DNA of 64,000 nucleotides from Kaistella pullorum (lineage in GTDB: Bacteria; Bacteroidota; Bacteroidia; Flavobacteriales; Weeksellaceae). Below the pieces are notes generated by a model, which made no database searches, was not told where the DNA came from, and saw only the letters and a list, made by a program, of their open reading frames with translations. Shown here piece by piece: positions 1 to 64,000 of this stretch. Position 1 is the stretch's first letter. The number at the start of each line of letters is the position of its first letter. Both the position numbers and the translations under genes were made by a program. Location of the stretch: contig NZ_JACSPS010000003.1 of assembly GCF_014837035.1 (NCBI RefSeq), positions 248,001 through 312,000 on the forward strand, read 5' to 3'.

Positions 1-456
1 GATTCCGTCCACAAAGTTGTAAGCATTAAGGATGCCTATGATCAGAATATACACCATTGGAATTGCCCAAAGTGGCAGCACCACAAAGGCATCTACAAAG
101 AACAGCAGAAAAGTGACAGATGCAATATGAAAGATAATTCTGATGCGGGTGGACAGATCCAGAATGTCATCAATAAAACTGATGGCACAAATAAGCAATA
201 ATCCGGTGCCGAAAAGCCTGTAATCATATGTACCAAAAAGCTGCACATATTCAGGATGGCCAACCCACCGTGCGGAAAGCACCGTTGCAAAGAACAGCAG
301 AAAGGCCGCCGGAAATACGATACCGCCACCACGGATCGTCACTTCTGAATGCGCGCTGCGATGGTTGGGTTTATCAATGATATTGTATTTATCGGCGATC
401 TTGAAATAAGCCAACATCAAAAGAACAAGCAAGATGGTCACGATGATATACTCCAT
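1..456 (-). CDS. Initiating glycosyl-1-phosphate transferase, WecA/WbpL-like (3' end outside window)
   Basis: This is the first 152 codons of a polytopic membrane enzyme of the MraY/WecA family (glycosyltransferase family 4 in Pfam). The family moves an N-acetylhexosamine-1-phosphate from a UDP-sugar to undecaprenyl phosphate at the inner membrane, which starts repeat-unit synthesis. I translated it by hand. It opens MEYIIVTILLVLLMLAYFKI, then has the family motif DKPNHRSAHSEVTIRGGG near residues 27-44, the aspartate pair in FIDDILDLSTR and NAYNFVDGI at the window edge. Several hydrophobic segments are visible. The ATG overlaps the stop of the preceding gene by one base, so it is the last visible gene of the operon. 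The WbpV-like reductase directly upstream matches the WbpV-WbpL pairing known from QuiNAc/FucNAc-initiated polymers, so that is the expected sugar (inference). The C-terminus is not visible. Confidence 0.9.
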   Translation of the reverse strand, partial: MEYIIVTILLVLLMLAYFKIADKYNIIDKPNHRSAHSEVTIRGGGIVFPAAFLLFFATVLSARWVGHPEYVQLFGTYDYRLFGTGLLLICAISFIDDILDLSTRIRIIFHIASVTFLLFFVDAFVVLPLWAIPMVYILIIGILNAYNFVDGI

Positions 457-1352
457 TATTTCTTAAAGCTTTTAATGGTTTTGATAAGACCTTCTTCAGC
501 TGAAAGAGGCAGTTTGTCGATACCGAGGGCGGATTTTATTTTTGCGTTGGAAACTTCAAGATTTGAAGTGAGTTTCCCAATCTTTTCCTCCACCAGGTCT
601 AAACCTACGGCCGAAAAAACCTTAGTGATGCTTTTTATCAGGCCTGCAGGAATATTCAGTGAACGCGGACTTTTGTGCAGTGTCTTATACATTAAATCTA
701 CAAGCGACGCCGTAGAAATAGGTTCGTCATCGCTTACATTAAATGTTGAGGATGACAAATCAGGATTTTGAATAAGTTGCTGAATGACAGACCGTAAATT
801 ATCAATTGCAAGATAAGAACGCCGGTTCTCTATTGCAGCAAATGGATAAGGAATGCCTTTCTCAGCGATCTTGTAAAGTGTCTTCAGATTGCCCGTATCA
901 CCCGGTCCGTGAATAAGGCAAGGTCTTAAAATAAATAATCTTTTTCCAGCCGGCAGTGATATTTTCGACAACAGTTCTTCGGCCAAGAGCTTTGATTTGC
1001 CATACGGCGTTACCGGTTTTGCAGGCGTCTGTTCGGTTACAATATGATCTGAACTGTCTACGACTGCTTTAATGCTGCTTATGAAGATAAAATCCCTGAT
1101 GTCTGACTTCAGAAACGCCTTGAAAACTTCTTCCGTAAGATAAGCGTTGACTTTGAAGTACTCTTCTTCCGAATCTACTGTACCTGAATCTTTCTCGATT
1201 CCGGCAAGATGTACAAGTGCATCACAAGTGTCATCCAGTTGCCAACCCGCTTCCCGAACGGAAAGCGTACGAATCTCCACACCTTCCTGCTCAAAAAGAT
1301 GTTTTAAATTTCTGCCGACAAATCCTGATGCACCTGTAATTAATATCCTCAT
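456..1352 (-). CDS. NAD-dependent epimerase/dehydratase, WbpV-like UDP-4-keto-sugar reductase
   Basis: A 298-residue extended short-chain dehydrogenase. The Rossmann motif GASGFVG lies at residues 7-13, the catalytic serine in FISSIKAV near 92-97 and the YGKSK (YxxxK) pair near residue 117. The size and the position just before a WbpL-like transferase match C4 reductases of the WbpV/QnmR type, which reduce UDP-4-keto-6-deoxy-GlcNAc to UDP-QuiNAc or UDP-FucNAc. The 4-keto substrate could come from the CapD/WbpM-like dehydratase encoded at the other end of this locus. Its start overlaps the deacetylase stop by 4 bases, so translation is probably coupled. The SDR assignment is secure. The exact reaction is inferred from context and could instead be a UDP-glucose 4-epimerase-like activity. 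Confidence 0.85.
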   Translation of the reverse strand: MRILITGASGFVGRNLKHLFEQEGVEIRTLSVREAGWQLDDTCDALVHLAGIEKDSGTVDSEEEYFKVNAYLTEEVFKAFLKSDIRDFIFISSIKAVVDSSDHIVTEQTPAKPVTPYGKSKLLAEELLSKISLPAGKRLFILRPCLIHGPGDTGNLKTLYKIAEKGIPYPFAAIENRRSYLAIDNLRSVIQQLIQNPDLSSSTFNVSDDEPISTASLVDLMYKTLHKSPRSLNIPAGLIKSITKVFSAVGLDLVEEKIGKLTSNLEVSNAKIKSALGIDKLPLSAEEGLIKTIKSFKK

Positions 1353-2203
1353 ATAGCACTGTTATGCTTTTCCACCAGATCTTCAAAGCGAACAAACTGG
1401 TAATCATTCCGTTGTAAAATTTTTATTAGCCGGTGTATTTTGGTCTCAACCGATTTTCTACCACGTCTGAATCTAAATTTCGTCAATAAACCTGTTCCTT
1501 CAGGTTCTTTAATATTATAATTTCTTGAAAATTCAAAGGGGTGAATATAGAAAAAATAATTTTTCTGCGCATTAAGCAATTTAGACATCAAATATTTTGT
1601 CAGCATCCACGGTAATATCCTGATATAGCCGCCTCCAGATACCGGAATATTTTTATTGCGGACATTTACGGTAGTGGTTTCAAATTCATAAAAGCCGTCA
1701 ATACGGTAAATATCATCAGCAAGCTGTTCAAAATCAGCTACATCAAGATCGCCATACAACTCATGATTATTGAAGTTGATCTTGCTCGCGTCATAAGTCA
1801 ATCCAAGTTTGCGCAAAATTTCGAGCCTTTCACGGTCTAAACTGAAACAGGGCGCACGGAATCCTTTTACATCATAGTTTAAATGCTCCTTGAATGCTGC
1901 GACAGATTTTATAGTATCTTCTTCGAACTCTTCAGCGGTCATCAGCAGCGGTCGGCGGTGATGATAGGAGTGCAAAGCGATTTCATGTCCGTCCGCGACG
2001 ATCTTCTTTAGTGCAGGCGCGAGTTTTTCTACGATTTCGCCCACTACGAAAAAAGTAGTCTTAATATTATATTTTCCCAGAATATCCAGATAGATCTGAA
2101 GTCCATCTAGTGTACTTTGAGAGGTATCACATTCTTTATCAAGGAAATAATCGAGATGGTACCATTCTTCCACATCCATCCCTAAAACAGCGTACTTTTT
2201 CAT
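1349..2203 (-). CDS. Polysaccharide deacetylase (NodB fold, DUF3473/exosortase-locus type)
   Basis: A 284-residue NodB-type carbohydrate deacetylase with no signal peptide. The metal-binding aspartate motif is DVEEW near residue 10, followed by TFFVVGEI near 50, GHEIALHSYHH near 73-83 and GFRAPCFSLDRE near 114. The C-terminal part has PVSGGGYIRILP and FYIHPFEF. DVEEW in place of TFDDG, and the SGGGY and HPxE motifs, are traits of the DUF3473-containing subfamily often found in exosortase (PEP-CTERM) and other EPS loci; this is recalled, not searched. It probably removes an acetyl group from an N-acetyl sugar of the lipid-linked or nascent polymer. It overlaps both operon neighbours by 4 bases. 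Confidence 0.85.
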   Translation of the reverse strand: MKKYAVLGMDVEEWYHLDYFLDKECDTSQSTLDGLQIYLDILGKYNIKTTFFVVGEIVEKLAPALKKIVADGHEIALHSYHHRRPLLMTAEEFEEDTIKSVAAFKEHLNYDVKGFRAPCFSLDRERLEILRKLGLTYDASKINFNNHELYGDLDVADFEQLADDIYRIDGFYEFETTTVNVRNKNIPVSGGGYIRILPWMLTKYLMSKLLNAQKNYFFYIHPFEFSRNYNIKEPEGTGLLTKFRFRRGRKSVETKIHRLIKILQRNDYQFVRFEDLVEKHNSAI

Positions 2204-2982
2204 ATCAATCTGCCTCCCTGGTTTTTAAAATCTTTGAAATCTTCCACTTTCGGCCATGAAAAATACGAACCTTCCCCCGGATTGTTTTCCTGCGCAATAA
2301 TAGTTCCCGTATGTAGTTTTTCAAGGACTTCGCACATCACCTCACCACCAATCTTTTTCGTTTTTAAAATCAATGAAAATATGGTTTCATCTTTCGAAAT
2401 CGGAACTTCTTTCTGACCTAAAATCTTACCGTTATCTATTTTTGAATCCATATAATGCACGGTGACACCTGTAGATTTCTGCTTTTTGTACAGAGTCCAG
2501 AAGCTTGGCATAACCCCTGCAAAATGAGGTAAAAAGGAGCAATGCAGATTTATGCATCCAAGGGGCGCCACGTTGAGCAATTTCTTCCGGAACACCACAG
2601 GAGCGGAGTAAGACACAATGATGTCCGGTTTTAAATTTTCCAGATTAGCCAGGAAATTTTCATCATTCGGATTGGTAATTACCTCGTATTCAATACTGTT
2701 TTTACGGGCGACACTTTCCAGACTTTTGGGTTTGACAGGCAATTTATAAGACAAAGCAGAATCCAGTAGATTGGTAACTTTGTTGCTAACCACTTTAAAG
2801 CCCATTTTTGCGGCCTGCGCTACGCCAAATCCCTCCACAAAAAGCTTCTTCTGGTTGACCAGACTAAATGACGAGTCAATATTCACAATTTTCTGTACGA
2901 TGACAAAATCAAGCGAAATGATCCGCTGAATATTTTCGGGCACCGCGAAAGAATCTTCCTGGGTAATTATTATAACTTTCAA
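2200..2982 (-). CDS. Formyltransferase family protein (possible sugar N-formyltransferase)
   Basis: A 260-residue protein of the formyltetrahydrofolate-dependent transferase family (Fmt/ArnA N-terminal/PurN fold). The motif INLHCSFLPHFAGVMPSFW near residues 146-164 carries the conserved asparagine and histidine, and VTVHYMDSKIDNGKIL near 174-189 carries the conserved aspartate. It is shorter than Met-tRNA formyltransferase (about 310 residues) and lacks an obvious C-terminal tRNA-binding domain, so a sugar amine is the more likely acceptor. No sugar aminotransferase is visible in the window. The amine may come from the deacetylase encoded next to it (inference) or from a gene outside the window. 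It overlaps both neighbours by 4 bases. Confidence 0.8.
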   Translation of the reverse strand: MKVIIITQEDSFAVPENIQRIISLDFVIVQKIVNIDSSFSLVNQKKLFVEGFGVAQAAKMGFKVVSNKVTNLLDSALSYKLPVKPKSLESVARKNSIEYEVITNPNDENFLANLENLKPDIIVSYSAPVVFRKKLLNVAPLGCINLHCSFLPHFAGVMPSFWTLYKKQKSTGVTVHYMDSKIDNGKILGQKEVPISKDETIFSLILKTKKIGGEVMCEVLEKLHTGTIIAQENNPGEGSYFSWPKVEDFKDFKNQGGRLI

Positions 2983-4208
2983 TTTTTATTAAATTTAGCC
3001 ACCTCCCGGTGAAAGATTTCTATGAGTTTATCAAGAAGCGTATTTCGTTCGAAATGCTGCTCAAAATAGCAGCGTGCGTTATTTGCCATTTGTCGACGCT
3101 CAATATCTGACAGTTTATATAGTTCGATGATATTTGATGTTAGTGATTTCACATCTTCTGCCGGCGAGGAAAGTCCCGCCTGCGCTTCCTCGATTATCCT
3201 TGCACCTTCCCCATCCATGGATGCCAAAATAGGTTTTCCACTGGCTAAATAAGACTGGATTTTAGAAGGTATAGTTAGTGAAAAGATCCGGTCTTTCTTT
3301 AAAGAAGATATCAGAACGTCTGAACAACCAAAATATTTAGGCATCTCCTCGGCGGGATAAGCTCCCAGTAAGTGTACAGTATCTTCCAGACCATTATTAT
3401 TTATGAAATCTACCATTGTAGTTTTCATTCGTCCATCGCCTAAAAAAACGAACTTGATCTCATCAAAACCCTGGTTTTTCAGCTCCAGCGCGGCGTGAAG
3501 AATGGTGTGGAGAGACTGGCTTTCACCAAAATTTCCCGCGAAAGTTATAAGAAATCCATCGGGTAATTTACTTTTAAGTACGGGGTCCGCTGCCGTAGGG
3601 ACATAAAAGTTTTCGGTGGAATTCGGATAGAAAATAATCTTCTCATTCGCTACTCCTTGAGCCTGGATATAGCTTCTGAACCCCTCTGACTGAACCAGCA
3701 CTTTTGTTGAATTTTTGTAAATCCATTTAGTAATCACATCAAAAGTTTTGAGCAAAGTTTTATTATGAATATTACCTGCAGCCGAGAGACTTTCAGGCCA
3801 AAGATCCTGAACCCAAAAAAGGATGGGTATTTTTTGCTTCCTGCCAATGAAGACCGCGGGTATACCTACGGTGATGGGAGATGGCTCATATACCAGGATG
3901 CAATCAAATTCTTTCGGGAGTTTCCGGCCTTTGGCCGAGGCAAAAAAAGCGAATGACAAGTAATTCAGGATGAGTTTAAGCGCACCGCTTCCCCGCGCCA
4001 CCAAGCGTGCGCGATGAATTTTTATTCCATTCCAGACCTCATCATTATTCCTAAAAAAATCATATCCTTCAGCGAACTGTCCGCTGGGGTAATTTGGGAT
4101 ACCGGTAAGTACTTCTACATCATGCCCCTTCTCCCGCAGACCTAAGCAAAGGTCATTGATCTTAAAATTTTCCGGCCAGAAGTACTGACTGATCACCAAT
4201 ATCTTCAT
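2979..4208 (-). CDS. wbuB: WbuB-like glycosyltransferase family 4
   Basis: A 409-residue GT-B fold transferase. It opens with ILVISQYFWPENFKINDL and GIPNYPSGQFAEGY, typical of the WbuB family. WbuB is associated with L-FucNAc transfer in E. coli O26-type loci and lies there next to fnlABC. The C-terminal half has the nucleotide-sugar site around the TFAGNFGESQSL and PSKIQSYLASGKPILA motifs, the latter standing in for the EX7E region. It probably adds L-FucNAc to the lipid-linked primer on the cytoplasmic face of the inner membrane. The FnlC and reductase genes just upstream make this assignment consistent. Linkage and acceptor cannot be read from sequence. Confidence 0.85.
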   Translation of the reverse strand: MKILVISQYFWPENFKINDLCLGLREKGHDVEVLTGIPNYPSGQFAEGYDFFRNNDEVWNGIKIHRARLVARGSGALKLILNYLSFAFFASAKGRKLPKEFDCILVYEPSPITVGIPAVFIGRKQKIPILFWVQDLWPESLSAAGNIHNKTLLKTFDVITKWIYKNSTKVLVQSEGFRSYIQAQGVANEKIIFYPNSTENFYVPTAADPVLKSKLPDGFLITFAGNFGESQSLHTILHAALELKNQGFDEIKFVFLGDGRMKTTMVDFINNNGLEDTVHLLGAYPAEEMPKYFGCSDVLISSLKKDRIFSLTIPSKIQSYLASGKPILASMDGEGARIIEEAQAGLSSPAEDVKSLTSNIIELYKLSDIERRQMANNARCYFEQHFERNTLLDKLIEIFHREVAKFNKN

Positions 4209-5062
4209 TAATATTTATAGATCGGGTTAGCATCTATCCATCGGCGCAAATCATTAAGCATTTGTCTGTAATCAGGTGCCGAGTAACGGAAATCGGTCCT
4301 GATAGAAGTAAGACTTTTATCTACAGAATAAGAACTGTCTGAAATGATTTTCATCTCGCCACCTCTGAATATTTCATTAAACAACTGAAGCAGGGAGTAT
4401 TTGTCTATCTTTTCGCGTGGTGCTACTTCAATCAGCCCTGATAAATTTTGAGTAATCGCTTCGTGGATTGCATTGGATAGCTCCAATGTTGTGAGACCAG
4501 ACCAGTACGCAGCTGAAAATCCTTTGAGTTCTGCATTTGCGGGTTGGGACATGAACCAATGGAATAGCCCGATACCTTTATCATTGATCTCCGGTCCGAT
4601 TATGGACGTCCGGATTGTGAGATCCTTCGGATTATCAAGTTCACCAAGCGCTTTTGACTGCGCATAAAAACCTATTCCATCCTTAACATCATTTTCAGTG
4701 TAACCGCCACGCTTACCATTAAAGACACAGTCCGTGCTGATATGTATTACTTTCGTTGCTGTTCCTGCGGTAAGTCTTTCCAAAAAGTGCGGAAAAAAAC
4801 TATTGAACCAGATTGCTTTATCCGGATAATCTTCTGCGTCTTTATTTAAGATTCCGATACAGTTGATGATATAATCAAAGGTATTTTCGCGAACTATCTT
4901 TTCAAGTGCAACCGTGTCACTTACATCCACATTATATATTTTTGGCTGCGGTGAAACATTCCGGGCAATTCCGTGAACGTCATAATTACCGATTGCTGGC
5001 AAACGCGTAAAAAGCATATGGCCGGCCATACCTTTAATTCCAATTACAAGCACTTTTTTCAT
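4208..5062 (-). CDS. RmlD-like SDR reductase in the FnlB position of the UDP-L-FucNAc pathway
   Basis: A 284-residue RmlD-type sugar-nucleotide reductase. The Rossmann motif is IGIKGMAGHML near residues 7-17, the serine motif HISTDCVFNG near 106-115 and the YAQSK catalytic pair near residue 132. It lies between fnlC and wbuB, where E. coli O26-type loci have fnlB. Canonical FnlB/CapF is longer and carries a C-terminal cupin, which is absent here. It probably does the 4-keto reduction between the FnlA and FnlC steps. An alternative is a true dTDP-4-dehydrorhamnose reductase, but no RmlA, RmlB or RmlC is visible. Its ends overlap both neighbours. Confidence 0.7.
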   Translation of the reverse strand: MKKVLVIGIKGMAGHMLFTRLPAIGNYDVHGIARNVSPQPKIYNVDVSDTVALEKIVRENTFDYIINCIGILNKDAEDYPDKAIWFNSFFPHFLERLTAGTATKVIHISTDCVFNGKRGGYTENDVKDGIGFYAQSKALGELDNPKDLTIRTSIIGPEINDKGIGLFHWFMSQPANAELKGFSAAYWSGLTTLELSNAIHEAITQNLSGLIEVAPREKIDKYSLLQLFNEIFRGGEMKIISDSSYSVDKSLTSIRTDFRYSAPDYRQMLNDLRRWIDANPIYKY

Positions 5063-6180
5063 TTCTTGTCCCAGGTTACCTTATTAATGATTGCTGTATA
5101 ACTTTGGATCGCCTTGATCACTCGGGTTGAGGAATTTGTCACCTCATATTCGAACGGAAGCACAATATCATCATCAAACAATCCTCTTGCAACTTCAATT
5201 GCATTAATCATCTGCTCCGCTGAAATACCGCCTAAAACAATGCTTCCGGCATCTACAGCCTCAGGTCTTTCCGTACTGGTACGGATACTTACTGCAGGAA
5301 AGCCCATCATTGCAGATTCTTCGCTAATAGTACCGCTGTCTGAAAGGACAATAAACGACTTTTGCTGAAGTTTAACATAATCAAAAAAACCAAGTGGCGG
5401 AACATTCTGTATCAACGGATGAAACTTTATGGCGTCTTTTTCAATTCTTTTCTTTGTGCGCGGATGTGTTGAAAATATAACAGGCATTCCATATTTTTCA
5501 GCGATCGTATTCAGAGACTGAGACAAAAGTTTAAAATGGTCAGCCAAATCTATATTTTCTTCGCGGTGTGCACTCACTACAATATATTGGTTTTCGCTGA
5601 GGCCCAATTTTTCCATCACAGAACTCGACTCAATATTTGAAGCATATTTATCCAAAACTTCGCGCAGCGGTGAACCCGTAACGAAAACGTGATCTTTCCG
5701 AAATCCTTCGCTCAGCAAATATCTGCGCGAATTTTCAGTATAAGTGAGATTGATGTCAGAAATATGGTCAGAAATCTTTCTGTTGATTTCTTCCGGAACA
5801 TTCTGGTCAAAGCACCTGTTTCCGGCTTCCATATGAAAGATTGGGATCTTTAGCCTTTTTGCAGCAATGGTACTTAGAACACTGTTGGTATCACCTAAGA
5901 CTAAAAGCGCATCCGGCACCTCTTTCGATAAGATCTCGTAAGACTTCGCAATTACATTTCCTATCGTTTCACCCAAATGCTCGCCCGCCACATTCAGAAA
6001 ATAATCCGGTTTGCGGAGACCCAAGTCCTCGAAAAAAAGTTCATTGAGTTCATAATCATAATTCTGACCTGTGTGAACTAGTATATGTTCGAAATAGATA
6101 TCACATTTTTTGATGCACTCTGCCAGCCTGATTATCTCCGGACGTGTACCTAATATTGTCGCTAATTTCAGTTTTTTCAT
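5059..6180 (-). CDS. fnlC: UDP-N-acetylglucosamine 2-epimerase family, FnlC/WbjD-like
   Basis: A non-hydrolysing UDP-GlcNAc 2-epimerase-type protein, 373 residues from ATG at 6180; an in-frame GTG at 6189 would add three. Motifs are GTRPEIIRLAE near residue 10, VHTGQNYDYELNELFFEDLG, EAGNRCFDQNVPEEINRK, SAHREENID and LSDSGTISEESAMMGFPAVS. The GNRCFDQNVPEE motif and the match of the whole N-terminus to FnlC/WbjD/CapG (UDP-2-acetamido-2,6-dideoxy-L-talose 2-epimerase) favour the last step of UDP-L-FucNAc synthesis. A TACTTTTG -7 box lies directly upstream, so this gene likely starts the second transcription unit of the locus. Confidence 0.88.
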   Translation of the reverse strand: MKKLKLATILGTRPEIIRLAECIKKCDIYFEHILVHTGQNYDYELNELFFEDLGLRKPDYFLNVAGEHLGETIGNVIAKSYEILSKEVPDALLVLGDTNSVLSTIAAKRLKIPIFHMEAGNRCFDQNVPEEINRKISDHISDINLTYTENSRRYLLSEGFRKDHVFVTGSPLREVLDKYASNIESSSVMEKLGLSENQYIVVSAHREENIDLADHFKLLSQSLNTIAEKYGMPVIFSTHPRTKKRIEKDAIKFHPLIQNVPPLGFFDYVKLQQKSFIVLSDSGTISEESAMMGFPAVSIRTSTERPEAVDAGSIVLGGISAEQMINAIEVARGLFDDDIVLPFEYEVTNSSTRVIKAIQSYTAIINKVTWDKK

Positions 6181-6188
6181 AGTTCTCA

Positions 6189-6196
6189 CAAAAGTA
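6189..6196 (-). promoter_or_regulatory. Candidate promoter -7 box for the fnlC unit
   Basis: TACTTTTG on the minus strand fits the Bacteroidota TAnnTTTG -7 consensus. It ends 8 bases before the fnlC ATG, so the transcript would be nearly leaderless. No clear TTG -33 box was seen, so support is moderate. Confidence 0.4.
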
Positions 6197-6247
6197 TGAT
6201 TAATAATAAATTTTTAGGTATATTTCACATAAAAAATTGATTTTCTT

Positions 6248-7360
6248 ATGAAATATATACTTACTGTTATAGCGTTGTTTTGGTATGGATTTACCTCAGC
6301 ACAAGCTGTTAATTTAAAGGATTTTCCAGGCGGAAGTGCAGATGCGCAGTTCGCAGCCGCCCTAAGCCAAATCAAAAATAAATATTCTGCCCGAAAGCAG
6401 CATGCCACCTTGAAAATCCCGGCTGGTACATACAGCATTACTAAGCCTATCAATCTCAATAAATACATAAGCCTGGAAGGCGAAGCACCAGGAACTACGG
6501 TAATTCAGGTAAAATCAACTCAGCATGAAGCGATTGTTTTGGAAGATAATAAAAGCGAAACTGACATTTACAATCATTACAATTCAATCCGTAATCTGAC
6601 AATCTACGGCCCGGATTACGGCAAAAACCCATTTGAGTGGAAAAATCTTACGCTTAACAATCCACGAAGTGTGGGTATTAAGATTCTAGGACTTCGAAAC
6701 CGGATTGACAACTGTACGATCGATGGATTTCTGTGGGCGGGAATAGAGGTTTCTTCAAGTTATTATAACTTCATCACCAATAGCTTCATTAAAAACAACC
6801 GTGTGGGCATACAGATTGGTAAAACTTCTACAAGCACTTATGTAAATAACAGTGAAATACGCAACAATTCCTCAGGTATCATTATCGAAGGTAATTCATA
6901 TGCGAATTTCATCAATAATAATATGATTGAGAACAACATCACCCATATGCTGCCGCCGGCCCGGAATGAGGATGATGCCTCTGCTTACAAGATCGGCGAC
7001 GGTATCGTAATAAATGGCGCGACAAATAATTTCATTCATAACAATTATTTCGAGCAACACTTCAACAATGTTGTATTGAATAATGCTGAGGGGAATGAAG
7101 TGACCGGAAATTTCTTCGCGGTAAACAACCTGCAGAACAGGAAGCAGAATATTATAAATATTTCGGGGAATTCTGCGAATAACCGCATTACCGGCAATAA
7201 AACCATGGGTGCCGCGGAGAGTATTGATACGCTGCGGATAGTACTGGAAGGATCAAAGGATAATTCAACTAACCTGATAGATTTTGGTGTAGAAAAGAAT
7301 AAGATTCTGAAAAAATCAGTTACTTCCCAAAAATTGAGTACCAGCCCAATTATTCCTTAA
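6248..7360 (+). CDS. Secreted right-handed beta-helix (pectate-lyase-like) protein
   Basis: A 370-residue protein with a signal peptide (residues 1-20, cut probably after SAQA). It then has a pectate-lyase-3-like first coil (NLKDFPGGSADAQFAAALS) and many short parallel beta-helix rungs rich in asparagine, such as FINNNMIENN and NFIHNNYFEQHFNN. It has no T9SS C-terminal domain, so it is probably periplasmic or outer-membrane associated. Beta-helix proteins in EPS loci often act as polysaccharide lyases, epimerases or trimming enzymes. No catalytic residues can be assigned with confidence here. It is the only plus-strand gene in the EPS locus. It splits the minus-strand cluster between the short SDR and fnlC, and its last 4 bases overlap the SDR stop convergently. 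A near-match -7 box (TATATTTC) precedes it. Confidence 0.8.
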   Translation: MKYILTVIALFWYGFTSAQAVNLKDFPGGSADAQFAAALSQIKNKYSARKQHATLKIPAGTYSITKPINLNKYISLEGEAPGTTVIQVKSTQHEAIVLEDNKSETDIYNHYNSIRNLTIYGPDYGKNPFEWKNLTLNNPRSVGIKILGLRNRIDNCTIDGFLWAGIEVSSSYYNFITNSFIKNNRVGIQIGKTSTSTYVNNSEIRNNSSGIIIEGNSYANFINNNMIENNITHMLPPARNEDDASAYKIGDGIVINGATNNFIHNNYFEQHFNNVVLNNAEGNEVTGNFFAVNNLQNRKQNIINISGNSANNRITGNKTMGAAESIDTLRIVLEGSKDNSTNLIDFGVEKNKILKKSVTSQKLSTSPIIP

Positions 7361-8034
7361 TGTGCAGGCGCATATCTCTGTACCAACCCCTGGAGATAAT
7401 CTGCGGGAGAAATGTCTTTAAAATACGAAATCACTTCGTCAGAAAACTCGATATCATATCTGTCGCCCTCCTCTTTTGAAGTAAAATTGGCCTTTTTCCC
7501 ATAAAACTGCTCTAAAGCGTTCACAATTTCAAACAGCGAAAACTGATACGGATACGAGACACTGATCAGCGCTTTGCTATTCTGTGAGTTGACTTCATCA
7601 AAAAAAGAGGCGATATGCGCAGCGTCTATCAGGATTCTGCCTGCTTTGGAATGTAAAGTAAAATGCAGGTCATTTCGGATACAGTTTGAAAGAAAATTAA
7701 ACAGCGTGTTCGGATTTCCCCCATGCCCTACCACATTTCCGATACGGAGAATGATAGAACGTTCCGCGTGCCCGTCAATAAGTTTTTCCATGGCGAGCTT
7801 ATGCAAAACGTAGGGACTTTCCTGTTTCGACGGATCACAGATGCTGCAGGTGGAGAAGTAAATAATTTTTTTATCCGAGTACGAATTCAGCGAATTTATA
7901 AGTAGCGATTTCTCCCGCTCAAACTCCGCAGCACGCACCTCAAGAGAGTTTGACACACCCGAGGCGAAGATCAATAAATCATCTTCGTCGTACTGTGCGA
8001 ATATGCTGGCTATTAAACCCCTTCCTATAATCAT
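7357..8034 (-). CDS. Short NAD-dependent epimerase/dehydratase-like protein
   Basis: A 225-residue SDR-like protein, shorter than the usual 290-340 residues of sugar-nucleotide SDRs. It begins directly at the dinucleotide loop (IGRGLIASIF at residues 2-11, a variant of GxxGxxG), has the serine motif YFSTCSICD near 58-66 and a YVLHKLAMEK (YxxxK) near residue 75. The region between the nucleotide loop and the catalytic serine is compressed, which accounts for the small size. It follows fnlA with a 30-base gap and ends tail-to-tail with the beta-helix gene. Its substrate is unknown. It might share the 4-keto reduction with the RmlD-like protein or modify another sugar. Confidence 0.72.
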   Translation of the reverse strand: MIIGRGLIASIFAQYDEDDLLIFASGVSNSLEVRAAEFEREKSLLINSLNSYSDKKIIYFSTCSICDPSKQESPYVLHKLAMEKLIDGHAERSIILRIGNVVGHGGNPNTLFNFLSNCIRNDLHFTLHSKAGRILIDAAHIASFFDEVNSQNSKALISVSYPYQFSLFEIVNALEQFYGKKANFTSKEEGDRYDIEFSDEVISYFKDISPADYLQGLVQRYAPAH

Positions 8035-8064
8035 ATTTAAAGTTCGCGGATATTTTTCTGCTTC

Positions 8065-9099
8065 TTAGTCCGGGTATTGCTCTACGTTTTCACCTAAAAT
8101 TTCCTTGCGGATAATGGGTAATTTAAGGAAAAGCTGTTTCATACCTTCTACATCCTCACGCTGGGTATTGTGAGAATGATAATCTTCGATGAAAGCTGTT
8201 TCATTTTCTCCCTCAGAGAAATATTTTGCATAATTGAGATCACGGTTATCGGCAGGTATCCTGTAGAAATCTCCCATGTCTTCGGCTTTCTGCATCTCTT
8301 CTCTGGTGCAAAGCGTTTCATACAATTTTTCTCCGTGCCGCGTGCCTATGATTTTTATCTGATTGTTTGCCTTAAACATTTCAAGAAGTGCTTTCGCAAG
8401 ATCACCAATTCGGCCGGCCGGCGCTTTATTGACGAACAAATCTCCGGGATTTCCATGTTCAAATGCAAATAGAACCAAGTTTACCGCTTCTTCGAGGGAC
8501 ATCAGGAACCGGGTCATACCGGGATCTGTGATGGTGATCGGCTGCCCACTTTTTATCTGCTTGATGAACAGAGGAATAACGGAACCCCTGGAACCCATTA
8601 CATTTCCATAGCGGGTAAGACAAACCACCGTTTCACCTGCGCTGCGCGATGCAGCTACAGCCACCTTTTCCATCATCGCTTTGGAAATACCCATAGCATT
8701 TATAGGATAAGCCGCTTTATCGGTACTTAGACAGATCACTTTCTTCACCTTATTCCGTACCGCAGCTTCTATCACGTTCTGTGTTCCTTCTACATTTGTC
8801 TTTACGGCCTGCATCGGGAAAAATTCACAGCTTGGAACCTGTTTTAGCGCTGCCGCATGAAAAATATAATCAACATTTCGGGTCGCTGGCTCCACACTGC
8901 TAAAATCCCGCACATCACCAATATAGAATTTCAGTTTGTCACTGTTGAACTGGTTTCGCATATCATCCTGCTTTTTTTCGTCTCTCGAAAAGATCCGGAT
9001 TTCCCTGAAATGATCTGTATCTATAAATTTTCTTAGGACAGCGGTCCCAAATGAGCCGGTACCGCCGGTAATAAGCAGCGTTTTATCTTTGATCTCCAT
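8065..9099 (-). CDS. fnlA: UDP-N-acetylglucosamine 4,6-dehydratase/5-epimerase, FnlA/CapE/WbjB-like
   Basis: A 344-residue SDR that converts UDP-GlcNAc to a 4-keto-6-deoxy intermediate with C5 epimerisation, the first step to UDP-L-FucNAc. The NAD motif GGTGSFG is near residues 12-18. It also has FSRDEKKQDDMR near 38-49, FHAAALKQVPSCEFFP and STDKAAYPINAMGISKAMMEK. In the last motif methionine replaces the usual tyrosine of YxxxK, as expected in the FlaA1/WbjB/CapE group. Length matches the family. FnlC and the candidate FnlB are encoded about 2 kb downstream, beyond the short SDR and the antisense beta-helix gene, so the pathway is complete but split. Confidence 0.9.
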   Translation of the reverse strand: MEIKDKTLLITGGTGSFGTAVLRKFIDTDHFREIRIFSRDEKKQDDMRNQFNSDKLKFYIGDVRDFSSVEPATRNVDYIFHAAALKQVPSCEFFPMQAVKTNVEGTQNVIEAAVRNKVKKVICLSTDKAAYPINAMGISKAMMEKVAVAASRSAGETVVCLTRYGNVMGSRGSVIPLFIKQIKSGQPITITDPGMTRFLMSLEEAVNLVLFAFEHGNPGDLFVNKAPAGRIGDLAKALLEMFKANNQIKIIGTRHGEKLYETLCTREEMQKAEDMGDFYRIPADNRDLNYAKYFSEGENETAFIEDYHSHNTQREDVEGMKQLFLKLPIIRKEILGENVEQYPD

Positions 9100-9108
9100 A
9101 TTTTATAT

Positions 9109-10272
9109 TTAAAAATAGGTTAAAAGTTTCTCAATATATCTTTCAGCGGTAAATTTTTCTTTGTAATCGCGAATCGCAGCTTCAGAATGCTGCTGATACT
9201 TTTGAGGGTTATCCATGAACATTTCCACTGCATCTGCAATTTCTATGGGCGATTGGGGATTAACAAATGCACCATTCTGTTCATTTACCATCATCGGAAT
9301 TACACGATATCTGGTAGTGATTGGGACGCATCCGTAAGCAAGAGCTTCCAGAACCGACGCAGGTTGCCCCTCATTTATATAGTAGCTCGGAAGCAGAAAA
9401 AAATTTGCTTTAATAAAGGCTTCAGCTTTGTCTGATCCGTAAAGACCGTTAGCATGATATGTTAAAAGTCCGGATTTTCGGTATTTTTCCGTCCTGTCTA
9501 AAAAGGCTTTTTTAGCGTCTTCAGGCGTTTGGTATGTTTTATCTTCGGTTGCGCCGTAAAATTTACCGGAAAAAGCAATTTTTACATTGCGTTTTCTTTC
9601 GTCAACCAAAATCTCAAAGGCTTTAAGTACATCCCAAAACCCCTTGGATTCAATCATATTGCTTATATAAAACATTTCGACCGGTTCTTTAGCTGAAATC
9701 TGTTTCGGTAAAATGCTAGAAGAATCTATCTTTTCAGGCAATCCATTCGGAACTATAGCCACCTTGTCTTCATATCCGGGAAGAAATGAAAACTGCTCTT
9801 TCGTAAAATCGCCTTCTACAATAACTCTGGCTGTCTTTAACAATGTTTTGTTTATAAGTTTTTGCCGCGCGGGGGTTTGTTCGGAGTAATACTGCTCATA
9901 GTTAGCTCCAAACTGGTGTGCAATTATCTTGCGACCAGCACGTGATGCGAGATTAATAAGAACAAAATCCCGCATGAAGCCTACGCTGGTCTGCGAGGTG
10001 TTAATATAAACCGGTGCTTTCGGATGAAGTGCAAGCGCTTTCACAAACTTTGCTACCACCGTGATGTTATCGAGCACTTTTACCAAACTTGCTTTGCCCG
10101 ACACGCGGGTTTGGTTTGAATTTTTAGAAATTGAAAGTCCGAAATCTACAATAACAGGCTTTATACGGTGTTGTGGTAAATGATCAACAAACAGCTGAAA
10201 CATCATCGACTGGCCGTTTACCCATTTGTTATTTTGGGTAGTGGTACCAACTGCTATAATTTTATTCATCAT
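9109..10272 (-). CDS. Glycosyltransferase family 4
   Basis: A 387-residue GT-B fold transferase (start at 10272, or the adjacent ATG at 10269). The N-terminal domain has NGQSMMFQLFVDHLP near residues 19-33. The C-terminal domain has FYISNMIESKGFWDVLKAFE, SYYINEGQPASVLEALAYG (the EX7E motif, nucleotide-sugar binding) and IPMMVNEQNGAFVNP. It acts on the cytoplasmic side of the inner membrane and adds one sugar to the lipid-linked repeat unit. Donor and acceptor are unknown. Its start overlaps the GT2 gene by 4 bases, and it is followed 9 bases later by fnlA. Confidence 0.85.
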   Translation of the reverse strand: MMNKIIAVGTTTQNNKWVNGQSMMFQLFVDHLPQHRIKPVIVDFGLSISKNSNQTRVSGKASLVKVLDNITVVAKFVKALALHPKAPVYINTSQTSVGFMRDFVLINLASRAGRKIIAHQFGANYEQYYSEQTPARQKLINKTLLKTARVIVEGDFTKEQFSFLPGYEDKVAIVPNGLPEKIDSSSILPKQISAKEPVEMFYISNMIESKGFWDVLKAFEILVDERKRNVKIAFSGKFYGATEDKTYQTPEDAKKAFLDRTEKYRKSGLLTYHANGLYGSDKAEAFIKANFFLLPSYYINEGQPASVLEALAYGCVPITTRYRVIPMMVNEQNGAFVNPQSPIEIADAVEMFMDNPQKYQQHSEAAIRDYKEKFTAERYIEKLLTYF

Positions 10273-11168
10273 TTGCTAACCTGTTTGCTTGGTCCTTCAA
10301 AGTCTTCGATCATCTGCCGTTCCTGCACAAATTTATGACTTCTGACCTTATCTCCGAGAAGGCTTGCAACAAGCGATTTTATTTTCACCTCATTTTTCAT
10401 CATATTATAATATTTGTGTGTGTTTATTTTATATTTTTCACGGTAGTAGATCAGCGACTCCATTTCACGGTGAAAGCTTGTTCCCTGCCATGAAACGCGG
10501 TCTTCCACTAAATGTAAATAAGATTTTCCGCTGTTAAATCTGATTTTATAGCCCCCATTTTGCAGCCGGTTTGCGATATCTGGTTCTTCAAAATACATGA
10601 AGATATTCTCATCAAACATCCCCACTTCTTTGAATTTTGACTTATCTACAAAAAAGAATGCACCTGAAAGGTAGCAGTATTTCGGAAAAAATAGGTCTAA
10701 TCTGTTCAGGATTTTCGTGGTAAAACCATATATGGAATTACGGTATTCGGGTTTGATATAAAAAGAATAGTTCATTCCGCCCAATTGTTTAAAACCTAAC
10801 AGTCCCAGTTTATTATCTTGGAAATGTTTTAACACATCTTTCAGCAAAGGTTCACGAAAACAGACATCGGGATTCATAATGCAAATGAGATCTCCCCGCG
10901 AAGCCTCAATCCCGACATTATTACCTTGTCCGTAACCAAGATTTTTAGTGTTTCTGATGTATTTAAGGCTGACTATCCCCGCAAGCGGATGATTCTCTGT
11001 GATTGTGCGGGTTTCAGCAGCTTCCGGTTCGGGACTATTATCAACCACGATCACTTCGAGACTTTCTTTATCAATATCTAAAAACTGACAAATAGAATCA
11101 AAAGCACCCGGAAGGTCCCGCTGTGACTTGTAAGTTACAATGATGAATGAAATAGTGCGGTGCGACAT
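10269..11168 (-). CDS. Glycosyltransferase family 2 (WbbL/rhamnosyltransferase-like)
   Basis: A 299-residue GT-A fold transferase. It has ISFIIVTYKSQRDLPGAF at residues 5-22, VVDNSPEPE, NLGYGQGNNVGIEASRGD and ICIMNPDV (the DxD-equivalent metal site) near residue 100, followed by FFFVDKSKFKEVGMFDENIF and FMYFEEPDIANRL with the probable catalytic acidic residues. No membrane domain is evident. The family often transfers 6-deoxyhexoses, but the donor here cannot be fixed. It sits between the polymerase gene (1-base overlap) and the GT4 gene (4-base overlap). Confidence 0.87.
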   Translation of the reverse strand: MSHRTISFIIVTYKSQRDLPGAFDSICQFLDIDKESLEVIVVDNSPEPEAAETRTITENHPLAGIVSLKYIRNTKNLGYGQGNNVGIEASRGDLICIMNPDVCFREPLLKDVLKHFQDNKLGLLGFKQLGGMNYSFYIKPEYRNSIYGFTTKILNRLDLFFPKYCYLSGAFFFVDKSKFKEVGMFDENIFMYFEEPDIANRLQNGGYKIRFNSGKSYLHLVEDRVSWQGTSFHREMESLIYYREKYKINTHKYYNMMKNEVKIKSLVASLLGDKVRSHKFVQERQMIEDFEGPSKQVSK

Positions 11169-12265
11169 CAGAATGATAAAGATTTAATGTATTTAACCGA
11201 TTTTAAAGCCCTGATTAATTCCTGTTCGTAGAAAGACTCTCCCAAGATACTGTGTGGTAGGACATACATCATATACCCTACAAAAAGATGTACAAGACCG
11301 GCAACGAAGAAATGAACAAACTTGCGGCGCGGCGCCTCATCTCGGATCATATACAGAAAATAAATCATCCAAACGATAAGGAACGGAAAAACATACCGGT
11401 GTCCCAGCACCTGCACGAAAAAAGATGCAGGAATAAACACAATAGTGAAAAACGAAAACTTGCTTAAAAGAAGGTATTTCTTATCTTCTGCAAAGTCCGG
11501 ATTTTTCCTGCGGTATTTGATATCAAGAAAATATAGATAAAAAATATACATAAAATACGGCAAGGAGTTGAATACGCCTCCCAAAACGGAGCTGGTCATT
11601 TCTTTGTCGAAGTAATCACCAAAATGTTCAATTTGCTGCACAATACCCATCTGGAAAAGCACCATTACCAAAAGAAATGCAACGCCGGAACTGAGCAGCG
11701 CAACACGGAAAAACTTTTTGCCGGGAACCAGATAATACATCAACAGAAAGCCATACAGTAAAGTAATTGCGGAATGTGACAATATTGCCAGTGCCCCGAA
11801 TACAATGCCCCAAACCAGTTTGCGGTTACCCACGATGTAATGTATTGACAACAGGAAGAAAGGAAAGCCGAGATAGTAGCGAATCTGGTTTACATAAGGC
11901 ACATAATACAGAACAAAGAAAACCAGAAATACGTAAAAGATATTCTTGGTATATCGTGAAATAAAAAAATAAAAACTTAAAGTGTAAATCACCAGATGTA
12001 ACTGATAGAAGGCATGATAATCATATCCGAAAGAATTCATCACACGGCTCAGGAATATAAACATAGGATCGATCTTTTCCCAATCGTTATCATAAAACCA
12101 TTCGAAAAAGATCTTATCCGCCGTATCACGCACACCCAGTACAAAGAAGAATACGGTCGCCAGAAGAATCGTATTGAAGATATAGGCTACCCACTTATTC
12201 CGCGACAATTCAATGAACTGTCCGATAAAGAAATGCAGAAAGAAAATAAGTATCAGGTAAGCCAA
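11168..12265 (-). CDS. EpsG-family membrane protein, probable O-unit polymerase (Wzy)
   Basis: A 365-residue polytopic inner-membrane protein with about nine to ten hydrophobic segments. Polar landmarks match the EpsG/Wzy-like family: FVLGVRDTADKIFFEWFYDN near residue 41, DPMFIFLSRVMNSFGYDYH near 65-83 and YVNQIRYYLGFPFFLLSI near 122-139. It is placed between the flippase and the glycosyltransferases. It likely polymerises flipped repeat units on the periplasmic side. Sequence conservation in this family is poor, so the role rests on family motif plus context. Confidence 0.8.
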   Translation of the reverse strand: MAYLILIFFLHFFIGQFIELSRNKWVAYIFNTILLATVFFFVLGVRDTADKIFFEWFYDNDWEKIDPMFIFLSRVMNSFGYDYHAFYQLHLVIYTLSFYFFISRYTKNIFYVFLVFFVLYYVPYVNQIRYYLGFPFFLLSIHYIVGNRKLVWGIVFGALAILSHSAITLLYGFLLMYYLVPGKKFFRVALLSSGVAFLLVMVLFQMGIVQQIEHFGDYFDKEMTSSVLGGVFNSLPYFMYIFYLYFLDIKYRRKNPDFAEDKKYLLLSKFSFFTIVFIPASFFVQVLGHRYVFPFLIVWMIYFLYMIRDEAPRRKFVHFFVAGLVHLFVGYMMYVLPHSILGESFYEQELIRALKSVKYIKSLSF

Positions 12266-12270
12266 CGTAG

Positions 12271-13701
12271 TTATTTTTTAATCATTGAAATAAGTTGATG
12301 AAAAACGCTTCTGTAAAACATCAGATAAAACAGTCCGTATGCGATAACGGAGATTATTATGCCTGAAAAAAGCTTGGATAAAAAACCTAACTCAAGCATT
12401 AAACCTGCACTTCGAACACCTAAAAAGAGCAAAACTGCAAATACCGCGAACGGTAAGATTACACGAAGTTGAGCCAAAATATCTTTGCGCAAGACCGTTT
12501 GTACAAAATAAGAGGTAATGAGGAACTGTATGAGCTGCTGCACCAGCAACCCGTATCCTACTGCGATGATTCCGTGCTTTAAGGTCAACACTAAAATAGC
12601 TACACCGATAATCTTGGTCAGGATTTCAATTTTCAAAAACAAACCGGTTTTATTCTTGATCTGAAACATCATCATATTATTGACGATCAGCGGATAAAAA
12701 CTATAGGCCAGGCACAGCAAAATGAAAAGTGGTGCCATCTTGATCCATGTTTCGGAGAAAAGCAGCAATACCAAAGGTTCTGCTACAGTTGCCATGATGA
12801 AAAAGAATGGAAAAAAGATGATACAGCAAATTGTAGTGTAGAGCTGATTAAGTTCAAAAATTTTCTGGTCATCATTCTGATGCGTTGCAAAAAACGGAAA
12901 TAATACACGTTGCGCAATTGTCGTCATCACATTTGATGGCATTTGGGTGAACTGAGTACTTTTCGAATATAAACCAAGATTTCCCGTACCGAGGACACGT
13001 CCGATAAAAAGCGGATACGCATTGAAATAAAAGGCCTGAATCACGGCGGACAGCATTATTTTGGAGCCAAACGAAAACAATTTCTTCAAAGCTTCAAAAG
13101 AAAACACATTTTGGGGTAACCAACGATAGCCCACCCAAAAGAACAAGGCGTTCAGCAGAGCCATCGAGAGATTCTGCCAGACGAGTGCCCAGACGCCCCA
13201 GCCGCGGTAAGCCAGCACAATCCCTAAACATCCGGATACTGCAACAGCCAGAACCGATAGTTTTGCCTGAAGCTTAAAATCCATCGCAATACTCAGTTTT
13301 GCCTTATGTACCAGGATGGAAGCATTAAAAATTATACTTAAGGAGACAATACGCAGGATAAGTGCGAGGTCTGCAATGCCAAAAACGGCTTCGATATAAG
13401 GTGCGGTAACAAAGATGACGAGGTAAAGAAATGCTGCTATCCCAATATTAATATAGAATACCGTGGAAAAATCGGTTTCTGTACGATCCTGTTTATGGAT
13501 CAGTGCATTGGAAAAACCGCCTTCCGACAGTGTGATTGCGAGTGAAATGAACACCAGCACGATTCCTATGACACCGTAATCTTTTGGTAACAGAAGCCTC
13601 GCCAGCACCAGTTCCATAATAAGCTGGAGCACAACAAAACCCCCTTTGTCGAGTCCGCTCCAGAAAAAACCTTTCAGTAAAACTTTATTATTGTAAACCA
13701 T
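12271..13701 (-). CDS. wzxC: Lipopolysaccharide/EPS repeat-unit flippase, WzxC-type
   Basis: A 476-residue MATE-like/MVF-fold flippase with 12-14 predicted membrane segments. Typical WzxC/TuaB features are KGFFWSGLDKGGFVVLQLIM at residues 10-29, LARLLLPKDYGVIGI and SEGGFSNALIHKQ. It moves undecaprenyl-linked repeat units from the cytoplasmic to the periplasmic face. It lies directly before the EpsG-like polymerase (5-base gap) and after the Wzc-like kinase gene (42-base gap), giving a standard Wzy-dependent export set. Confidence 0.88.
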   Translation of the reverse strand: MVYNNKVLLKGFFWSGLDKGGFVVLQLIMELVLARLLLPKDYGVIGIVLVFISLAITLSEGGFSNALIHKQDRTETDFSTVFYINIGIAAFLYLVIFVTAPYIEAVFGIADLALILRIVSLSIIFNASILVHKAKLSIAMDFKLQAKLSVLAVAVSGCLGIVLAYRGWGVWALVWQNLSMALLNALFFWVGYRWLPQNVFSFEALKKLFSFGSKIMLSAVIQAFYFNAYPLFIGRVLGTGNLGLYSKSTQFTQMPSNVMTTIAQRVLFPFFATHQNDDQKIFELNQLYTTICCIIFFPFFFIMATVAEPLVLLLFSETWIKMAPLFILLCLAYSFYPLIVNNMMMFQIKNKTGLFLKIEILTKIIGVAILVLTLKHGIIAVGYGLLVQQLIQFLITSYFVQTVLRKDILAQLRVILPFAVFAVLLFLGVRSAGLMLELGFLSKLFSGIIISVIAYGLFYLMFYRSVFHQLISMIKK

Positions 13702-13743
13702 GCGACCAACTGGGATCTGTGATGTGCGGGAGCCGTACGCCGG

Positions 13744-16104
13744 TTAAAACTTATCTTTCAGTCTCTGCCAGAAAGTTCTCTGCTCGTTGCTATAGCCGTA
13801 TCCGTACTTGTTGCCATACCCGAAATGTTCTTTCGATACGTCATTCACTACAAATGCAGCATTCTTGATCTTAGACGAAGTGATCTGCTTGTTGGCAAAT
13901 TCAATCAGTGCTTTCTCAGTATATCCGGATCTGGTAACATATACGGTGGCATCAGCCATATCAGCCGACAGCAGCGTATCTGTCACTAGCATCAGCGGTG
14001 CGGTATCTACAATTATAAAATCGTACACCTGCTGCAACTGTGAAATTAAAAGCTGATAACGCCCGTTTGAAAGTAACTCAGCAGGATTCGGCGGTATACT
14101 TCCTGAGTAAATAATATCGAGATGTTGATTGAACGGCGAAGTATGTACAATGTCCGCCGTAGTTTCATGCTCATTGTATAAAAACTCCGTAAGACCGTCA
14201 GAGCCTTTTTTGCTCGTATCGTAGCGCTGAAGCTGCGGGTTTCTGATGTCTGCACCGATCACGATAACTTTATGCTTAGGTGAAGCCAGTGTAAGTGCCA
14301 AATTGACTGAGATGAATGTCTTACCCTCACCTTTTATCGTTGATGAAACGAAAATCACTTTTCCATTACCCGTTTTTGGCAGCATAAAGTTCAAATTGGT
14401 CAGCAAAATACGGAATGCCTCAGCCATTGGCGAAAGGTCGTTCACTTTCACGATGTCGCTTCCGCCACGTTCCACACTCGGAACTTCTCCGATGACAGGC
14501 GCCGTGGTAAGTTTTTCAAGATCGTGTTTTGAATGGATTTTGGTATTAAACAGTTCGCGCAGATAAATAAAGGCGAAAGGTATTGCCAAACCAAATACCA
14601 GGGCCGCCAGCATCACAAACATTTTCTTTGGTGAAACCGGTTTGTCTGAAGCATAAGCATAATCTACAATTCTTGCCTTCGGCGCCGTAATAGCCAGATT
14701 GATAGCGGTTTCTTCACGCTTTTCGAGCAATAGAAGATAAAGGTTTTCCTTTAGTTGTTGCTGGCGCTCTATGCTGCGGAACATTTTTTCCTGTGCCGGT
14801 ACTTTCGAAATTTTAGAAGTAATGCGGTTTTCTTCACCCTGCACGTCTGAAAGTGCAATCTGCAGTGCTACCCTGTGTTTCGATAAGTTATCAAGTACAG
14901 AGCTGCGCAAATTATTTATTTGTTTCGTAAGGTCAGCAACCACGGGGTTTTGTGGTGTTGCAGATTCCTGCAGGGTGTTTCGCTCAAGTACGAGTTGATT
15001 ATAGGCGTTGATACTCGCGGCAGCAGCCGGATTCGTCAGTCCAATGCCCTGTGGCAACGTCTGGTTTGCCCCTGCTTTCTGCATATAGGCCAATAAATCA
15101 TTTGTCAGGCTGAGCTGTGTCGCAGTTTCCAGCGATTGCTGGCGCAGCTGTGCAGATTTTCCAAGATTGATCTGCGTTTCTATCGGGATATCAGTTATGT
15201 TATTGGCCCTTTTGAAATTCTCTTTCTGAGATTCTACTTCGCCCAGCTCATCGGCTATCAGAGAGATACGCTCATCAATAAAGTCCTTTGTCTTTCGTGA
15301 TTCGGAGTTCTTGTCTTCCATCGCATCATTATTGTATGACACTACAAGACCGTTAATGATATTTTTACCTTTCTCCCGATTTTCGCTTTTCATGGCCAGC
15401 GTAATGATCGTCCCGTCTTTGTCGGCCAGGTCAACTTCAAGTGCTTTCTGCAACTCAGTTACTTTTTGGTCACGTGTTGTATATGAAAATGATAGGTCGC
15501 CAAGATCCTTCGTTTTCTGAAGGTTAACTTTTGGGTTTTTACGGATAATAATATTGGCGTAAGGAAGGCTGATCGTTTTATTATAAGTGGTGCTTATGTT
15601 CGCAGGGAAATCTTCAGAAGAAAGTTCTATTTTATCGCCTGAAATTTTAAGATGTACTTCATCTTTAATAGGGTCTTCATATTCCTTTTCATTCACGACC
15701 TGTATAATGATTGGCGCGGTTTCACCATACAGCTCAGTTTTTCGGAAGTTTTTTTCAGATTTAAGCGTAGTTTGGATGCCGAGTGCTTCGACAACATCCG
15801 TCATCAGTTTTTTCGACTTGAATACCTCCAGCTCATTTTCGATACTGCTGGTACCCATGTTTCCAAAACCCGAAATATCAGAAAGCATCCCAAGGCTTCC
15901 GGGTGATTTTTTGGCATCTTTAATTAAAACAGACGAGTTGATTTTATAACTTGGTGCGGTGATCTTCAGGTAAAAAAATGCAAGGCACAAAACAGCTAAC
16001 ACAGAAAGTGCAAACCACCACCACCGGCGTACATAGGGTTTAACCAATTCATTTATATCCACATCTCCTGAAGTCGAAACTTCAGTATTTACGTTCTGAC
16101 TCAT
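13744..16104 (-). CDS. wzc: Wzc-like polysaccharide co-polymerase with BY-kinase domain
   Basis: A 786-residue inner-membrane bacterial tyrosine kinase of the Wzc type. It has an N-terminal Wzz domain with a first membrane segment near residues 31-50, a long coiled-coil periplasmic stretch (about 210-440), and a second membrane segment near 505-525 after PVSPKK. The cytosolic ATPase has Walker [11 protein letters not shown], Walker A' IGADIRNP and Walker [10 protein letters not shown]. The C-terminus holds a tyrosine cluster, [16 protein letters not shown], which is the expected autophosphorylation site. It controls chain length and works with the Wza-like protein encoded 18 bases upstream. 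No Wzb-type phosphatase is visible in the window. Confidence 0.92.
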
Positions 16105-16122
16105 TAATCGCCGGTTAAAAAA

Positions 16123-16917
16123 TTAGTTCTTAAAAATAGTGATAAAAATACCTGCTAAACCGATTACAGTGCCTGCAATAGCGAGGTATAAATTAGTGTT
16201 GGGGTCCTGACGCGAAAGCTTTTCCTTGGTCTGGTTCGGCGATACATAAATCACGTCGCCCTGCTTTAAATTATAATACGGGGAGTTCACAAAACCCGCA
16301 TCAAGAAGATTGATATACTCCTTAGAAAGTTTACCGTCGTTATTTCGTACTACCAATATGTTATCGCGTTTTCCGTAAACAGTAAGGTCTCCTGCTAAAC
16401 CCAGCGCATTCAGCAGCGTGGTTTCAGCATCTGATATTTTAAACTGACCCGGGCGGTTTACTTCACCCAGAACCGTTACACGGAAATTCGTCAGACGCAC
16501 TGTCACCGTGGGGTCTTTTACATACGTTTTTATGTGTGTAGTAATATCTTCCCTGAAAGCTTCGAGCGTCTTTCCACCTGCTGCAATTTTTCCGATTACG
16601 GGGAAATCAATATCGCCTTCAGAATTAACAAGATATTCCTTTTCAGAATTATTGGTAGCTACCGAAGTGGGTGTTTGGATATTATAATAGTTTTGATTGA
16701 AAGGCCGAACTGCCTCCATGTTTTTGGCGGAAACAAATATCGAGAGTTCATCGCCTTTCTGAATAGTCACCGGATTATTGTTGGCCGCAGCTTCTGCGAT
16801 TGCCTCTGCATTCTGCATATATTTCAGCTCGTTTGGCTTTTCAGCCGTCTTACATGAGCTAAGCGTGAATATTGCGGATATGAAAAGAATAAACAGATTT
16901 TTATTCATTATAGACAT
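16123..16917 (-). CDS. wza: Wza-like polysaccharide export lipoprotein
   Basis: A 264-residue outer-membrane export protein (start at 16917, or ATG 16908 which gives a cleaner signal peptide). The lipobox is TLSSC. A Poly_export domain covers about residues 50-150 (QKGDELSIFV, YLVNSEGDIDFPVIGKI, VKDPTVTVRL) and an SLBB domain about 150-225 (VTVLGEVNRPGQFKI). A hydrophobic C-terminal segment (LYLAIAGTVIGLAGIFITIF) ends the protein, as usual in Bacteroidota homologues, which are shorter than E. coli Wza. It forms the outer-membrane portal for the polymer. A very good promoter lies immediately upstream. Confidence 0.92.
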   Translation of the reverse strand: MSIMNKNLFILFISAIFTLSSCKTAEKPNELKYMQNAEAIAEAAANNNPVTIQKGDELSIFVSAKNMEAVRPFNQNYYNIQTPTSVATNNSEKEYLVNSEGDIDFPVIGKIAAGGKTLEAFREDITTHIKTYVKDPTVTVRLTNFRVTVLGEVNRPGQFKISDAETTLLNALGLAGDLTVYGKRDNILVVRNNDGKLSKEYINLLDAGFVNSPYYNLKQGDVIYVSPNQTKEKLSRQDPNTNLYLAIAGTVIGLAGIFITIFKN

Positions 16918-16935
16918 TTAAAAATTTGAATTTTA

Positions 16936-16965
16936 CAAATATACGATTCTACTTTACTTATCCAA
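16936..16965 (-). promoter_or_regulatory. Promoter of the wza-wzc export unit
   Basis: On the minus strand TTG (16965-16963), 19 bases, then TATATTTG (16943-16936). Both boxes and the spacing match the Bacteroidota primary-sigma consensus (TTG, 17-23 bases, TAnnTTTG). It overlaps the stop codon of the CapD-like gene, so the export genes can be transcribed independently of it. Confidence 0.75.
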
Positions 16966-18894
16966 GACCTCGTAAATTGAATTGTTGCTCTTGAATTCAG
17001 GCACGATGCTTTTCAGCAATTGCACTACCTCCACCTTCTCCCGGCGCAGCGCTGCACGGATTATCTGGTTTGTAAGGCTCTCAATTTCGTCAAAGAGCAT
17101 GTCGGGATCCTTGGAAATCAGGATTTTTTCGTGGTGTGTCGGCAAGGTGGTCGCGTCATCGCTCAGAAGTTCTTCATAAAGCTTTTCGCCAGGTCTCAGG
17201 CCTGTGTAGATTATCTTGATATCAATGTGAGGCTCATAGCCCGAAAGCTTGATCATGCGGGTGGCAAGATCGAGAATTTTCACCGGTTCGCCCATATCGA
17301 AAACAAATATTTCACCTCCATGACCCATGGTTCCAGCCTGCAGCACAAGATCGCACGCCTCCGGAATCGTCATGAAATAGCGCACAATATCGGGGTGCGT
17401 GATGGTAATAGGACCACCTGCTTCTATTTGCTTTTTGAAATGTGGAATAACGGAACCGTTTGACCCCAAAACATTTCCAAAACGCGTGGTGATAAACTTT
17501 GTCTCGTTAGCCGGGGTGTTTTGCAGCGCCTGCACAAAGAGTTCTGCCGCACGTTTTGAGGCGCCCATCACGTTTGTTGGTTTAACGGCCTTATCGGTAG
17601 AAACCATTACAAAATGGTTTGCTTTGTACTGGCAAGCGAGCGTTGCGAGATTTTTAGTCCCGAGAATATTGACAAGTATGGCTTCGTGCGGATTTTCTTC
17701 GATCAGTGGCACGTGCTTGTAGGCCGCGGCGTGATAGACCATCGAAAAATTATACTTCTGGAAAAGTGGCTCAATTCTGTGACGGTTCGAAATATCAGCG
17801 AGCACAAATTTAAACTGTATCAACGGGAATTTGCTGCGCATCTCGATCTCGATTTCATACAACGGAGTTTCGGCCTGATCAAGCACAACAATCAGTTTTG
17901 GTTCCAGCGCAGCGACCTGACGTACAATTTCACTGCCGATAGAGCCGGCTCCACCCGTGATCAAAACCGCTTTGTCGAAATGACGGGTCCTTAGTTCATC
18001 GTTCTCAATGCGTATCGGCTTGCGGTTCAGCAAATCCTCGATCTGCAGTGACCGTATCGATCCTTCCATGTCACTGGTGCGCAATTTCTGTACAGAGGGC
18101 GCCTTCAGAACCTGCAGGTCTTTTTCCAGGAAAAGATTCACCCAAGAGTTCATCTCCTCCTTGCTCATCATTTCCTTGATGAGCAGCACGCCGTCAATCA
18201 GCAAATCATCCTTGCTGTTTCTTTCCAATTTGTCACGGTTTAAAATAGGTCGCCCAAGAAGTTTTGCGCTGTGGTAATCGTGCCGCTGTGTGATAAAGCC
18301 GGCTACGTAATAGGGCAACGAGGGATTGTCCAGAATCGCGCGTGCCACTGCTACTGACTGTTCATCGATCCCTACGACCAGAATGCGCTTTCTGAGCGTG
18401 CTGCGGCGAACTTCTCGTACCAGGTGAAAAAATTCTTTTACGAATAATCTCAGCAAAAACAGCAGCATGAACGATGTCGCAAAAAATATGGCCAAAAACG
18501 GTACCGACATGTAGATCATCCGTTCGCCGGTGAGAAAATAGTAGGTAAAACTGATGAACCCAACCGCCACCGTCGTGCAGAAAGTAGCGAGGAAAAGTTT
18601 AAAAAGGTCAATAAAAGTTGAATGTCTGATAATCCCCGAATACGTACGGAAAATATACATGAAAAACACGCTGATGCCCATGATCAGAGCGTATACGTAT
18701 AAACGGTTATTAAAAACCCTGGTTGAATTGAAGCTCAGTCTCTCAATAAGATAACAGGAGAAAAAAATGGCGCATGAAATGAAAAAAAGGTCGATTGCGA
18801 GAATTACCCAACGCGGCAGATAGCGCACATCCGAGATATTCATAAAGTTGTCTCCGCTGTATATTTTTTTCTTCAGATTCTTGCGAAAACTCAT
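16954..18894 (-). CDS. CapD/WbpM/FlaA1-family membrane UDP-sugar 4,6-dehydratase
   Basis: A 646-residue protein from ATG 18894; an in-frame ATG at 18948 is longer but would precede the expected start and leave no room after the -7 box. Four N-terminal membrane segments (about residues 25-160) are followed by a CoA-binding-like Rossmann domain (RILVVGIDEQSVAVARAIL) and a C-terminal SDR domain with TGGAGSIGSEIVRQ, HAAAYKHVPLIEENP and STDKAVKPTNVMGASKR. As in WbpM, methionine replaces the YxxxK tyrosine. It makes UDP-4-keto-6-deoxy-GlcNAc at the inner membrane, the likely substrate of the WbpV-like reductase at the far end of the locus. It heads the EPS locus. Confidence 0.9.
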   Translation of the reverse strand: MSFRKNLKKKIYSGDNFMNISDVRYLPRWVILAIDLFFISCAIFFSCYLIERLSFNSTRVFNNRLYVYALIMGISVFFMYIFRTYSGIIRHSTFIDLFKLFLATFCTTVAVGFISFTYYFLTGERMIYMSVPFLAIFFATSFMLLFLLRLFVKEFFHLVREVRRSTLRKRILVVGIDEQSVAVARAILDNPSLPYYVAGFITQRHDYHSAKLLGRPILNRDKLERNSKDDLLIDGVLLIKEMMSKEEMNSWVNLFLEKDLQVLKAPSVQKLRTSDMEGSIRSLQIEDLLNRKPIRIENDELRTRHFDKAVLITGGAGSIGSEIVRQVAALEPKLIVVLDQAETPLYEIEIEMRSKFPLIQFKFVLADISNRHRIEPLFQKYNFSMVYHAAAYKHVPLIEENPHEAILVNILGTKNLATLACQYKANHFVMVSTDKAVKPTNVMGASKRAAELFVQALQNTPANETKFITTRFGNVLGSNGSVIPHFKKQIEAGGPITITHPDIVRYFMTIPEACDLVLQAGTMGHGGEIFVFDMGEPVKILDLATRMIKLSGYEPHIDIKIIYTGLRPGEKLYEELLSDDATTLPTHHEKILISKDPDMLFDEIESLTNQIIRAALRREKVEVVQLLKSIVPEFKSNNSIYEVLDK

Positions 18895-18958
18895 GTGTGT
18901 TTGGAATATTATTTTTGAGAAAGAAAAGCAGGCGACCAGCGCGACCAATCGCTTACTG

Positions 18959-18966
18959 CAAATTTA
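18959..18966 (-). promoter_or_regulatory. Candidate -7 box for the CapD-like gene
   Basis: TAAATTTG on the minus strand, 64 bases upstream of the ATG at 18894, fits TAnnTTTG. No convincing -33 TTG at normal spacing was seen. Confidence 0.4.
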
Positions 18967-19243
18967 CACATTATCGAGCCGCTAATTTAACTTTTTCCGG
19001 CAAATATGGAAATATTTAGGCCAAGTTTTCCGAAAGCTTTGTAATATACCTAAGCTAGTAGATAATGCTGATAGTAATCCATTAAAAATATTAGATATCG
19101 CACAGAATACAGAAAACTAGTTACCCTGTTGTGTCGTGTGAGAATTCAAAAGTTGATTTAAACGTAAGTGAAGTTTTAAAAACTGCCCGTTTGGCTAAAT
19201 GAGCTCAAATGCGACTGTCACACAAATTATATTTTCAGATCAA
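18967..19243. other. Intergenic spacer between EPS locus and adhesin array
   Basis: AT-rich, with no supported ORF, tRNA, strong hairpin or repeat. It separates the CapD-like gene from the stop of the small PID-motif gene. Nothing functional can be assigned beyond being the boundary between the two regions. Confidence 0.5.
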
Positions 19244-19507
19244 TCAAAGTGTTACTCCACGTTTGCGGACTTTCCAGGCAATAAGCCCGATGCCGGCGAT
19301 GACAAGCAAAGGGAGGTAATCGTCAATTGGTGTAGGATCAGCTGGATCACCGGGACTACTCGCCGCAACGTCAGGCAGTGCCTCTTCTGGTTTCGCGTCC
19401 TCCATTACGTCAGAATTATACTCCTCCTGTTCAAACCGGTTTGTACTCTGCTGGGCAGGTACTAGGATCGCGAAAAATATAAAGTACAGGTAAATAAACC
19501 TCATCAT
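19244..19507 (-). CDS. Small PID-CTERM-like membrane protein (paralogue 1)
   Basis: An 87-residue protein from ATG 19507 (or the next ATG, 19504). A longer frame back to 19600 would run into the upstream gene and bury the signal peptide. Layout: signal peptide ending VPAQQ (about residue 19), an acidic Glu/Asp/Pro spacer, then DPTPIDDYLPLLVIAGIGLI with one hydrophobic helix and a basic tail KVRKR. This order (short motif, helix, basic cluster at the C-terminus) is that of PEP-CTERM-like sorting signals, and I recall a 'PID-CTERM' class in Bacteroidota. A paralogue with the same PTPINDYLPLL core is encoded at 40466-40741. It has its own promoter. Function is unknown; it may be an exosortase substrate or membrane anchor. 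Confidence 0.75.
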   Translation of the reverse strand: MMRFIYLYFIFFAILVPAQQSTNRFEQEEYNSDVMEDAKPEEALPDVAASSPGDPADPTPIDDYLPLLVIAGIGLIAWKVRKRGVTL

Positions 19508-19521
19508 TATTATTGTTTGTG

Positions 19522-19553
19522 CAAAGATATTAATATTGTAAAGTTTACGGCAA
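19522..19553 (-). promoter_or_regulatory. Promoter of small PID-motif gene
   Basis: TTG (19553-19551), 21 bases, TATCTTTG (19529-19522) on the minus strand fits the Bacteroidota consensus. The same -7 box TATCTTTG precedes the paralogous gene at 40466. It lies just after the stop of the giant upstream gene, so the small gene need not depend on read-through. Confidence 0.65.
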
Positions 19554-19556
19554 TTT

Positions 19557-22500
19557 TTATTTAATGACTTTCTTAACGGTAATTTTACTTTTCTGGTCAA
19601 TCTTAAGAATGTAGGTGCCGTTTACTATCGCAGAAAAATCGAGGCGCTCAACAGTGCTGTTGGGTTCCACACGGCGAACCATTCGCCCAGCGGCATCAAA
19701 AATCTCAACTGAGGAGACAGGATCTCTCTGCGCCTTTACTACAAAATCCTGTCCGTCACGGTACACCACGACATCTTCTTTCACCGCTGCATCGGTAGCC
19801 AGCACGCCACCAGGCTTGTAAACGATCTCGAACCTTCCCGTACTCTCCCCCCCCTGCGCCATAAAGGTGTAGGCGCCCTCGCTTAGGTTGGTGATGGCGC
19901 CGGTCTGGTTGTCTTTGAGGTAAATGGGCTGGCTGGTGGCAAAAATACCTTCTTTTCTGCCGAGCGCAATTTTATTAATTCCCGCTGTGTAATTTCGAGT
20001 TCCAATATCTAAAATATCATCAATGTTAAATTTATTCCGACCATTAATCACTACCTTCTCTGTTCCCGCGTAGGTGAATAATGCATCAGAGGTGCCGGTT
20101 TCCTTACTGTCATCTTTTGAAAATTCATTATTACCACTATCAAAATATACGATTGCATTGCTAATGACCATATCTGATGGTGTCGTTAGCTGCAACCAGT
20201 ACCTGTCATCTGTAATAACGGTCTGCTTTCTTCCGTAAAAATTAGAATCTGTCTGATCTTTGGTTCGCTGTGTATTTTTAAAATTCAGAACCCCGGCACC
20301 TATCGCTCTCACCATGAATCCCTGACCTACTTTTACAATATGGTTCGGAATTTTAGAGCCAGCCGGACTCGCGGGATTATCCGGATCTACGTCCTTATTG
20401 CCAGGCGCCGGATTACCCACTCCGTACGTACCCGTAGCGGCATTAAAAATTGCATAGGCTGCCCCTTTATATTCAGAACCCTGCTGAACGGTAATTGCAT
20501 TGGCAAGATTATCCCAGAACTCAAAGTTTTCGCTTATCTGGCCTGGAGAATCATCGTATAGTTTTTTAATATCAATATTTGACGGATAGGGATTACCAAT
20601 CAGGTTATAGCCTGTAGTAGGAGTACCAGAATTCGCCAGCGTGTAGGTAAAGTCCCCATTCATTGGAACCCCTGTGAAATGAGCATAAATCTTTCCGCCG
20701 GGTGGAACTACCGAGGCTGAAGGCTCTTTCACAGCGAGACCCCGACCTCTAATATAAGCACCTGAGGACGCATAGAATTTATTATTCACTTCATTATGGT
20801 AAAGCGTGAACTGAGACGAACTTAAAACACCGGTCGTCTTGTTTTCGTAGATGTTTGTTTTAAGGTTTGAATCAACCAAAGGTGAAATAAGGTAGTTGTA
20901 CTGGTTGTTGTCTTTGATGGTGATTTCCCGATGTGCTGTAATTTCTCCGGAATTGGCTGCGGTTGTATTTAGCTGCAGTAGATTAGCATCGGAAGATAAT
21001 ATCAGCGCCCGCTTGTCACCAAGGTTTTTAACAAAATCCTGCACCGTAAGGTTCCCTTCGATATCGAGAGAACCGCCGGGCTGTATGGTAAGATTTTTGG
21101 CGTGGGCCTCAGTACTGACAGAAATTACCGGCTTAACAGTACTGCTCGGAATATTTACGCAGTGGTCTGCAGTGGGAACGGTGTTTCCTTCCCAATTGGA
21201 TGCCGTATTCCAGTTTGTGGTGGTTCCGCTCCAGTCGGTATCACCTTTTGTCACTACTACGGTTTGTGTGGATGGACAGCCGGCTGCGGTTTTGGCAGAG
21301 ACGGTGTATGTGGTTGTAGAAGCAGGAGATGCATAAAGCGTCGTTGCTTGAGTGCCATTATACGCAACCGTTTTCGCTGCATCTCTCCACAAACCGGTTG
21401 TAGGTGACCATGTAACAGTAGTTGGCAAAGGATTGGTACCGGTAATATTGATGTTGTCAACTGCCCAATACCAATCATTAAATGCGTGATATCTAAACCG
21501 AACCTGCACATAAGGTAAGCCTTTGTAAGCATTCAAATTAATGGTTTCCAATGCAAAGTTATTCCTTGCTCCCACCAAGGTAGTATAGTGTCTGAGTTGT
21601 TTCCAGTTCACACCATCGGTTGTAATTTCAACATATGCATCACTACTGGTAAACTGTCTAAAATAATGATAAAAGGTAAATGTGATATTTGTACTCGCAG
21701 AGTTATAATCTAAGAAACTCAACGGTGGCGAAATAAGGCTGGTTTCCATTTCATCATTGAAATATCCTGAGAGATTACTATCCACCATCACAAAAGAACT
21801 GTTATCATTGCTGTGAAATACTTCATTACCGCCCCAATCTGTATCGCCATCATTGTATATATGCCATTGTGCGGCATCTGTATCGGTACCTGTTATAGTT
21901 GTGCTGGTAATCCATGGATTTGTTATCGGATCAAAAGTTTCATTTAAGATTGTTTCCGGGATAATACCACCACTTACCACACTGATCTGGCTCGCTTCAT
22001 TCGAACAAGTGATGGCGTTCACCGGATCCATAACTATCAACGTAGGTGCAGGTGTGACTGCGACGGTAACATAAGTGTATTTTCTACATCCGGTTGGACT
22101 GGTTGCCACAACCCAATACGTTGTTGACTGAGTTACCGTTTGATTTTTTGTAGCACCCGTACCTAAGTCCGTTTGATAGGTTTGCGTCGTTTCATCCCAA
22201 CCCAGATACCAATGGTAAGAATAACTTGGATCGCTGCTGTTGGCAGTAAGGGTTATAGCTTCATTTGCGCAGACCAAAGTTTTACTTGCAGAAACGGTTA
22301 CAGGTGTACACGTCGTACATGTTCCTGCAACAAAGAAAACCATATCATATCCGTTAGTATTTTGCGCCCACGTTACACCATTGTTAGGACTAAATTGAGC
22401 AACTGCTCCCGTTGTTCCGGTAGAAGTTGCGCGCCAATAAATATTTGCATTATCACCACTGTTTGTCATTGTCACCTCTAACCAGTAAGTTCCGGCGGGA

Positions 22501-24830
22501 TAAGTAAATACTGTTGGTAAAGTAAAATTAAGGTGATAAACATTTAAAGTACTGAAAAAAGTGGTATATTGGTTCGAAGCCGTGGGTGCCGCATTATTCC
22601 ACACCGTGTCTAAAACCGCACCCGGCGAGCCATTGTTATTCGCTCTGACTCTGATGGTTACATTTGTTATTGCAGTTGATGATAAAGCTTCTAAGGAAAT
22701 ATGGCTTAAACTAAAAGTTTCTCCTGCAGGTACGATGAAATCATCGGCGATTCGTTGAGTAGCTGAGGTTCGTACACCTAAACCGTTTTCCACCGTTCCT
22801 CTGATTTGCCCATCGCCCTGGAAACAAGCTTGAGACGGATTCGTATTGAAATAGCCGCCGGGAGCCCAAACGCTTTTCGAAGAAGTACTGCAATTTGATC
22901 TTACCCAAAAGTGATAAGCAGTGTTAGGACTAAGAGGCGGAGTTGGTGTCACTGTTGTTACACCTGCTCCAACAGATCCGCTTGGTGTTGTTGATGCAAT
23001 TGGGGCAACTCCTGTCGTATTATAATAATAATCATATCCATTTTCCGGTACAGAACTTGGCGCGTTCCATGTAAATCGTGCTGTAGTCGAAGTGATGGTA
23101 TCTACGTTTAAATTTGTCGGAGCGGAACATGAAGAAGGTGTATAGTCAATTAATAGACTAGGACAAGTCGTATATGCGTATCCGTCAAAGCCAACGTATG
23201 AGGTAGTATTCCAGGTTCCCGTAGGATAAACGCCAACTGCCACAAAACCATTTGCAATAGCGTTTTGAACATATGCGATACCTGTTGCATTGAAGCTGTT
23301 ACTTTTGAGACCATTAGTTCCGAGATTACCCACAGATGTAGACAGGGGAGTGGTCATAGTAGCATAAATACCAAAAGTTGTAAGCGGATCACCAGAATTT
23401 CTGAACTGCCACGTCGAAGCGGCGTTAATTGTACCAGTTTGCCCGAATCGATTTATATATCCAATAACTGAATTTACGGTCGCTCCGATAGGGATTGTAC
23501 TTAAGTTGAATCTTGCGAAGCCCGCAATGTTATTGTTAAAATTATTGACTTTTCCAACAAACAAGTCACCTGAATTTTCAGTACCATTAAAACGCGTTTC
23601 CCCGGTATGCCACGGAGTATTGTCTGGCTCTACAATAACCGTTGGGTCAATGCTAACGGGAAACTGTCGTTCATTATTTAGTATCCAAGTTGCTTTTACT
23701 TTTGTTTTTATTGTTAAAATACCGCTATTCAGGAAGGTTTCAAAAATCGTGTTTTCTTCTTCGTTAGTTTTTGTCATATCCAAAGAAACGGGATTACTAT
23801 AAAGGTAAACCACCTTTCCGCTTGCATCTGCAATTGTAATTCCTCGTGCTGTAATGCTGTGTGTCCAACCATTTGGTAAAACCAAATCCTCTGAAAATAC
23901 TAAAAAGCTTGCATTCAAAGGAACATTCCCCAACGCTTCTTTGTGTGGAATAATATAATTCAGTTTTCTCTTCCCGGTTTCAATTAAAAATTCAGCGGAG
24001 ATATCGCCGTACATATTGTTGTAATACGCTCCATTACCTTTTACAGAAATTTGGGAGTTTGCACTGTAAACAGTTCCCACTTCTTTGCCGTTCACCTCCC
24101 AATACATTTTGGTATTCAGAAATTCTTTCACGGCACCTTCTTTTGTCTTAGACAATATTCCCTGGTGGGCTGAACTGCCAAAATAGGATTCCATTAAATT
24201 GGTCGTATTCGCATAAGAATATTCACCGGAAGTTGTTTTAGTAATTTTAGTATCGATGTCTTCCCATTTCCCCGCCTTTTTATAGTGTAGAGGCGTCACT
24301 CCGATAAGTGCGGTATAACTGCCGTCTGCGTTTTTGAAATGTTTAGAAGAGGCATCCCGTCTAGGTAAGTCCTCCACTTGCCCTTTCATTAATGCTATTG
24401 GGGAAGGTTGGTTACTGAGCGTATCTTTAAACAGGTCAGTTTTTATCCGAGGGGTGTCTGGAATGTCGATAGCTGTAATTCGTGCTGTAATATTCCGTCC
24501 GCTGTCGATACTTTTCAATCTACTTCTATTAGCAACGGTATGAATGTTTTCTGAAAAGGATTTAGCACTTAAAATAGTTGCAGTTTCGGCTGTCTTTTTT
24601 TGTATTCCGGCCGGTATCTTACCTTTATAAGTGGCAAGATTTTTTCTTAGTTCTGCGGATCTGCCATTCTGTGGTGAGGATTTACTGAAGCGTTTCTCAT
24701 CAATTTTATTTGGTGCCTGTCTGAGACCTGCGACGCTAGTAGTTGTTTGCGATAAAAGTAATGGGGCGCCCAGAAAAATGCACAACAGCAAAGCTATCTG
24801 CACGAGCAGGAAATAAAATTTTTTCATCAT
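19557..24830 (-). CDS. Giant T9SS-secreted multidomain protein A
   Basis: A 1757-residue protein with signal peptide (residues 1-28, ending LLLSQ). A unique N-terminal region (about 120-530) ends in a DNRLRE-like stretch (GETRFNGTENSGDLFVGK, FARFNLSTIPIGATVNSVIG). An FN3 domain is at about 568-660, an Ig-like domain at 840-925 and a choice-of-anchor-J/MAM-like jelly roll at 958-1130. From about 1197 to the end runs the module shared by all five giants (GYNLIGNPYPSNIDI, VGQGFMVRAIG, GESTGRFEIVYKPGG), closed by a T9SS type-A sorting domain (VEIFDAAGRMVRRVEPN, NGTYILKI, VKKVIK). It is probably surface-attached and adhesive. A run of eight cytosines (19847-19854) sits in the coding sequence just before the sorting domain. 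Confidence 0.9.
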   Translation of the reverse strand: MMKKFYFLLVQIALLLCIFLGAPLLLSQTTTSVAGLRQAPNKIDEKRFSKSSPQNGRSAELRKNLATYKGKIPAGIQKKTAETATILSAKSFSENIHTVANRSRLKSIDSGRNITARITAIDIPDTPRIKTDLFKDTLSNQPSPIALMKGQVEDLPRRDASSKHFKNADGSYTALIGVTPLHYKKAGKWEDIDTKITKTTSGEYSYANTTNLMESYFGSSAHQGILSKTKEGAVKEFLNTKMYWEVNGKEVGTVYSANSQISVKGNGAYYNNMYGDISAEFLIETGKRKLNYIIPHKEALGNVPLNASFLVFSEDLVLPNGWTHSITARGITIADASGKVVYLYSNPVSLDMTKTNEEENTIFETFLNSGILTIKTKVKATWILNNERQFPVSIDPTVIVEPDNTPWHTGETRFNGTENSGDLFVGKVNNFNNNIAGFARFNLSTIPIGATVNSVIGYINRFGQTGTINAASTWQFRNSGDPLTTFGIYATMTTPLSTSVGNLGTNGLKSNSFNATGIAYVQNAIANGFVAVGVYPTGTWNTTSYVGFDGYAYTTCPSLLIDYTPSSCSAPTNLNVDTITSTTARFTWNAPSSVPENGYDYYYNTTGVAPIASTTPSGSVGAGVTTVTPTPPLSPNTAYHFWVRSNCSTSSKSVWAPGGYFNTNPSQACFQGDGQIRGTVENGLGVRTSATQRIADDFIVPAGETFSLSHISLEALSSTAITNVTIRVRANNNGSPGAVLDTVWNNAAPTASNQYTTFFSTLNVYHLNFTLPTVFTYPAGTYWLEVTMTNSGDNANIYWRATSTGTTGAVAQFSPNNGVTWAQNTNGYDMVFFVAGTCTTCTPVTVSASKTLVCANEAITLTANSSDPSYSYHWYLGWDETTQTYQTDLGTGATKNQTVTQSTTYWVVATSPTGCRKYTYVTVAVTPAPTLIVMDPVNAITCSNEASQISVVSGGIIPETILNETFDPITNPWITSTTITGTDTDAAQWHIYNDGDTDWGGNEVFHSNDNSSFVMVDSNLSGYFNDEMETSLISPPLSFLDYNSASTNITFTFYHYFRQFTSSDAYVEITTDGVNWKQLRHYTTLVGARNNFALETINLNAYKGLPYVQVRFRYHAFNDWYWAVDNINITGTNPLPTTVTWSPTTGLWRDAAKTVAYNGTQATTLYASPASTTTYTVSAKTAAGCPSTQTVVVTKGDTDWSGTTTNWNTASNWEGNTVPTADHCVNIPSSTVKPVISVSTEAHAKNLTIQPGGSLDIEGNLTVQDFVKNLGDKRALILSSDANLLQLNTTAANSGEITAHREITIKDNNQYNYLISPLVDSNLKTNIYENKTTGVLSSSQFTLYHNEVNNKFYASSGAYIRGRGLAVKEPSASVVPPGGKIYAHFTGVPMNGDFTYTLANSGTPTTGYNLIGNPYPSNIDIKKLYDDSPGQISENFEFWDNLANAITVQQGSEYKGAAYAIFNAATGTYGVGNPAPGNKDVDPDNPASPAGSKIPNHIVKVGQGFMVRAIGAGVLNFKNTQRTKDQTDSNFYGRKQTVITDDRYWLQLTTPSDMVISNAIVYFDSGNNEFSKDDSKETGTSDALFTYAGTEKVVINGRNKFNIDDILDIGTRNYTAGINKIALGRKEGIFATSQPIYLKDNQTGAITNLSEGAYTFMAQGGESTGRFEIVYKPGGVLATDAAVKEDVVVYRDGQDFVVKAQRDPVSSVEIFDAAGRMVRRVEPNSTVERLDFSAIVNGTYILKIDQKSKITVKKVIK
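19847..19854. repeat. C8 homopolymer inside giant A
   Basis: Eight consecutive C (G8 on the coding strand) encode part of AQGGESTGR. The paralogues have interrupted codons at this site, so the tract is specific to this gene. It is a possible slippage site. Confidence 0.7.
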
Positions 24831-24877
24831 TGTGTGTTTGTGTTTCGCGCTCCGAAAGATGCCCCTAAGTGCGCACT

Positions 24878-24885
24878 CAAATATA
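24878..24885 (-). promoter_or_regulatory. Candidate -7 box for giant A
   Basis: TATATTTG on the minus strand, 47 bases before the ATG at 24830, fits TAnnTTTG. No clear -33 box at ideal spacing. Confidence 0.45.
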
Positions 24886-25831
24886 GCGATGCAAAAGAGG
24901 TTAAAAGATGTTAAATCACCTATTATCGTATTAATGTTCTAATTGGTTTCCGCTACTTATAAATAATTAGCGATAGTTTTCGTGCTCGCTTTGCACTGAA
25001 AATTGAGGAAAGAGGAAGAGACTTATTTGCCTACAGATATATAAAGTTGTAAGAGCGGAAGCCCATTCGCCAGCCTGGAACTCTGGTGAATAAATAAAAC
25101 AACTGTACGCAAGGACGCTCAGTGAACCCCTGCCAGAGGGAAACTTCAAATTAAATTCTGTAAGACCCAAGCCAGTTTTCTTTCCCGTCGAAATACGGTT
25201 AAACTTAAGGACGTAAAAAGGGATATCTAAAATCAGGGCAACTAACCAAAAGATGGAAGAGCTACAACCAAAATCTTATCGCTGTAAATACAGTTGTATA
25301 GTTAAGACAGTGCTGTTAGTATAGCACAATCAGGATTTATATATTAATCTGTATAGTTATTCCATGGACAGGTCAAACTCAGGGCATACTCGACCCAGCT
25401 CTAATATAGGTCCAATATAAGTCCAATAAAAGTCTAATAAATTAATGGACTTTCAATACTGTTACAATGGCTTAATGATGGATTTAAGCCGAACCTGTCT
25501 GGATGTAGGAATAAAAGAGTTTCCTGAGAAAATAATTAAGGCGAAAATGTATAAATACTAAGTAAAATTAGCAAAATTTTCCTTTCGGCACGGGTAGGGA
25601 AAGAGAAAAAATTAACTTACAACTCAGATTTACGATATGTTGAACAGCAGTAGATGCGGCGAATTGCGTGAAGATGGATTCAAAAACTTAAATGAAGGAG
25701 ACCTTGCAAACGCGCGGAATTTTTAGACGCGTTCCAACCTGTTAAAAGATAAATTCCAAATCGTCTAGGAGGCAATTCCAAAGCTTGTGACCGCAATACA
25801 ACAAGCAGATGAATCTAAGCAATTAAATCAT
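24886..25831. other. Long intergenic region with repeats and possible gene debris
   Basis: About 950 bases between giant A and the terminator of giant B. Apart from the 11-base repeat, a 38-codon ORF (25445-25561) and the possible relic listed separately, I see no supported gene. A 67-codon minus ORF at 24967-25170 lacks recognisable features. Codon texture is poor and stops are frequent, as in decayed DNA. Confidence 0.5.
25399..25442. repeat. Four 11-base tandem repeats
   Basis: Units CTCTAATATAG, GTCCAATATAA, GTCCAATAAAA and GTCTAATAAAT follow without gaps. The 11-base period is about one helical turn, so each unit faces the same side of the DNA. Could be a phased protein-binding site or simple AT-rich slippage. 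Directly followed by a 38-codon ORF at 25445. Confidence 0.6.
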
Positions 25832-25837
25832 AAAAAA
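25622..25837 (+). pseudogene. Possible decayed gene fragment, unknown family
   Basis: One plus-strand frame reads as helix-rich protein across two in-frame amber codons: YDMLNSSRCGELREDGF, then LNEGDLANARNF-stop, TRSNLLKDKFQIV-stop, EAIPKLVTAIQQADESKQLN. Hydrophilic, coding-like composition on both sides of each stop suggests a relic, but no family is recognised and chance cannot be excluded. Confidence 0.25.
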
Positions 25838-25865
25838 AACCATCCAGGTGCAAAAACCCGGACGG
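25832..25865 (-). terminator. Rho-independent terminator of giant B
   Basis: On the minus strand CCGTCCGGGT, a short T-rich loop, ACCTGGATGG, then eight T. It lies 27 bases after the stop of giant B and faces its direction of transcription. Confidence 0.85.
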
Positions 25866-25891
25866 TATAGAACTTCGCGGTTAAGTTTTTT

Positions 25892-28800
25892 TTATCGGAT
25901 AATTTTCTTACTCACCACGTCAAAACCGCGCTCAATCCTCAGAAAATACACCCCATTAGGCAACGGGTTTGCATCTATTAAAGTTTCAGCAGCATTTGGC
26001 TTCGCCGAATATACAAGCCTGCCGCTGCTGTCGAACAGTTGAAGTCCGGTGATATTTCTTTTGTCAGATCTGATATGGAAATCATTTTTGTCGCGGTATA
26101 CGACAACCGATTCTTTCAGGCCTGCATCCGTTGCGAGCGTGCCACCCGGTTTATAAACAATTTCAAATCTGCCGGTACTTTCGCCTGCTTCAGCCGCAAA
26201 GCTGTAGGCGGATTCGCTTAGGTTGGTGATAGCGCTTGTCAATTTATCTTTGAGATAAACAGGCTGCGCAGAGCTGAAAATACCATCCGTACCCGCCAGT
26301 TCGATGCGGTACTCGCCTGTCGTGAAATGGCGTGTACCGAGAGGCACCACATCCTCATCGGTAAATATACTGCGTCCGTTGATATTTACTTTCCTGTCAT
26401 CCACCCGTGAATACAGTTCGTCTGATCCGCCCAGCGAGGCCGCGTCATCACTGCTGAAACCATTGGTTCCACCTACAAAATACACTACAGCCATATCAGA
26501 ACGCAGACTGGTTGGCGTGATCATATTAAGCCAGAATCTGTCAAAGTTTACGGAATCCCCGGGAGTACGTCCAAAGTACGCGGAACCGTCTTTATCTGTC
26601 CGCACGGTATTGTTAAATATAAGTGCCTGATTATTTACCCGTGTCTTTACCATAAAGCCCTGGCCCATTTTTATATAGCGCGTAGGACGTACTGTACCAG
26701 CCATATCTTTATCGCCGGTAGCCAGCGTTCCGGTTCCTTCACCCGGCGGCGTGGTCGCGTGAAAAACGGCATAGGCCTGCCCTTCATACTTGTCTCCCAA
26801 CTGCACGGTCTGGCTGTTCGCGCGGTTGTCCCACAAGTTAAAAGAATTGCTGATGTTGCCACTCGCGCTATTGATATGATAAAACTGGCTTAAATCCATA
26901 TTAGACGGATATGGATTACCCACAAGATTATAGCCGCGGTTTATATTCGAGGGATTGGAGTTTACAAGGTTATACGTAAATGCACCGTTGGTTGGATAGC
27001 CAGTAAAAGTAGCGGTCACCGAAGTCGCCTTTTGGTCCGGTAAAGCACTCAATTTTGGTTCTTTCACTGCCAGTGCACGACCTTTGATATACGCACCGGT
27101 GGAATTATAGAAGAAATTGTTGGCTTCATTGTGGTACAGCACGTATTCAATTCCGGGATAAACAGTTTTTAAGAACTGCCCTTCGAGCGGTGAAATGAGG
27201 TAATTGTACTGTTGCCGCCCGGCGGAAACATTCACCGTACGTTTGGCGGTAATGTTTCCGACATTGACGGTATTGCCCTCGTTTACCTGGATGAGGCTGG
27301 CATCGGATTCTATGACAACGTTTTCGGCGATTCCCTTATTAACCAATGCATCTTTAATGCTTAATGAACCTTCACCTTCAATCTTTAGTTTGCCGGTATT
27401 TTCAACATAAACCTCTTTTGCGAATGCCTGGGTAAAAGGTTCAATCCTAACCGGCGTCTTTATATACACACAGTCTGCGCTGGTAGGTACCACGCCGACA
27501 GGTTTCCATGTGTTTGAATTCCACTTGTCAGTGGCAGCATTCCAGACTTTGTTCTTATTTTCTATTATGACGCTGCCCGTCGCGGTGGTTCCATTGCTAA
27601 GTGATGCAGTAGCATTGATTGTCCAGTTGGCAGTAGTTTCTTTCTGATTCATCGAAGGATTCATATATACCGTTGTGGTAGGAGCATTGTTATATGGAAT
27701 CGTTGCTGCTGCATCTGTATAAACATCAATCGGGGCACTCGTTGTCCATGCAAAGGTGGTTGTAAGTGGCTTCACTCCAAAAAATTCAATGTCATCGATT
27801 GCTACGCCATCTTTCCACGCAGCGTAGTAGCGAAATCTGAATTTTAAATTTGAGCTCTGATAGGAGGACATATCAATTGTTTTGAGCTCAAACTGAGTAC
27901 CGAACCCCACATCTTTTGTATATCTTATAACTTCGTTCCATGTACTTCCGCCAGTATTTACTTCTAGGGCTACGTAATCGGAGGCATCCGCCACGTCGTC
28001 ATTTGAGTATTTTGAAAAATACATCCTGAATGAAAGTGTGAGACTTGAATAACCGAGCGTATTTACTGTTGGCGAAACGAGTGCATTACTAATCGTATAA
28101 CTATTATTATTAGCATCAGCACCCACGTCTGATGTTGCCATTGCAAAGCTGTTGCCGGCAGTACCGGAAGCAATCGCAGGAAACCACACTTTCTCATTTG
28201 GCTTAAATATACTTTGCCGGGTTTGCCATTTTGTTTTATTATCGATAGTAGTTGTATTTGGTCTTAATATTTCCTGAGTAAACTTTCCTAAGCCATTCTC
28301 AAAATATTCCTCGACAAAGTACACTGTTTCATCCTGGCCGCTCGCAGAAATCTTTACGGTCGAATTACTGCCGCATGAAGTGGGTGCAGCCGGTGTAAAT
28401 GTGATCTCAGGAACCGGCCTCACTACAGCACGGACAGGAGTGCGTATCAAAGATTCGCAGCTACCGTTCCAGGCGGCAACGTAAAACACAGTGGTGCTAT
28501 TCACTGTCGTTGTATATGCCGATTTACCGCTTACGACATTTGTTTCCGCCAGTGGAGTACCACCGGTAAGGGAACTGTACCAATGCACCTTGGTTGAAGA
28601 TGCGGATGGTACTGCCTCAAATGTTACAGTGCCGGGTCCTGTCCTTATCTGATTTGAAACTGAAGTTATGGTAGCGAAGCAGTTTGCAACGACAGTAAAT
28701 GAATAATCTTCGGTCTCGCCCGAATAGTTAATATTCCCACAAGGACCAATAGAAGTACTTCCGTCACTACTGTTCATCCGTAAACGAATAACATAGTTGC

Positions 28801-29956
28801 CCGGATTGGCGCCGGCCGGAATAATAAATCCAAATGTTGTGGAAATTATACTCGTACCAGCTGACGTATATACTTCCTCCGTAGCGACATCGAAGCTTCC
28901 ATCCCGGTTCCAGTCAACCCACGCGCGTACCATTCCACGAAACGCATTTTCAACATATAAATTGACGCCGTTACCCTGGGCCTGTATGCTTTTATTTGAG
29001 CTGCCTGTGAAATCCTGGTAACCCTTAGGATTTGTAGAAAACGTAGAAGTTTGTTCCGTATCGTGCATAGTACCGAGAAACTTTACCATTTTTATATAGT
29101 TAGTCCCAGCCTCTGCAGTTCCTATATCAGGACGACAGTATAGCGTGGTATAAGTCACAACCGACGAGTACGAATTTTGACCTGAGCAAGTAATCCTTCT
29201 GCGATAGTAAGAAACACCTGGAGAAGATATGGCGGTGATGACTGCACTGGCGCCCGTTGCACCCACAATATCAATCCATGGCGCGCCTGTACTTGATGCA
29301 TATTGCCACTGGTAACTTAGACCGGTGGCGTTCGTGTCACCTGTAACGGTTGCAGTGAATGTAGATGAGGGTGTTCCGGTGGAAGAGCTTAAGACTGTTG
29401 TTCCGCCCGCGGGTGCGCCCGAACACGCCGCCGCAACTTTAACCCGATAATCACGCGTCTGTCCCCAAGCATCACCGGTACAGGGACTATTATTATAATA
29501 ATCGTTATTCGTGCTTAGATTATACTGCCACAAAACACGCATCCGATATGTTCCCTGGGCAGAAGCACTTGGAATTGAAACATTAAAAGAAACTGTATTC
29601 GGAGCTGATGAGCTACTTACAGATCCTACCCATCGTCCTACAAATTCTCCAGTGTCTGTAAAGTCCCCATCATTATTAAAATCAATCCAAACTACTGCGA
29701 AATGTCTCCCATTACCGTTCGCTGCAAGGACAAACGTATAGGTCCCGCCAGGATATACAGTAGGAACAACAACGTCGTTGTGAAAATAATAAGACAAATT
29801 TCCACCTCCAGTCGAGTGATTAAGTCCAGGCGCTAATTCGCCGACTAACTTCACCATCGTGATAGGATCGACATTTCTTGTTCCAGGTGTGCAGTACGTT
29901 TGCGCCTGCATTATAAAAAAAGAAAATATGAATATTATCGAATAAAAATTTTTCAT
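25892..29956 (-). CDS. Giant T9SS-secreted GEVED-domain protein B
   Basis: A 1354-residue protein with signal peptide ending MQAQ (residue 19). Two GEVED domains occur at about 22-175 (AVVWIDFNNDGDFTDTGEF) and 268-422 (RAWVDWNRDGSFDVATEE, GETEDYSFTVV), each followed by an Ig-like domain. A choice-of-anchor-J-like jelly roll lies at about 548-722. The shared module runs from about 800 to the end (GYNLVGNPYPSNMDLS, MGQGFMVK, ESTGRFEIVYKPGG) with the T9SS sorting domain (LQLFDSSGRLVYSAKPN, NGVYFLRIERGFDVVSKKII). Cysteine pairs fit extracytoplasmic folding. It has its own terminator and a long leader with a small ORF. Likely a cell-surface adhesin; the ligand is unknown. Confidence 0.9.
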   Translation of the reverse strand: MKNFYSIIFIFSFFIMQAQTYCTPGTRNVDPITMVKLVGELAPGLNHSTGGGNLSYYFHNDVVVPTVYPGGTYTFVLAANGNGRHFAVVWIDFNNDGDFTDTGEFVGRWVGSVSSSSAPNTVSFNVSIPSASAQGTYRMRVLWQYNLSTNNDYYNNSPCTGDAWGQTRDYRVKVAAACSGAPAGGTTVLSSSTGTPSSTFTATVTGDTNATGLSYQWQYASSTGAPWIDIVGATGASAVITAISSPGVSYYRRRITCSGQNSYSSVVTYTTLYCRPDIGTAEAGTNYIKMVKFLGTMHDTEQTSTFSTNPKGYQDFTGSSNKSIQAQGNGVNLYVENAFRGMVRAWVDWNRDGSFDVATEEVYTSAGTSIISTTFGFIIPAGANPGNYVIRLRMNSSDGSTSIGPCGNINYSGETEDYSFTVVANCFATITSVSNQIRTGPGTVTFEAVPSASSTKVHWYSSLTGGTPLAETNVVSGKSAYTTTVNSTTVFYVAAWNGSCESLIRTPVRAVVRPVPEITFTPAAPTSCGSNSTVKISASGQDETVYFVEEYFENGLGKFTQEILRPNTTTIDNKTKWQTRQSIFKPNEKVWFPAIASGTAGNSFAMATSDVGADANNNSYTISNALVSPTVNTLGYSSLTLSFRMYFSKYSNDDVADASDYVALEVNTGGSTWNEVIRYTKDVGFGTQFELKTIDMSSYQSSNLKFRFRYYAAWKDGVAIDDIEFFGVKPLTTTFAWTTSAPIDVYTDAAATIPYNNAPTTTVYMNPSMNQKETTANWTINATASLSNGTTATGSVIIENKNKVWNAATDKWNSNTWKPVGVVPTSADCVYIKTPVRIEPFTQAFAKEVYVENTGKLKIEGEGSLSIKDALVNKGIAENVVIESDASLIQVNEGNTVNVGNITAKRTVNVSAGRQQYNYLISPLEGQFLKTVYPGIEYVLYHNEANNFFYNSTGAYIKGRALAVKEPKLSALPDQKATSVTATFTGYPTNGAFTYNLVNSNPSNINRGYNLVGNPYPSNMDLSQFYHINSASGNISNSFNLWDNRANSQTVQLGDKYEGQAYAVFHATTPPGEGTGTLATGDKDMAGTVRPTRYIKMGQGFMVKTRVNNQALIFNNTVRTDKDGSAYFGRTPGDSVNFDRFWLNMITPTSLRSDMAVVYFVGGTNGFSSDDAASLGGSDELYSRVDDRKVNINGRSIFTDEDVVPLGTRHFTTGEYRIELAGTDGIFSSAQPVYLKDKLTSAITNLSESAYSFAAEAGESTGRFEIVYKPGGTLATDAGLKESVVVYRDKNDFHIRSDKRNITGLQLFDSSGRLVYSAKPNAAETLIDANPLPNGVYFLRIERGFDVVSKKIIR

Positions 29957-30050
29957 TGTGTATTATCGTTGAACAGGAAGATTCCGCTTTGACCGACGGA
30001 TCGGTGCAGCAGAGGCTTTCTTATACGGTATTTGTGTTTTGTAATGAAAA

Positions 30051-30155
30051 TTAAGCACGACCGATCAGGTGATTGGCGTTGAGTGAAGACTTACCGCAAA
30101 CTGCGCACATGCACAGGTTCATCATGCGGGACCAGGAGAGTAAATGATTATTCAT
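30051..30155 (-). CDS. Possible 34-residue leader peptide upstream of giant B
   Basis: ATG-to-TAA frame inside the 5' leader of giant B. It encodes a short peptide with CMCAVCG in its middle and NHLIGRA at its end. The last codons contain GATCGGT, which is complementary to ACCGATC 55 bases further on. That second site can instead form a hairpin ACCGA-tccg-TCGGT. Competing pairings of this kind are seen in attenuators. The frame could be fortuitous. Confidence 0.35.
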   Translation of the reverse strand: MNNHLLSWSRMMNLCMCAVCGKSSLNANHLIGRA

Positions 30156-30201
30156 TTCGTGTGTTTAAGTTCGATTGATAATCATCATTTGTGTGTTGGT
30201 G

Positions 30202-30209
30202 CAAATATA
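30202..30209 (-). promoter_or_regulatory. Candidate -7 box for giant B
   Basis: TATATTTG on the minus strand, about 245 bases before the ATG at 29956. It implies a leader of about 240 bases that contains the small ORF. No clear -33 box. The stretch from here to 30494 shows no gene. Confidence 0.45.
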
Positions 30210-30494
30210 AGTAATAAAACATATACCATGATAATTTGTACTGGAAATCAGGTTTTTGCAGTTCATCAGCTTTAAAAGAAAGCTACGCTGCGAGTGAAGC
30301 TGAGAGTGGTAAAATAGACATTATGCTAACGTGCTATATTAAATGAAATTCCCAACCTTAAACGGCTATAAAACATTAAACAAACCCATTACATTTTTTT
30401 TCTAGTTCAGATCGTTGCGCTTCGCCCCGGGAATTTAATAAATCAGTCCGCTAGAAATATGAGTGGGTAATCCATTTGACATTATATTCACGAC

Positions 30495-30532
30495 TAAAAA
30501 AAAGTCCCGGTTCAAATGAAACCAGGACTTTA
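30495..30532 (-). terminator. Rho-independent terminator of giant C
   Basis: On the minus strand AAGTCCTGGTTT, five-base loop, GAACCGGGACTT, then a run of T. It is located 13 bases after the stop of giant C. Confidence 0.88.
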
Positions 30533-30545
30533 ATAAGTTACACCA

Positions 30546-33500
30546 TTATTTTACGATTTTTTTCACCGTTTGCTCCTCACCTTGTTTGATGTTCATCAGG
30601 TAAACACCGTTTGCAAGCTCGCTTCCATTCACAACAGCTTCTGCAGAATTGGGCTTAAATGCACGAACCAGCCTTCCCGACATGTCGTAAATCTCAAGTG
30701 AGGTAATACGTTTCGGCGCTTTCACTACGAAGTTGTCGGCGGCACGGTATACCTGCACTTCCTCTTTTGCTGAAGCATCTGTTGCGAGCACGCCGCCCGG
30801 TTTATATACCAGTTCGAAACGTCCGGTACTTTCACCCGCCTGAGCTTCAAAAGTATAGTTGCCCTGGCTTAAATTCGTCACCGCACCGGTAATTTTATCT
30901 TTTAGGTAAATCTGCTGGCCCGAGGCGAAGATACCTTCTGCTTTTTCAAGGGCAATTGTGTGAAGGCCTGCGGCGAAATGTCTTGTTCCGATCGCCACCA
31001 CATCAGTGTCAGCAAATGTACTTTTACCGTTAATAGCGATATTCTTACCGGATACATGACTGAAAACTTCGTCAGATCCGCCTCTCGCTTCCGAATCTTC
31101 GGCACCGACTGCGTCAGTTCCGCCATCGAAATATACAACAGCCAGGGTGCTGCTGAGATTGCCCGGCGTAGTAACAGACAGCCAATAACGGTCATCAACA
31201 GCTTCTTCTGCCCGGGCACCAATGAATTTCACACCACTGTTTTTGTCGGTACGGATGGAGTTATTGAATTGAAGTGTCGCATTCTTCTTCAGTGCTTTTA
31301 CCATAAAGCCCTGGCCAACCGTTATTTCGCTTTTCGGTACTTTACGTGACGTAAGACCTTCTTTAGGTCCGGCAGCCGGAATACCCATACCTGTACTGCC
31401 CGATTTCGCATTGAACACACCATAAGCCTGGCCACCGTAGCTTGAACCTTGCTGTACATACACATTGTTTGCTGTGCTGTCCCAAAAATAAAAGCTTGTA
31501 CTGATCGCCGGTTCTGCAGCGATTTCACCTTTGTTGAGCTCGTACAGAGCCTGCAGATCGATGTTGGAAGGATATGGATTACCCACAAGGTTGTATCCCA
31601 GATGGCTGCTAGTTGCAGTATTGCTGTTTGCCAAACCGAAATTTATAATTCCGTTTTGTGGTACACCGATAAAGGTAGCAGTAATATCGTACGCCCCATT
31701 CGGAGTTTCAGCTGTGAATAACGGCTCTTTCACGGCAAGACCGCGACCCGGCACGTTAGCACCTGAAGAATTGTAGAAGTAGTTATTGGCTTCGTTGTGA
31801 TAAAGAACATAAGTGATGCCCGGATATATTGTTTTCATGCTCTGTCCCGCTGCAAAGGTCACCGGAGAACCGAAGTAATTGTATTCGGCACTTTTAGGCT
31901 TAATTTTCAAATCGCGTAAAACCGTAATATTTCCGGTATTTGCGGGTGCACTATCATTCACCTGAATTAGATTGGCGTCACTTTCAACGGTTAGTTTCGT
32001 ACCCGCGTCAAGATTAATATTATTATAAACAATTAAAGGATTCTTTGGTACCACAGTAACAATTGCGGAACCTACAAGGTGTACCGAACACGCAGATACC
32101 GCACCGTTTGCTGTAGAATAAGCTTCGCGAATTTCAGCCGAAAGTTGATTTTCAGCGGTCGGGATCTCTTTGCTCCATTTACCGTTTTCGTAAACGCTTG
32201 TTTCCTCAGCCATTGTAAGAACATTTGAAACCACAGGTTCCAGCGAGACGCACTGCTGCGGGGAAGGAGTAAGTTTCACGCTGACCTTATCCCCGTTTTT
32301 CAGTTCTTTGGTTTCGAAAGTTGCTGCCGTTTGGCCCGCAACTGCCACACCGTTCACAAACCACTGGTACGCAGGTGTGCTGCCACCGTTAACAGGAGAC
32401 GCAGTGAAAGTCACTTTCGTGCCCTGGCAGATGGTGGTATTTGGGCTGGAAATAAGTACTGAAGGTTGAAGAATCTCTTTTACGGTGATGTACCTGTACC
32501 CCTGTCCGTCATATGCAAAACCGGTACTGCAGCTGTTTTTAGCATCTACCGCAATATTACCGCTGCCATTTCCTGCTTTTACAGTAACAGTAGTAGTACC
32601 CTGTCCGCTTATAATTTCCCAACCTTTAGCAATGTCTACAAACCACTGATAGCTTGTTGCATTGGGCACTGCTGCAATGCTGTAAACAGCTGTCTGTCCC
32701 GCACATAATGTATCGTTTCCGGCAATGGTACCAGGCAAGCCTACTGCACCGACAACGTCTATTCTGACAACATTTGAATATTCAACTGCACATGAACCAT
32801 TCTGTACTACTGCACGGTAATAATAGGATTTAATCTCAGTAAATTCTGCTGTAATTTCCGTTGCGTATGAATTAACATTTACAACAGGCCCTCCGGCAAA
32901 ATTATCAAATGAATATTCCCACCGCAGGACATTTCCTACATTATCCTGTAATTTAAGAATCGCAAATTTAAATGCAGCGTTTGGACCCACACAGATTTCC
33001 GGAATATTGGAAGATACTGTACCTGCGACCGTTGCTGGAACTACAGTGATAGTTCCCGTTGCTTGCACGTCACCGCAAGAGGACAGCAGAGGAATACTGT
33101 AATTGAAAGTTCCTGACACTGTTGGTGTACCGCTGATCGTGATTTTATTATCTTTCCAAACAGCAGTAACACCTGCTGGAAGACCTGATGCGCTACCAAT
33201 ACCTGTTGCTCCACTTGTGGAATGTGTTATAGGAGTAATTGCAGAATTTACACAGACTGTAGGCGAATCTGATGCAGAACCTACAGTGCAGGATTCCGGT
33301 GCCATCTTGGCGACGGTTCCCAAAATCGCAGGTCCTACTTCACCATTCTCCTCAAACTTGATGAAGAAGGTAGACTGATCTGTATTATATACGTATACTC
33401 TTATGTACAGAGATTCACCTGGAAAAAGTACTGAGCCGGATGGAAAATCAGCTTTTTTATCAGTCCAGTTACTAGAGTAAGCCCCGTTATCTATTAAAGT

Positions 33501-34754
33501 GCCGACCTTTCCGCTAAAATCAGAATTTTTAGAATACTTTACAGTTATTTTCCCATCTCCTGTACTTCTATACTTCATCACAAAAGCATTTAAATGGGCT
33601 ATTGATTGAGTATCAGTTGCACTTAAGCTCAATTGAAAATATTTTGAAGTATTATATGAACCGTTGAATTCTCTAGGGTTGGTATGAGTACCGTTGTAAT
33701 TAAATCTCAAGCCATTACTATCATCGCTCTCAGAAGTAAAGGTGGCATTAGAGCCCATTAAAAGTATTGTACTGCCCTGCACTGCCGCTGTATAATTTTT
33801 TGAAGACAGATCTTTTTTATTCCACCGTACAATAGGCGTCGCTGTTCCCACGCCAGGCGCCACTACCTGTACTGAAACTTTTGCGATGTTTGAAACACCC
33901 TCGGAATTGGTAAGGGTGTATGCGAAACTGTCGTAACCGGTGAAGCCTGTATTTGGGGTATAGATGATGTCTGAAGTTCCGTTTGCTCTCGCGGTTCCAT
34001 TCTTCGGTGCGCCTGAAACGGTAATCGCTGTAAGTGGGCCTGAGAAAAAATAATCATCATTAGCCAGCACATCTACATTCACGGAAACATTTTTCACGGT
34101 TCCCGTTCTGTCATCCTGCGCTGACGGCTTCAAAATATTCTGATATGAAATTGTACCTTTAAATTCCGGGCCTATGCTACCACTTTGATTATGACGGATA
34201 TAGAAGAACTGATTCGTATTATAAATATAAAGCCGAACGTATAAAGTTTCGTTCTGGTTCACTACGGTGTTAACGGGAAATCTTAAATTGTAATTTTTAA
34301 AAGTCCCGGAAGTAGCTTCATCAGTAAGATCCTTAGCATTAGAAAAATCACTTTCTTTAGAGTACCTTACTTTTAATTTTTGCCCATCCGCACCATTTGC
34401 GCGGCCCTCAAAATTAAAACTGTCCACATTAATTTTGTAGCCAGCCTTTGCAGAAATCTTAAATTCGACATATTTATCTGCAGTGAAAGACTGCTGCGGA
34501 GTGGGCCATTTGTCAGTTTTGTAAAAGTGAGAGTCTGGATTTTCAAAGACTTCATTGATCGTAACATTATTAGCTTTGATTAATTCCGCCTGAACCTGAC
34601 TGTAGGAAACAGCAGGTGAAAAGTCAGCACTGTACCATTTTGCTAAGGTGTACTGTCCATAAAAATTAGTTGAAGATAGAATTAGGATTATGAGCATAAT
34701 CGCTAATTTGTGTGCACGCGGAAGGGCACAAACAGTAAAAATGTTTCTCATCAT
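30546..34754 (-). CDS. Giant T9SS-secreted protein C with cadherin-like and PKD/Ig-like domains
   Basis: A 1402-residue protein from ATG 34754; the frame is open back to 34784 but the extra ten residues would precede the signal peptide. Signal peptide ends STNFYGQ. A first lectin-like sandwich (about 35-210) is repeated at about 315-490 (the two share PGESLYIRVYVYNT-like and NQNETLYVRLYIYNT-like strands), separated by a cadherin-like/Ig domain at about 218-300 (VLANDDYFFSGPLTAITVSG, GFTGYDSFAYTLTN). PKD/Ig-like domains fill about 500-850. The shared module begins near 850 (GYNLVGNPYPSNIDLQ, VGQGFMVKALK, GESTGRFELVYKPGG) and ends in a T9SS sorting domain (LEIYDMSGRLVRAFKPN, VKKIVK). Probably a surface adhesin. 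Confidence 0.9.
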   Translation of the reverse strand: MMRNIFTVCALPRAHKLAIMLIILILSSTNFYGQYTLAKWYSADFSPAVSYSQVQAELIKANNVTINEVFENPDSHFYKTDKWPTPQQSFTADKYVEFKISAKAGYKINVDSFNFEGRANGADGQKLKVRYSKESDFSNAKDLTDEATSGTFKNYNLRFPVNTVVNQNETLYVRLYIYNTNQFFYIRHNQSGSIGPEFKGTISYQNILKPSAQDDRTGTVKNVSVNVDVLANDDYFFSGPLTAITVSGAPKNGTARANGTSDIIYTPNTGFTGYDSFAYTLTNSEGVSNIAKVSVQVVAPGVGTATPIVRWNKKDLSSKNYTAAVQGSTILLMGSNATFTSESDDSNGLRFNYNGTHTNPREFNGSYNTSKYFQLSLSATDTQSIAHLNAFVMKYRSTGDGKITVKYSKNSDFSGKVGTLIDNGAYSSNWTDKKADFPSGSVLFPGESLYIRVYVYNTDQSTFFIKFEENGEVGPAILGTVAKMAPESCTVGSASDSPTVCVNSAITPITHSTSGATGIGSASGLPAGVTAVWKDNKITISGTPTVSGTFNYSIPLLSSCGDVQATGTITVVPATVAGTVSSNIPEICVGPNAAFKFAILKLQDNVGNVLRWEYSFDNFAGGPVVNVNSYATEITAEFTEIKSYYYRAVVQNGSCAVEYSNVVRIDVVGAVGLPGTIAGNDTLCAGQTAVYSIAAVPNATSYQWFVDIAKGWEIISGQGTTTVTVKAGNGSGNIAVDAKNSCSTGFAYDGQGYRYITVKEILQPSVLISSPNTTICQGTKVTFTASPVNGGSTPAYQWFVNGVAVAGQTAATFETKELKNGDKVSVKLTPSPQQCVSLEPVVSNVLTMAEETSVYENGKWSKEIPTAENQLSAEIREAYSTANGAVSACSVHLVGSAIVTVVPKNPLIVYNNINLDAGTKLTVESDANLIQVNDSAPANTGNITVLRDLKIKPKSAEYNYFGSPVTFAAGQSMKTIYPGITYVLYHNEANNYFYNSSGANVPGRGLAVKEPLFTAETPNGAYDITATFIGVPQNGIINFGLANSNTATSSHLGYNLVGNPYPSNIDLQALYELNKGEIAAEPAISTSFYFWDSTANNVYVQQGSSYGGQAYGVFNAKSGSTGMGIPAAGPKEGLTSRKVPKSEITVGQGFMVKALKKNATLQFNNSIRTDKNSGVKFIGARAEEAVDDRYWLSVTTPGNLSSTLAVVYFDGGTDAVGAEDSEARGGSDEVFSHVSGKNIAINGKSTFADTDVVAIGTRHFAAGLHTIALEKAEGIFASGQQIYLKDKITGAVTNLSQGNYTFEAQAGESTGRFELVYKPGGVLATDASAKEEVQVYRAADNFVVKAPKRITSLEIYDMSGRLVRAFKPNSAEAVVNGSELANGVYLMNIKQGEEQTVKKIVK

Positions 34755-34916
34755 GTTTTGGTTTAATGTTTTCTTTACACACAAAACATTTTTTCAAAAC
34801 CCGACAAGCCTTTTCCTGCCCGAGTATTTCACTCAGGTAAAACTGCCATAATCGTAAAGTTCTTTAATGTTTTGTGTTTACTTAGCAAAGAAGCCCCCTA
34901 ATCCGCTAAGCGAGTG

Positions 34917-34948
34917 CAAAGATAATAAATGTTATTTCACGAACCAAA
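34917..34948 (-). promoter_or_regulatory. Promoter of giant C
   Basis: On the minus strand TTTG (34948-34945), 20 bases, TATCTTTG (34924-34917), close to the ideal Bacteroidota promoter. It gives a leader of about 150 bases that contains the hairpin CCTGAGT-gaaat-ACTCGGG near 34816-34834 and two similar ACATTAAA-containing stretches. Confidence 0.7.
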
Positions 34949-35327
34949 TTATTAAATAAATCGTCCTATGAATTGCATAATATAGCTTTTTGTGTAATAA
35001 TTTAACTAATTATTGAGAATTACGTAAAAATAACATGTGTTTTATATTTGATAACAATTTTTATTCATCGTTATTAATTTCTCAAATTGATATTATAGGA
35101 CATATTTTTTGATTGAATATTAAATTATTGTTAACAAAGGCATCATTTGGATGTGGTATTATAAAAACAACCCTGTTGTTCAAGGCCGCTTTTTGTGATA
35201 TTTAAAGCTTCTCAAATTCCAGTTAATATTAAACATATAGGATAGTCCAGGACTTGCGCTTTAAGCACTACTGCATAAAATATTGCCCTGAAAAGAATTG
35301 GTCTGAATTTATTATAATCGCCCTAAA
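34949..35327. other. AT-rich intergenic region
   Basis: No ORF, repeat or tRNA is supported. No clear rho-independent terminator for giant D could be found at its 3' end (35328). Confidence 0.5.
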
Positions 35328-38300
35328 TTATTTTACAATCTTTCGTGAAATTATTTCGCCGTTGCGAACTATTTTAAGAATATAGATACCTTTAAGAAGT
35401 TCTTGCGTATCTATTCTGACACTGCGGGAGTTGGGCTTTAGATGTCCTGTGAGTCTACCGCTCAGGTCGTAGATAAAGACTTCCGAAACTTCCTTAATTG
35501 ATTTTAACCAATAACATTCACCATCACGGTAAACCAATAAACCTGAATCTTCACTTTCTGCCGTCAGTACCCGCTCTTCACGGTAAACAATCTGGAATCT
35601 TCCTTCAGTTTCACCTTTTTCTGCATCAAATACATAAGGATTTTCTGAAAGATTGGTGAGGCTTCCGGTCACAGTATCTTTTAAAAAGATGTGCTGGCCG
35701 TTTGCAAAGATGCCTTCCGTTTTATCAAGTACAAGCTTATACTGCCCCTCGGCAAAGTGCGTACTACCCAGCAGCACCGCGTCGGCATCCGAAAATTCAC
35801 GTCGTCCATTAATAGATACTTTTTCGGTCCCCGCGAAAGTGTAAACAACCTCTGAACCGCCCATCACGGGTGAATCGTCCGCAGCAAAGCCGTTATTGCC
35901 CTCCTCAAAATAGACCACGGCTATGTTTGAAGAAAGTCCGCCCGGTGAAACCATATTGAGCCAGAAACGGTTCATTTCCGGGGCAGACTTACCGAAAAAT
36001 CCTATTCCGCTATTTGCCGTACGGATACTGTTACTGAAGACCAGTGTTTTAGACGCTGGGTATACCCGTGCCATAAATCCCTGCGCCATCGGTACGTAAC
36101 GTGTGGGAAAAAGCTGCGTCGATGTACCCGGATCACCCTGGGCTTTTGTGGGCGTAAGACTTACTGCATTAAATTGTGCGTAAGCCAATCCGTCATAACC
36201 CGAACCTTCCTGAGCGTACCTGTTATTGGCTGTGCTGTCCCAAAAATAAAAGGTTGAACTCAAACCACTGGAATCACCACCATTTAAATTGTAGAATGCC
36301 ACCAAGTCAATATTGGATGGGTACGGATTTCCTATCAGATTATACCCTCGCACCATAGCAGACGGAAAAGTAACCCCGGGCGCACTGTTCACCGCATTGA
36401 AAATTAACGGCGTTCCTCCCACAGAAATCCCGTTTACCGGCACACCCTTAAAGACTGCTTTCACTTCTGTAACCGAATTGGCAACCTGAGAATAAACAGG
36501 CTCTTTCACAGCCAGTGCCCGTCCGGGGATATAGGCTCCAGTGGATTCATAGAAATGGTTATTTGATTGGTTATGATAGAGCACGTGAGGAGGAGTGATA
36601 CCACTGTAAATCCCGTTTTTTAGGTTCACGCCCTCGACCGGTGATATGACGAAGTTGTACTGGTTTCGGTCCGTTTGTGGCGGAATCGGCACGGAAAGAT
36701 TGATTTTTCTTTCCGCCGTAAATGTTCCTGTACCACTGTTTACACCGCCATCATTTAATTGCACGAGACCCGCACCACTTTCCACGATGATTTCGCCGTC
36801 ATTTATAATGAAATCGGTGACAGTAAACGATGTATTTTCTTTCACAATCAGTTTGCCGCTACTGTTTATTTCGCACTGGCAAACCTGTAGATCGGCGTTC
36901 GCTGCAGTTTCAAAAATACCATTGATTACTGCCCTGTCTGTTGGCTGAGGAGCTGAAGGCAACCATGATGCTCCATTCCACACTTTAGGTTTTAATCCCG
37001 AACTGGTAATGCGGATGTCATCAATAATCCAGGATTCATTGACGGCATTATTCTGTGCGGTAACCCGTACCAGCAAAGAATTTACCTGAGGAATTCCCGT
37101 GATTTCCAACGCACTGCATTTCGTTCCGGCTTCGGAAGATTTAAAATAGGTCAGGTTCTGATTGCTTTGATAAAGACGCATTGCGTCACCGGTTCTCTCA
37201 CTGTTAAAACTCCACGCTACATTCATATCATTGGAGACGATTTTTGCCTGAGGATACCAGTTAGCTCCCCCGTCGGGACTGATTTCAACCAAGACAAAAT
37301 CGATTTTGTCTGCATCTAAAATATCCGGCCCCGGATCCTGATTCTTGCTGTCCATTCCGTTGCTTTTACTTCCAAGAGAAAAGCCTGCAACTTTTAGACT
37401 TACCGAAACGTCAGTGTACGCAGAAGTATTCACCGGACCGAAAGTAAACCTGATCCCTGAAGCTGTTTCACCCACGGGATCAGCCCCTTGGATCCGGTAA
37501 CCGCGTGAACCATGCGAGAACAGATTATTGACTTTCGGCGCGTCATTGCTTCCACTTTTGCCGGAAGAAAAATCGGAAGAGGTGCCGGGCGGAATGGCAC
37601 CAATGTTTTCTTTAGTGAAAATCAATTCATTGTCAGAAGGTAACGTTTCAAAATCCTGCTGCGCAATAATGATTTCACCGGGTGAACTGCAATACACAGC
37701 GCCGCCGCGGAGGGCAAAAGTAAACGGGTTCGAAGCCTGATCATTGTTGGTAATTGTCACAGTGGCATCTTTTGTCCCAATCGAGGTGGGTTTAAAAATA
37801 ATACTGAACGATACAGACTGATTCTGACTTAAAACAGTATTAGGTGGCGGTGCTCCTGCGACAGAAAACGCAGTTGCGTCCGCCCCCGAGATCGAAACTG
37901 AATTTATAGTAAGCGGCGCACCGCCCAGATTTAATATTTCGAAGGATTTTGTCTGGCTGTTGCCGATATTCTGCGTTGCGAAGAGCGTATTATTCAGCCC
38001 GCTCGGCATGCTGCTGCCATTAGCGATTGAAGATCCGTTGCCCAACACTTTTATCTTTGCCAGGCCTGGCGTTACGGAGCCCGTGAGAGAAACAGTTTTG
38101 TCCACCGCGGACGTTGAGCTCAGTGTCACCGTTCCGGTATAGGTGCCTACAGGTAAACCGTCTTTTAGACGGACATATATAGTTTTGTCAGTTACGGCAC
38201 CGCTCTGGTTTTTGCTCAGAACCACCGTCGTCCACGGCGCCACATTGTTATTGTCATAGGCTTGGTTGGTCGAAATTTCCCAGTTAGCCGATGCAGAGAC

Positions 38301-40139
38301 GGTGATGGCAGCCGCAAGATTGTTTCCGTTCACCTTAAAACTCTGCAGCGCAGATGGACCCTGTGCAAAAGCATACGCAAATCCACTCAGGGAAGTTTTA
38401 TCAATGTTTATTACCGGCTGGGTCACAACTGCTTTTACCTGAAATGTATAAAGTGGTGTATCCGGATCGTCACTGGCGATTTGCACAGTTTCCGTGTGGG
38501 TTCCGGGCACGGTACTGTTGAATTTTACTTTGAAGGAGGTATTGGAAAAAGCGTTCACACTGGCGGACGCGGGTTGTGCGGAAACAGTAAAATCTTGAGC
38601 TCCGCTGAGCACGGTTACGGCGGGATTGGTCAGATTTAATGTGGCGGAACCTGCATTTCGGATTTCAAAAGTTCTTTCAATATCGGTTCCTCCTATCATT
38701 GTTCCGAAATCAGTGCCGTCAGCTGTCGTGGGCGTCGAGTCACCATTCGGGATGGTGATTGAATTTCCCTGTATGGTGATATTAGGCTGCGGGGTACCGG
38801 TGAAACAAGTCCAGGTGACATCATCAATTTTTATCTGAGCACCAATTGTTCTAAGTTCAAACTGAATATTTCCGGGCAGATTTACATCGATAGCATAATT
38901 CTGAACATTATCACTCGAAGGATTTACGGTAATGTCCGATCCTACTTGCATTCCATTAACCCAGACTTGTATAGTTCGAGAATTTGAATTAGCAAAAGCT
39001 TTCACGAAGTTGAAACTGAAATTTCCTACACCGTTTGATGATGTTGGACCCGCTAGGCTGCCATTTCCGTTATAAGTAATCGCTTTGCCGTTGAGCATCT
39101 GATCAGTTCTGGCATTTACCGCACTCCAGGTTCCTCCACTTCCTGTCCATGACCGGGAAAGGTATTGGTCGGGGTTTGGTGTAGTGGGGATGCTTGCAAA
39201 ATCTTCACTATAATTACAAGGTGGTGACAGTGTTGTACAACTCGCCTGCGGTTCACCAATAAGTTTATAATCAATGTCGCTTCCAGAATTTGTGTAAGAC
39301 CATATTTTAAAATAGTAGGTGGTGGCTGGTGCGAGAGAAGACGATAAAAAATTTTGGATGCCCTGACTTACATTTTGGACGCCCGCGCCATTAGCAACAG
39401 GATTACCGTCAACCGGATCTGTGATGACTGAATATGACGTACTACTCCATTTTACCAGATATCCATCCGGCGGTATGGTACCTGCTGCATCTGCCCATGA
39501 TAGCTGAATAGAGTTGCTGTTGCTGGCTGAACAGCTGAAGGATGAAGGAAAACCACTGGGCTCCGGCTTCTTTACGGTCGATAAAACGGTTCCGTTAAAT
39601 GCAAAATCATTAATACTAAATGTACCACCACCAGCAGAAGCTCCCCATCCGTAAACCCTAAAGGTAAGAGCCGCTGTAATATTCTGAAATATGGGAGCGC
39701 TTAAACTAATAGTTCCACCAGCCGCTGAGGGCGTACCTAAGTCCGATGTAAAACTATCTAAGCTTGAGCGGATTGCAAACGATACAGGACCAGTGCCGGA
39801 AGACTGTGCAGTATAAGCAAAACCACTGAAATTTATTTTAAAACCAGGATTGGGCGTCAGAGTGAACTCAAAATAATCATTGGCATCCAACAAGGTACTG
39901 TTCCAACCTGAGGCGTTATATCTGTCATTCGCATTACTTGCTGATATACCACTTCCCCGGCCAATTCCGGAAACTGTGATATTTGCCGCAACAGTCTGTC
40001 CGGCGGTGTAGGGATTGGCCGTGCTCGGATTTGTTCCTGTTATCGGATTACTGAATAGAATCTGGCCGCTGAAGTTCATAGAAAACATCAAACTAAAGAA
40101 TGCACTAAACCTTAAAATACCGCGTAAATATTTTTTCAT
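35328..40139 (-). CDS. Giant T9SS-secreted choice-of-anchor D protein D
   Basis: A 1603-residue protein from ATG 40139 (an upstream in-frame ATG at 40160 would place seven residues before the signal peptide). Signal peptide ends NFSGQ. Then come a jelly-roll-like domain (about 25-190), an FN3-like domain (about 200-310), a second beta-sandwich, and two choice-of-anchor-D (ASPM/SPD-2/Hydin-like) domains at about 450-575 and 693-808 (each with the pattern GT/FEI-N-G-L-I-V). A choice-of-anchor-J-like region follows (about 820-1045). The shared module runs from about 1050 (RGYNLIGNPYPSNIDLV, MAQGFMARVYP, GETEGRFQIVYREE) to the T9SS sorting domain (VFIYDLSGRLTGHLKPN, ISRKIVK). It is head-to-head with the 40466 gene. 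Confidence 0.9.
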   Translation of the reverse strand: MKKYLRGILRFSAFFSLMFSMNFSGQILFSNPITGTNPSTANPYTAGQTVAANITVSGIGRGSGISASNANDRYNASGWNSTLLDANDYFEFTLTPNPGFKINFSGFAYTAQSSGTGPVSFAIRSSLDSFTSDLGTPSAAGGTISLSAPIFQNITAALTFRVYGWGASAGGGTFSINDFAFNGTVLSTVKKPEPSGFPSSFSCSASNSNSIQLSWADAAGTIPPDGYLVKWSSTSYSVITDPVDGNPVANGAGVQNVSQGIQNFLSSSLAPATTYYFKIWSYTNSGSDIDYKLIGEPQASCTTLSPPCNYSEDFASIPTTPNPDQYLSRSWTGSGGTWSAVNARTDQMLNGKAITYNGNGSLAGPTSSNGVGNFSFNFVKAFANSNSRTIQVWVNGMQVGSDITVNPSSDNVQNYAIDVNLPGNIQFELRTIGAQIKIDDVTWTCFTGTPQPNITIQGNSITIPNGDSTPTTADGTDFGTMIGGTDIERTFEIRNAGSATLNLTNPAVTVLSGAQDFTVSAQPASASVNAFSNTSFKVKFNSTVPGTHTETVQIASDDPDTPLYTFQVKAVVTQPVINIDKTSLSGFAYAFAQGPSALQSFKVNGNNLAAAITVSASANWEISTNQAYDNNNVAPWTTVVLSKNQSGAVTDKTIYVRLKDGLPVGTYTGTVTLSSTSAVDKTVSLTGSVTPGLAKIKVLGNGSSIANGSSMPSGLNNTLFATQNIGNSQTKSFEILNLGGAPLTINSVSISGADATAFSVAGAPPPNTVLSQNQSVSFSIIFKPTSIGTKDATVTITNNDQASNPFTFALRGGAVYCSSPGEIIIAQQDFETLPSDNELIFTKENIGAIPPGTSSDFSSGKSGSNDAPKVNNLFSHGSRGYRIQGADPVGETASGIRFTFGPVNTSAYTDVSVSLKVAGFSLGSKSNGMDSKNQDPGPDILDADKIDFVLVEISPDGGANWYPQAKIVSNDMNVAWSFNSERTGDAMRLYQSNQNLTYFKSSEAGTKCSALEITGIPQVNSLLVRVTAQNNAVNESWIIDDIRITSSGLKPKVWNGASWLPSAPQPTDRAVINGIFETAANADLQVCQCEINSSGKLIVKENTSFTVTDFIINDGEIIVESGAGLVQLNDGGVNSGTGTFTAERKINLSVPIPPQTDRNQYNFVISPVEGVNLKNGIYSGITPPHVLYHNQSNNHFYESTGAYIPGRALAVKEPVYSQVANSVTEVKAVFKGVPVNGISVGGTPLIFNAVNSAPGVTFPSAMVRGYNLIGNPYPSNIDLVAFYNLNGGDSSGLSSTFYFWDSTANNRYAQEGSGYDGLAYAQFNAVSLTPTKAQGDPGTSTQLFPTRYVPMAQGFMARVYPASKTLVFSNSIRTANSGIGFFGKSAPEMNRFWLNMVSPGGLSSNIAVVYFEEGNNGFAADDSPVMGGSEVVYTFAGTEKVSINGRREFSDADAVLLGSTHFAEGQYKLVLDKTEGIFANGQHIFLKDTVTGSLTNLSENPYVFDAEKGETEGRFQIVYREERVLTAESEDSGLLVYRDGECYWLKSIKEVSEVFIYDLSGRLTGHLKPNSRSVRIDTQELLKGIYILKIVRNGEIISRKIVK

Positions 40140-40157
40140 CTCATTTGTGTTTACTAT

Positions 40158-40165
40158 CAAAATTA
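40158..40165 (-). promoter_or_regulatory. Candidate -7 box for giant D
   Basis: TAATTTTG on the minus strand 18 bases before the ATG at 40139 fits TAnnTTTG. No -33 box seen. Confidence 0.4.
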
Positions 40166-40441
40166 CAAAATCGCGGCACCAGCTTTTACCGTTTTTACAC
40201 GGTTACTTTCATGATGAATAACGGTTACAGACAAACGACCAAGTGCAGAAAAATACCGATTAATACAGCAACCCATTGTTGTGATTAAACAGAGCGCTTT
40301 ACCCCCTATGTTTTAATAGATCTGAAATGATACTTTATCTCTTAATACGATAGCTTACCTATACCCAAAAACCATTAGAATGTATTCAATGAAAATCATT
40401 AGGATAGACACGTTAAATCACCCGTATATTTTTAAAAATCA

Positions 40442-40449
40442 TATCTTTG
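40442..40449 (+). promoter_or_regulatory. Candidate -7 box for the 40466-40794 unit
   Basis: TATCTTTG, the same octamer as in front of the paralogous small gene at 19507, lies 16 bases before the ATG at 40466. A TACCCAAAA half-site at 40372-40380 matches the left half of the palindromes at 49063 and 53507, without the right half. Confidence 0.5.
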
Positions 40450-40465
40450 CGCAAAGTATTATTGT

Positions 40466-40741
40466 ATGCATAAAGGCATTTACGCGCTCCTTATCATTTG
40501 CTTTTCGGCGGGTACTGCCTTTGCGCAAAACCGTTTCAGCGAAAGTGAAAATAGTGATGAAGCATTTTATGAAAAACCGACGGAAGCCTATTCCGGTCCC
40601 GGAGATGACGATTCAGACGGAGATCTCGAGGAGGATGATCCGCTTCCTACTCCTATAAACGATTATCTACCACTGCTGGGCCTCGCTGGCACCGGAATTA
40701 TTCTTTTGACACATTACAGACAGCGGCTGCGAACGAAATAG
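40466..40741 (+). CDS. Small PID-CTERM-like membrane protein (paralogue 2)
   Basis: A 91-residue protein with signal peptide ending TAFAQ (residue 21), a strongly acidic spacer (DDDSDGDLEEDDP), then LPTPINDYLPLLGLAGTGII with one hydrophobic helix and a basic tail HYRQRLRTK. It matches the 19244-19507 protein in order of segments and in the core PxPI(D/N)DYLPLL-x(2)-AG-x-G. Here aspartate of PID is asparagine. It is followed 52 bases later by giant E on the same strand, so the two are probably co-transcribed. Architecture resembles PEP-CTERM-type sorting tails; function unknown. No exosortase gene is visible in the window. Confidence 0.75.
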   Translation: MHKGIYALLIICFSAGTAFAQNRFSESENSDEAFYEKPTEAYSGPGDDDSDGDLEEDDPLPTPINDYLPLLGLAGTGIILLTHYRQRLRTK

Positions 40742-40793
40742 CTGTATTGCAAAAATCCCTGTTTCCATTTTTCCCAACCATTTTACATCCGTT

Positions 40794-43700
40794 ATGAAGA
40801 AAATACTATTTGTTGTTCTCGCTTTTTTGTCGGCACTCTGTTTTTCACAGGCACTTTCCGGCACATATATCATCGGCAAGTCCCAGCCCGCGCCTTTCAA
40901 CACGATTACAGCGGCAATTAACCGAATCAACACAGTGGGTGTAAGTGGCCCAGTAACCTTCCTGCTGAATGATGACAATTACAACAATACGACAGGTGAG
41001 AGTTTTCCAATTAAAATATTGCAGTTTGCCGGTACAAGTTCCTCAAATACCTTGCGCATCAAGCCAAATACAGGAAAGGATGTCACCGTTTCCGCTGTAA
41101 ACATCAACGATTATACGGGTGTCCCTGCCGTATTTCACCTCGAAGGTGCGGATAATATTATCATAGACGGCTCAAACGTAAACGGTGGAACCTCGCGAAA
41201 TCTTACGATAAGTAACAATGACGGAGTAGAATATGTAGCCAGAACTGCCGTTTGGATCTCCTCAACAGGAACTAATAATGCCAGTAACGTACGCATCAGC
41301 CACACCAGACTGCAGGTGCAGAACAGAAACCAACCGGGCATTCAGTTGTCGGGCGTATTTGTAGGAAACAATGCAATTGGGAGTAATAATCAGCTGGGTG
41401 GCGGCATGGCTACAGCAGCACATAACAGTCTCACCTTTAGTAGTAATGAATTCATCAATGTAAGGCAAGGAATTATAGTGAACGGCAGTGACAATAGCAG
41501 CCTCAAAACATCCAATATCACCATAAGCGGTAACCAGATGGGAAGTAGCATTGACGCGCAGAAACCCAATGTACCTGTACAGATTTCGAACGCCGCGAAT
41601 GTCACTATCGCGGATAACCGTTTAACCGGTTTTGCAAATACAAGCAGTTCAAACAGTCAGCTTGGTCTTTATGTAGAAAACGGAAGCCAGATCTTTATCA
41701 GAAAAAATATTTTTGAGGATTTCAAGACAACCGGATCTTACCGGGGACGCGTCATCAGTATCGGCGGATCGAGCAGTCAGGTTGAAGTAACGGAGAATAA
41801 GATCAGTAACGTCCGCAATGAGCAGGGCGGCCCCATTTATGGCATTGAAGTTAATATTTCAGCAGCCTCGACAGGTGTTTCTCTGGCAAACAATTTCATC
41901 GGTAATATTGCGAGTAACGGAGGTTCTACTAATTCTGCCCACGGCATCTACATCACCAATGGTACCGGAACAAAAATTTACCATAATACGGTAGCCATGA
42001 ACACGCCACAGGTCGGATGGTCATCTGCACTCTATATTGCAGGCGGCTCCGGCTTTGATGTCCGCAATAACATATTTACGAACAGTTCTACAACGCAAAG
42101 CTACGCGCTTTACTCAGAGGTTGCTGCAAATGCTTTTACAGCGATTAATTATAATAATTACCGTGCGCATACTGTTGGATTTTTAGGAGGACAGCAGACA
42201 ACCCTCGCAAACTGGCGAAATGCCACCGGGAAAGACCAAAATTCACTGAATGTTCTACCTGCCTATACTGGGATTGATGACCTTCACCTGCTACCTGCAA
42301 ATAATCCCGAGTTAGATAACAAAGGGCAGGCATTACCTGCTGTAACTATAGACATTGACCAACAGGCTCGTAGCACCACATCTCCGGATATGGGCGCTGA
42401 CGAATTTTCGGTACCGGCTACAGAACCAACTTCTCCAGCCTCTAAAGTAACTTTCAGAAATGTTACCGCCTCAGGTTTTACGATAGACTGGACCATTCCC
42501 ATCAAAGCAAACAGCTTGGTGGTAATGAGTGCAGTGACTGAGGTAAATTCAGCACCGACTGACGGCACAGATTATACGGCCAACCCTATTTTCGGATCTG
42601 GATCGCAGACCGGAACGGGAAATTTTGTCGTGTATTCGGGTAGCGGTACTTCGGTGGATGTATCGAATCTAAATCCCAATACCCTCTACCACGTTGCGGT
42701 CTTTACATTTAACGGAGCTGGACCAACATCTAATTATCGAATTACATCACCAGCACGTGGCGAGCAGCGGACGCTCAATGCGACCCTGGGCTGGCAGATC
42801 CTGAGCATGAACAATTTGCACAGGATTGATTTTGACACCACTGTGAGCGGCGTGAATCTAGACCGGTTCGTTGGAAGCGGTTTTGACAGAACCCCGGTTA
42901 CAGGTAAACTGAATTCCAATTCGTGGTCAGTGATGGGTCTTGCCGACGGCAATTTACCTTTAGGTGGTGTTAATACCAACCCCGGTTTTGGACGCGGCAG
43001 CAGCAACGGTGGTGTGTCCGCGGGAGGGATCTATGCCTATAATGTTGCGACAAACAATGCGGCCCTTGGGGTACAACCTACGGCCAATGACTTCAATTCC
43101 GGCTCCATGACGCTGAGAATGCAAAACCAAACGTCAGCACCCATCACATCGCTGAGCATCGGTTATAAAGTGTACATCTACAATGACCAGCCTGGCTCGT
43201 CCAGCTTCAATTTCAGTCACTCGGCAGACAACAGCACATTCACGAACGTGAGCCAACTCAATGTTACTTCACCTGCCACAGCAGACGAAGCACCTTCGTG
43301 GAAAGCAAGTTACCGGGTGGTTACGGTGACAGGTCTTAATATAAACCCTAACGAATATTATTATTTTAAATGGACAGGTAACACGGTAACAGCGGGAGCG
43401 GCAGACGAATTTGCACTTGACGACATCACTGTTTCAGCTAATCCAGTTAGTAATTTTGCTAATTTTCAGGGTGTGGCGCAGGATTTCGTAGTTCATGGCA
43501 ACGCAGACATGGACGGTAATCTTACAGTGAACGGCCCTCTCACTCTCAGCGCAGGTAAACTTTCAATAAAAAGCAATACGCTTACCATCGGCGGCACAGT
43601 AAACAACACCGTTTCCGGAGGTCTCCGCGGCAGCAGTGCATCTAATCTTACGATTACAGGCACGGGCACAAAAACAATAAGCCTTGACCAAACAACTCAG

Positions 43701-46700
43701 GGAACAACAAACCTTTTGAATAATTTTTCCGTACCGTTTTCGGCCACAAATTCCAATACTGTTGACATCTTCGGCAACATTTCAGTTAACGGGTCACTGA
43801 GTGTAGGTCTTAGCCAGCAGGTAAATCTTGGAACAAACGTACTTTCCGGTAATCTTTCATCCATCAGCATAATTGGCGAACTTCTCACACAGAATACGTC
43901 AGCAACACCCTTCCCTTCCGGAAAAACATTTACAGGAACCGGTACGCTGACCATGAATGCACCAGCGACGGCCCAAACCTTAGTACCCGGAACGTACACC
44001 AACGTCAGTCTAAGATCTGCCGCAGGGACCAACGCAAGCGGAAATCTTACTGTAAATGGGATCTTAAGCCTTCCCAATGCGAATCCTTCAGCAACTAAAG
44101 GCTCATTAGATATGGGAACTTACACCCTTACGATGGGCCCTGAAGCAACAAACGCAGGAGTTGGAGATGTAACCGGTATCATTACGCGAAACAGTTTTGC
44201 CTTTAATGTTCTTTACACCTTCGGGCATCCTGATTCATCAATACTTTTTACCAACTCTGGAACACTTCCAAGCTCAATGAGTGCCAAGGTAATGATTGGC
44301 ACCGCTCCTAACTGGCGTGCAGGTGCCATACAAAGATACTATGACATCATACAAACGGGTGCACAAAATACAAAAGCAGTGATCCGTCAACATTACTTGG
44401 ACTCTGAGCTTAACGGAAACAGTGAACCGAAACTGGTATACTGGGCTAAGACTGAAACTGCCGAAGTCGAGCAAGGCAGATCCAATTTTAATCCGACTGA
44501 AAATTGGGTTGAAATCAGTAATGCGAATATTGGGCTTTACTTTCAAAGCACATTCGGAAAAGTATTTATTACACTGGATGAATATTTAGAAGGTACAGGA
44601 ACGGATCCCCTTGTTCTTGTCTGGAATGGCTCGGTGAGCGACTCCTGGATTACGGCGGCCAACTGGACACCTAACGCAACGCCTTCCCAATCTAGAACTT
44701 TGTACATTCCCGATGCCAGAACTACGGTTAATAACCCGACTTTATTAGAGAAGGGTTTCTCACTGGCAAAAAACCTGATCATTCAGCCGGGCGGCGTCGT
44801 AAACAGTCCAAATACCGCGACACTTCAAATATTTGGAGGAGAAGGAGCCTGGATCAATAACGGAACGTTCAATTCAGGTTCTGGTGATGCTAAAGTTGTT
44901 TTTATGTCAGCAGATGCAACAATGGCCGGAAGCACCGAATTCAACAATCTTGAAGTTGCAGCAAGCGCCTCTCTGCGCGCACTGGAAAACAATTACGCAA
45001 AAATTAACGGAGCGTTTACGAACGGAGGAACGATTTTGTTTGGCCTGACGCCCAACACCGTAGAGTTTTCAGGAACCAATCAGACGATGCCGGTTCCCAA
45101 TGGTGCATCCTTCGCAGCCTATTACAACCTTGTATTTTCAGGAACAGGAACAGTAGTTCCTGCTGATCTGAACGTGCGTGGAAATCTGACGTTTAATAAC
45201 ACAGTAGGTCTGGGTGGAACAACAATCCGACTTACAGGCGAAGAAAACCAGGTGATCAGCGGCAGCTCCGACATCCTATTTAACGATCTCGTTGTCAATA
45301 AGCCTAAAAACAATGTCATTTTAAATAAAGACATCACCATTGGTGGTACACTGAATCTCACCAAAGGCGTCGTGGTTCTCGGTTCCAATAATCTTACTTT
45401 GAGTGACAAAGCGGTACAGGGAACATTTGATATTCCGGCAATGATAGCGGCAGATGGCGCGGGGATGGTCAGAAGACCGTTCACAAGCATTGGCGAATAC
45501 TTCTTCCCTGTTGGAGATCTTTCCGCTACACCAGGGTACAGCCCAATAAGAGTGAAAATCACGTCAGGGACTTTTATACCCGGGGCGTTGCTTAATGTTT
45601 CATTGGCAGATGACATTCATCCTGACAATCACAGCCATGAAAACTATATCAGCAGGTATTGGAAAATTCAACCGGAAGGAATGACAAACACTGTCGCGAC
45701 CGTGACGGCAAATTATCTGACAACCGAATTGCTTGTACCGGAAAATACGATGGCCGCAGCACAGCTGATTGGAAATTTCGACCAGCAAACCAATCCGTGG
45801 AAACGTTTTGCACCCTTAGAGAACCTAACACTTACCGCCGCAGGGGCTGCACTGCCTAGCGGAGAAATATCTTACTTCACAGGAATTAAAGGCGGACCTT
45901 ATATGGTTGAGGTCATTGGTGGTGGAAACTATTGTGAAGGTCAGGAAGCGCTGTTGTCAGCGCAGGTTACCGGCGGCGATATGCCATTCACTTATCAATG
46001 GTCCGATGGTCTGGGAACCGGATCTACCGCAACTGCACCTGCAGCCACAGCCGGAGGGCCGCGCACCTATTCGCTTACTGTGAAAGATGCCAACGGTATT
46101 GCAACGGATAACTCAGCTACGGTAACGATATTACCCGGCGTAAAAGCGGGCACTATATCCATTCCCAATACCGTCGCGTGCGCCTCATATCCACCAGATG
46201 ATATTACGCTCAGCGGAAACAATGAAAGTGTTCTTTACTGGCAAAAATCTTATTTTGAGGATTTCAGTAATTACGAACGAATCGACAGCAACTCCACAAA
46301 GCTTATTGGCCAAATGGCCGGAATAATTACCGGTAAGACATATTTTAGGGCCGTAATAGGAAACGCCAACTGTGGCTTGGCGTATACAAATACTATTATC
46401 GTAGACACAAAAACATCGACTTTTACTGACACGGGTTGGACCAACGGTATACCTGATGTACGCACAGAAGCTGTAATCCTGAATGACCTGATTACCGCTA
46501 ATGACCTGCTTGCATGTCGGCTTACCGTGGCCAATAATGCAAAAGTAACAGTATCGGCCGGAAAAAACATCCTGCTAACGGGCTCGCTGAACGTATCGCC
46601 GGGAGCTACCCTTACAATGGAAAATAATACAAATCTCGTCCAGACAGAAGATGAGGTGAATCACGGTATTATTGCCGTGAAGAGGAACAGTTCGCCACTT

Positions 46701-48005
46701 TACAGACTCGACTACACAATGTGGGGATCCCCGCTGTATGGTAACCAAACGCTGCAGCAGTTTTCTCCTCAAACACTTTCAGACCGTTTTTATATATACA
46801 ATACGGCTACAAACGTGTTCAATAATGTGACGCCTTCAAATACATACTTCAGTCCGGGACAGGCATTTTTGATCAGGATGCGTAATAACCATGTATCCTA
46901 CAGCACTACTACCCCACCTCAAATATGGACAGGCGTTTTTTCCGGCACACCCACGAACGGGCGTGTGAAGACTCCGCTAAGCGGTGCTGGTCAAGGCTTT
47001 AATATGATTGCAAATCCGTATGCCTCTACCATAAAGGCAGATGACCTGCTCAGCACGAACCAGAACGAGATAGAGGGTACACTTTATTTCTGGAGGCGGC
47101 GAAACAACACACCCGACCCGGGCATTACAACCGCTTATTATGCAACATATACTACAGCAGGTGGAACAGCCGTGCCAAGTTCTGACCCTAATATACCAGC
47201 AGAAAAACCGAATGGAATAATACAAGTGGGACAGGGATTCTTAGTACAGAAAAAAGCGGGTGTTACCGGACAGCTTAATTTTAATAATGCAATGCGACTT
47301 GCGGATAACGGAAACCAATTCTTCCGCTCTACCGCTGCTGAGGACAGAAGCAGGATTTGGCTAAATGTGACGAATACAGCCGGGACCTTTGGTCAAACGC
47401 TTATTGCGTATATGGATTCGGCAGACAATGGTGTTGACCGGACAGACGGTAAATATCTTGGCGATGGTACTACCGCGCTTACCTCGTGGGTGAATGATTC
47501 CGAATATATCATCCAGGGTCGCGCACCGTTCCAGACATCGGATATTGTACCGCTTCATTTCCGGACGCTCACAGCCAGTATTTACACGATTACTTTAGCT
47601 GAAAAAGACGGAATTTTCGCTAATGGACAGGCTGTTTACATAAAGGACAAACAGAACGGAACCACGCATAATCTGCAGCAGTCGCCCTACAGTTTCAGTT
47701 CAGAAGCAGGTGCGTACAGTACGCGGTTTGAAATCGTTTATTCGAACGGTGTGTTGTCGGCCAACGATTCGGCGGCGGGCAATGGAATTTTATTATTTAA
47801 ACAAAACGGAGAAGCAGTAATCAGATCTTCTGAGATGAATTTAGAACTTGTGGAAGTGTACGACATGAACGGAAGACTTGTAGCAAATGCAAGGAACATC
47901 CATGCAAGAGAGTTGCGTTTACCATTAGGTCAGGTCAATCAGGTTTTGATCTTTAGAATCACTACTGCCGATGGCGTTACCATTAGTAAGAAGATGGTGA
48001 ACTGA
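40794..48005 (+). CDS. Giant T9SS-secreted beta-helix protein E
   Basis: A 2403-residue protein, the largest in the window. Signal peptide ends ALCFSQ (residue 19). A right-handed beta-helix spans about residues 90-530, with asparagine-rich rungs, the NNIFTNSS motif and the closing SPDMGADEF typical of choice-of-anchor-Q proteins. An FN3-like domain follows at about 547-645, then a jelly roll and a long series of repeats of the type NLTVNGPLTLSAGKL and SGNLTVNGILSLPN. An Ig/PKD-like domain is near 1700-1770. From about 1878 to the end is a more divergent copy of the shared module (GQGFNMIANPYASTIK, VGQGFLVQKK, RFEIVYSNG) with a T9SS sorting domain (VEVYDMNGRLVANAR, TISKKMVN). Only giant on the plus strand. 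Confidence 0.9.
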   Translation: MKKILFVVLAFLSALCFSQALSGTYIIGKSQPAPFNTITAAINRINTVGVSGPVTFLLNDDNYNNTTGESFPIKILQFAGTSSSNTLRIKPNTGKDVTVSAVNINDYTGVPAVFHLEGADNIIIDGSNVNGGTSRNLTISNNDGVEYVARTAVWISSTGTNNASNVRISHTRLQVQNRNQPGIQLSGVFVGNNAIGSNNQLGGGMATAAHNSLTFSSNEFINVRQGIIVNGSDNSSLKTSNITISGNQMGSSIDAQKPNVPVQISNAANVTIADNRLTGFANTSSSNSQLGLYVENGSQIFIRKNIFEDFKTTGSYRGRVISIGGSSSQVEVTENKISNVRNEQGGPIYGIEVNISAASTGVSLANNFIGNIASNGGSTNSAHGIYITNGTGTKIYHNTVAMNTPQVGWSSALYIAGGSGFDVRNNIFTNSSTTQSYALYSEVAANAFTAINYNNYRAHTVGFLGGQQTTLANWRNATGKDQNSLNVLPAYTGIDDLHLLPANNPELDNKGQALPAVTIDIDQQARSTTSPDMGADEFSVPATEPTSPASKVTFRNVTASGFTIDWTIPIKANSLVVMSAVTEVNSAPTDGTDYTANPIFGSGSQTGTGNFVVYSGSGTSVDVSNLNPNTLYHVAVFTFNGAGPTSNYRITSPARGEQRTLNATLGWQILSMNNLHRIDFDTTVSGVNLDRFVGSGFDRTPVTGKLNSNSWSVMGLADGNLPLGGVNTNPGFGRGSSNGGVSAGGIYAYNVATNNAALGVQPTANDFNSGSMTLRMQNQTSAPITSLSIGYKVYIYNDQPGSSSFNFSHSADNSTFTNVSQLNVTSPATADEAPSWKASYRVVTVTGLNINPNEYYYFKWTGNTVTAGAADEFALDDITVSANPVSNFANFQGVAQDFVVHGNADMDGNLTVNGPLTLSAGKLSIKSNTLTIGGTVNNTVSGGLRGSSASNLTITGTGTKTISLDQTTQGTTNLLNNFSVPFSATNSNTVDIFGNISVNGSLSVGLSQQVNLGTNVLSGNLSSISIIGELLTQNTSATPFPSGKTFTGTGTLTMNAPATAQTLVPGTYTNVSLRSAAGTNASGNLTVNGILSLPNANPSATKGSLDMGTYTLTMGPEATNAGVGDVTGIITRNSFAFNVLYTFGHPDSSILFTNSGTLPSSMSAKVMIGTAPNWRAGAIQRYYDIIQTGAQNTKAVIRQHYLDSELNGNSEPKLVYWAKTETAEVEQGRSNFNPTENWVEISNANIGLYFQSTFGKVFITLDEYLEGTGTDPLVLVWNGSVSDSWITAANWTPNATPSQSRTLYIPDARTTVNNPTLLEKGFSLAKNLIIQPGGVVNSPNTATLQIFGGEGAWINNGTFNSGSGDAKVVFMSADATMAGSTEFNNLEVAASASLRALENNYAKINGAFTNGGTILFGLTPNTVEFSGTNQTMPVPNGASFAAYYNLVFSGTGTVVPADLNVRGNLTFNNTVGLGGTTIRLTGEENQVISGSSDILFNDLVVNKPKNNVILNKDITIGGTLNLTKGVVVLGSNNLTLSDKAVQGTFDIPAMIAADGAGMVRRPFTSIGEYFFPVGDLSATPGYSPIRVKITSGTFIPGALLNVSLADDIHPDNHSHENYISRYWKIQPEGMTNTVATVTANYLTTELLVPENTMAAAQLIGNFDQQTNPWKRFAPLENLTLTAAGAALPSGEISYFTGIKGGPYMVEVIGGGNYCEGQEALLSAQVTGGDMPFTYQWSDGLGTGSTATAPAATAGGPRTYSLTVKDANGIATDNSATVTILPGVKAGTISIPNTVACASYPPDDITLSGNNESVLYWQKSYFEDFSNYERIDSNSTKLIGQMAGIITGKTYFRAVIGNANCGLAYTNTIIVDTKTSTFTDTGWTNGIPDVRTEAVILNDLITANDLLACRLTVANNAKVTVSAGKNILLTGSLNVSPGATLTMENNTNLVQTEDEVNHGIIAVKRNSSPLYRLDYTMWGSPLYGNQTLQQFSPQTLSDRFYIYNTATNVFNNVTPSNTYFSPGQAFLIRMRNNHVSYSTTTPPQIWTGVFSGTPTNGRVKTPLSGAGQGFNMIANPYASTIKADDLLSTNQNEIEGTLYFWRRRNNTPDPGITTAYYATYTTAGGTAVPSSDPNIPAEKPNGIIQVGQGFLVQKKAGVTGQLNFNNAMRLADNGNQFFRSTAAEDRSRIWLNVTNTAGTFGQTLIAYMDSADNGVDRTDGKYLGDGTTALTSWVNDSEYIIQGRAPFQTSDIVPLHFRTLTASIYTITLAEKDGIFANGQAVYIKDKQNGTTHNLQQSPYSFSSEAGAYSTRFEIVYSNGVLSANDSAAGNGILLFKQNGEAVIRSSEMNLELVEVYDMNGRLVANARNIHARELRLPLGQVNQVLIFRITTADGVTISKKMVN

Positions 48006-48049
48006 TAATTTACTGTTTTTATAAATCATCATGTCAAATGAATTTGCCG

Positions 48050-48057
48050 TAATTTTG
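48050..48057 (+). promoter_or_regulatory. Candidate -7 box for lplA
   Basis: TAATTTTG fits TAnnTTTG, 17 bases before the lplA ATG. It lies inside a GCCGTAATTTTGCGGC stretch with partial dyad symmetry. No -33 TTG seen. Confidence 0.45.
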
Positions 48058-48073
48058 CGGCAAATTTTTATTT

Positions 48074-49057
48074 ATGTACATAATAGATTCACCATCGAAT
48101 GATGCTTACTTCAATATCGCCACAGAAGAGTTTCTGCTGAGCCGGTTTCCGGAGGAGGATCTGTTTTTGCTTTATGTGAATGCACCATCCATTATCGTAG
48201 GTAAATTTCAAAACACATTGGCTGAGATTGATGCTGATTATGTACGTGAAAACAACATTAAAGTTGTGCGCCGCATGTCCGGTGGAGGAACCGTTTACCA
48301 CGACCTGGGGAATTTGAACTTTTCATTTCACACGCTTTTGGGACAGTATGACTTCATGGATTTTTCGGTCTTTACGAAACCGGTCCTGGCCGTATTGAAC
48401 AACTTGGGCGTTCCCGCAGTACTTCAAGGCCGGAATGACCTTTTGGTAGACGGCAGAAAGTTCAGTGGTAATGCGAAATTGGCGCGCCAAGGCAAAATGA
48501 TTCAGCACGGTACCATCCTTCTGGATTCTGAAATGGAAATTTTAGCAAAAGCCTTGACCGTAAATCCATTAAAATTCGTTGATAAAGCCACTAAATCCAC
48601 TCGTTCGCGCGTGACCAACCTCATCGATCACCTTCCGACTCCATTGAGTACTAATGAACTGAAAGAATTGCTGACAGCTGAAATTCTTAAAAACAATCCA
48701 TCTGCGGAAAGATATCAGCTCACAGCGGAAGATATCGCAGGAATAGAAAAATTAGTAAAGGAGAAGTATGAGACATGGGACTGGAATTTCGGGTTCTCGC
48801 CGAATTACAACTTCAAGAAAGGTTTAAAAATTCCGGCAGGCTTCATAGAAGTGCATCTGGATGTGGTAAAAGGCAGCATCGAAAAAGCCAAAATTTTCGG
48901 CGACTTCTTTGCGGCGAAACCCATCGAAGAGTTCGAGAACCAACTCATTGGCCAAAAACACGACAAAGACTCCCTCTATACCTTATTTCAGACGGTGCCC
49001 ATCGAAAATTATTTTGGGAAAGTGAAAGCTGAGGAAATTCTTGAGGTTTTTATATAG
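48074..49057 (+). CDS. lplA: Lipoate-protein ligase
   Basis: A 327-residue cytosolic ligase that activates lipoate with ATP and attaches it to lipoyl domains of 2-oxoacid dehydrogenases and GcvH. Motifs are IVGKFQNTLAEID near residues 40-52, the lipoyl-AMP binding loop RRMSGGGTVYHDLGNLNFSF near 65-84 and FSGNAKLARQGKMIQHGTIL with the catalytic lysine near residue 135. The C-terminal small domain (about 245-327) is present (KGLKIPAGFIEVHLDVVKG). Length is normal for LplA. It is a housekeeping gene between two secreted-protein regions and has no evident link to them. Confidence 0.93.
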   Translation: MYIIDSPSNDAYFNIATEEFLLSRFPEEDLFLLYVNAPSIIVGKFQNTLAEIDADYVRENNIKVVRRMSGGGTVYHDLGNLNFSFHTLLGQYDFMDFSVFTKPVLAVLNNLGVPAVLQGRNDLLVDGRKFSGNAKLARQGKMIQHGTILLDSEMEILAKALTVNPLKFVDKATKSTRSRVTNLIDHLPTPLSTNELKELLTAEILKNNPSAERYQLTAEDIAGIEKLVKEKYETWDWNFGFSPNYNFKKGLKIPAGFIEVHLDVVKGSIEKAKIFGDFFAAKPIEEFENQLIGQKHDKDSLYTLFQTVPIENYFGKVKAEEILEVFI

Positions 49058-49062
49058 ATAAA

Positions 49063-49078
49063 TACCCAAAACAGGGTA
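49063..49078. promoter_or_regulatory. Palindromic site TACCC-N6-GGGTA, copy 1
   Basis: A perfect inverted repeat TACCC-AAAACA-GGGTA, 59 bases before the ATG of the ELWxxDGT gene. Flanks are shared with copy 2 at 53507 (ATAAA before, CGA two bases after). Position is suited to an activator site upstream of a near-consensus -7 box TACTTTTA at 49101. Regulator unknown. Confidence 0.6.
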
Positions 49079-49137
49079 GGCGAAAAAAATTTCGGTAGTG
49101 TACTTTTAAGACTAAATTCTTAAAAAAAATCACCGAA

Positions 49138-51495
49138 ATGAAAAAATTATTACTTGTGGTGTTTTCTGCAGTATTCTGTTTCGGGAATGCTCAGTTTACA
49201 GAAATCACTTCTACCAGTTCCGGATTGATACCGCCCATCAGGATTATCGACAAAGAGGGGGAAGTTTGGCAAAACCGTCTTTTTTATCAGGGAAGGGGAT
49301 CTACCGCAAACCCATTGCCTTTGATGGTTACCGACGGAACGGCTGCCGGAACGAAGGTGGTAAAAAATCTTTCTGCAACCGTTACACAAGGTTACGATGC
49401 GACTTCCTATTCGGGAATCAGAGATTTTAAAGCGGCCGAAAGCTGGATGTATTTTACTTTCGAAAACAAGGCGACCGGGTTATATGAACTTTGGAGAACC
49501 GATGGCACTGCAGCCAACACCATTAAAATTGATGAAGGCAAGTCATTTAATATCCGGCATATGGATGCAGGCTATGGATTGGGTAACCCGCAAAATCCTT
49601 ACAGCCAGGAAATCAACGGGATGTTTCACTACCTGAAAGTTCCGGCCGGAAAACCTAATCAGGAACTTTGGAAAACGGACGGAAACCCCGGCGGGAGTGT
49701 ATCTATACAGCAAATGACTCTGAATAAAGGGCTGCATCATGTATTCAACGGCAGTTTATACATTACATCAGGGTTAAGGATGTACCGGTACGACGGGCAG
49801 AGTGTCAGTATCTTCGTAGATTATCAGAATCCAAGTGGGGTCACCATCAGCCAGGCTTTTGATATTTATGGTTCCACTGCCAATAAAATGTTTTTTAAGG
49901 CTATTATCAATCAGGTTGTGGGACTTTACAGCTTAGATACAGCAGGTACCATAAAATTTGAGTATGATCTTTCGGTAGATTCTCTAACGGACTTTTTAAG
50001 GGTTACCGGGGAAAAGAATGCCGGCGGCTTTTACGTGAAAACAACCAATTCAAGGAATGGGCAGACCAAAGACTATATTCTGTACTGCACAGACCAGGGA
50101 GTCATTGAAAAGGAAATTCCCGCAGGGCAGAGTGTAGTTTATTTTGAAGCCAATGACAACACGGCGTATTTAATTTACACGAAATCAGGTGAGTCCAAAT
50201 TTTATATGCAGCGCCTAACCCCAAAACTGCAGACGTTGACAGAAGCTGTATATCCCTATATCACCGGAACGATGTCCATTTACACCACCGCGCTCTATCA
50301 GGATTCGTTTTGGTTCAACTTTGGGGTTACCGATGCCAACTACATTACCGACCGTGAGATCTGGCGAACCGACGGAATACAGGAAACCACGAAAATGGTG
50401 AAAAACATCGATCCTGTAACGTATAACAACGGGGATCCCCGAAACTTTTTTATTCTGAACGGAAAACTTTATTTCTTTGCAACGGTTAACTATGTATCCC
50501 GCCTTTTCGAATACAAAGGAGATTATACATTTTCAAACAGTTTAGGAGACAATTTATGGACGAATCCGGAGAACTGGAATTCGAAAGTTGTTCCCAACAG
50601 TGTTGATGAAACCATCATTCCGACCGGTTTAACTCCGAAAATAAACGGTAATGCCTACGCGCGAAACCTCAATATTTCCTCGCCATTGAATATAGAGTCA
50701 GGAAATTTAAACATCTTCGGAATTTCAAATCTGAATAACAGAATTAATGTTAATAACAGTAATTTAAACCTCAAAGGAAACTCATCTGTGATAACCGGTG
50801 GCAACACCACCAATTATATCGTCACGAACGGGACCGGAACCGTCAATATTGAAAATATAGATGCCGGAAGAGGAACCGTAAACCTGCCGGTTGGGACAGC
50901 CAACCACTACAATCCTGTAACGCTGGCGAACTCCGGAACTTCCGATACGTTTTCAGTGAAAGTCTCCGAAGGAATTGCGAACGCGCCAGGCGGTGCGGTG
51001 AATGCCACCTGGGATATCTCGGAAGGCACGCCAGGCGGAAGCAATGCCACAATTTCATTAGGATGGAATGCTTCACAACAAAACGGCACCTTTAACCCAA
51101 ACAATGCGACCGTCGGACATTTTGTAAACGGCGTTTGGACGGCGGAAAACTCCGGCGCGGTGAGCGGCAGCAATCCTTACACCATTACCGGAAGCGGCAT
51201 CACCAGTTTTTCTCCATTCGCGGTAATGAATCTCGGTGCGCTCGGAACCGCCGACCCTGTGAAAAAGAACATCTCCGTATATCCGAATCCGTTCAGGGAG
51301 GTACTTACCATTACTGCAGAGGATAAAGCCACCGTACAGTTCTACGATATGACAGGCAAAATGGTGGGCAGCCATGCTTTGGTGAAAGGCACCAATATGC
51401 TGAGCCCGGCAGCAGTCAAACCCGGTGTTTACCTTTATCAGGTGAAAAATAATTCCGGAAATGTGATGGCCTCAGGCAAAGTGATTAAGAAATAG
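49138..51495 (+). CDS. T9SS-secreted ELWxxDGT-repeat protein
   Basis: A 785-residue protein with signal peptide ending FGNAQ (residue 19). The ELWxxDGT repeat is seen as PLMVTDGTAAGTKVVKNL, ELWRTDGTAANTIKI, ELWKTDGNPGGSVS and EIWRTDGIQETTKMVKN; the family is predicted to fold as a propeller-like repeat. After about residue 470 comes a region with SLGDNLWTNPENWNSKVVPN and short beta-strand repeats, then TGTVNIENIDAGRGTVNLPV and a T9SS sorting domain (NISVYPNPFREVLTI, VQFYDMTGKMVGSH, GVYLYQVKN, GKVIKK). It is a secreted or surface protein of unknown ligand. A decayed paralogue lies at 52342-53280, and the palindrome at 49063 is upstream. Confidence 0.88.
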   Translation: MKKLLLVVFSAVFCFGNAQFTEITSTSSGLIPPIRIIDKEGEVWQNRLFYQGRGSTANPLPLMVTDGTAAGTKVVKNLSATVTQGYDATSYSGIRDFKAAESWMYFTFENKATGLYELWRTDGTAANTIKIDEGKSFNIRHMDAGYGLGNPQNPYSQEINGMFHYLKVPAGKPNQELWKTDGNPGGSVSIQQMTLNKGLHHVFNGSLYITSGLRMYRYDGQSVSIFVDYQNPSGVTISQAFDIYGSTANKMFFKAIINQVVGLYSLDTAGTIKFEYDLSVDSLTDFLRVTGEKNAGGFYVKTTNSRNGQTKDYILYCTDQGVIEKEIPAGQSVVYFEANDNTAYLIYTKSGESKFYMQRLTPKLQTLTEAVYPYITGTMSIYTTALYQDSFWFNFGVTDANYITDREIWRTDGIQETTKMVKNIDPVTYNNGDPRNFFILNGKLYFFATVNYVSRLFEYKGDYTFSNSLGDNLWTNPENWNSKVVPNSVDETIIPTGLTPKINGNAYARNLNISSPLNIESGNLNIFGISNLNNRINVNNSNLNLKGNSSVITGGNTTNYIVTNGTGTVNIENIDAGRGTVNLPVGTANHYNPVTLANSGTSDTFSVKVSEGIANAPGGAVNATWDISEGTPGGSNATISLGWNASQQNGTFNPNNATVGHFVNGVWTAENSGAVSGSNPYTITGSGITSFSPFAVMNLGALGTADPVKKNISVYPNPFREVLTITAEDKATVQFYDMTGKMVGSHALVKGTNMLSPAAVKPGVYLYQVKNNSGNVMASGKVIKK

Positions 51496-51541
51496 GAAAG
51501 AATAATCCCTTTCACATTAACAACCTAATAAAATTAACATT

Positions 51542-52273
51542 ATGAAAAATTTAATCTGTTCATTGTTTACAATCCTGCTATCAGGAGTACTGCTAACTTC
51601 GTGTAACCGCTCGGAGGAGGAGCAAGTCAGTACTCCAGCGAATACGGGAATATTACCCAAAAAAACAACCAGTACGAGAGCCGGATCCTCTACTATGGTG
51701 GAGGTAACCTATACCTACGACGGAACAAAGCTGAAAGAAATCAATATCAGTCCACAGTTTGATGTAAGCAAAGTGAAATTTACTTATACCGGCGACAATA
51801 TCACCAAGATAGAAAGCTTTATAGGAAGTGCATTTAATCCATACAGCAACGTGGATTAGGTCTACAGCGGCGATAAGCTGATTAAAACAGGAACCACCGA
51901 ATATACTTATAATTCTGATGGAACCGTAGAGGGTAAAATAGGTGGTGTGACAGCAAAACGCTACACCATGTCCGCAGGTAATATTGTAAAGGAAGAAACT
52001 GTTTATAACGGTGTAGCCAGTGAAATAACCTACACCTATGATTCCAAGAAAAACATCCATAGGAATATTACCGGTTTGAACAAGATTTTCAATCTCGAAG
52101 GCTTGGTTTGGAACCTCATTCAGGTCAACGAAAATAACCCGTTAAGCGCCTTAGGACAGAACGGAAATACTACGAATAAAACATGGACTTACGAATACAA
52201 TGCTGACCAATATCCTGTAAAATCTGTTGGAACGGTGGGAAATCAGACAACCACAAAGGTAATAACTTATTAG
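51542..52273 (+). pseudogene. Lipoprotein gene interrupted by an in-frame amber codon
   Basis: A signal peptide with lipobox LLTSC (Cys at residue 21) starts a 243-codon frame that is intact except for TAG at 51857-51859 (codon 106). The frame before the stop (FDVSKVKFTYTGDNITKIES, NPYSNVD) and after it (VYSGDKLIKTGTTEYTYNSD, EITYTYDSKKN, TWTYEYNADQYPVKS) shows the same YD/YTY-type beta-repeat pattern in one continuous frame, so a single substitution explains it. The product would be an outer-membrane-anchored beta-rich lipoprotein of unknown function. It sits 46 bases after the ELWxxDGT gene. A sequencing error or stop-codon readthrough is also possible. Confidence 0.75.
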
Positions 52274-52341
52274 TTTGGTATAAATCATAATTTATAATTA
52301 GTGACTACTGTTTTTTTATTTCCATCCATTAAACTACTACA

Positions 52342-53280
52342 GTGAAAAAGATCTATCTCTTATGCGCCCTGGCCGTATTCAATCCACCAAAAATACAAAC
52401 CGTCCCAGTTTTGCTTTGTATCAGGGAGCGGCCTATTATAAGGACTTTGACCAGATGGTGATTTATTTTTCTAATCAGGTGGCCGACAATATGGAAGTCT
52501 GGCGCAGCGACGGCACGGTGGGAAATACGGCGCGACTTATAGACGTGCACCATCTCCAACTCTTCAAAACCAAAGAAGTTCTTCACTTTAGGCGACAGCC
52601 TTTATTTCGTGACAGAAAGCGCGAAGAATTTGTATAAATTCAAGAGAGACTACACCTTTAACAACTCTGTGAACAGTAATGGGAGCAACCCTTCCAACTG
52701 GAATGCGGGCGACGTGCCGGGCTTTACGGATCCTGTAAATGTACCTAAAGGGTTTACCGTTGTTGCAGATACTCCCGCCTATGCCGGCAACCTGAGTGAA
52801 TTCGCCACTGAAGCTTTCTTCCGGTAATCTGAACATCGGCGGCAACCTTAACCTGGGTGCAAACATTACCCTCAATGCCAACTCCGTCAATCTTGGGCCT
52901 GCTGCGCAATTGGCCAACGGCGGTCCGTCGCAATATATGGTGACCAACGGCACCGGCACGGTAAATGTGCAGCATCTGAGCGCCGCACGCGGGGCGGTTT
53001 CCTTGCCAATACGAACGGCAAACCACTACAATCCCTCACCGTTGCCAACTCCGGTACTCCGGATACATTTTCGGCCAGAGTTTCTGAGGGAATTGCCAAA
53101 GCGCCAGGCGGTGCGGTAAATGCCACCTGGGATATCTCGGAAGGCACGCCAGGCGGAAGCAATGCCACCATCTCACTGGACTGGAATGGTTCACAGCAGA
53201 ACGGCACCTTTAACCCAAATAGCGCGACCGTCGGAACATAATAGACAATGTCTTATGCATGGGTAAAGTGATAAAAAAAA
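52342..53280 (+). pseudogene. Decayed paralogue of the ELWxxDGT T9SS gene
   Basis: Fragments of one protein occur in changing frames. A GTG-started signal-peptide-like piece (KKIYLLCALAVF) shifts into YQGAAYYKDFDQMVIYFSNQ with EVWRSDGTVGNTARLID, shifts into LGDSLYFVTESAKNLYKFK through NVPKGFTVVADTPAYAGNL, shifts into NLNIGGNLNLGANITLNANS and TGTVNVQHLSAARGAVSLP, then into VSEGIAKAPGGAVNATWDIS and ends shortly after NGTFNPNSATVG. A residual GKVIKK near 53260 looks like the last codons of the lost sorting domain. At least three frameshifts and two internal deletions are needed. The 53095-53190 part is almost identical at DNA level to 50980-51075 of the intact gene. Confidence 0.8.
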
Positions 53281-53506
53281 AAGGTTCGATGATTTTTGAA
53301 AACATTTGCCCGCCGAACTTTCTGCGCGCAATTTTTTGTCTTACAGAAGATATAAAAAAACAACGTTAAAATTATAACGGGCCGAGTTAAAAAATTCCAC
53401 TATCAGCTCAAGTTAATTACAACTACAATAGGATTAGCGGCATTCGAGCGTAGATGTAAATATTCAAGAAAGCAACTTTGCATCAATTTCTTTTGGAATT
53501 TATAAA

Positions 53507-53522
53507 TACCCAAAATGGGGTA
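53507..53522. promoter_or_regulatory. Palindromic site TACCC-N6-GGGTA, copy 2
   Basis: A perfect inverted repeat TACCC-AAAATG-GGGTA, 65 bases before the ATG at 53588. It shares its arms, the AAAA start of the spacer and flanking bases with copy 1. A CTTTTAAGA motif follows both copies. Confidence 0.6.
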
Positions 53523-53587
53523 TCCGAGCTATTTCTTTTAAGATGATATTTGAGGAGATATATTTCTAACACACAAATCACTCACAA

Positions 53588-54892
53588 ATGAAAACAAAAT
53601 CTATTCTTGCAGGCATAGCTCTGGTAGCTATTAATTTACTGAACTCACAGACTTGGACTGTAGTCGGCGATCCCGAAATGAACGGGCTGATTTACACGGG
53701 GACCGTGGACACGACTAATAAGCTGTATGTCGCCGGCAGTTTCTCATACGGCCTCACGCCAAATGGAAAATCTTACGTCGCTCGGTACAATTACATGGAT
53801 TGGGAAGACGTTGGGAATTTTGGCGGAAACGGAATGATCGAAAAAATAATCAATGATGCCGCCAACAATCTGTACATATCCGGAGAGTTTAAAAACGCGT
53901 CAAACCGATATTATATTGCAAAATATGACGGAAGTTCATGGAGTCAATTGGGAAATTTGGAATCCCAAAACAAAATTAATGATATCGTGACAGACGGCAC
54001 CAATGTTTACGCCTCAGGTATCTTTGTGAATACAAGTAACGGCCAGACTTATTACATCGCAAAATGGAACGGCAGCAACTGGACGCAGGTAGATTCGGGA
54101 AACTTTAACGGTAGAATTACAACCCTGTTTGTGAGGAATAACAGCCTGTATGTGGCTGGCGAATTTACAAACAGTTTTGGATACTACTGCGTATACCGGC
54201 TCAACGCAGGAAGCTGGTCCGAAGTGGGAAAACTCAGGTCAACCTACCCTGTAGTAAAAATCGTGGTCGATTCTGTTGGCAAAGTGTACGCTTCCCACTC
54301 TTACCAGAATAACGGGAGCGCCTCTGCCGTCCTGTCTCGCTATGAGCCTGTATCTAATACCTGGATTGTGCTAAATCTCTATTATCCAAACATAAAATAC
54401 ATCGACGCCACGGATCAGGTGTATGCTATGACCATTTGCGGAACCCCATGCCAGGGCATTATGAGAAAATACACAAGTCAGAGTACCGAATATACCGACT
54501 ATTTTGTACAGACCAATAGCGGCGTATCGGCCGACCTCAACGCTATTATGATGGATAATTTCGGCTACCTGCTCACTTCCAGCAGAGCGGCTTTCGGGGA
54601 GATGAGGTTCGGGCTTCTAAAATCATCGTCTGTATTTCTGCAATCTAACGAAATTACGGTAAGTAAAGAAACTCAGATTTTTCCGAATCCAACCAGCGGA
54701 ATTTTCACTCTAAGGGCTAAAGACAAAATTAATAGTGCGGAGATTTATGATATAACTGGGAAACTCGTAAAAAAACTTAATCCCAATTCAGTCAGCACGG
54801 AAATCAACATCACAGGGCAACCAAAGGGTGTATATTTGCTAAAAACTGATACAGGCAAAAAACAGGAAACACAGAAGGTTATACTGAAATAG
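53588..54892 (+). CDS. T9SS-secreted propeller-like protein
   Basis: A 434-residue protein with signal peptide ending LLNSQ (residue 20). About six repeats of the pattern Y(I/V)A(K/R)Y/W-GSW-x(2)G/V (for example IAKYDGSSWSQLG, IAKWNGSNWTQVD, VYRLNAGSWSEVG) alternate with NLYISGEF and NSLYVAGEF strands, as in secreted beta-propellers of the delta-60/WD-like kind. The T9SS sorting domain covers the last 80 residues (TQIFPNPTSGIFTLR, SAEIYDITGKLVKKLNPN, GVYLLKT, QKVILK). Role unknown, probably surface or secreted. It has a palindrome upstream and a strong terminator downstream, so it is a single-gene unit. Confidence 0.88.
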   Translation: MKTKSILAGIALVAINLLNSQTWTVVGDPEMNGLIYTGTVDTTNKLYVAGSFSYGLTPNGKSYVARYNYMDWEDVGNFGGNGMIEKIINDAANNLYISGEFKNASNRYYIAKYDGSSWSQLGNLESQNKINDIVTDGTNVYASGIFVNTSNGQTYYIAKWNGSNWTQVDSGNFNGRITTLFVRNNSLYVAGEFTNSFGYYCVYRLNAGSWSEVGKLRSTYPVVKIVVDSVGKVYASHSYQNNGSASAVLSRYEPVSNTWIVLNLYYPNIKYIDATDQVYAMTICGTPCQGIMRKYTSQSTEYTDYFVQTNSGVSADLNAIMMDNFGYLLTSSRAAFGEMRFGLLKSSSVFLQSNEITVSKETQIFPNPTSGIFTLRAKDKINSAEIYDITGKLVKKLNPNSVSTEINITGQPKGVYLLKTDTGKKQETQKVILK

Positions 54893-54903
54893 TTTTCAAT
54901 CTG

Positions 54904-54929
54904 AAACCGGCACAAATGCCGGTTTTTTG
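54904..54929 (+). terminator. Rho-independent terminator of the propeller gene
   Basis: AAACCGGCA-caaa-TGCCGGTTT followed by T-rich sequence, 12 bases after the stop. Confidence 0.88.
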
Positions 54930-55076
54930 TTTTTAATGAGAAGGTTGTACCTGTTGCAGACATGAGCGTTATTGCAGCTGTAAAATGTAGGTTTCGTCCA
55001 GCCATTCAATAAGGCAGTCATACAAGTATTATTAACTAAACAAATATCACTGAAACAGCTTTACGCCGAAAATAAT

Positions 55077-55084
55077 TATTTTTG
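55077..55084 (+). promoter_or_regulatory. Candidate -7 box for the small membrane gene
   Basis: TATTTTTG fits TAnnTTTG, 16 bases before the ATG at 55100. Confidence 0.45.
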
Positions 55085-55099
55085 CACAAATCCTACTTT

Positions 55100-55432
55100 A
55101 TGCAGCGCGCACTACTCTATTTTCTGGCCGGAACGGTGGTAAGTTTTTTAATCAACTATTTCCTGCTGGGCAGTGAGGGCTGGCCACTGGACTTGTACTA
55201 TGGCATCGCATTCGGCGCGGCGTGGGGAATGGCCTATTATCTGGATGACGAACAATTTACGCTGATACAGAAGCTTGGAATTTCATTTATATTAATGACG
55301 GTTCTTCTGATCGCGGGTATTTTCATTTTCGATGCTGAACTGGCGGTGCCGGCGATCATCCGGTTTTCGATGGTGTTCGTGGCCTATTATGTTCTGGCGA
55401 GCTTCCGGCGGGCAAAATCTTTAAGGAAATAA
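55100..55432 (+). CDS. Small four-helix inner-membrane protein, unknown function
   Basis: A 110-residue protein with four hydrophobic segments (about residues 4-22, 31-44, 55-75 and 80-98) and a basic C-terminus (SFRRAKSLRK). The ATG at 55100 is chosen because an upstream TTG at 55082 falls inside the -7 box. No family is recognised. It is a single gene converging on the lipoprotein gene at 55481; a weak AT-rich stem-loop (55451-55475) lies between them. Confidence 0.7.
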   Translation: MQRALLYFLAGTVVSFLINYFLLGSEGWPLDLYYGIAFGAAWGMAYYLDDEQFTLIQKLGISFILMTVLLIAGIFIFDAELAVPAIIRFSMVFVAYYVLASFRRAKSLRK

Positions 55433-55480
55433 ATTATTCCAACGTCATTGCCATAAAAAACCTGTCAATTTATGGGTTCT

Positions 55481-55864
55481 TTACTGCTTCAGCACAGACC
55501 AGTTACCATTCCATTCACCCATTTTCCAGGTGCCGGATTTTGTATTCAGGTTTCCGAGCAGCGTAAAACCCGACTGCAATCTTACCGAGTACAGCGAGCC
55601 GTCATCCATCACCTTGCCGGACGAAAAAGAATCATCAGTACCGAACTGAGATGTTTTGGTGAGGGACGTGTTGCCGCTTTTGGCCACTTCTATGGTGATC
55701 GTGCCCACTTCGTCGCCGCTATAAGTTCCTTTGTAGATGCCTTTATATGGTGAAACGTACTGCTCCTGCGCTTTACGATCCCAGTAGTTATCTAGAATTT
55801 GGTCACACGAGGTCATGGTGAATGCAAGCATTAGAACCGACAGGCGCAAAAGTCTAGTTTTCAT
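55481..55864 (-). CDS. Small lipoprotein, unknown function
   Basis: A 127-residue lipoprotein from ATG 55864 (55867 also possible). Lipobox is TMTSC with Cys near residue 20, followed by DQILDNYWDRKAQEQYV. The rest reads as an all-beta lipocalin-like or META-like sandwich (GIYKGTYSGDEVGTITIEVA, SLYSVRLQSGFTLLGNL, GTWKMGEWNGNWSVLKQ). No named family recognised. Probably anchored in the outer membrane. Confidence 0.75.
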   Translation of the reverse strand: MKTRLLRLSVLMLAFTMTSCDQILDNYWDRKAQEQYVSPYKGIYKGTYSGDEVGTITIEVAKSGNTSLTKTSQFGTDDSFSSGKVMDDGSLYSVRLQSGFTLLGNLNTKSGTWKMGEWNGNWSVLKQ

Positions 55865-55881
55865 CATTTGAATGTAAATTC

Positions 55882-55889
55882 CAAATGTA
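55882..55889 (-). promoter_or_regulatory. Candidate -7 box for small lipoprotein
   Basis: TACATTTG on the minus strand, 18 bases before the start, fits TAnnTTTG. Confidence 0.4.
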
Positions 55890-56066
55890 ATTAAAATCTG
55901 GTTTTGTTTGACGAAGTATTTTTGCGCGGAGAAATCTTTGAGTGAAAAGTGATCCGGAACAGCCCGATTTTAAATAAAATCAAGCATCCTGAATGTCATC
56001 AAACCAAAGATTTTCAAATCCTTACGAAATCTTTAAACAAGTATTTCCAGTTTCAAATAAAATCTC

Positions 56067-56074
56067 TACCTTTG
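56067..56074 (+). promoter_or_regulatory. Promoter -7 box of rplM-rpsI
   Basis: TACCTTTG fits TAnnTTTG. A TTTC (one mismatch from TTTG) lies about 19 bases upstream at 56044-56047. Transcription would start about 15 bases before the ATG at 56098. Confidence 0.55.
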
Positions 56075-56097
56075 CACACCCTTTTTAAGGGAAAATT

Positions 56098-56577
56098 ATG
56101 TTTAACCGTAAACGAAAAAGTGTGAATACATTAAGTTACAAAACCGTTTCAGCTAACAAAGCTACCGCTAATAAAGAATGGGTTGTGGTAGACGCTGAAG
56201 GACAGCCTCTTGGCCGACTGGCTTCGAAGGTTGCAAAGATTTTGAGAGGAAAGCACAAGACGAATTTTACGCCTCACGCAGACTGCGGAGATAACGTGAT
56301 CGTTTTGAATGCTGGAAAGATTACCCTTTCCGGAAACAAGTGGGCTGACAAGACTTACATCTGGCATACAGGTTACCCTGGTGGTCAGAAGTCTATGACT
56401 GCACTCGAACTTCAGAAGAAAGACTCCCTGAAAGTATTGGAAAAATCTGTAAAAGGTATGCTTCCAAAAAATAGACTGGGATCTATCCTTTTCTCTAACC
56501 TTTATCTGTATGAAGGAACAGAGCACAAGCACGAAGCTCAGCAGCCAAAAGTTATTAATATTAACGAAATCAAATAA
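56098..56577 (+). CDS. rplM: 50S ribosomal protein L13
   Basis: L13 of the large ribosomal subunit. Motifs include [38 protein letters not shown] and [13 protein letters not shown]. The frame from ATG 56098 gives 159 residues. Homologues I recall start with the equivalent of [15 protein letters not shown], which would correspond to a GTG at 56122 and about 151 residues. The start is therefore uncertain by eight codons. It forms an operon with rpsI, 5 bases downstream. Confidence 0.96.
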
Positions 56578-56582
56578 TTAAT

Positions 56583-56969
56583 ATGTCAGTAGTTCACAAA
56601 ATCGGAAGAAGAAAAACTTCTGTTGCAAGAGTTTATGTGAAACCAGGCTCAGGCGTTATTACTATTAACAAAAAAGATTCTAAGGAATACTTCGGTACTG
56701 ATGTTTTGGTATACAAAGTAAACCAGCCTTTCTTGTTAACAGAAACTGCAGGTCAGTATGACGTTACCGTAAATGTTTTCGGTGGCGGTATTACAGGTCA
56801 GGCAGAAGCCATCAGACTTGGTGTATCACGCGCTCTTTGCGAGATCAACGAAGAATTCAGATTATTGCTTAAGCCACACGGTCTTCTTACCAGAGATGCA
56901 AGAATGGTAGAAAGAAAGAAACCGGGTCAGAAAAAAGCAAGAAAGAGATTCCAGTTCTCAAAACGTTAA
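56583..56969 (+). CDS. rpsI: 30S ribosomal protein S9
   Basis: A 128-residue S9 of the small subunit. It starts [19 protein letters not shown], contains [20 protein letters not shown] and ends in the conserved basic tail [17 protein letters not shown], whose last arginine contacts P-site tRNA. Standard length. Co-transcribed with rplM. Confidence 0.98.
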
Positions 56970-56971
56970 TT

Positions 56972-57043
56972 CACAAGATTCAAGATACAAGACACAAGAT
57001 TCAAGACTATGTTTGGACATCTTGGTTCTCGGCTCTTGGCTCT
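56972..57043. repeat. Short repeats in the rpsI-rpsB spacer
   Basis: CACAAGATTCAAGA occurs twice, 21 bases apart (56972 and 56993), with a related ATACAAGA between. From 57020 the sequence TCTTGGTTCTCGGCTCTTGG is roughly the inverse complement of the CAAGA-rich part. It may be a genome-wide dispersed element or degenerate stem-loop. Confidence 0.5.
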
Positions 57044-57153
57044 ATTATCTAATCAAAAATGCCCCGTTTAGTTTAGCACCCAAACATTTCTCCCATCTAA
57101 AGAAATTGTTGTTTGCAGAATAGCGGAACGTAAACTAAAAACAAAAAAGCGAC

Positions 57154-57921
57154 ATGGCAAAAGCAAATGTTAAAGACCTTTTAGAGGCAGGCGTACACTT
57201 CGGTCACATGACCCGTAAGTGGAACCCAAATATGGCTCCATACATCTTCATGGAGAAAAACGGTATTCACATCGTAGACTTACATAAAACAGCAGTGAAA
57301 TTGGACGAAGCTTGTTCAGCTTTGGAAAAAATCACTTCTGCAGGCAAAAAAGTTCTTTTCGTAGCTACTAAAAAGCAGGCGAAAGAAGTAGTGGCAAAAC
57401 ACGCTGCTGACCTTAATATGCCTTATATCACGGAAAGATGGCCAGGCGGTATGCTGACGAACTTCGTTACCATCCGTAAGGCTGTAAAGAAAATGAACCA
57501 GATTGATAAAATGAAGAAAGACGGTACTTTCGAAACTTTATCTAAAAAAGAAAGACTTCAGGTTGACCGTCAGCGTGCTAACCTGGAGAAAAACTTAGGT
57601 TCTATTTCAGACATGGTGCGTCTTCCATCGGCAATCTTCGTTGTTGATATCATGAGAGAACACATCGCAGTAACTGAAGCTAAAAAATTGGGTATCCCTG
57701 TGTTCGGTATCGTAGATACAAACTCAGATCCACGTAAAGTAGATTACGTAATCCCAGGAAATGATGATGCTTCTAAGTCTATCGATATGATCCTGAGCGT
57801 AGTTTCAGATTCTATCAAAGACGGTTTGTCTCAGAGAAAAGCAGACAAAGAAAAATCTAAAGAAGAAGGCGAAAAAGTATCAGCTGATGCTGATGCAGAT
57901 TTCGACAATGCTGCAGAATAA
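57154..57921 (+). CDS. rpsB: 30S ribosomal protein S2
   Basis: A 255-residue S2. Conserved segments are LLEAGVHFGHMTRKWNPNM, GIHIVDLHKTAVKLDEA, VLFVATKKQAKEVV, ERWPGGMLTNFVTIRK and GIPVFGIVDTNSDPRKVDYV. The C-terminal tail is acidic, as usual. A strong terminator follows 19 bases after the stop, and tsf, its usual partner, is not downstream. Confidence 0.98.
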   Translation: MAKANVKDLLEAGVHFGHMTRKWNPNMAPYIFMEKNGIHIVDLHKTAVKLDEACSALEKITSAGKKVLFVATKKQAKEVVAKHAADLNMPYITERWPGGMLTNFVTIRKAVKKMNQIDKMKKDGTFETLSKKERLQVDRQRANLEKNLGSISDMVRLPSAIFVVDIMREHIAVTEAKKLGIPVFGIVDTNSDPRKVDYVIPGNDDASKSIDMILSVVSDSIKDGLSQRKADKEKSKEEGEKVSADADADFDNAAE

Positions 57922-57940
57922 GATTTTATCTTGAATAAAG

Positions 57941-57971
57941 AAAAGCTCAGATTTATTTCTGAGCTTTTTTT
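57941..57971 (+). terminator. Rho-independent terminator of rpsB
   Basis: AAAGCTCAGA-tttattt-CTGAGCTTT and a T run, directly after rpsB. Confidence 0.9.
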
Positions 57972-58036
57972 GTTTAAATTTTTCGAGCGATCGTGATTGA
58001 TACTTTTTATGAAGCCAGACCAATCGTGATTCCGCT

Positions 58037-58714
58037 CTATTTGATCTTAAATTTAATATAAGTGATCGTTTTCCCTTTCGCAGAGAACAATCCTTCGTAA
58101 TAAGTCTTTATTTCCCTCAGCAGCGGCGTCTCCGGGTCGTACTCCGGCGCGCCGTAAATATCATGATGGGCGGAAATGATCTCATGGCCAAGACCTTGAA
58201 GCAAACCTAAAGTATAGCCATGCAGAAACTCCGAGTCGGTTTTCAGGTGCATGATGCCGTCTGGTTTCAGGATCTTTTTGTAACGTTCAAGGAATTCGGG
58301 ATGTGTCATCCGGTGCTTTGTTCGGCGGTATTTGATCTGCGGATCCGGAAATGTAATCCAGATTTCGTCTACCTCATCTTTATCAAAAAAACCGTCGATA
58401 AGCTCGATCTGTGTACGCAAAAACGCCACGTTTGAAAGATTCTTCTCTACCGCTTCTTTGGCTCCGAACCAGAAGCGCGCACCTTTGATGTCAACACCGA
58501 TAAAGTTTTTGTCCGGAAAGGCTTTCGCTAGACCTACAGAATATTCGCCCTTTCCGCAACCCAGTTCCAGAACCACCGGATTGTCATTTTTAAAGACTTC
58601 GGAGCGCCATTTTCCTTTTAAATAATAGCCATTTATAGCCTCTTCTCTTGTCGGCTGAAAAACGTTTGGAAGAATTCTGTTCTCGTCGAAACGTGCCTGC
58701 TTATTTTTACCCAT
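58037..58714 (-). CDS. trmB: tRNA (guanine-N7-)-methyltransferase
   Basis: A 225-residue SAM-dependent enzyme that makes m7G46 in tRNA. The SAM motif VLELGCGKGEYSVGLA is near residues 48-63, NFIGVDIKGARFWFG follows, and the TrmB signature ITFPDPQIKYRRTKHRMTHP is near 120-139. Length is normal. It converges on rpsB with the rpsB terminator between them. Confidence 0.95.
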   Translation of the reverse strand: MGKNKQARFDENRILPNVFQPTREEAINGYYLKGKWRSEVFKNDNPVVLELGCGKGEYSVGLAKAFPDKNFIGVDIKGARFWFGAKEAVEKNLSNVAFLRTQIELIDGFFDKDEVDEIWITFPDPQIKYRRTKHRMTHPEFLERYKKILKPDGIMHLKTDSEFLHGYTLGLLQGLGHEIISAHHDIYGAPEYDPETPLLREIKTYYEGLFSAKGKTITYIKFKIK

Positions 58715-58735
58715 TTTTTATAAATCAAAACCGTG

Positions 58736-58743
58736 CAAAAATA
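58736..58743 (-). promoter_or_regulatory. Candidate -7 box for trmB
   Basis: TATTTTTG on the minus strand, 22 bases before the trmB start, fits TAnnTTTG. Confidence 0.4.
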
Positions 58744-58850
58744 GATAAAAATGGCTGAAACTATGCGTAAATAAAAGTGTAAAAACACTTCCCCCGCCGC
58801 GTGTCGCCGCAACCAAATTATTTTCTAAACCCTTTTAAACAGATAGTCTG

Positions 58851-59639
58851 CTATTTCGTTTCCATTAAACTCGAGTTCCGCAATCTGCGCTGATAGATGG
58901 GCAGATATTTTTCGATATAAACGGCCATCACTTCGAAATTTCCGGTCTGCACGTAGGGAGTCAGGGTTTCTGAGGTGTAAACAAACTGAAGGAAGTTATC
59001 TACGAGATGCTCCGGTATTTTTAAAGATGTGAAATATTCGGTGCCGTAGTATTTTTTAATTTTTGCGATCGCGGTATTCATCCGTTCATACTGCTCCGCT
59101 CTCTCCTTTTTCTTGCGCTCACCCGAGAGGATGTCATAGATACTTTCAAGACTGAAGGTAAGTCCACCTCCCGACAAACCCGCGACCGGAAGTTCAGACG
59201 GTGTACCATCACCTTTGGGCTCCGGCAAACCGATCATTTGCTGCAGCGCAATGAGTTTATCACCGGTTTTCAATGATGAGACATCTTTGCGAAGGTTACC
59301 CGTGGGTTTGAATTTACTGATGACCACCTCCTGAATGTCGTAGTACGCAATCTTGAGTTCCACGAAATTGTCGCTGTTCTGAAGGTCCGTTTCGGTAACC
59401 TTTACATCTTTCCGGTCTGTAACAATCGAGGTAAAACGGATTACATCTCCCGGTTTTGCGGGAATTTTAAATGTGCCGAAATGGTCTGTGTAAACGGTAC
59501 TTTGGGAAGTGAGATTGGTGACATACACCTGATTGAGATAGAACACAGAGTTGTCTCGTATGATGATTTCACCGGAAAAATACTGTGCCTTTAAAAAATT
59601 TAAAAATAAAACTGCAGTCAGCAGCAGAAGCTTCTTCAT
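58851..59639 (-). CDS. Secreted carboxypeptidase-regulatory-like domain protein
   Basis: A 262-residue protein with signal peptide ending FLKAQ (residue 19). Residues 20-100 form a CarboxypepD_reg-like beta-sandwich (FSGEIIIRDNSVFYLNQVYV, STVYTDHFGTFKIPAKPGDV, DIQEVVISKF), as found at the N-terminus of TonB-dependent receptors, but no barrel or plug follows. The C-terminal half is helical (LSGERKKKERAEQYERM). This layout is common in Flavobacteriia and its function is unknown. It is probably periplasmic or outer-membrane associated. Confidence 0.78.
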   Translation of the reverse strand: MKKLLLLTAVLFLNFLKAQYFSGEIIIRDNSVFYLNQVYVTNLTSQSTVYTDHFGTFKIPAKPGDVIRFTSIVTDRKDVKVTETDLQNSDNFVELKIAYYDIQEVVISKFKPTGNLRKDVSSLKTGDKLIALQQMIGLPEPKGDGTPSELPVAGLSGGGLTFSLESIYDILSGERKKKERAEQYERMNTAIAKIKKYYGTEYFTSLKIPEHLVDNFLQFVYTSETLTPYVQTGNFEVMAVYIEKYLPIYQRRLRNSSLMETK

Positions 59640-59647
59640 ATAGCTGA

Positions 59648-59655
59648 CAAAAATA
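59648..59655 (-). promoter_or_regulatory. Candidate -7 box for the 59639 gene
   Basis: TATTTTTG on the minus strand only 8 bases before the ATG fits TAnnTTTG and would give an almost leaderless transcript. No -33 box. Confidence 0.35.
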
Positions 59656-59743
59656 ACTGATTTTTTGTACAGTTGTTCGCTTATTGTCTAGTTGTCAGGG
59701 TTAAAGTTGGTTAAAATAGCCGGTCATCAAGGTACATTTAAAC

Positions 59744-59774
59744 AAAAAAAATCCCCGGTGGTATTCCGGGGATT
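59744..59774 (-). terminator. Rho-independent terminator of the metalloprotease gene
   Basis: On the minus strand AATCCCCGG-aatacca-CCGGGGATT followed by eight T, about 22 bases after the stop at 59796. Confidence 0.9.
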
Positions 59775-59795
59775 CAGTTGATTAAAAAATCAGAT

Positions 59796-62732
59796 TTATT
59801 TTTTGATGAATTTCACCTGGCTTACTTCACCTTCGTTGTTCACGGAGATGGTATAAACACCTTTAGCTAATTGAGAAACCTGAACTTTGTTACCGATTAC
59901 TTTTCCTTTAGAAACTGCCTGACCAGCCATGTTGTAGATGGTGTAGTTTGCTCTGTCTGAAACTTTAGTAACGTTAAGAAGATCAATCGCAGGGTTTGGA
60001 TAAACCTGTACTGCGTTAGCTTTCACATTATCATTCACACCCAGTGTAGCTGAGATTTTCACTGCATAATCTTCTACTTCACCATACGTGTAAGAACCGC
60101 AAGGAGTAGTTTGTGGTGTGCTGAAACGCATCGCGACACGCATACCAACGGTTTTGTCACCGGTGTAAGCATCTGCAGGTACTGAGAATGTATCAGAGAC
60201 AGGGTTCAGTTTGTCTGCTGAAGTTGACATCACTATTTCGTCATTGTCATAAGTTCCGCTACGGTCAAAGTCAATCCATACAGTTACAGCTTCGTTGTAC
60301 TGTGTACCGGTCCAGGCTTTAGTTACTGTAATGGTGTTGTTTGCTGTACCTTTAGCCAGATTCACAAGTCTTGCAGGATCTGTAGAATAGTTCGTGTAGG
60401 TAGATGCACCGGAGTTGCTGGTCATGCCTAAAGCACCTTCTGCAGTCACCTGAACCTTAGAGATATACTCATCAGACGCATTTGTAGACGTCAAAGTACA
60501 GTATGCAAGCATTTGTGTAGTGAAGCTTGTAGTAGACGTGAAAGAACCGGTGGTTCCCGAGCAAACTGCAGCTACCTGAACATCATAAGCAACACCTTCT
60601 TCAAGATCGGTAATAGTGTATGTATTAGTCGTTACAGGAACTGTATTCCATGTAGCATCAGATGTTTTCTTGTATCGTACCACATAAGTTGCAGACGCTA
60701 CCGGATCCCACGTTACGGTTGCACCTACTGTAGTCACTGTAGAAACAGTTAGACCTGCAGGAGCTGTACCATCACATGCTACGATTGCAGAAACTGTAAC
60801 CGGAGCTACCGCATAGAATACGTTACCGATCGCAGAGATTCTTACTTTTAGCGCTGTATTGGTTGGGAACGTAGCGAATGAGAAGTCTTCTGACCCGTCA
60901 TTAGGTGTAGAAGCACTCAATAATGTCCATGTTGCGCCATTGTCCGTTGTGTAATCTATTTTTACGTTAGCTACGTTGAAAGGCGCAGCATTGGTTCCTA
61001 CTACATCCCAAGTCAATGGACCTGGCGCGTTGTTGTAAACTTTTGTAGAAGTAATTTTAAATGGCCCGTTTGCACTTACAGTTACCTTTTGGTTAGCACT
61101 TTGAGTTTGCTTTTGTGTAACGTCAGCATTATTGTCTCTTACAGTAACCTTGAAGTTCTGAACTCTGGCAACAGTAGAAACTGCTTCCCAATCTGCGTTA
61201 TTCTTAAGATTTCCTGCAAGTACAGTAGAAAGCTTAGGGAAATATCTTGTAGGGCTTGTAGTTGGAGTCCATGATCTGAAGGTAGGACCGTTCGTAAGTG
61301 TACCTAAATTTGAGATCGTAGTTGCAGTTGATGCATTATCTACCTCCTCCCAAGTGTAAGTCATCGGGTCGCCTTCCGCATCTGTAGCCTGAGCTGTAAG
61401 AACGAAAGCAGTACTTTTCGGGATCGTAACGTCTGGCAATGCCGTAATTACAGGTGGGTTGTTTGCCACTGCAGTTTCGATATCGCAAGTCTTATTTGTA
61501 AGGTTTGTCTGAACCTGAACGATCGAATTGATGTGGAAATAAGGATCAGAATGCGGCTGAACATCAGTTGAACCGGTGATACCAGCATAACCCATGATCG
61601 TAGATCCTGAACCTGGCTCCACATTCTGGCCAGTACCTTCAAGGCTCATTGAGAATGTGTGGTTAGCACCGATCTGGTGACCGATTTCGTGCGCTACATA
61701 ATCGATGTCGAAGTTATCACCCTGAGGGATACCGTCTGCAGGTGAAGTGATACCGGAACCTTTACCGTTACCGGTAGGAACCCCAGAAGAATTAAGTGGC
61801 GGGCTGATACACACACAACCGATACAACCTGCGTTTCCGCCACCTCCGGATGCACCGAACATGTGTCCGATATCGTAGTTAGCTTCGCCTGCAACAGCTG
61901 TGATGGCTTTTTGTGCAGCAAGATTCCAGCTGCTCAAACTTGTGGAATATGGATCAGTATTAGGATCAGTATAGATAAGCGCAGGGAAATCCTGAAGGAT
62001 CAGACGCAAACCAAAATCCATTTCAAAGATACCGTTACATCTTGTGATCGTAGCATTGATAGCGGCCAACGCACCGGCAACACCTCCGTGGAAGATGGTA
62101 TATTCACCGTTGGTAGTCATCGCCAAACGCATTGTGCGGAATTTCTTGTCAGAGGCTTTGTTGAAATCAGCTGGATTGTTAGTGAACGTCTTTCCGCTCA
62201 TGTACATCTTATCCATCTGAGCTTTAGACAATGGAGTTTCGCTGGTAGAGCAAACAAACGCTTTGTCGCCATCTGTCTTGTTTGATTTTGGCAACACACC
62301 GTAAACAGACTTTTCCTTGTTCTGCGGCTCTACGAATTCGTAAACACCGTTTCGTACGATCATAGACTGGAAGTCATTCGGTGCCACGCTGAAGCGTACA
62401 AAAGCAGTAGGATCATCAATACCCTGACCGATATATGAACCTAACTGGTACCGGTCAGCCAATGATTTCACCACTACCGGCGCACTGTAAACCGCAAAAC
62501 GCTCGATCTTACCGTTCAGTGTAGGCAGGTTTATTTCTACAGCAACAGCATTACGTCCAGTTTCCTGTGCGTTAGCCAGCTTGGCTCTCATGGCATCGAG
62601 ATCAAGCGAATAATAACTCTTGACGTTTGACGTCGTTCGGATTTTCTCACCCTGCATAGACGTCGGACTCCATTGTGCTAATGCAGCCGTGGACATCAAT
62701 CCGCAAAGTAAAGAGGTAAAAATTCTCTTCAT
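59796..62732 (-). CDS. T9SS-secreted reprolysin-like metalloprotease
   Basis: A 978-residue protein from ATG 62732 (the frame is open to 62807 but those residues are upstream of the promoter). Signal peptide ends AALAQ (about residue 20), followed by a propeptide-like region. The metzincin zinc site HEIGHQIGANH starts at about residue 348 (HExxHxxGxxH), with the Met-turn STIMGYAGITG after it. Then come Ig/cadherin-like domains (PPVITALPDVTIPKSTAFVL), an FN3 domain (PAGLTVSTVTTVGATVTW), a GEVED domain (VWIDFDRSGTYDNDEIV, YGEVEDYAVKI) and the T9SS sorting domain (VQVYPNPAIDLLNV, KGVYTISVN, QVKFIKK). It is probably an extracellular endopeptidase. It has an ideal promoter whose spacer contains a T9 run. 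Confidence 0.92.
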   Translation of the reverse strand: MKRIFTSLLCGLMSTAALAQWSPTSMQGEKIRTTSNVKSYYSLDLDAMRAKLANAQETGRNAVAVEINLPTLNGKIERFAVYSAPVVVKSLADRYQLGSYIGQGIDDPTAFVRFSVAPNDFQSMIVRNGVYEFVEPQNKEKSVYGVLPKSNKTDGDKAFVCSTSETPLSKAQMDKMYMSGKTFTNNPADFNKASDKKFRTMRLAMTTNGEYTIFHGGVAGALAAINATITRCNGIFEMDFGLRLILQDFPALIYTDPNTDPYSTSLSSWNLAAQKAITAVAGEANYDIGHMFGASGGGGNAGCIGCVCISPPLNSSGVPTGNGKGSGITSPADGIPQGDNFDIDYVAHEIGHQIGANHTFSMSLEGTGQNVEPGSGSTIMGYAGITGSTDVQPHSDPYFHINSIVQVQTNLTNKTCDIETAVANNPPVITALPDVTIPKSTAFVLTAQATDAEGDPMTYTWEEVDNASTATTISNLGTLTNGPTFRSWTPTTSPTRYFPKLSTVLAGNLKNNADWEAVSTVARVQNFKVTVRDNNADVTQKQTQSANQKVTVSANGPFKITSTKVYNNAPGPLTWDVVGTNAAPFNVANVKIDYTTDNGATWTLLSASTPNDGSEDFSFATFPTNTALKVRISAIGNVFYAVAPVTVSAIVACDGTAPAGLTVSTVTTVGATVTWDPVASATYVVRYKKTSDATWNTVPVTTNTYTITDLEEGVAYDVQVAAVCSGTTGSFTSTTSFTTQMLAYCTLTSTNASDEYISKVQVTAEGALGMTSNSGASTYTNYSTDPARLVNLAKGTANNTITVTKAWTGTQYNEAVTVWIDFDRSGTYDNDEIVMSTSADKLNPVSDTFSVPADAYTGDKTVGMRVAMRFSTPQTTPCGSYTYGEVEDYAVKISATLGVNDNVKANAVQVYPNPAIDLLNVTKVSDRANYTIYNMAGQAVSKGKVIGNKVQVSQLAKGVYTISVNNEGEVSQVKFIKK

Positions 62733-62761
62733 AAGACTAAAATTTATTTTTAAAACTATCC

Positions 62762-62791
62762 CAAAAGTAATTTTTTTTTGCCCGCTGTCAA
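62762..62791 (-). promoter_or_regulatory. Promoter of the metalloprotease gene with T9 spacer tract
   Basis: On the minus strand TTG (62791-62789), 19 bases, TACTTTTG (62769-62762), matching the Bacteroidota consensus. The spacer contains an uninterrupted run of nine A on the coding strand (62771-62779 as T9 on plus). Leader about 25 bases. Confidence 0.72.
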
Positions 62792-62985
62792 AATAAAAAA
62801 CACACAAATTTGCCCGTCACAGCATAATATCGATATTCAAACTATAAAAATATTGTTGAATTTTAATTAAAAATTTCTGCTTTATGAATTATATTTAATT
62901 GAATTAAGGATATTAACAGAACGCACGCCGATTTTCCCCCAATAAATTGTGGGAAATTATTCTTTGCATACGATTTTAATGTTAC

Positions 62986-63645
62986 CTAAAAACTGTACGC
63001 AATATTCCAGGAAAAACCTATGTTGAATTTAGAGGAACTGCGCCCGAAACCAGGTACAATCATCGGTTGAATATCCTCTTGGGTAGAGGAAAAAAGTAAG
63101 TAGCGCGGCTGAACATTGACATCGATGTAAAAAGATGATTCAAAAAGCTGGACACGTCCTCCTACTACACCTTCAAGCCAGTATGAACTTTGCGAAGAAG
63201 CCGGAAAAGACGCGGAAGTATCACTGCCACCAAATCCGCGGACTGGTACCGCGTAATATTCCTGACTGTAAAACGAAGCCGCAGCTTTAGCACCGCCATA
63301 AAAACCGTTCAAAGCATTGTCACGGTCCTGGGCAAGCATATAGAAACCGCCCAACTTTAAAAATGGTCCGTTCGCAACTGCGTCGTAGCCATTTTTTTGA
63401 TAAATATTCTTTTCGAAACCCACGTCAGCAACCGCATGAATATTCCGCGAAACCCTTGATGAAATGAATCCCTGAAAGAGTTTGCGGTCACCGAATGCAG
63501 CCAAACTGCCGTTCAGCACATCAATACCAACCATAAAATTGGGTTCATATTTCCATTTGGCAACCAATGTGTCCTGCACTTGCTGAGCCGATGAAAAAAC
63601 CCAAAGCAAACTAAAAAAGAAGGAAAAAATGAGTTTTCGATTCAT
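62986..63645 (-). CDS. DUF6048-like outer-membrane protein
   Basis: A 219-residue protein with signal peptide ending FSSAQ (residue 20). The mature part alternates amphipathic strands (EPNFMVGIDVLNGSLAAFGD, YGGAKAAASFYSQEYYAV, SFYIDVNVQPRYLLF) and ends in a terminal aromatic strand FNIGFSWNIAYSF, as in small outer-membrane beta-barrels. It overlaps the upstream gene by 35 bases. I assign it to the DUF6048 group from its length, strand pattern and pairing with a DUF6452-like gene, without a search. Function unknown. Confidence 0.7.
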   Translation of the reverse strand: MNRKLIFSFFFSLLWVFSSAQQVQDTLVAKWKYEPNFMVGIDVLNGSLAAFGDRKLFQGFISSRVSRNIHAVADVGFEKNIYQKNGYDAVANGPFLKLGGFYMLAQDRDNALNGFYGGAKAAASFYSQEYYAVPVRGFGGSDTSASFPASSQSSYWLEGVVGGRVQLFESSFYIDVNVQPRYLLFSSTQEDIQPMIVPGFGRSSSKFNIGFSWNIAYSF

Positions 63646-64000
63646 CTGTGATGTTCGTTTGGTTCTGTTCGGTACCTATTATTTCGTTCGCCACTTCAGT
63701 CTGCGCATTCACATTTTCGTACACGCGTTTGATTCCGCACGCGGGTGACACGTATTCGGATTTGGTGGTATATTCAAACTTTATTTGAGAATTCACTGTA
63801 GCCCGGGAAAGGCCTGCATATATCGTCGTGGAACTGGCATCATCCACACGAAGCGGAATCAGCACGGAGTCGGTTTTCACTGTCGCCGCAATCACCGAAA
63901 CCGGCCCGTTGCCGTAATCAACATTGACGAAAAGCGAATCGAGCGTCCGGAGTTTCCCTGAAGATTTTGTTTTGAATTTAAGCTTCATGCGCGGCGTCGC
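63611..64000 (-). CDS. DUF6452-like protein (5' end outside window)
   Basis: The visible frame covers the last 129 codons and stays open to the window edge; the internal ATG at 63988 is not the likely start because the residues before it read ATPR, matching the TPRMKLKF-type core of DUF6452 lipoproteins. The part seen is a beta-sandwich (RTLDSLFVNVDYGNGPVSVI, IPLRVDDASSTTIYAG, IKFEYTTKSEYVSPACGIKR). The missing N-terminus should carry a signal peptide or lipobox. It overlaps the DUF6048-like gene by 35 bases, so the pair is one operon. Function unknown. Confidence 0.7.
   Translation of the reverse strand, partial: ATPRMKLKFKTKSSGKLRTLDSLFVNVDYGNGPVSVIAATVKTDSVLIPLRVDDASSTTIYAGLSRATVNSQIKFEYTTKSEYVSPACGIKRVYENVNAQTEVANEIIGTEQNQTNITDESKTHFFLLF

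Follow-up and report, generated by a model that had tools for sequence, protein, structure and literature searches.

A fixed array of RemA/RemZ-type T9SS proteins with tail exchange and PID-CTERM-like companions in the genus Kaistella

Introduction

The window analyzed here (64,000 nucleotides of Kaistella pullorum contig NZ_JACSPS010000003.1, positions 248,001 to 312,000) contained five giant genes, P0001 to P0005, whose products differed in their N-terminal parts (heads) and ended in one common C-terminal module (tail). A preliminary description had read this layout as duplication with head swapping, and the module as perhaps a stalk, attachment or polymerisation domain; it had missed the relationship to RemA and RemZ, the fixed position beside pglF–wza–wzc, and two small PID-CTERM-like genes. 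The questions addressed were what the module was, what accompanied the genes at their site, and how heads and tails had come to be combined.

Five giant proteins and their common module

The five ORFs were open over the following coordinates:

19557..24830, minus strand: P0001, 1757-aa T9SS adhesin-like protein with fn3 and Ig_7 in the head
25892..29956, minus strand: P0002, 1354 aa, head with two GEVED and Ig_7
30546..34784, minus strand: P0003, 1412-aa ORF with Big_9, PKD_6 and Ig_7 in the head
35328..40160, minus strand: P0004, 1610-aa ORF, head with fn3 and choice-of-anchor-D/ASH-type Ig domains
40794..48005, plus strand: P0005, 2403 aa, head at about aa 600–1870

Translation of P0003 and P0004 probably begins about 7–10 codons after the listed TTG, a start implied by the numbering of the preliminary description. 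All-against-all BLASTP and MAFFT alignments gave 511–541 aligned residues at the C-termini of every pair, rather than similarity limited to the last 80 residues, and so bore out the claim of one module common to all five; identity was 41–47% within P0001–P0004 and 25–30% against P0005 (BLASTP E values 1e-35 to 1e-162). The modules (named RemA/RemZ-type from the comparison below) were located as follows:

19560..21242, minus strand: RemA/RemZ-type module of P0001, including type A sorting domain
25895..27553, minus strand: RemA/RemZ-type module of P0002 (structure model with mean pLDDT 90.8)
30549..32213, minus strand: RemA/RemZ-type module of P0003
35331..36992, minus strand: RemA/RemZ-type module of P0004
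46392..48002, plus strand: divergent RemA/RemZ-type module of P0005

The sequence motifs first quoted for the module held exactly or nearly exactly in P0001–P0003, while variants were found in P0004 (AQGFMA and GETEGRFQIVYREE) and P0005 (NPYASTIK and GAYSTRFEIVYSNG). The heads, described earlier as unrelated, were so only in part: P0001 and P0002 also had in common a stretch of about 400 residues preceding the module (961-residue alignment, 37%), and the domain search placed Ig_7 in several of the five heads. A Pfam 'Amnionless' match in the array proteins was disregarded, its score being below the cut-off.

The last ~75 residues of the module were alike to type A and type C T9SS sorting domains (TIGR04183, PF18962 and NF033708), with TIGR04183 over its cut-off in P0001–P0004 and the sorting domain of P0005 at the cut-off of NCBIfam type C, NF033708. 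Plain sorting-domain similarity was nevertheless ruled out, since the common unit spanned ~540 residues, about seven times the length of such a domain; the earlier view of a separate unit far larger than a T9SS tail was thereby upheld. The body was covered by no Pfam or NCBIfam model when 58 diverse members were searched, which gave matches only to the sorting domain plus rare ones to G8 and AIDA stalk.

A structure model from five sequences was poor (pLDDT 55), and a model of the P0002 module from a 110-sequence alignment was used instead (mean pLDDT 90.8, pTM 0.81, almost all beta). It contained a weakly predicted linker (model residues 473–482) directly before the predicted sorting domain (residues 483–555), and the latter matched the RemA sorting domain 8gl6_D (Z 11.8, rmsd 1.6, 73 residues). 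Fold comparison of the whole-module model gave good coverage for the sorting domain only; in the RemA/RemZ structures, the sorting domain alone was well resolved (PMC10994853).

Relationship to RemA and RemZ

A profile was built from 110 modules, of which five came from the window and the others from loci of other genomes, and compared with PDB sequences of Flavobacterium johnsoniae RemZ (residues 574–1112; E 3e-144) and RemA (residues 897–1434; E 2e-136); profile positions 3–539 of 540 were aligned in both matches. P0002 alone matched RemA at E 2.5e-44 (P0002 residues 795–1325 aligned). RemA and RemZ (Fjoh_0803), both T9SS cargo, thus have in common with the array proteins a ~540-residue C-terminal module that includes the sorting domain. 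This whole-length match identifies the array proteins, by homology, as RemA/RemZ-type T9SS surface proteins, and they are probably adhesins. RemA is a gliding adhesin of F. johnsoniae.

RemA carries a SUEL galactose/rhamnose lectin domain in its head, while the domain search found no SUEL lectin domain (PF02140) in any of the five window heads and one in only 1 of 88 heads of relatives, which were very diverse Ig-like assemblies. This absence counts against the adhesin reading and sets the array proteins apart from RemA proper, the mobile gliding lectin. The array proteins further differed from RemA/RemZ in their other head contents and in being encoded by an array of four plus one genes with PID-CTERM-like partners (see below). 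Among the models of the wider machinery, SprA (2039 bits), PorU (1011 bits) and GldJ were over their cut-offs in the genome, and SprB repeats were below theirs. Over-expression of RemA leads to autoaggregation through galactose-containing EPS (PMC8481357), and RemA is part anchored, part mobile and part released (PMC12618676). The suggestion of a polymerisation domain found no support; given the homology to RemA/RemZ, the module body is better read as an adhesin base close to the cell surface.

Genomic site and distribution

The array was bordered on both sides by conserved genes:

13744..16104, minus strand: Wzc/Wzz-like polysaccharide co-polymerase with AAA domain
16123..16917, minus strand: Wza-like polysaccharide export protein
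16954..18948, minus strand: PglF-like nucleotide-sugar dehydratase/epimerase (Polysacc_synt_2), conserved array boundary
48074..49057, plus strand: LplA lipoate ligase, opposite array boundary in 21 species

The genus was sampled with one genome for each of 36 Kaistella species, 33 of which had module genes. An array of one to about nine genes recurred at the same site beside pglF–wza–wzc in 30 of the 36, with pglF or wza seen adjoining the array in 29 of these 30 (in the remaining one, the examined stretch ended first). Four species (G003, G012, G015 and G023) showed the empty site, having lplA and pglF–wza–wzc with no module gene between. The boundary often included pglE-, pglD- and pglC-like genes (aminotransferase, acetyltransferase and sugar transferase; by inspection); most relatives had such genes between array and pglF, while in the window (16954–19556) pglF directly followed a small gene. 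Ten additional single module genes, mostly divergent, were found at other sites, eight of them beside a second wza/wzc pair (~32–40% identity), including the sixth module copy of this genome (C11:207302-208846). Epilithonimonas had the same array layout with three to five genes, and at the family level 63 of the 120 genomes had the module, as did 15 of the 33 genera.

This spread, together with the great diversity of the Ig-like heads, would suit an alternative in which the module is mainly a secretion or folding platform for any large T9SS cargo, the adhesin role not being required and the site merely tolerating large cargo genes. Against it stand two observations: (i) only 6 of the 26 module-profile matches in this genome had the body (the six full modules, five of them in the window), the other 20 being sorting domain only, so that the body is no general export need; and (ii) at two distinct sites the module lay next to wza/wzc, a strong preference of location. 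We regard the platform explanation as distinctly unlikely beside that of RemA/RemZ-type adhesins.

Array content was strongly variable among Kaistella species. Broken or partial module genes, with internal stops, frameshift or truncation, were seen in relatives (G001:C2:348504-349106, G006:C1:2115578-2117181, G026:C5:2094-3598, G031:C1:896596-897582 and G032:C1:543399-543893), indicating turnover through decay besides gain. An invertible or phase-variable array was rejected: long flanking inverted repeats were absent, and there was a single short tandem repeat. A search for RNA elements gave no Rfam match in the window. Three more T9SS proteins with ordinary sorting domains were encoded near the array (49138–51495, 53588–54892 and 59796–62807), one being a reprolysin-like metallopeptidase with fn3 and GEVED and one having a Rax2-like propeller.

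Head and tail exchange

The preliminary description had proposed that common tail DNA could allow recombination between the genes. In the window, the tail DNA had 49–55% nucleotide identity among P0001–P0004 and 40–43% against P0005, with a longest identical run of 24 nt; such highly diverged tails leave recent or easy homologous recombination between the window genes unsupported. Head swapping itself was observed in relatives, where near-identical tails within one genome (92–98% at the DNA level) sat under unrelated or weakly related heads: (i) in G028, the tail DNA of genes 409959 and 418342 agreed at 98.4% of positions along 1447 bp, extending to ~60 bp past the stop codon, under unrelated heads; (ii) a G022 tail pair was 96.1% identical over 1401 bp; and (iii) a G026 tail pair was 92.0% identical over 1454 bp. 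Per-100-residue identity in these pairs was 18–44% in the heads and 85–100% in most of the tail. The pattern in relatives would fit both head replacement and tail conversion.

Across genomes, mean tail identity was 48% within the same genome versus 39% between genomes, and the tail tree needed 72 genome-label changes versus a mean of 92 and a minimum of 86 in 200 shuffles. Among 198 reciprocal-best head pairs between genomes, only 92 kept that status when the tails were compared; because the tails are diverged, noise may account for some of the disagreement. As to the window proteins, the head of P0004 had an orthologue in G020 (100% coverage, 65% identity), and P0005 had an orthologue over its whole length (G001_350431). 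The P0005 head (residues 600–1800) was ~40–70% identical to genes of G018, G030 and G006 that carried another tail lineage, the tails of those pairs being 24–43% identical; the exchange involving P0005 is therefore old. Some heads of relatives (L114, G018 161853; L141, G006 2119425; L155, G026 66266) contained long internal DNA repeats of ~80–95% identity; expansion of repeats is thus another way in which heads lengthen.

PID-CTERM-like small genes and exosortase XrtF

Two small genes accompanied the array:

19244..19507, minus strand: PID-CTERM-like small protein 1, 87 aa, 49 nt downstream of P0001
40466..40741, plus strand: PID-CTERM-like small protein 2, 91 aa, in the P0004–P0005 gap, 52 nt upstream of P0005

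Their products showed a putative signal peptide that ended in AQ, together with an N[PR]F motif, an acidic linker, the sequence PI[DN]DYLPLL, a hydrophobic segment and basic residues; inspection of 27 aligned small proteins pointed to the same traits, namely an apparent signal peptide, a short motif, a putative single membrane helix and a basic C-terminal end. In these apparent traits they resemble the small exported proteins of the PEP-CTERM/exosortase, XrtF (TIGR04128) and PID_CTERM (NF046080) systems. The array small proteins differ from PID_CTERM in that their motif scores fell under the NCBIfam cut-off of 26 (14.2 bits for small protein 1, no score for small protein 2), and they are therefore named PID-CTERM-like. 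Motifs resembling the Bacteroidota promoter element, seen by eye upstream of several array genes and both small genes, suggest separate promoters:

gaps 29957-30545, 34785-35327, 19508-19556 and 40161-40465: TATNTTTGC motifs (by eye)

A profile of the 27 small proteins was run over all 36 genomes and gave 44 matches at E below 1e-6, their strength being biased towards module sites because the profile was derived from ORFs near modules. With a partial G003 match left out, 41 of 43 strong matches lay on the same strand as a module gene and 3′ of it, at a median gap of 109 nt. The remaining two were still within arrays, one being the window copy 5′ of P0005. The small gene was present in 33/33 species with modules versus 0/3 without (Fisher p 1.4e-4, uncorrected for phylogeny), and no equally strong match was found away from arrays or modules in the 36 genomes. 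There was usually one small gene per co-oriented unit, and in G025 both genes had their own copy. In the module-less species G003, a weak match with three stops lay beside lplA (G003:C1:2924521-2924748); given this stop-ridden remnant, G003 may once have had an array. The pairing of small gene and module extended to Chryseobacterium, Epilithonimonas and Empedobacter, and to some Flavobacterium loci with a weaker motif; no recognisable small partner was found for some module subfamilies in Flavobacterium and Epilithonimonas.

These data bear on a second alternative, in which the array would belong to the polysaccharide locus as its diversity island, and adhesin and small genes would be linked to wza/wzc only through exchange of the whole block between strains, without joint function. 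Polysaccharide loci are often exchanged, and the strong variation in array content between species agrees with such an origin; however, the divergent single module genes elsewhere keep both the wza/wzc pair and the small gene, and module and small gene co-occur without exception in the genus. Linkage by block exchange alone is judged improbable.

The XrtF model was over its cut-off in the genome, its cognate relation to the small protein being putative, and the gene after XrtF encoded a 142-aa membrane protein, a gene order resembling Fjoh_1448-1449 of F. johnsoniae. Deletion of xrtF or its neighbour in F. johnsoniae much reduces biofilm and abolishes zorbs, deletion of sprA, porV or porU has the same effect, and the exosortase substrates were left to future research (PMC10936215). 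The presence of XrtF in this genome, together with that phenotype, leads us to propose the small protein as an XrtF substrate. In the literature searched, no coupling of this small gene or of an exosortase-type system to T9SS adhesins was found, and the small gene had not previously been linked to a RemA-type array.

Proposed mechanism

We consider it likely that the locus is, as a whole, an expandable array of RemA/RemZ-type T9SS adhesins that is linked to a polymer, recombines at its tails and has a small companion that may be processed by XrtF. Each adhesin would be exported by Sec and then pass through the SprA translocon by means of its C-terminal sorting domain. PorU, which in T9SS removes such domains, would cleave in the flexible linker of the module, leaving the ~470-residue constant body as a cell-proximal base from which the long exchangeable head (Ig, fn3, GEVED, etc.) would reach outwards, where it may bind a surface, a neighbour or polysaccharide. 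The array would be tied to the Wza/Wzc-type locus probably since the adhesins attach to, or work with, the exported polymer. New head–tail combinations would arise via recombination or gene conversion in the common tail DNA. The small exported PID-CTERM-like membrane protein, one per co-oriented unit, would be processed by exosortase XrtF and may help hold or present the RemA-type adhesins in polymer from the adjoining Wza/Wzc system.

A further-reaching idea, put forward only tentatively, is that adhesins of the RemA/RemZ type need a dedicated XrtF-sorted PID-CTERM-like partner, the exosortase and type IX pathways being joined beside a polysaccharide export locus. If this were true, the XrtF-sorted partner would provide the substrates that explain the impaired biofilm of F. 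johnsoniae lacking xrtF.

Significance

As adhesins, the array proteins are of the known RemA/RemZ type; what is new is the fixed array with tail exchange and its exosortase-substrate-like companion. The module, hitherto unnamed and found in roughly half of the family genomes sampled, is identified by its sequence as the C-terminal region of RemA/RemZ-type adhesins, and a concrete candidate substrate class is named for exosortase XrtF, whose substrates had previously been left open (PMC10936215). The locus also shows how giant surface proteins become diverse at a single fixed site within the genus Kaistella.
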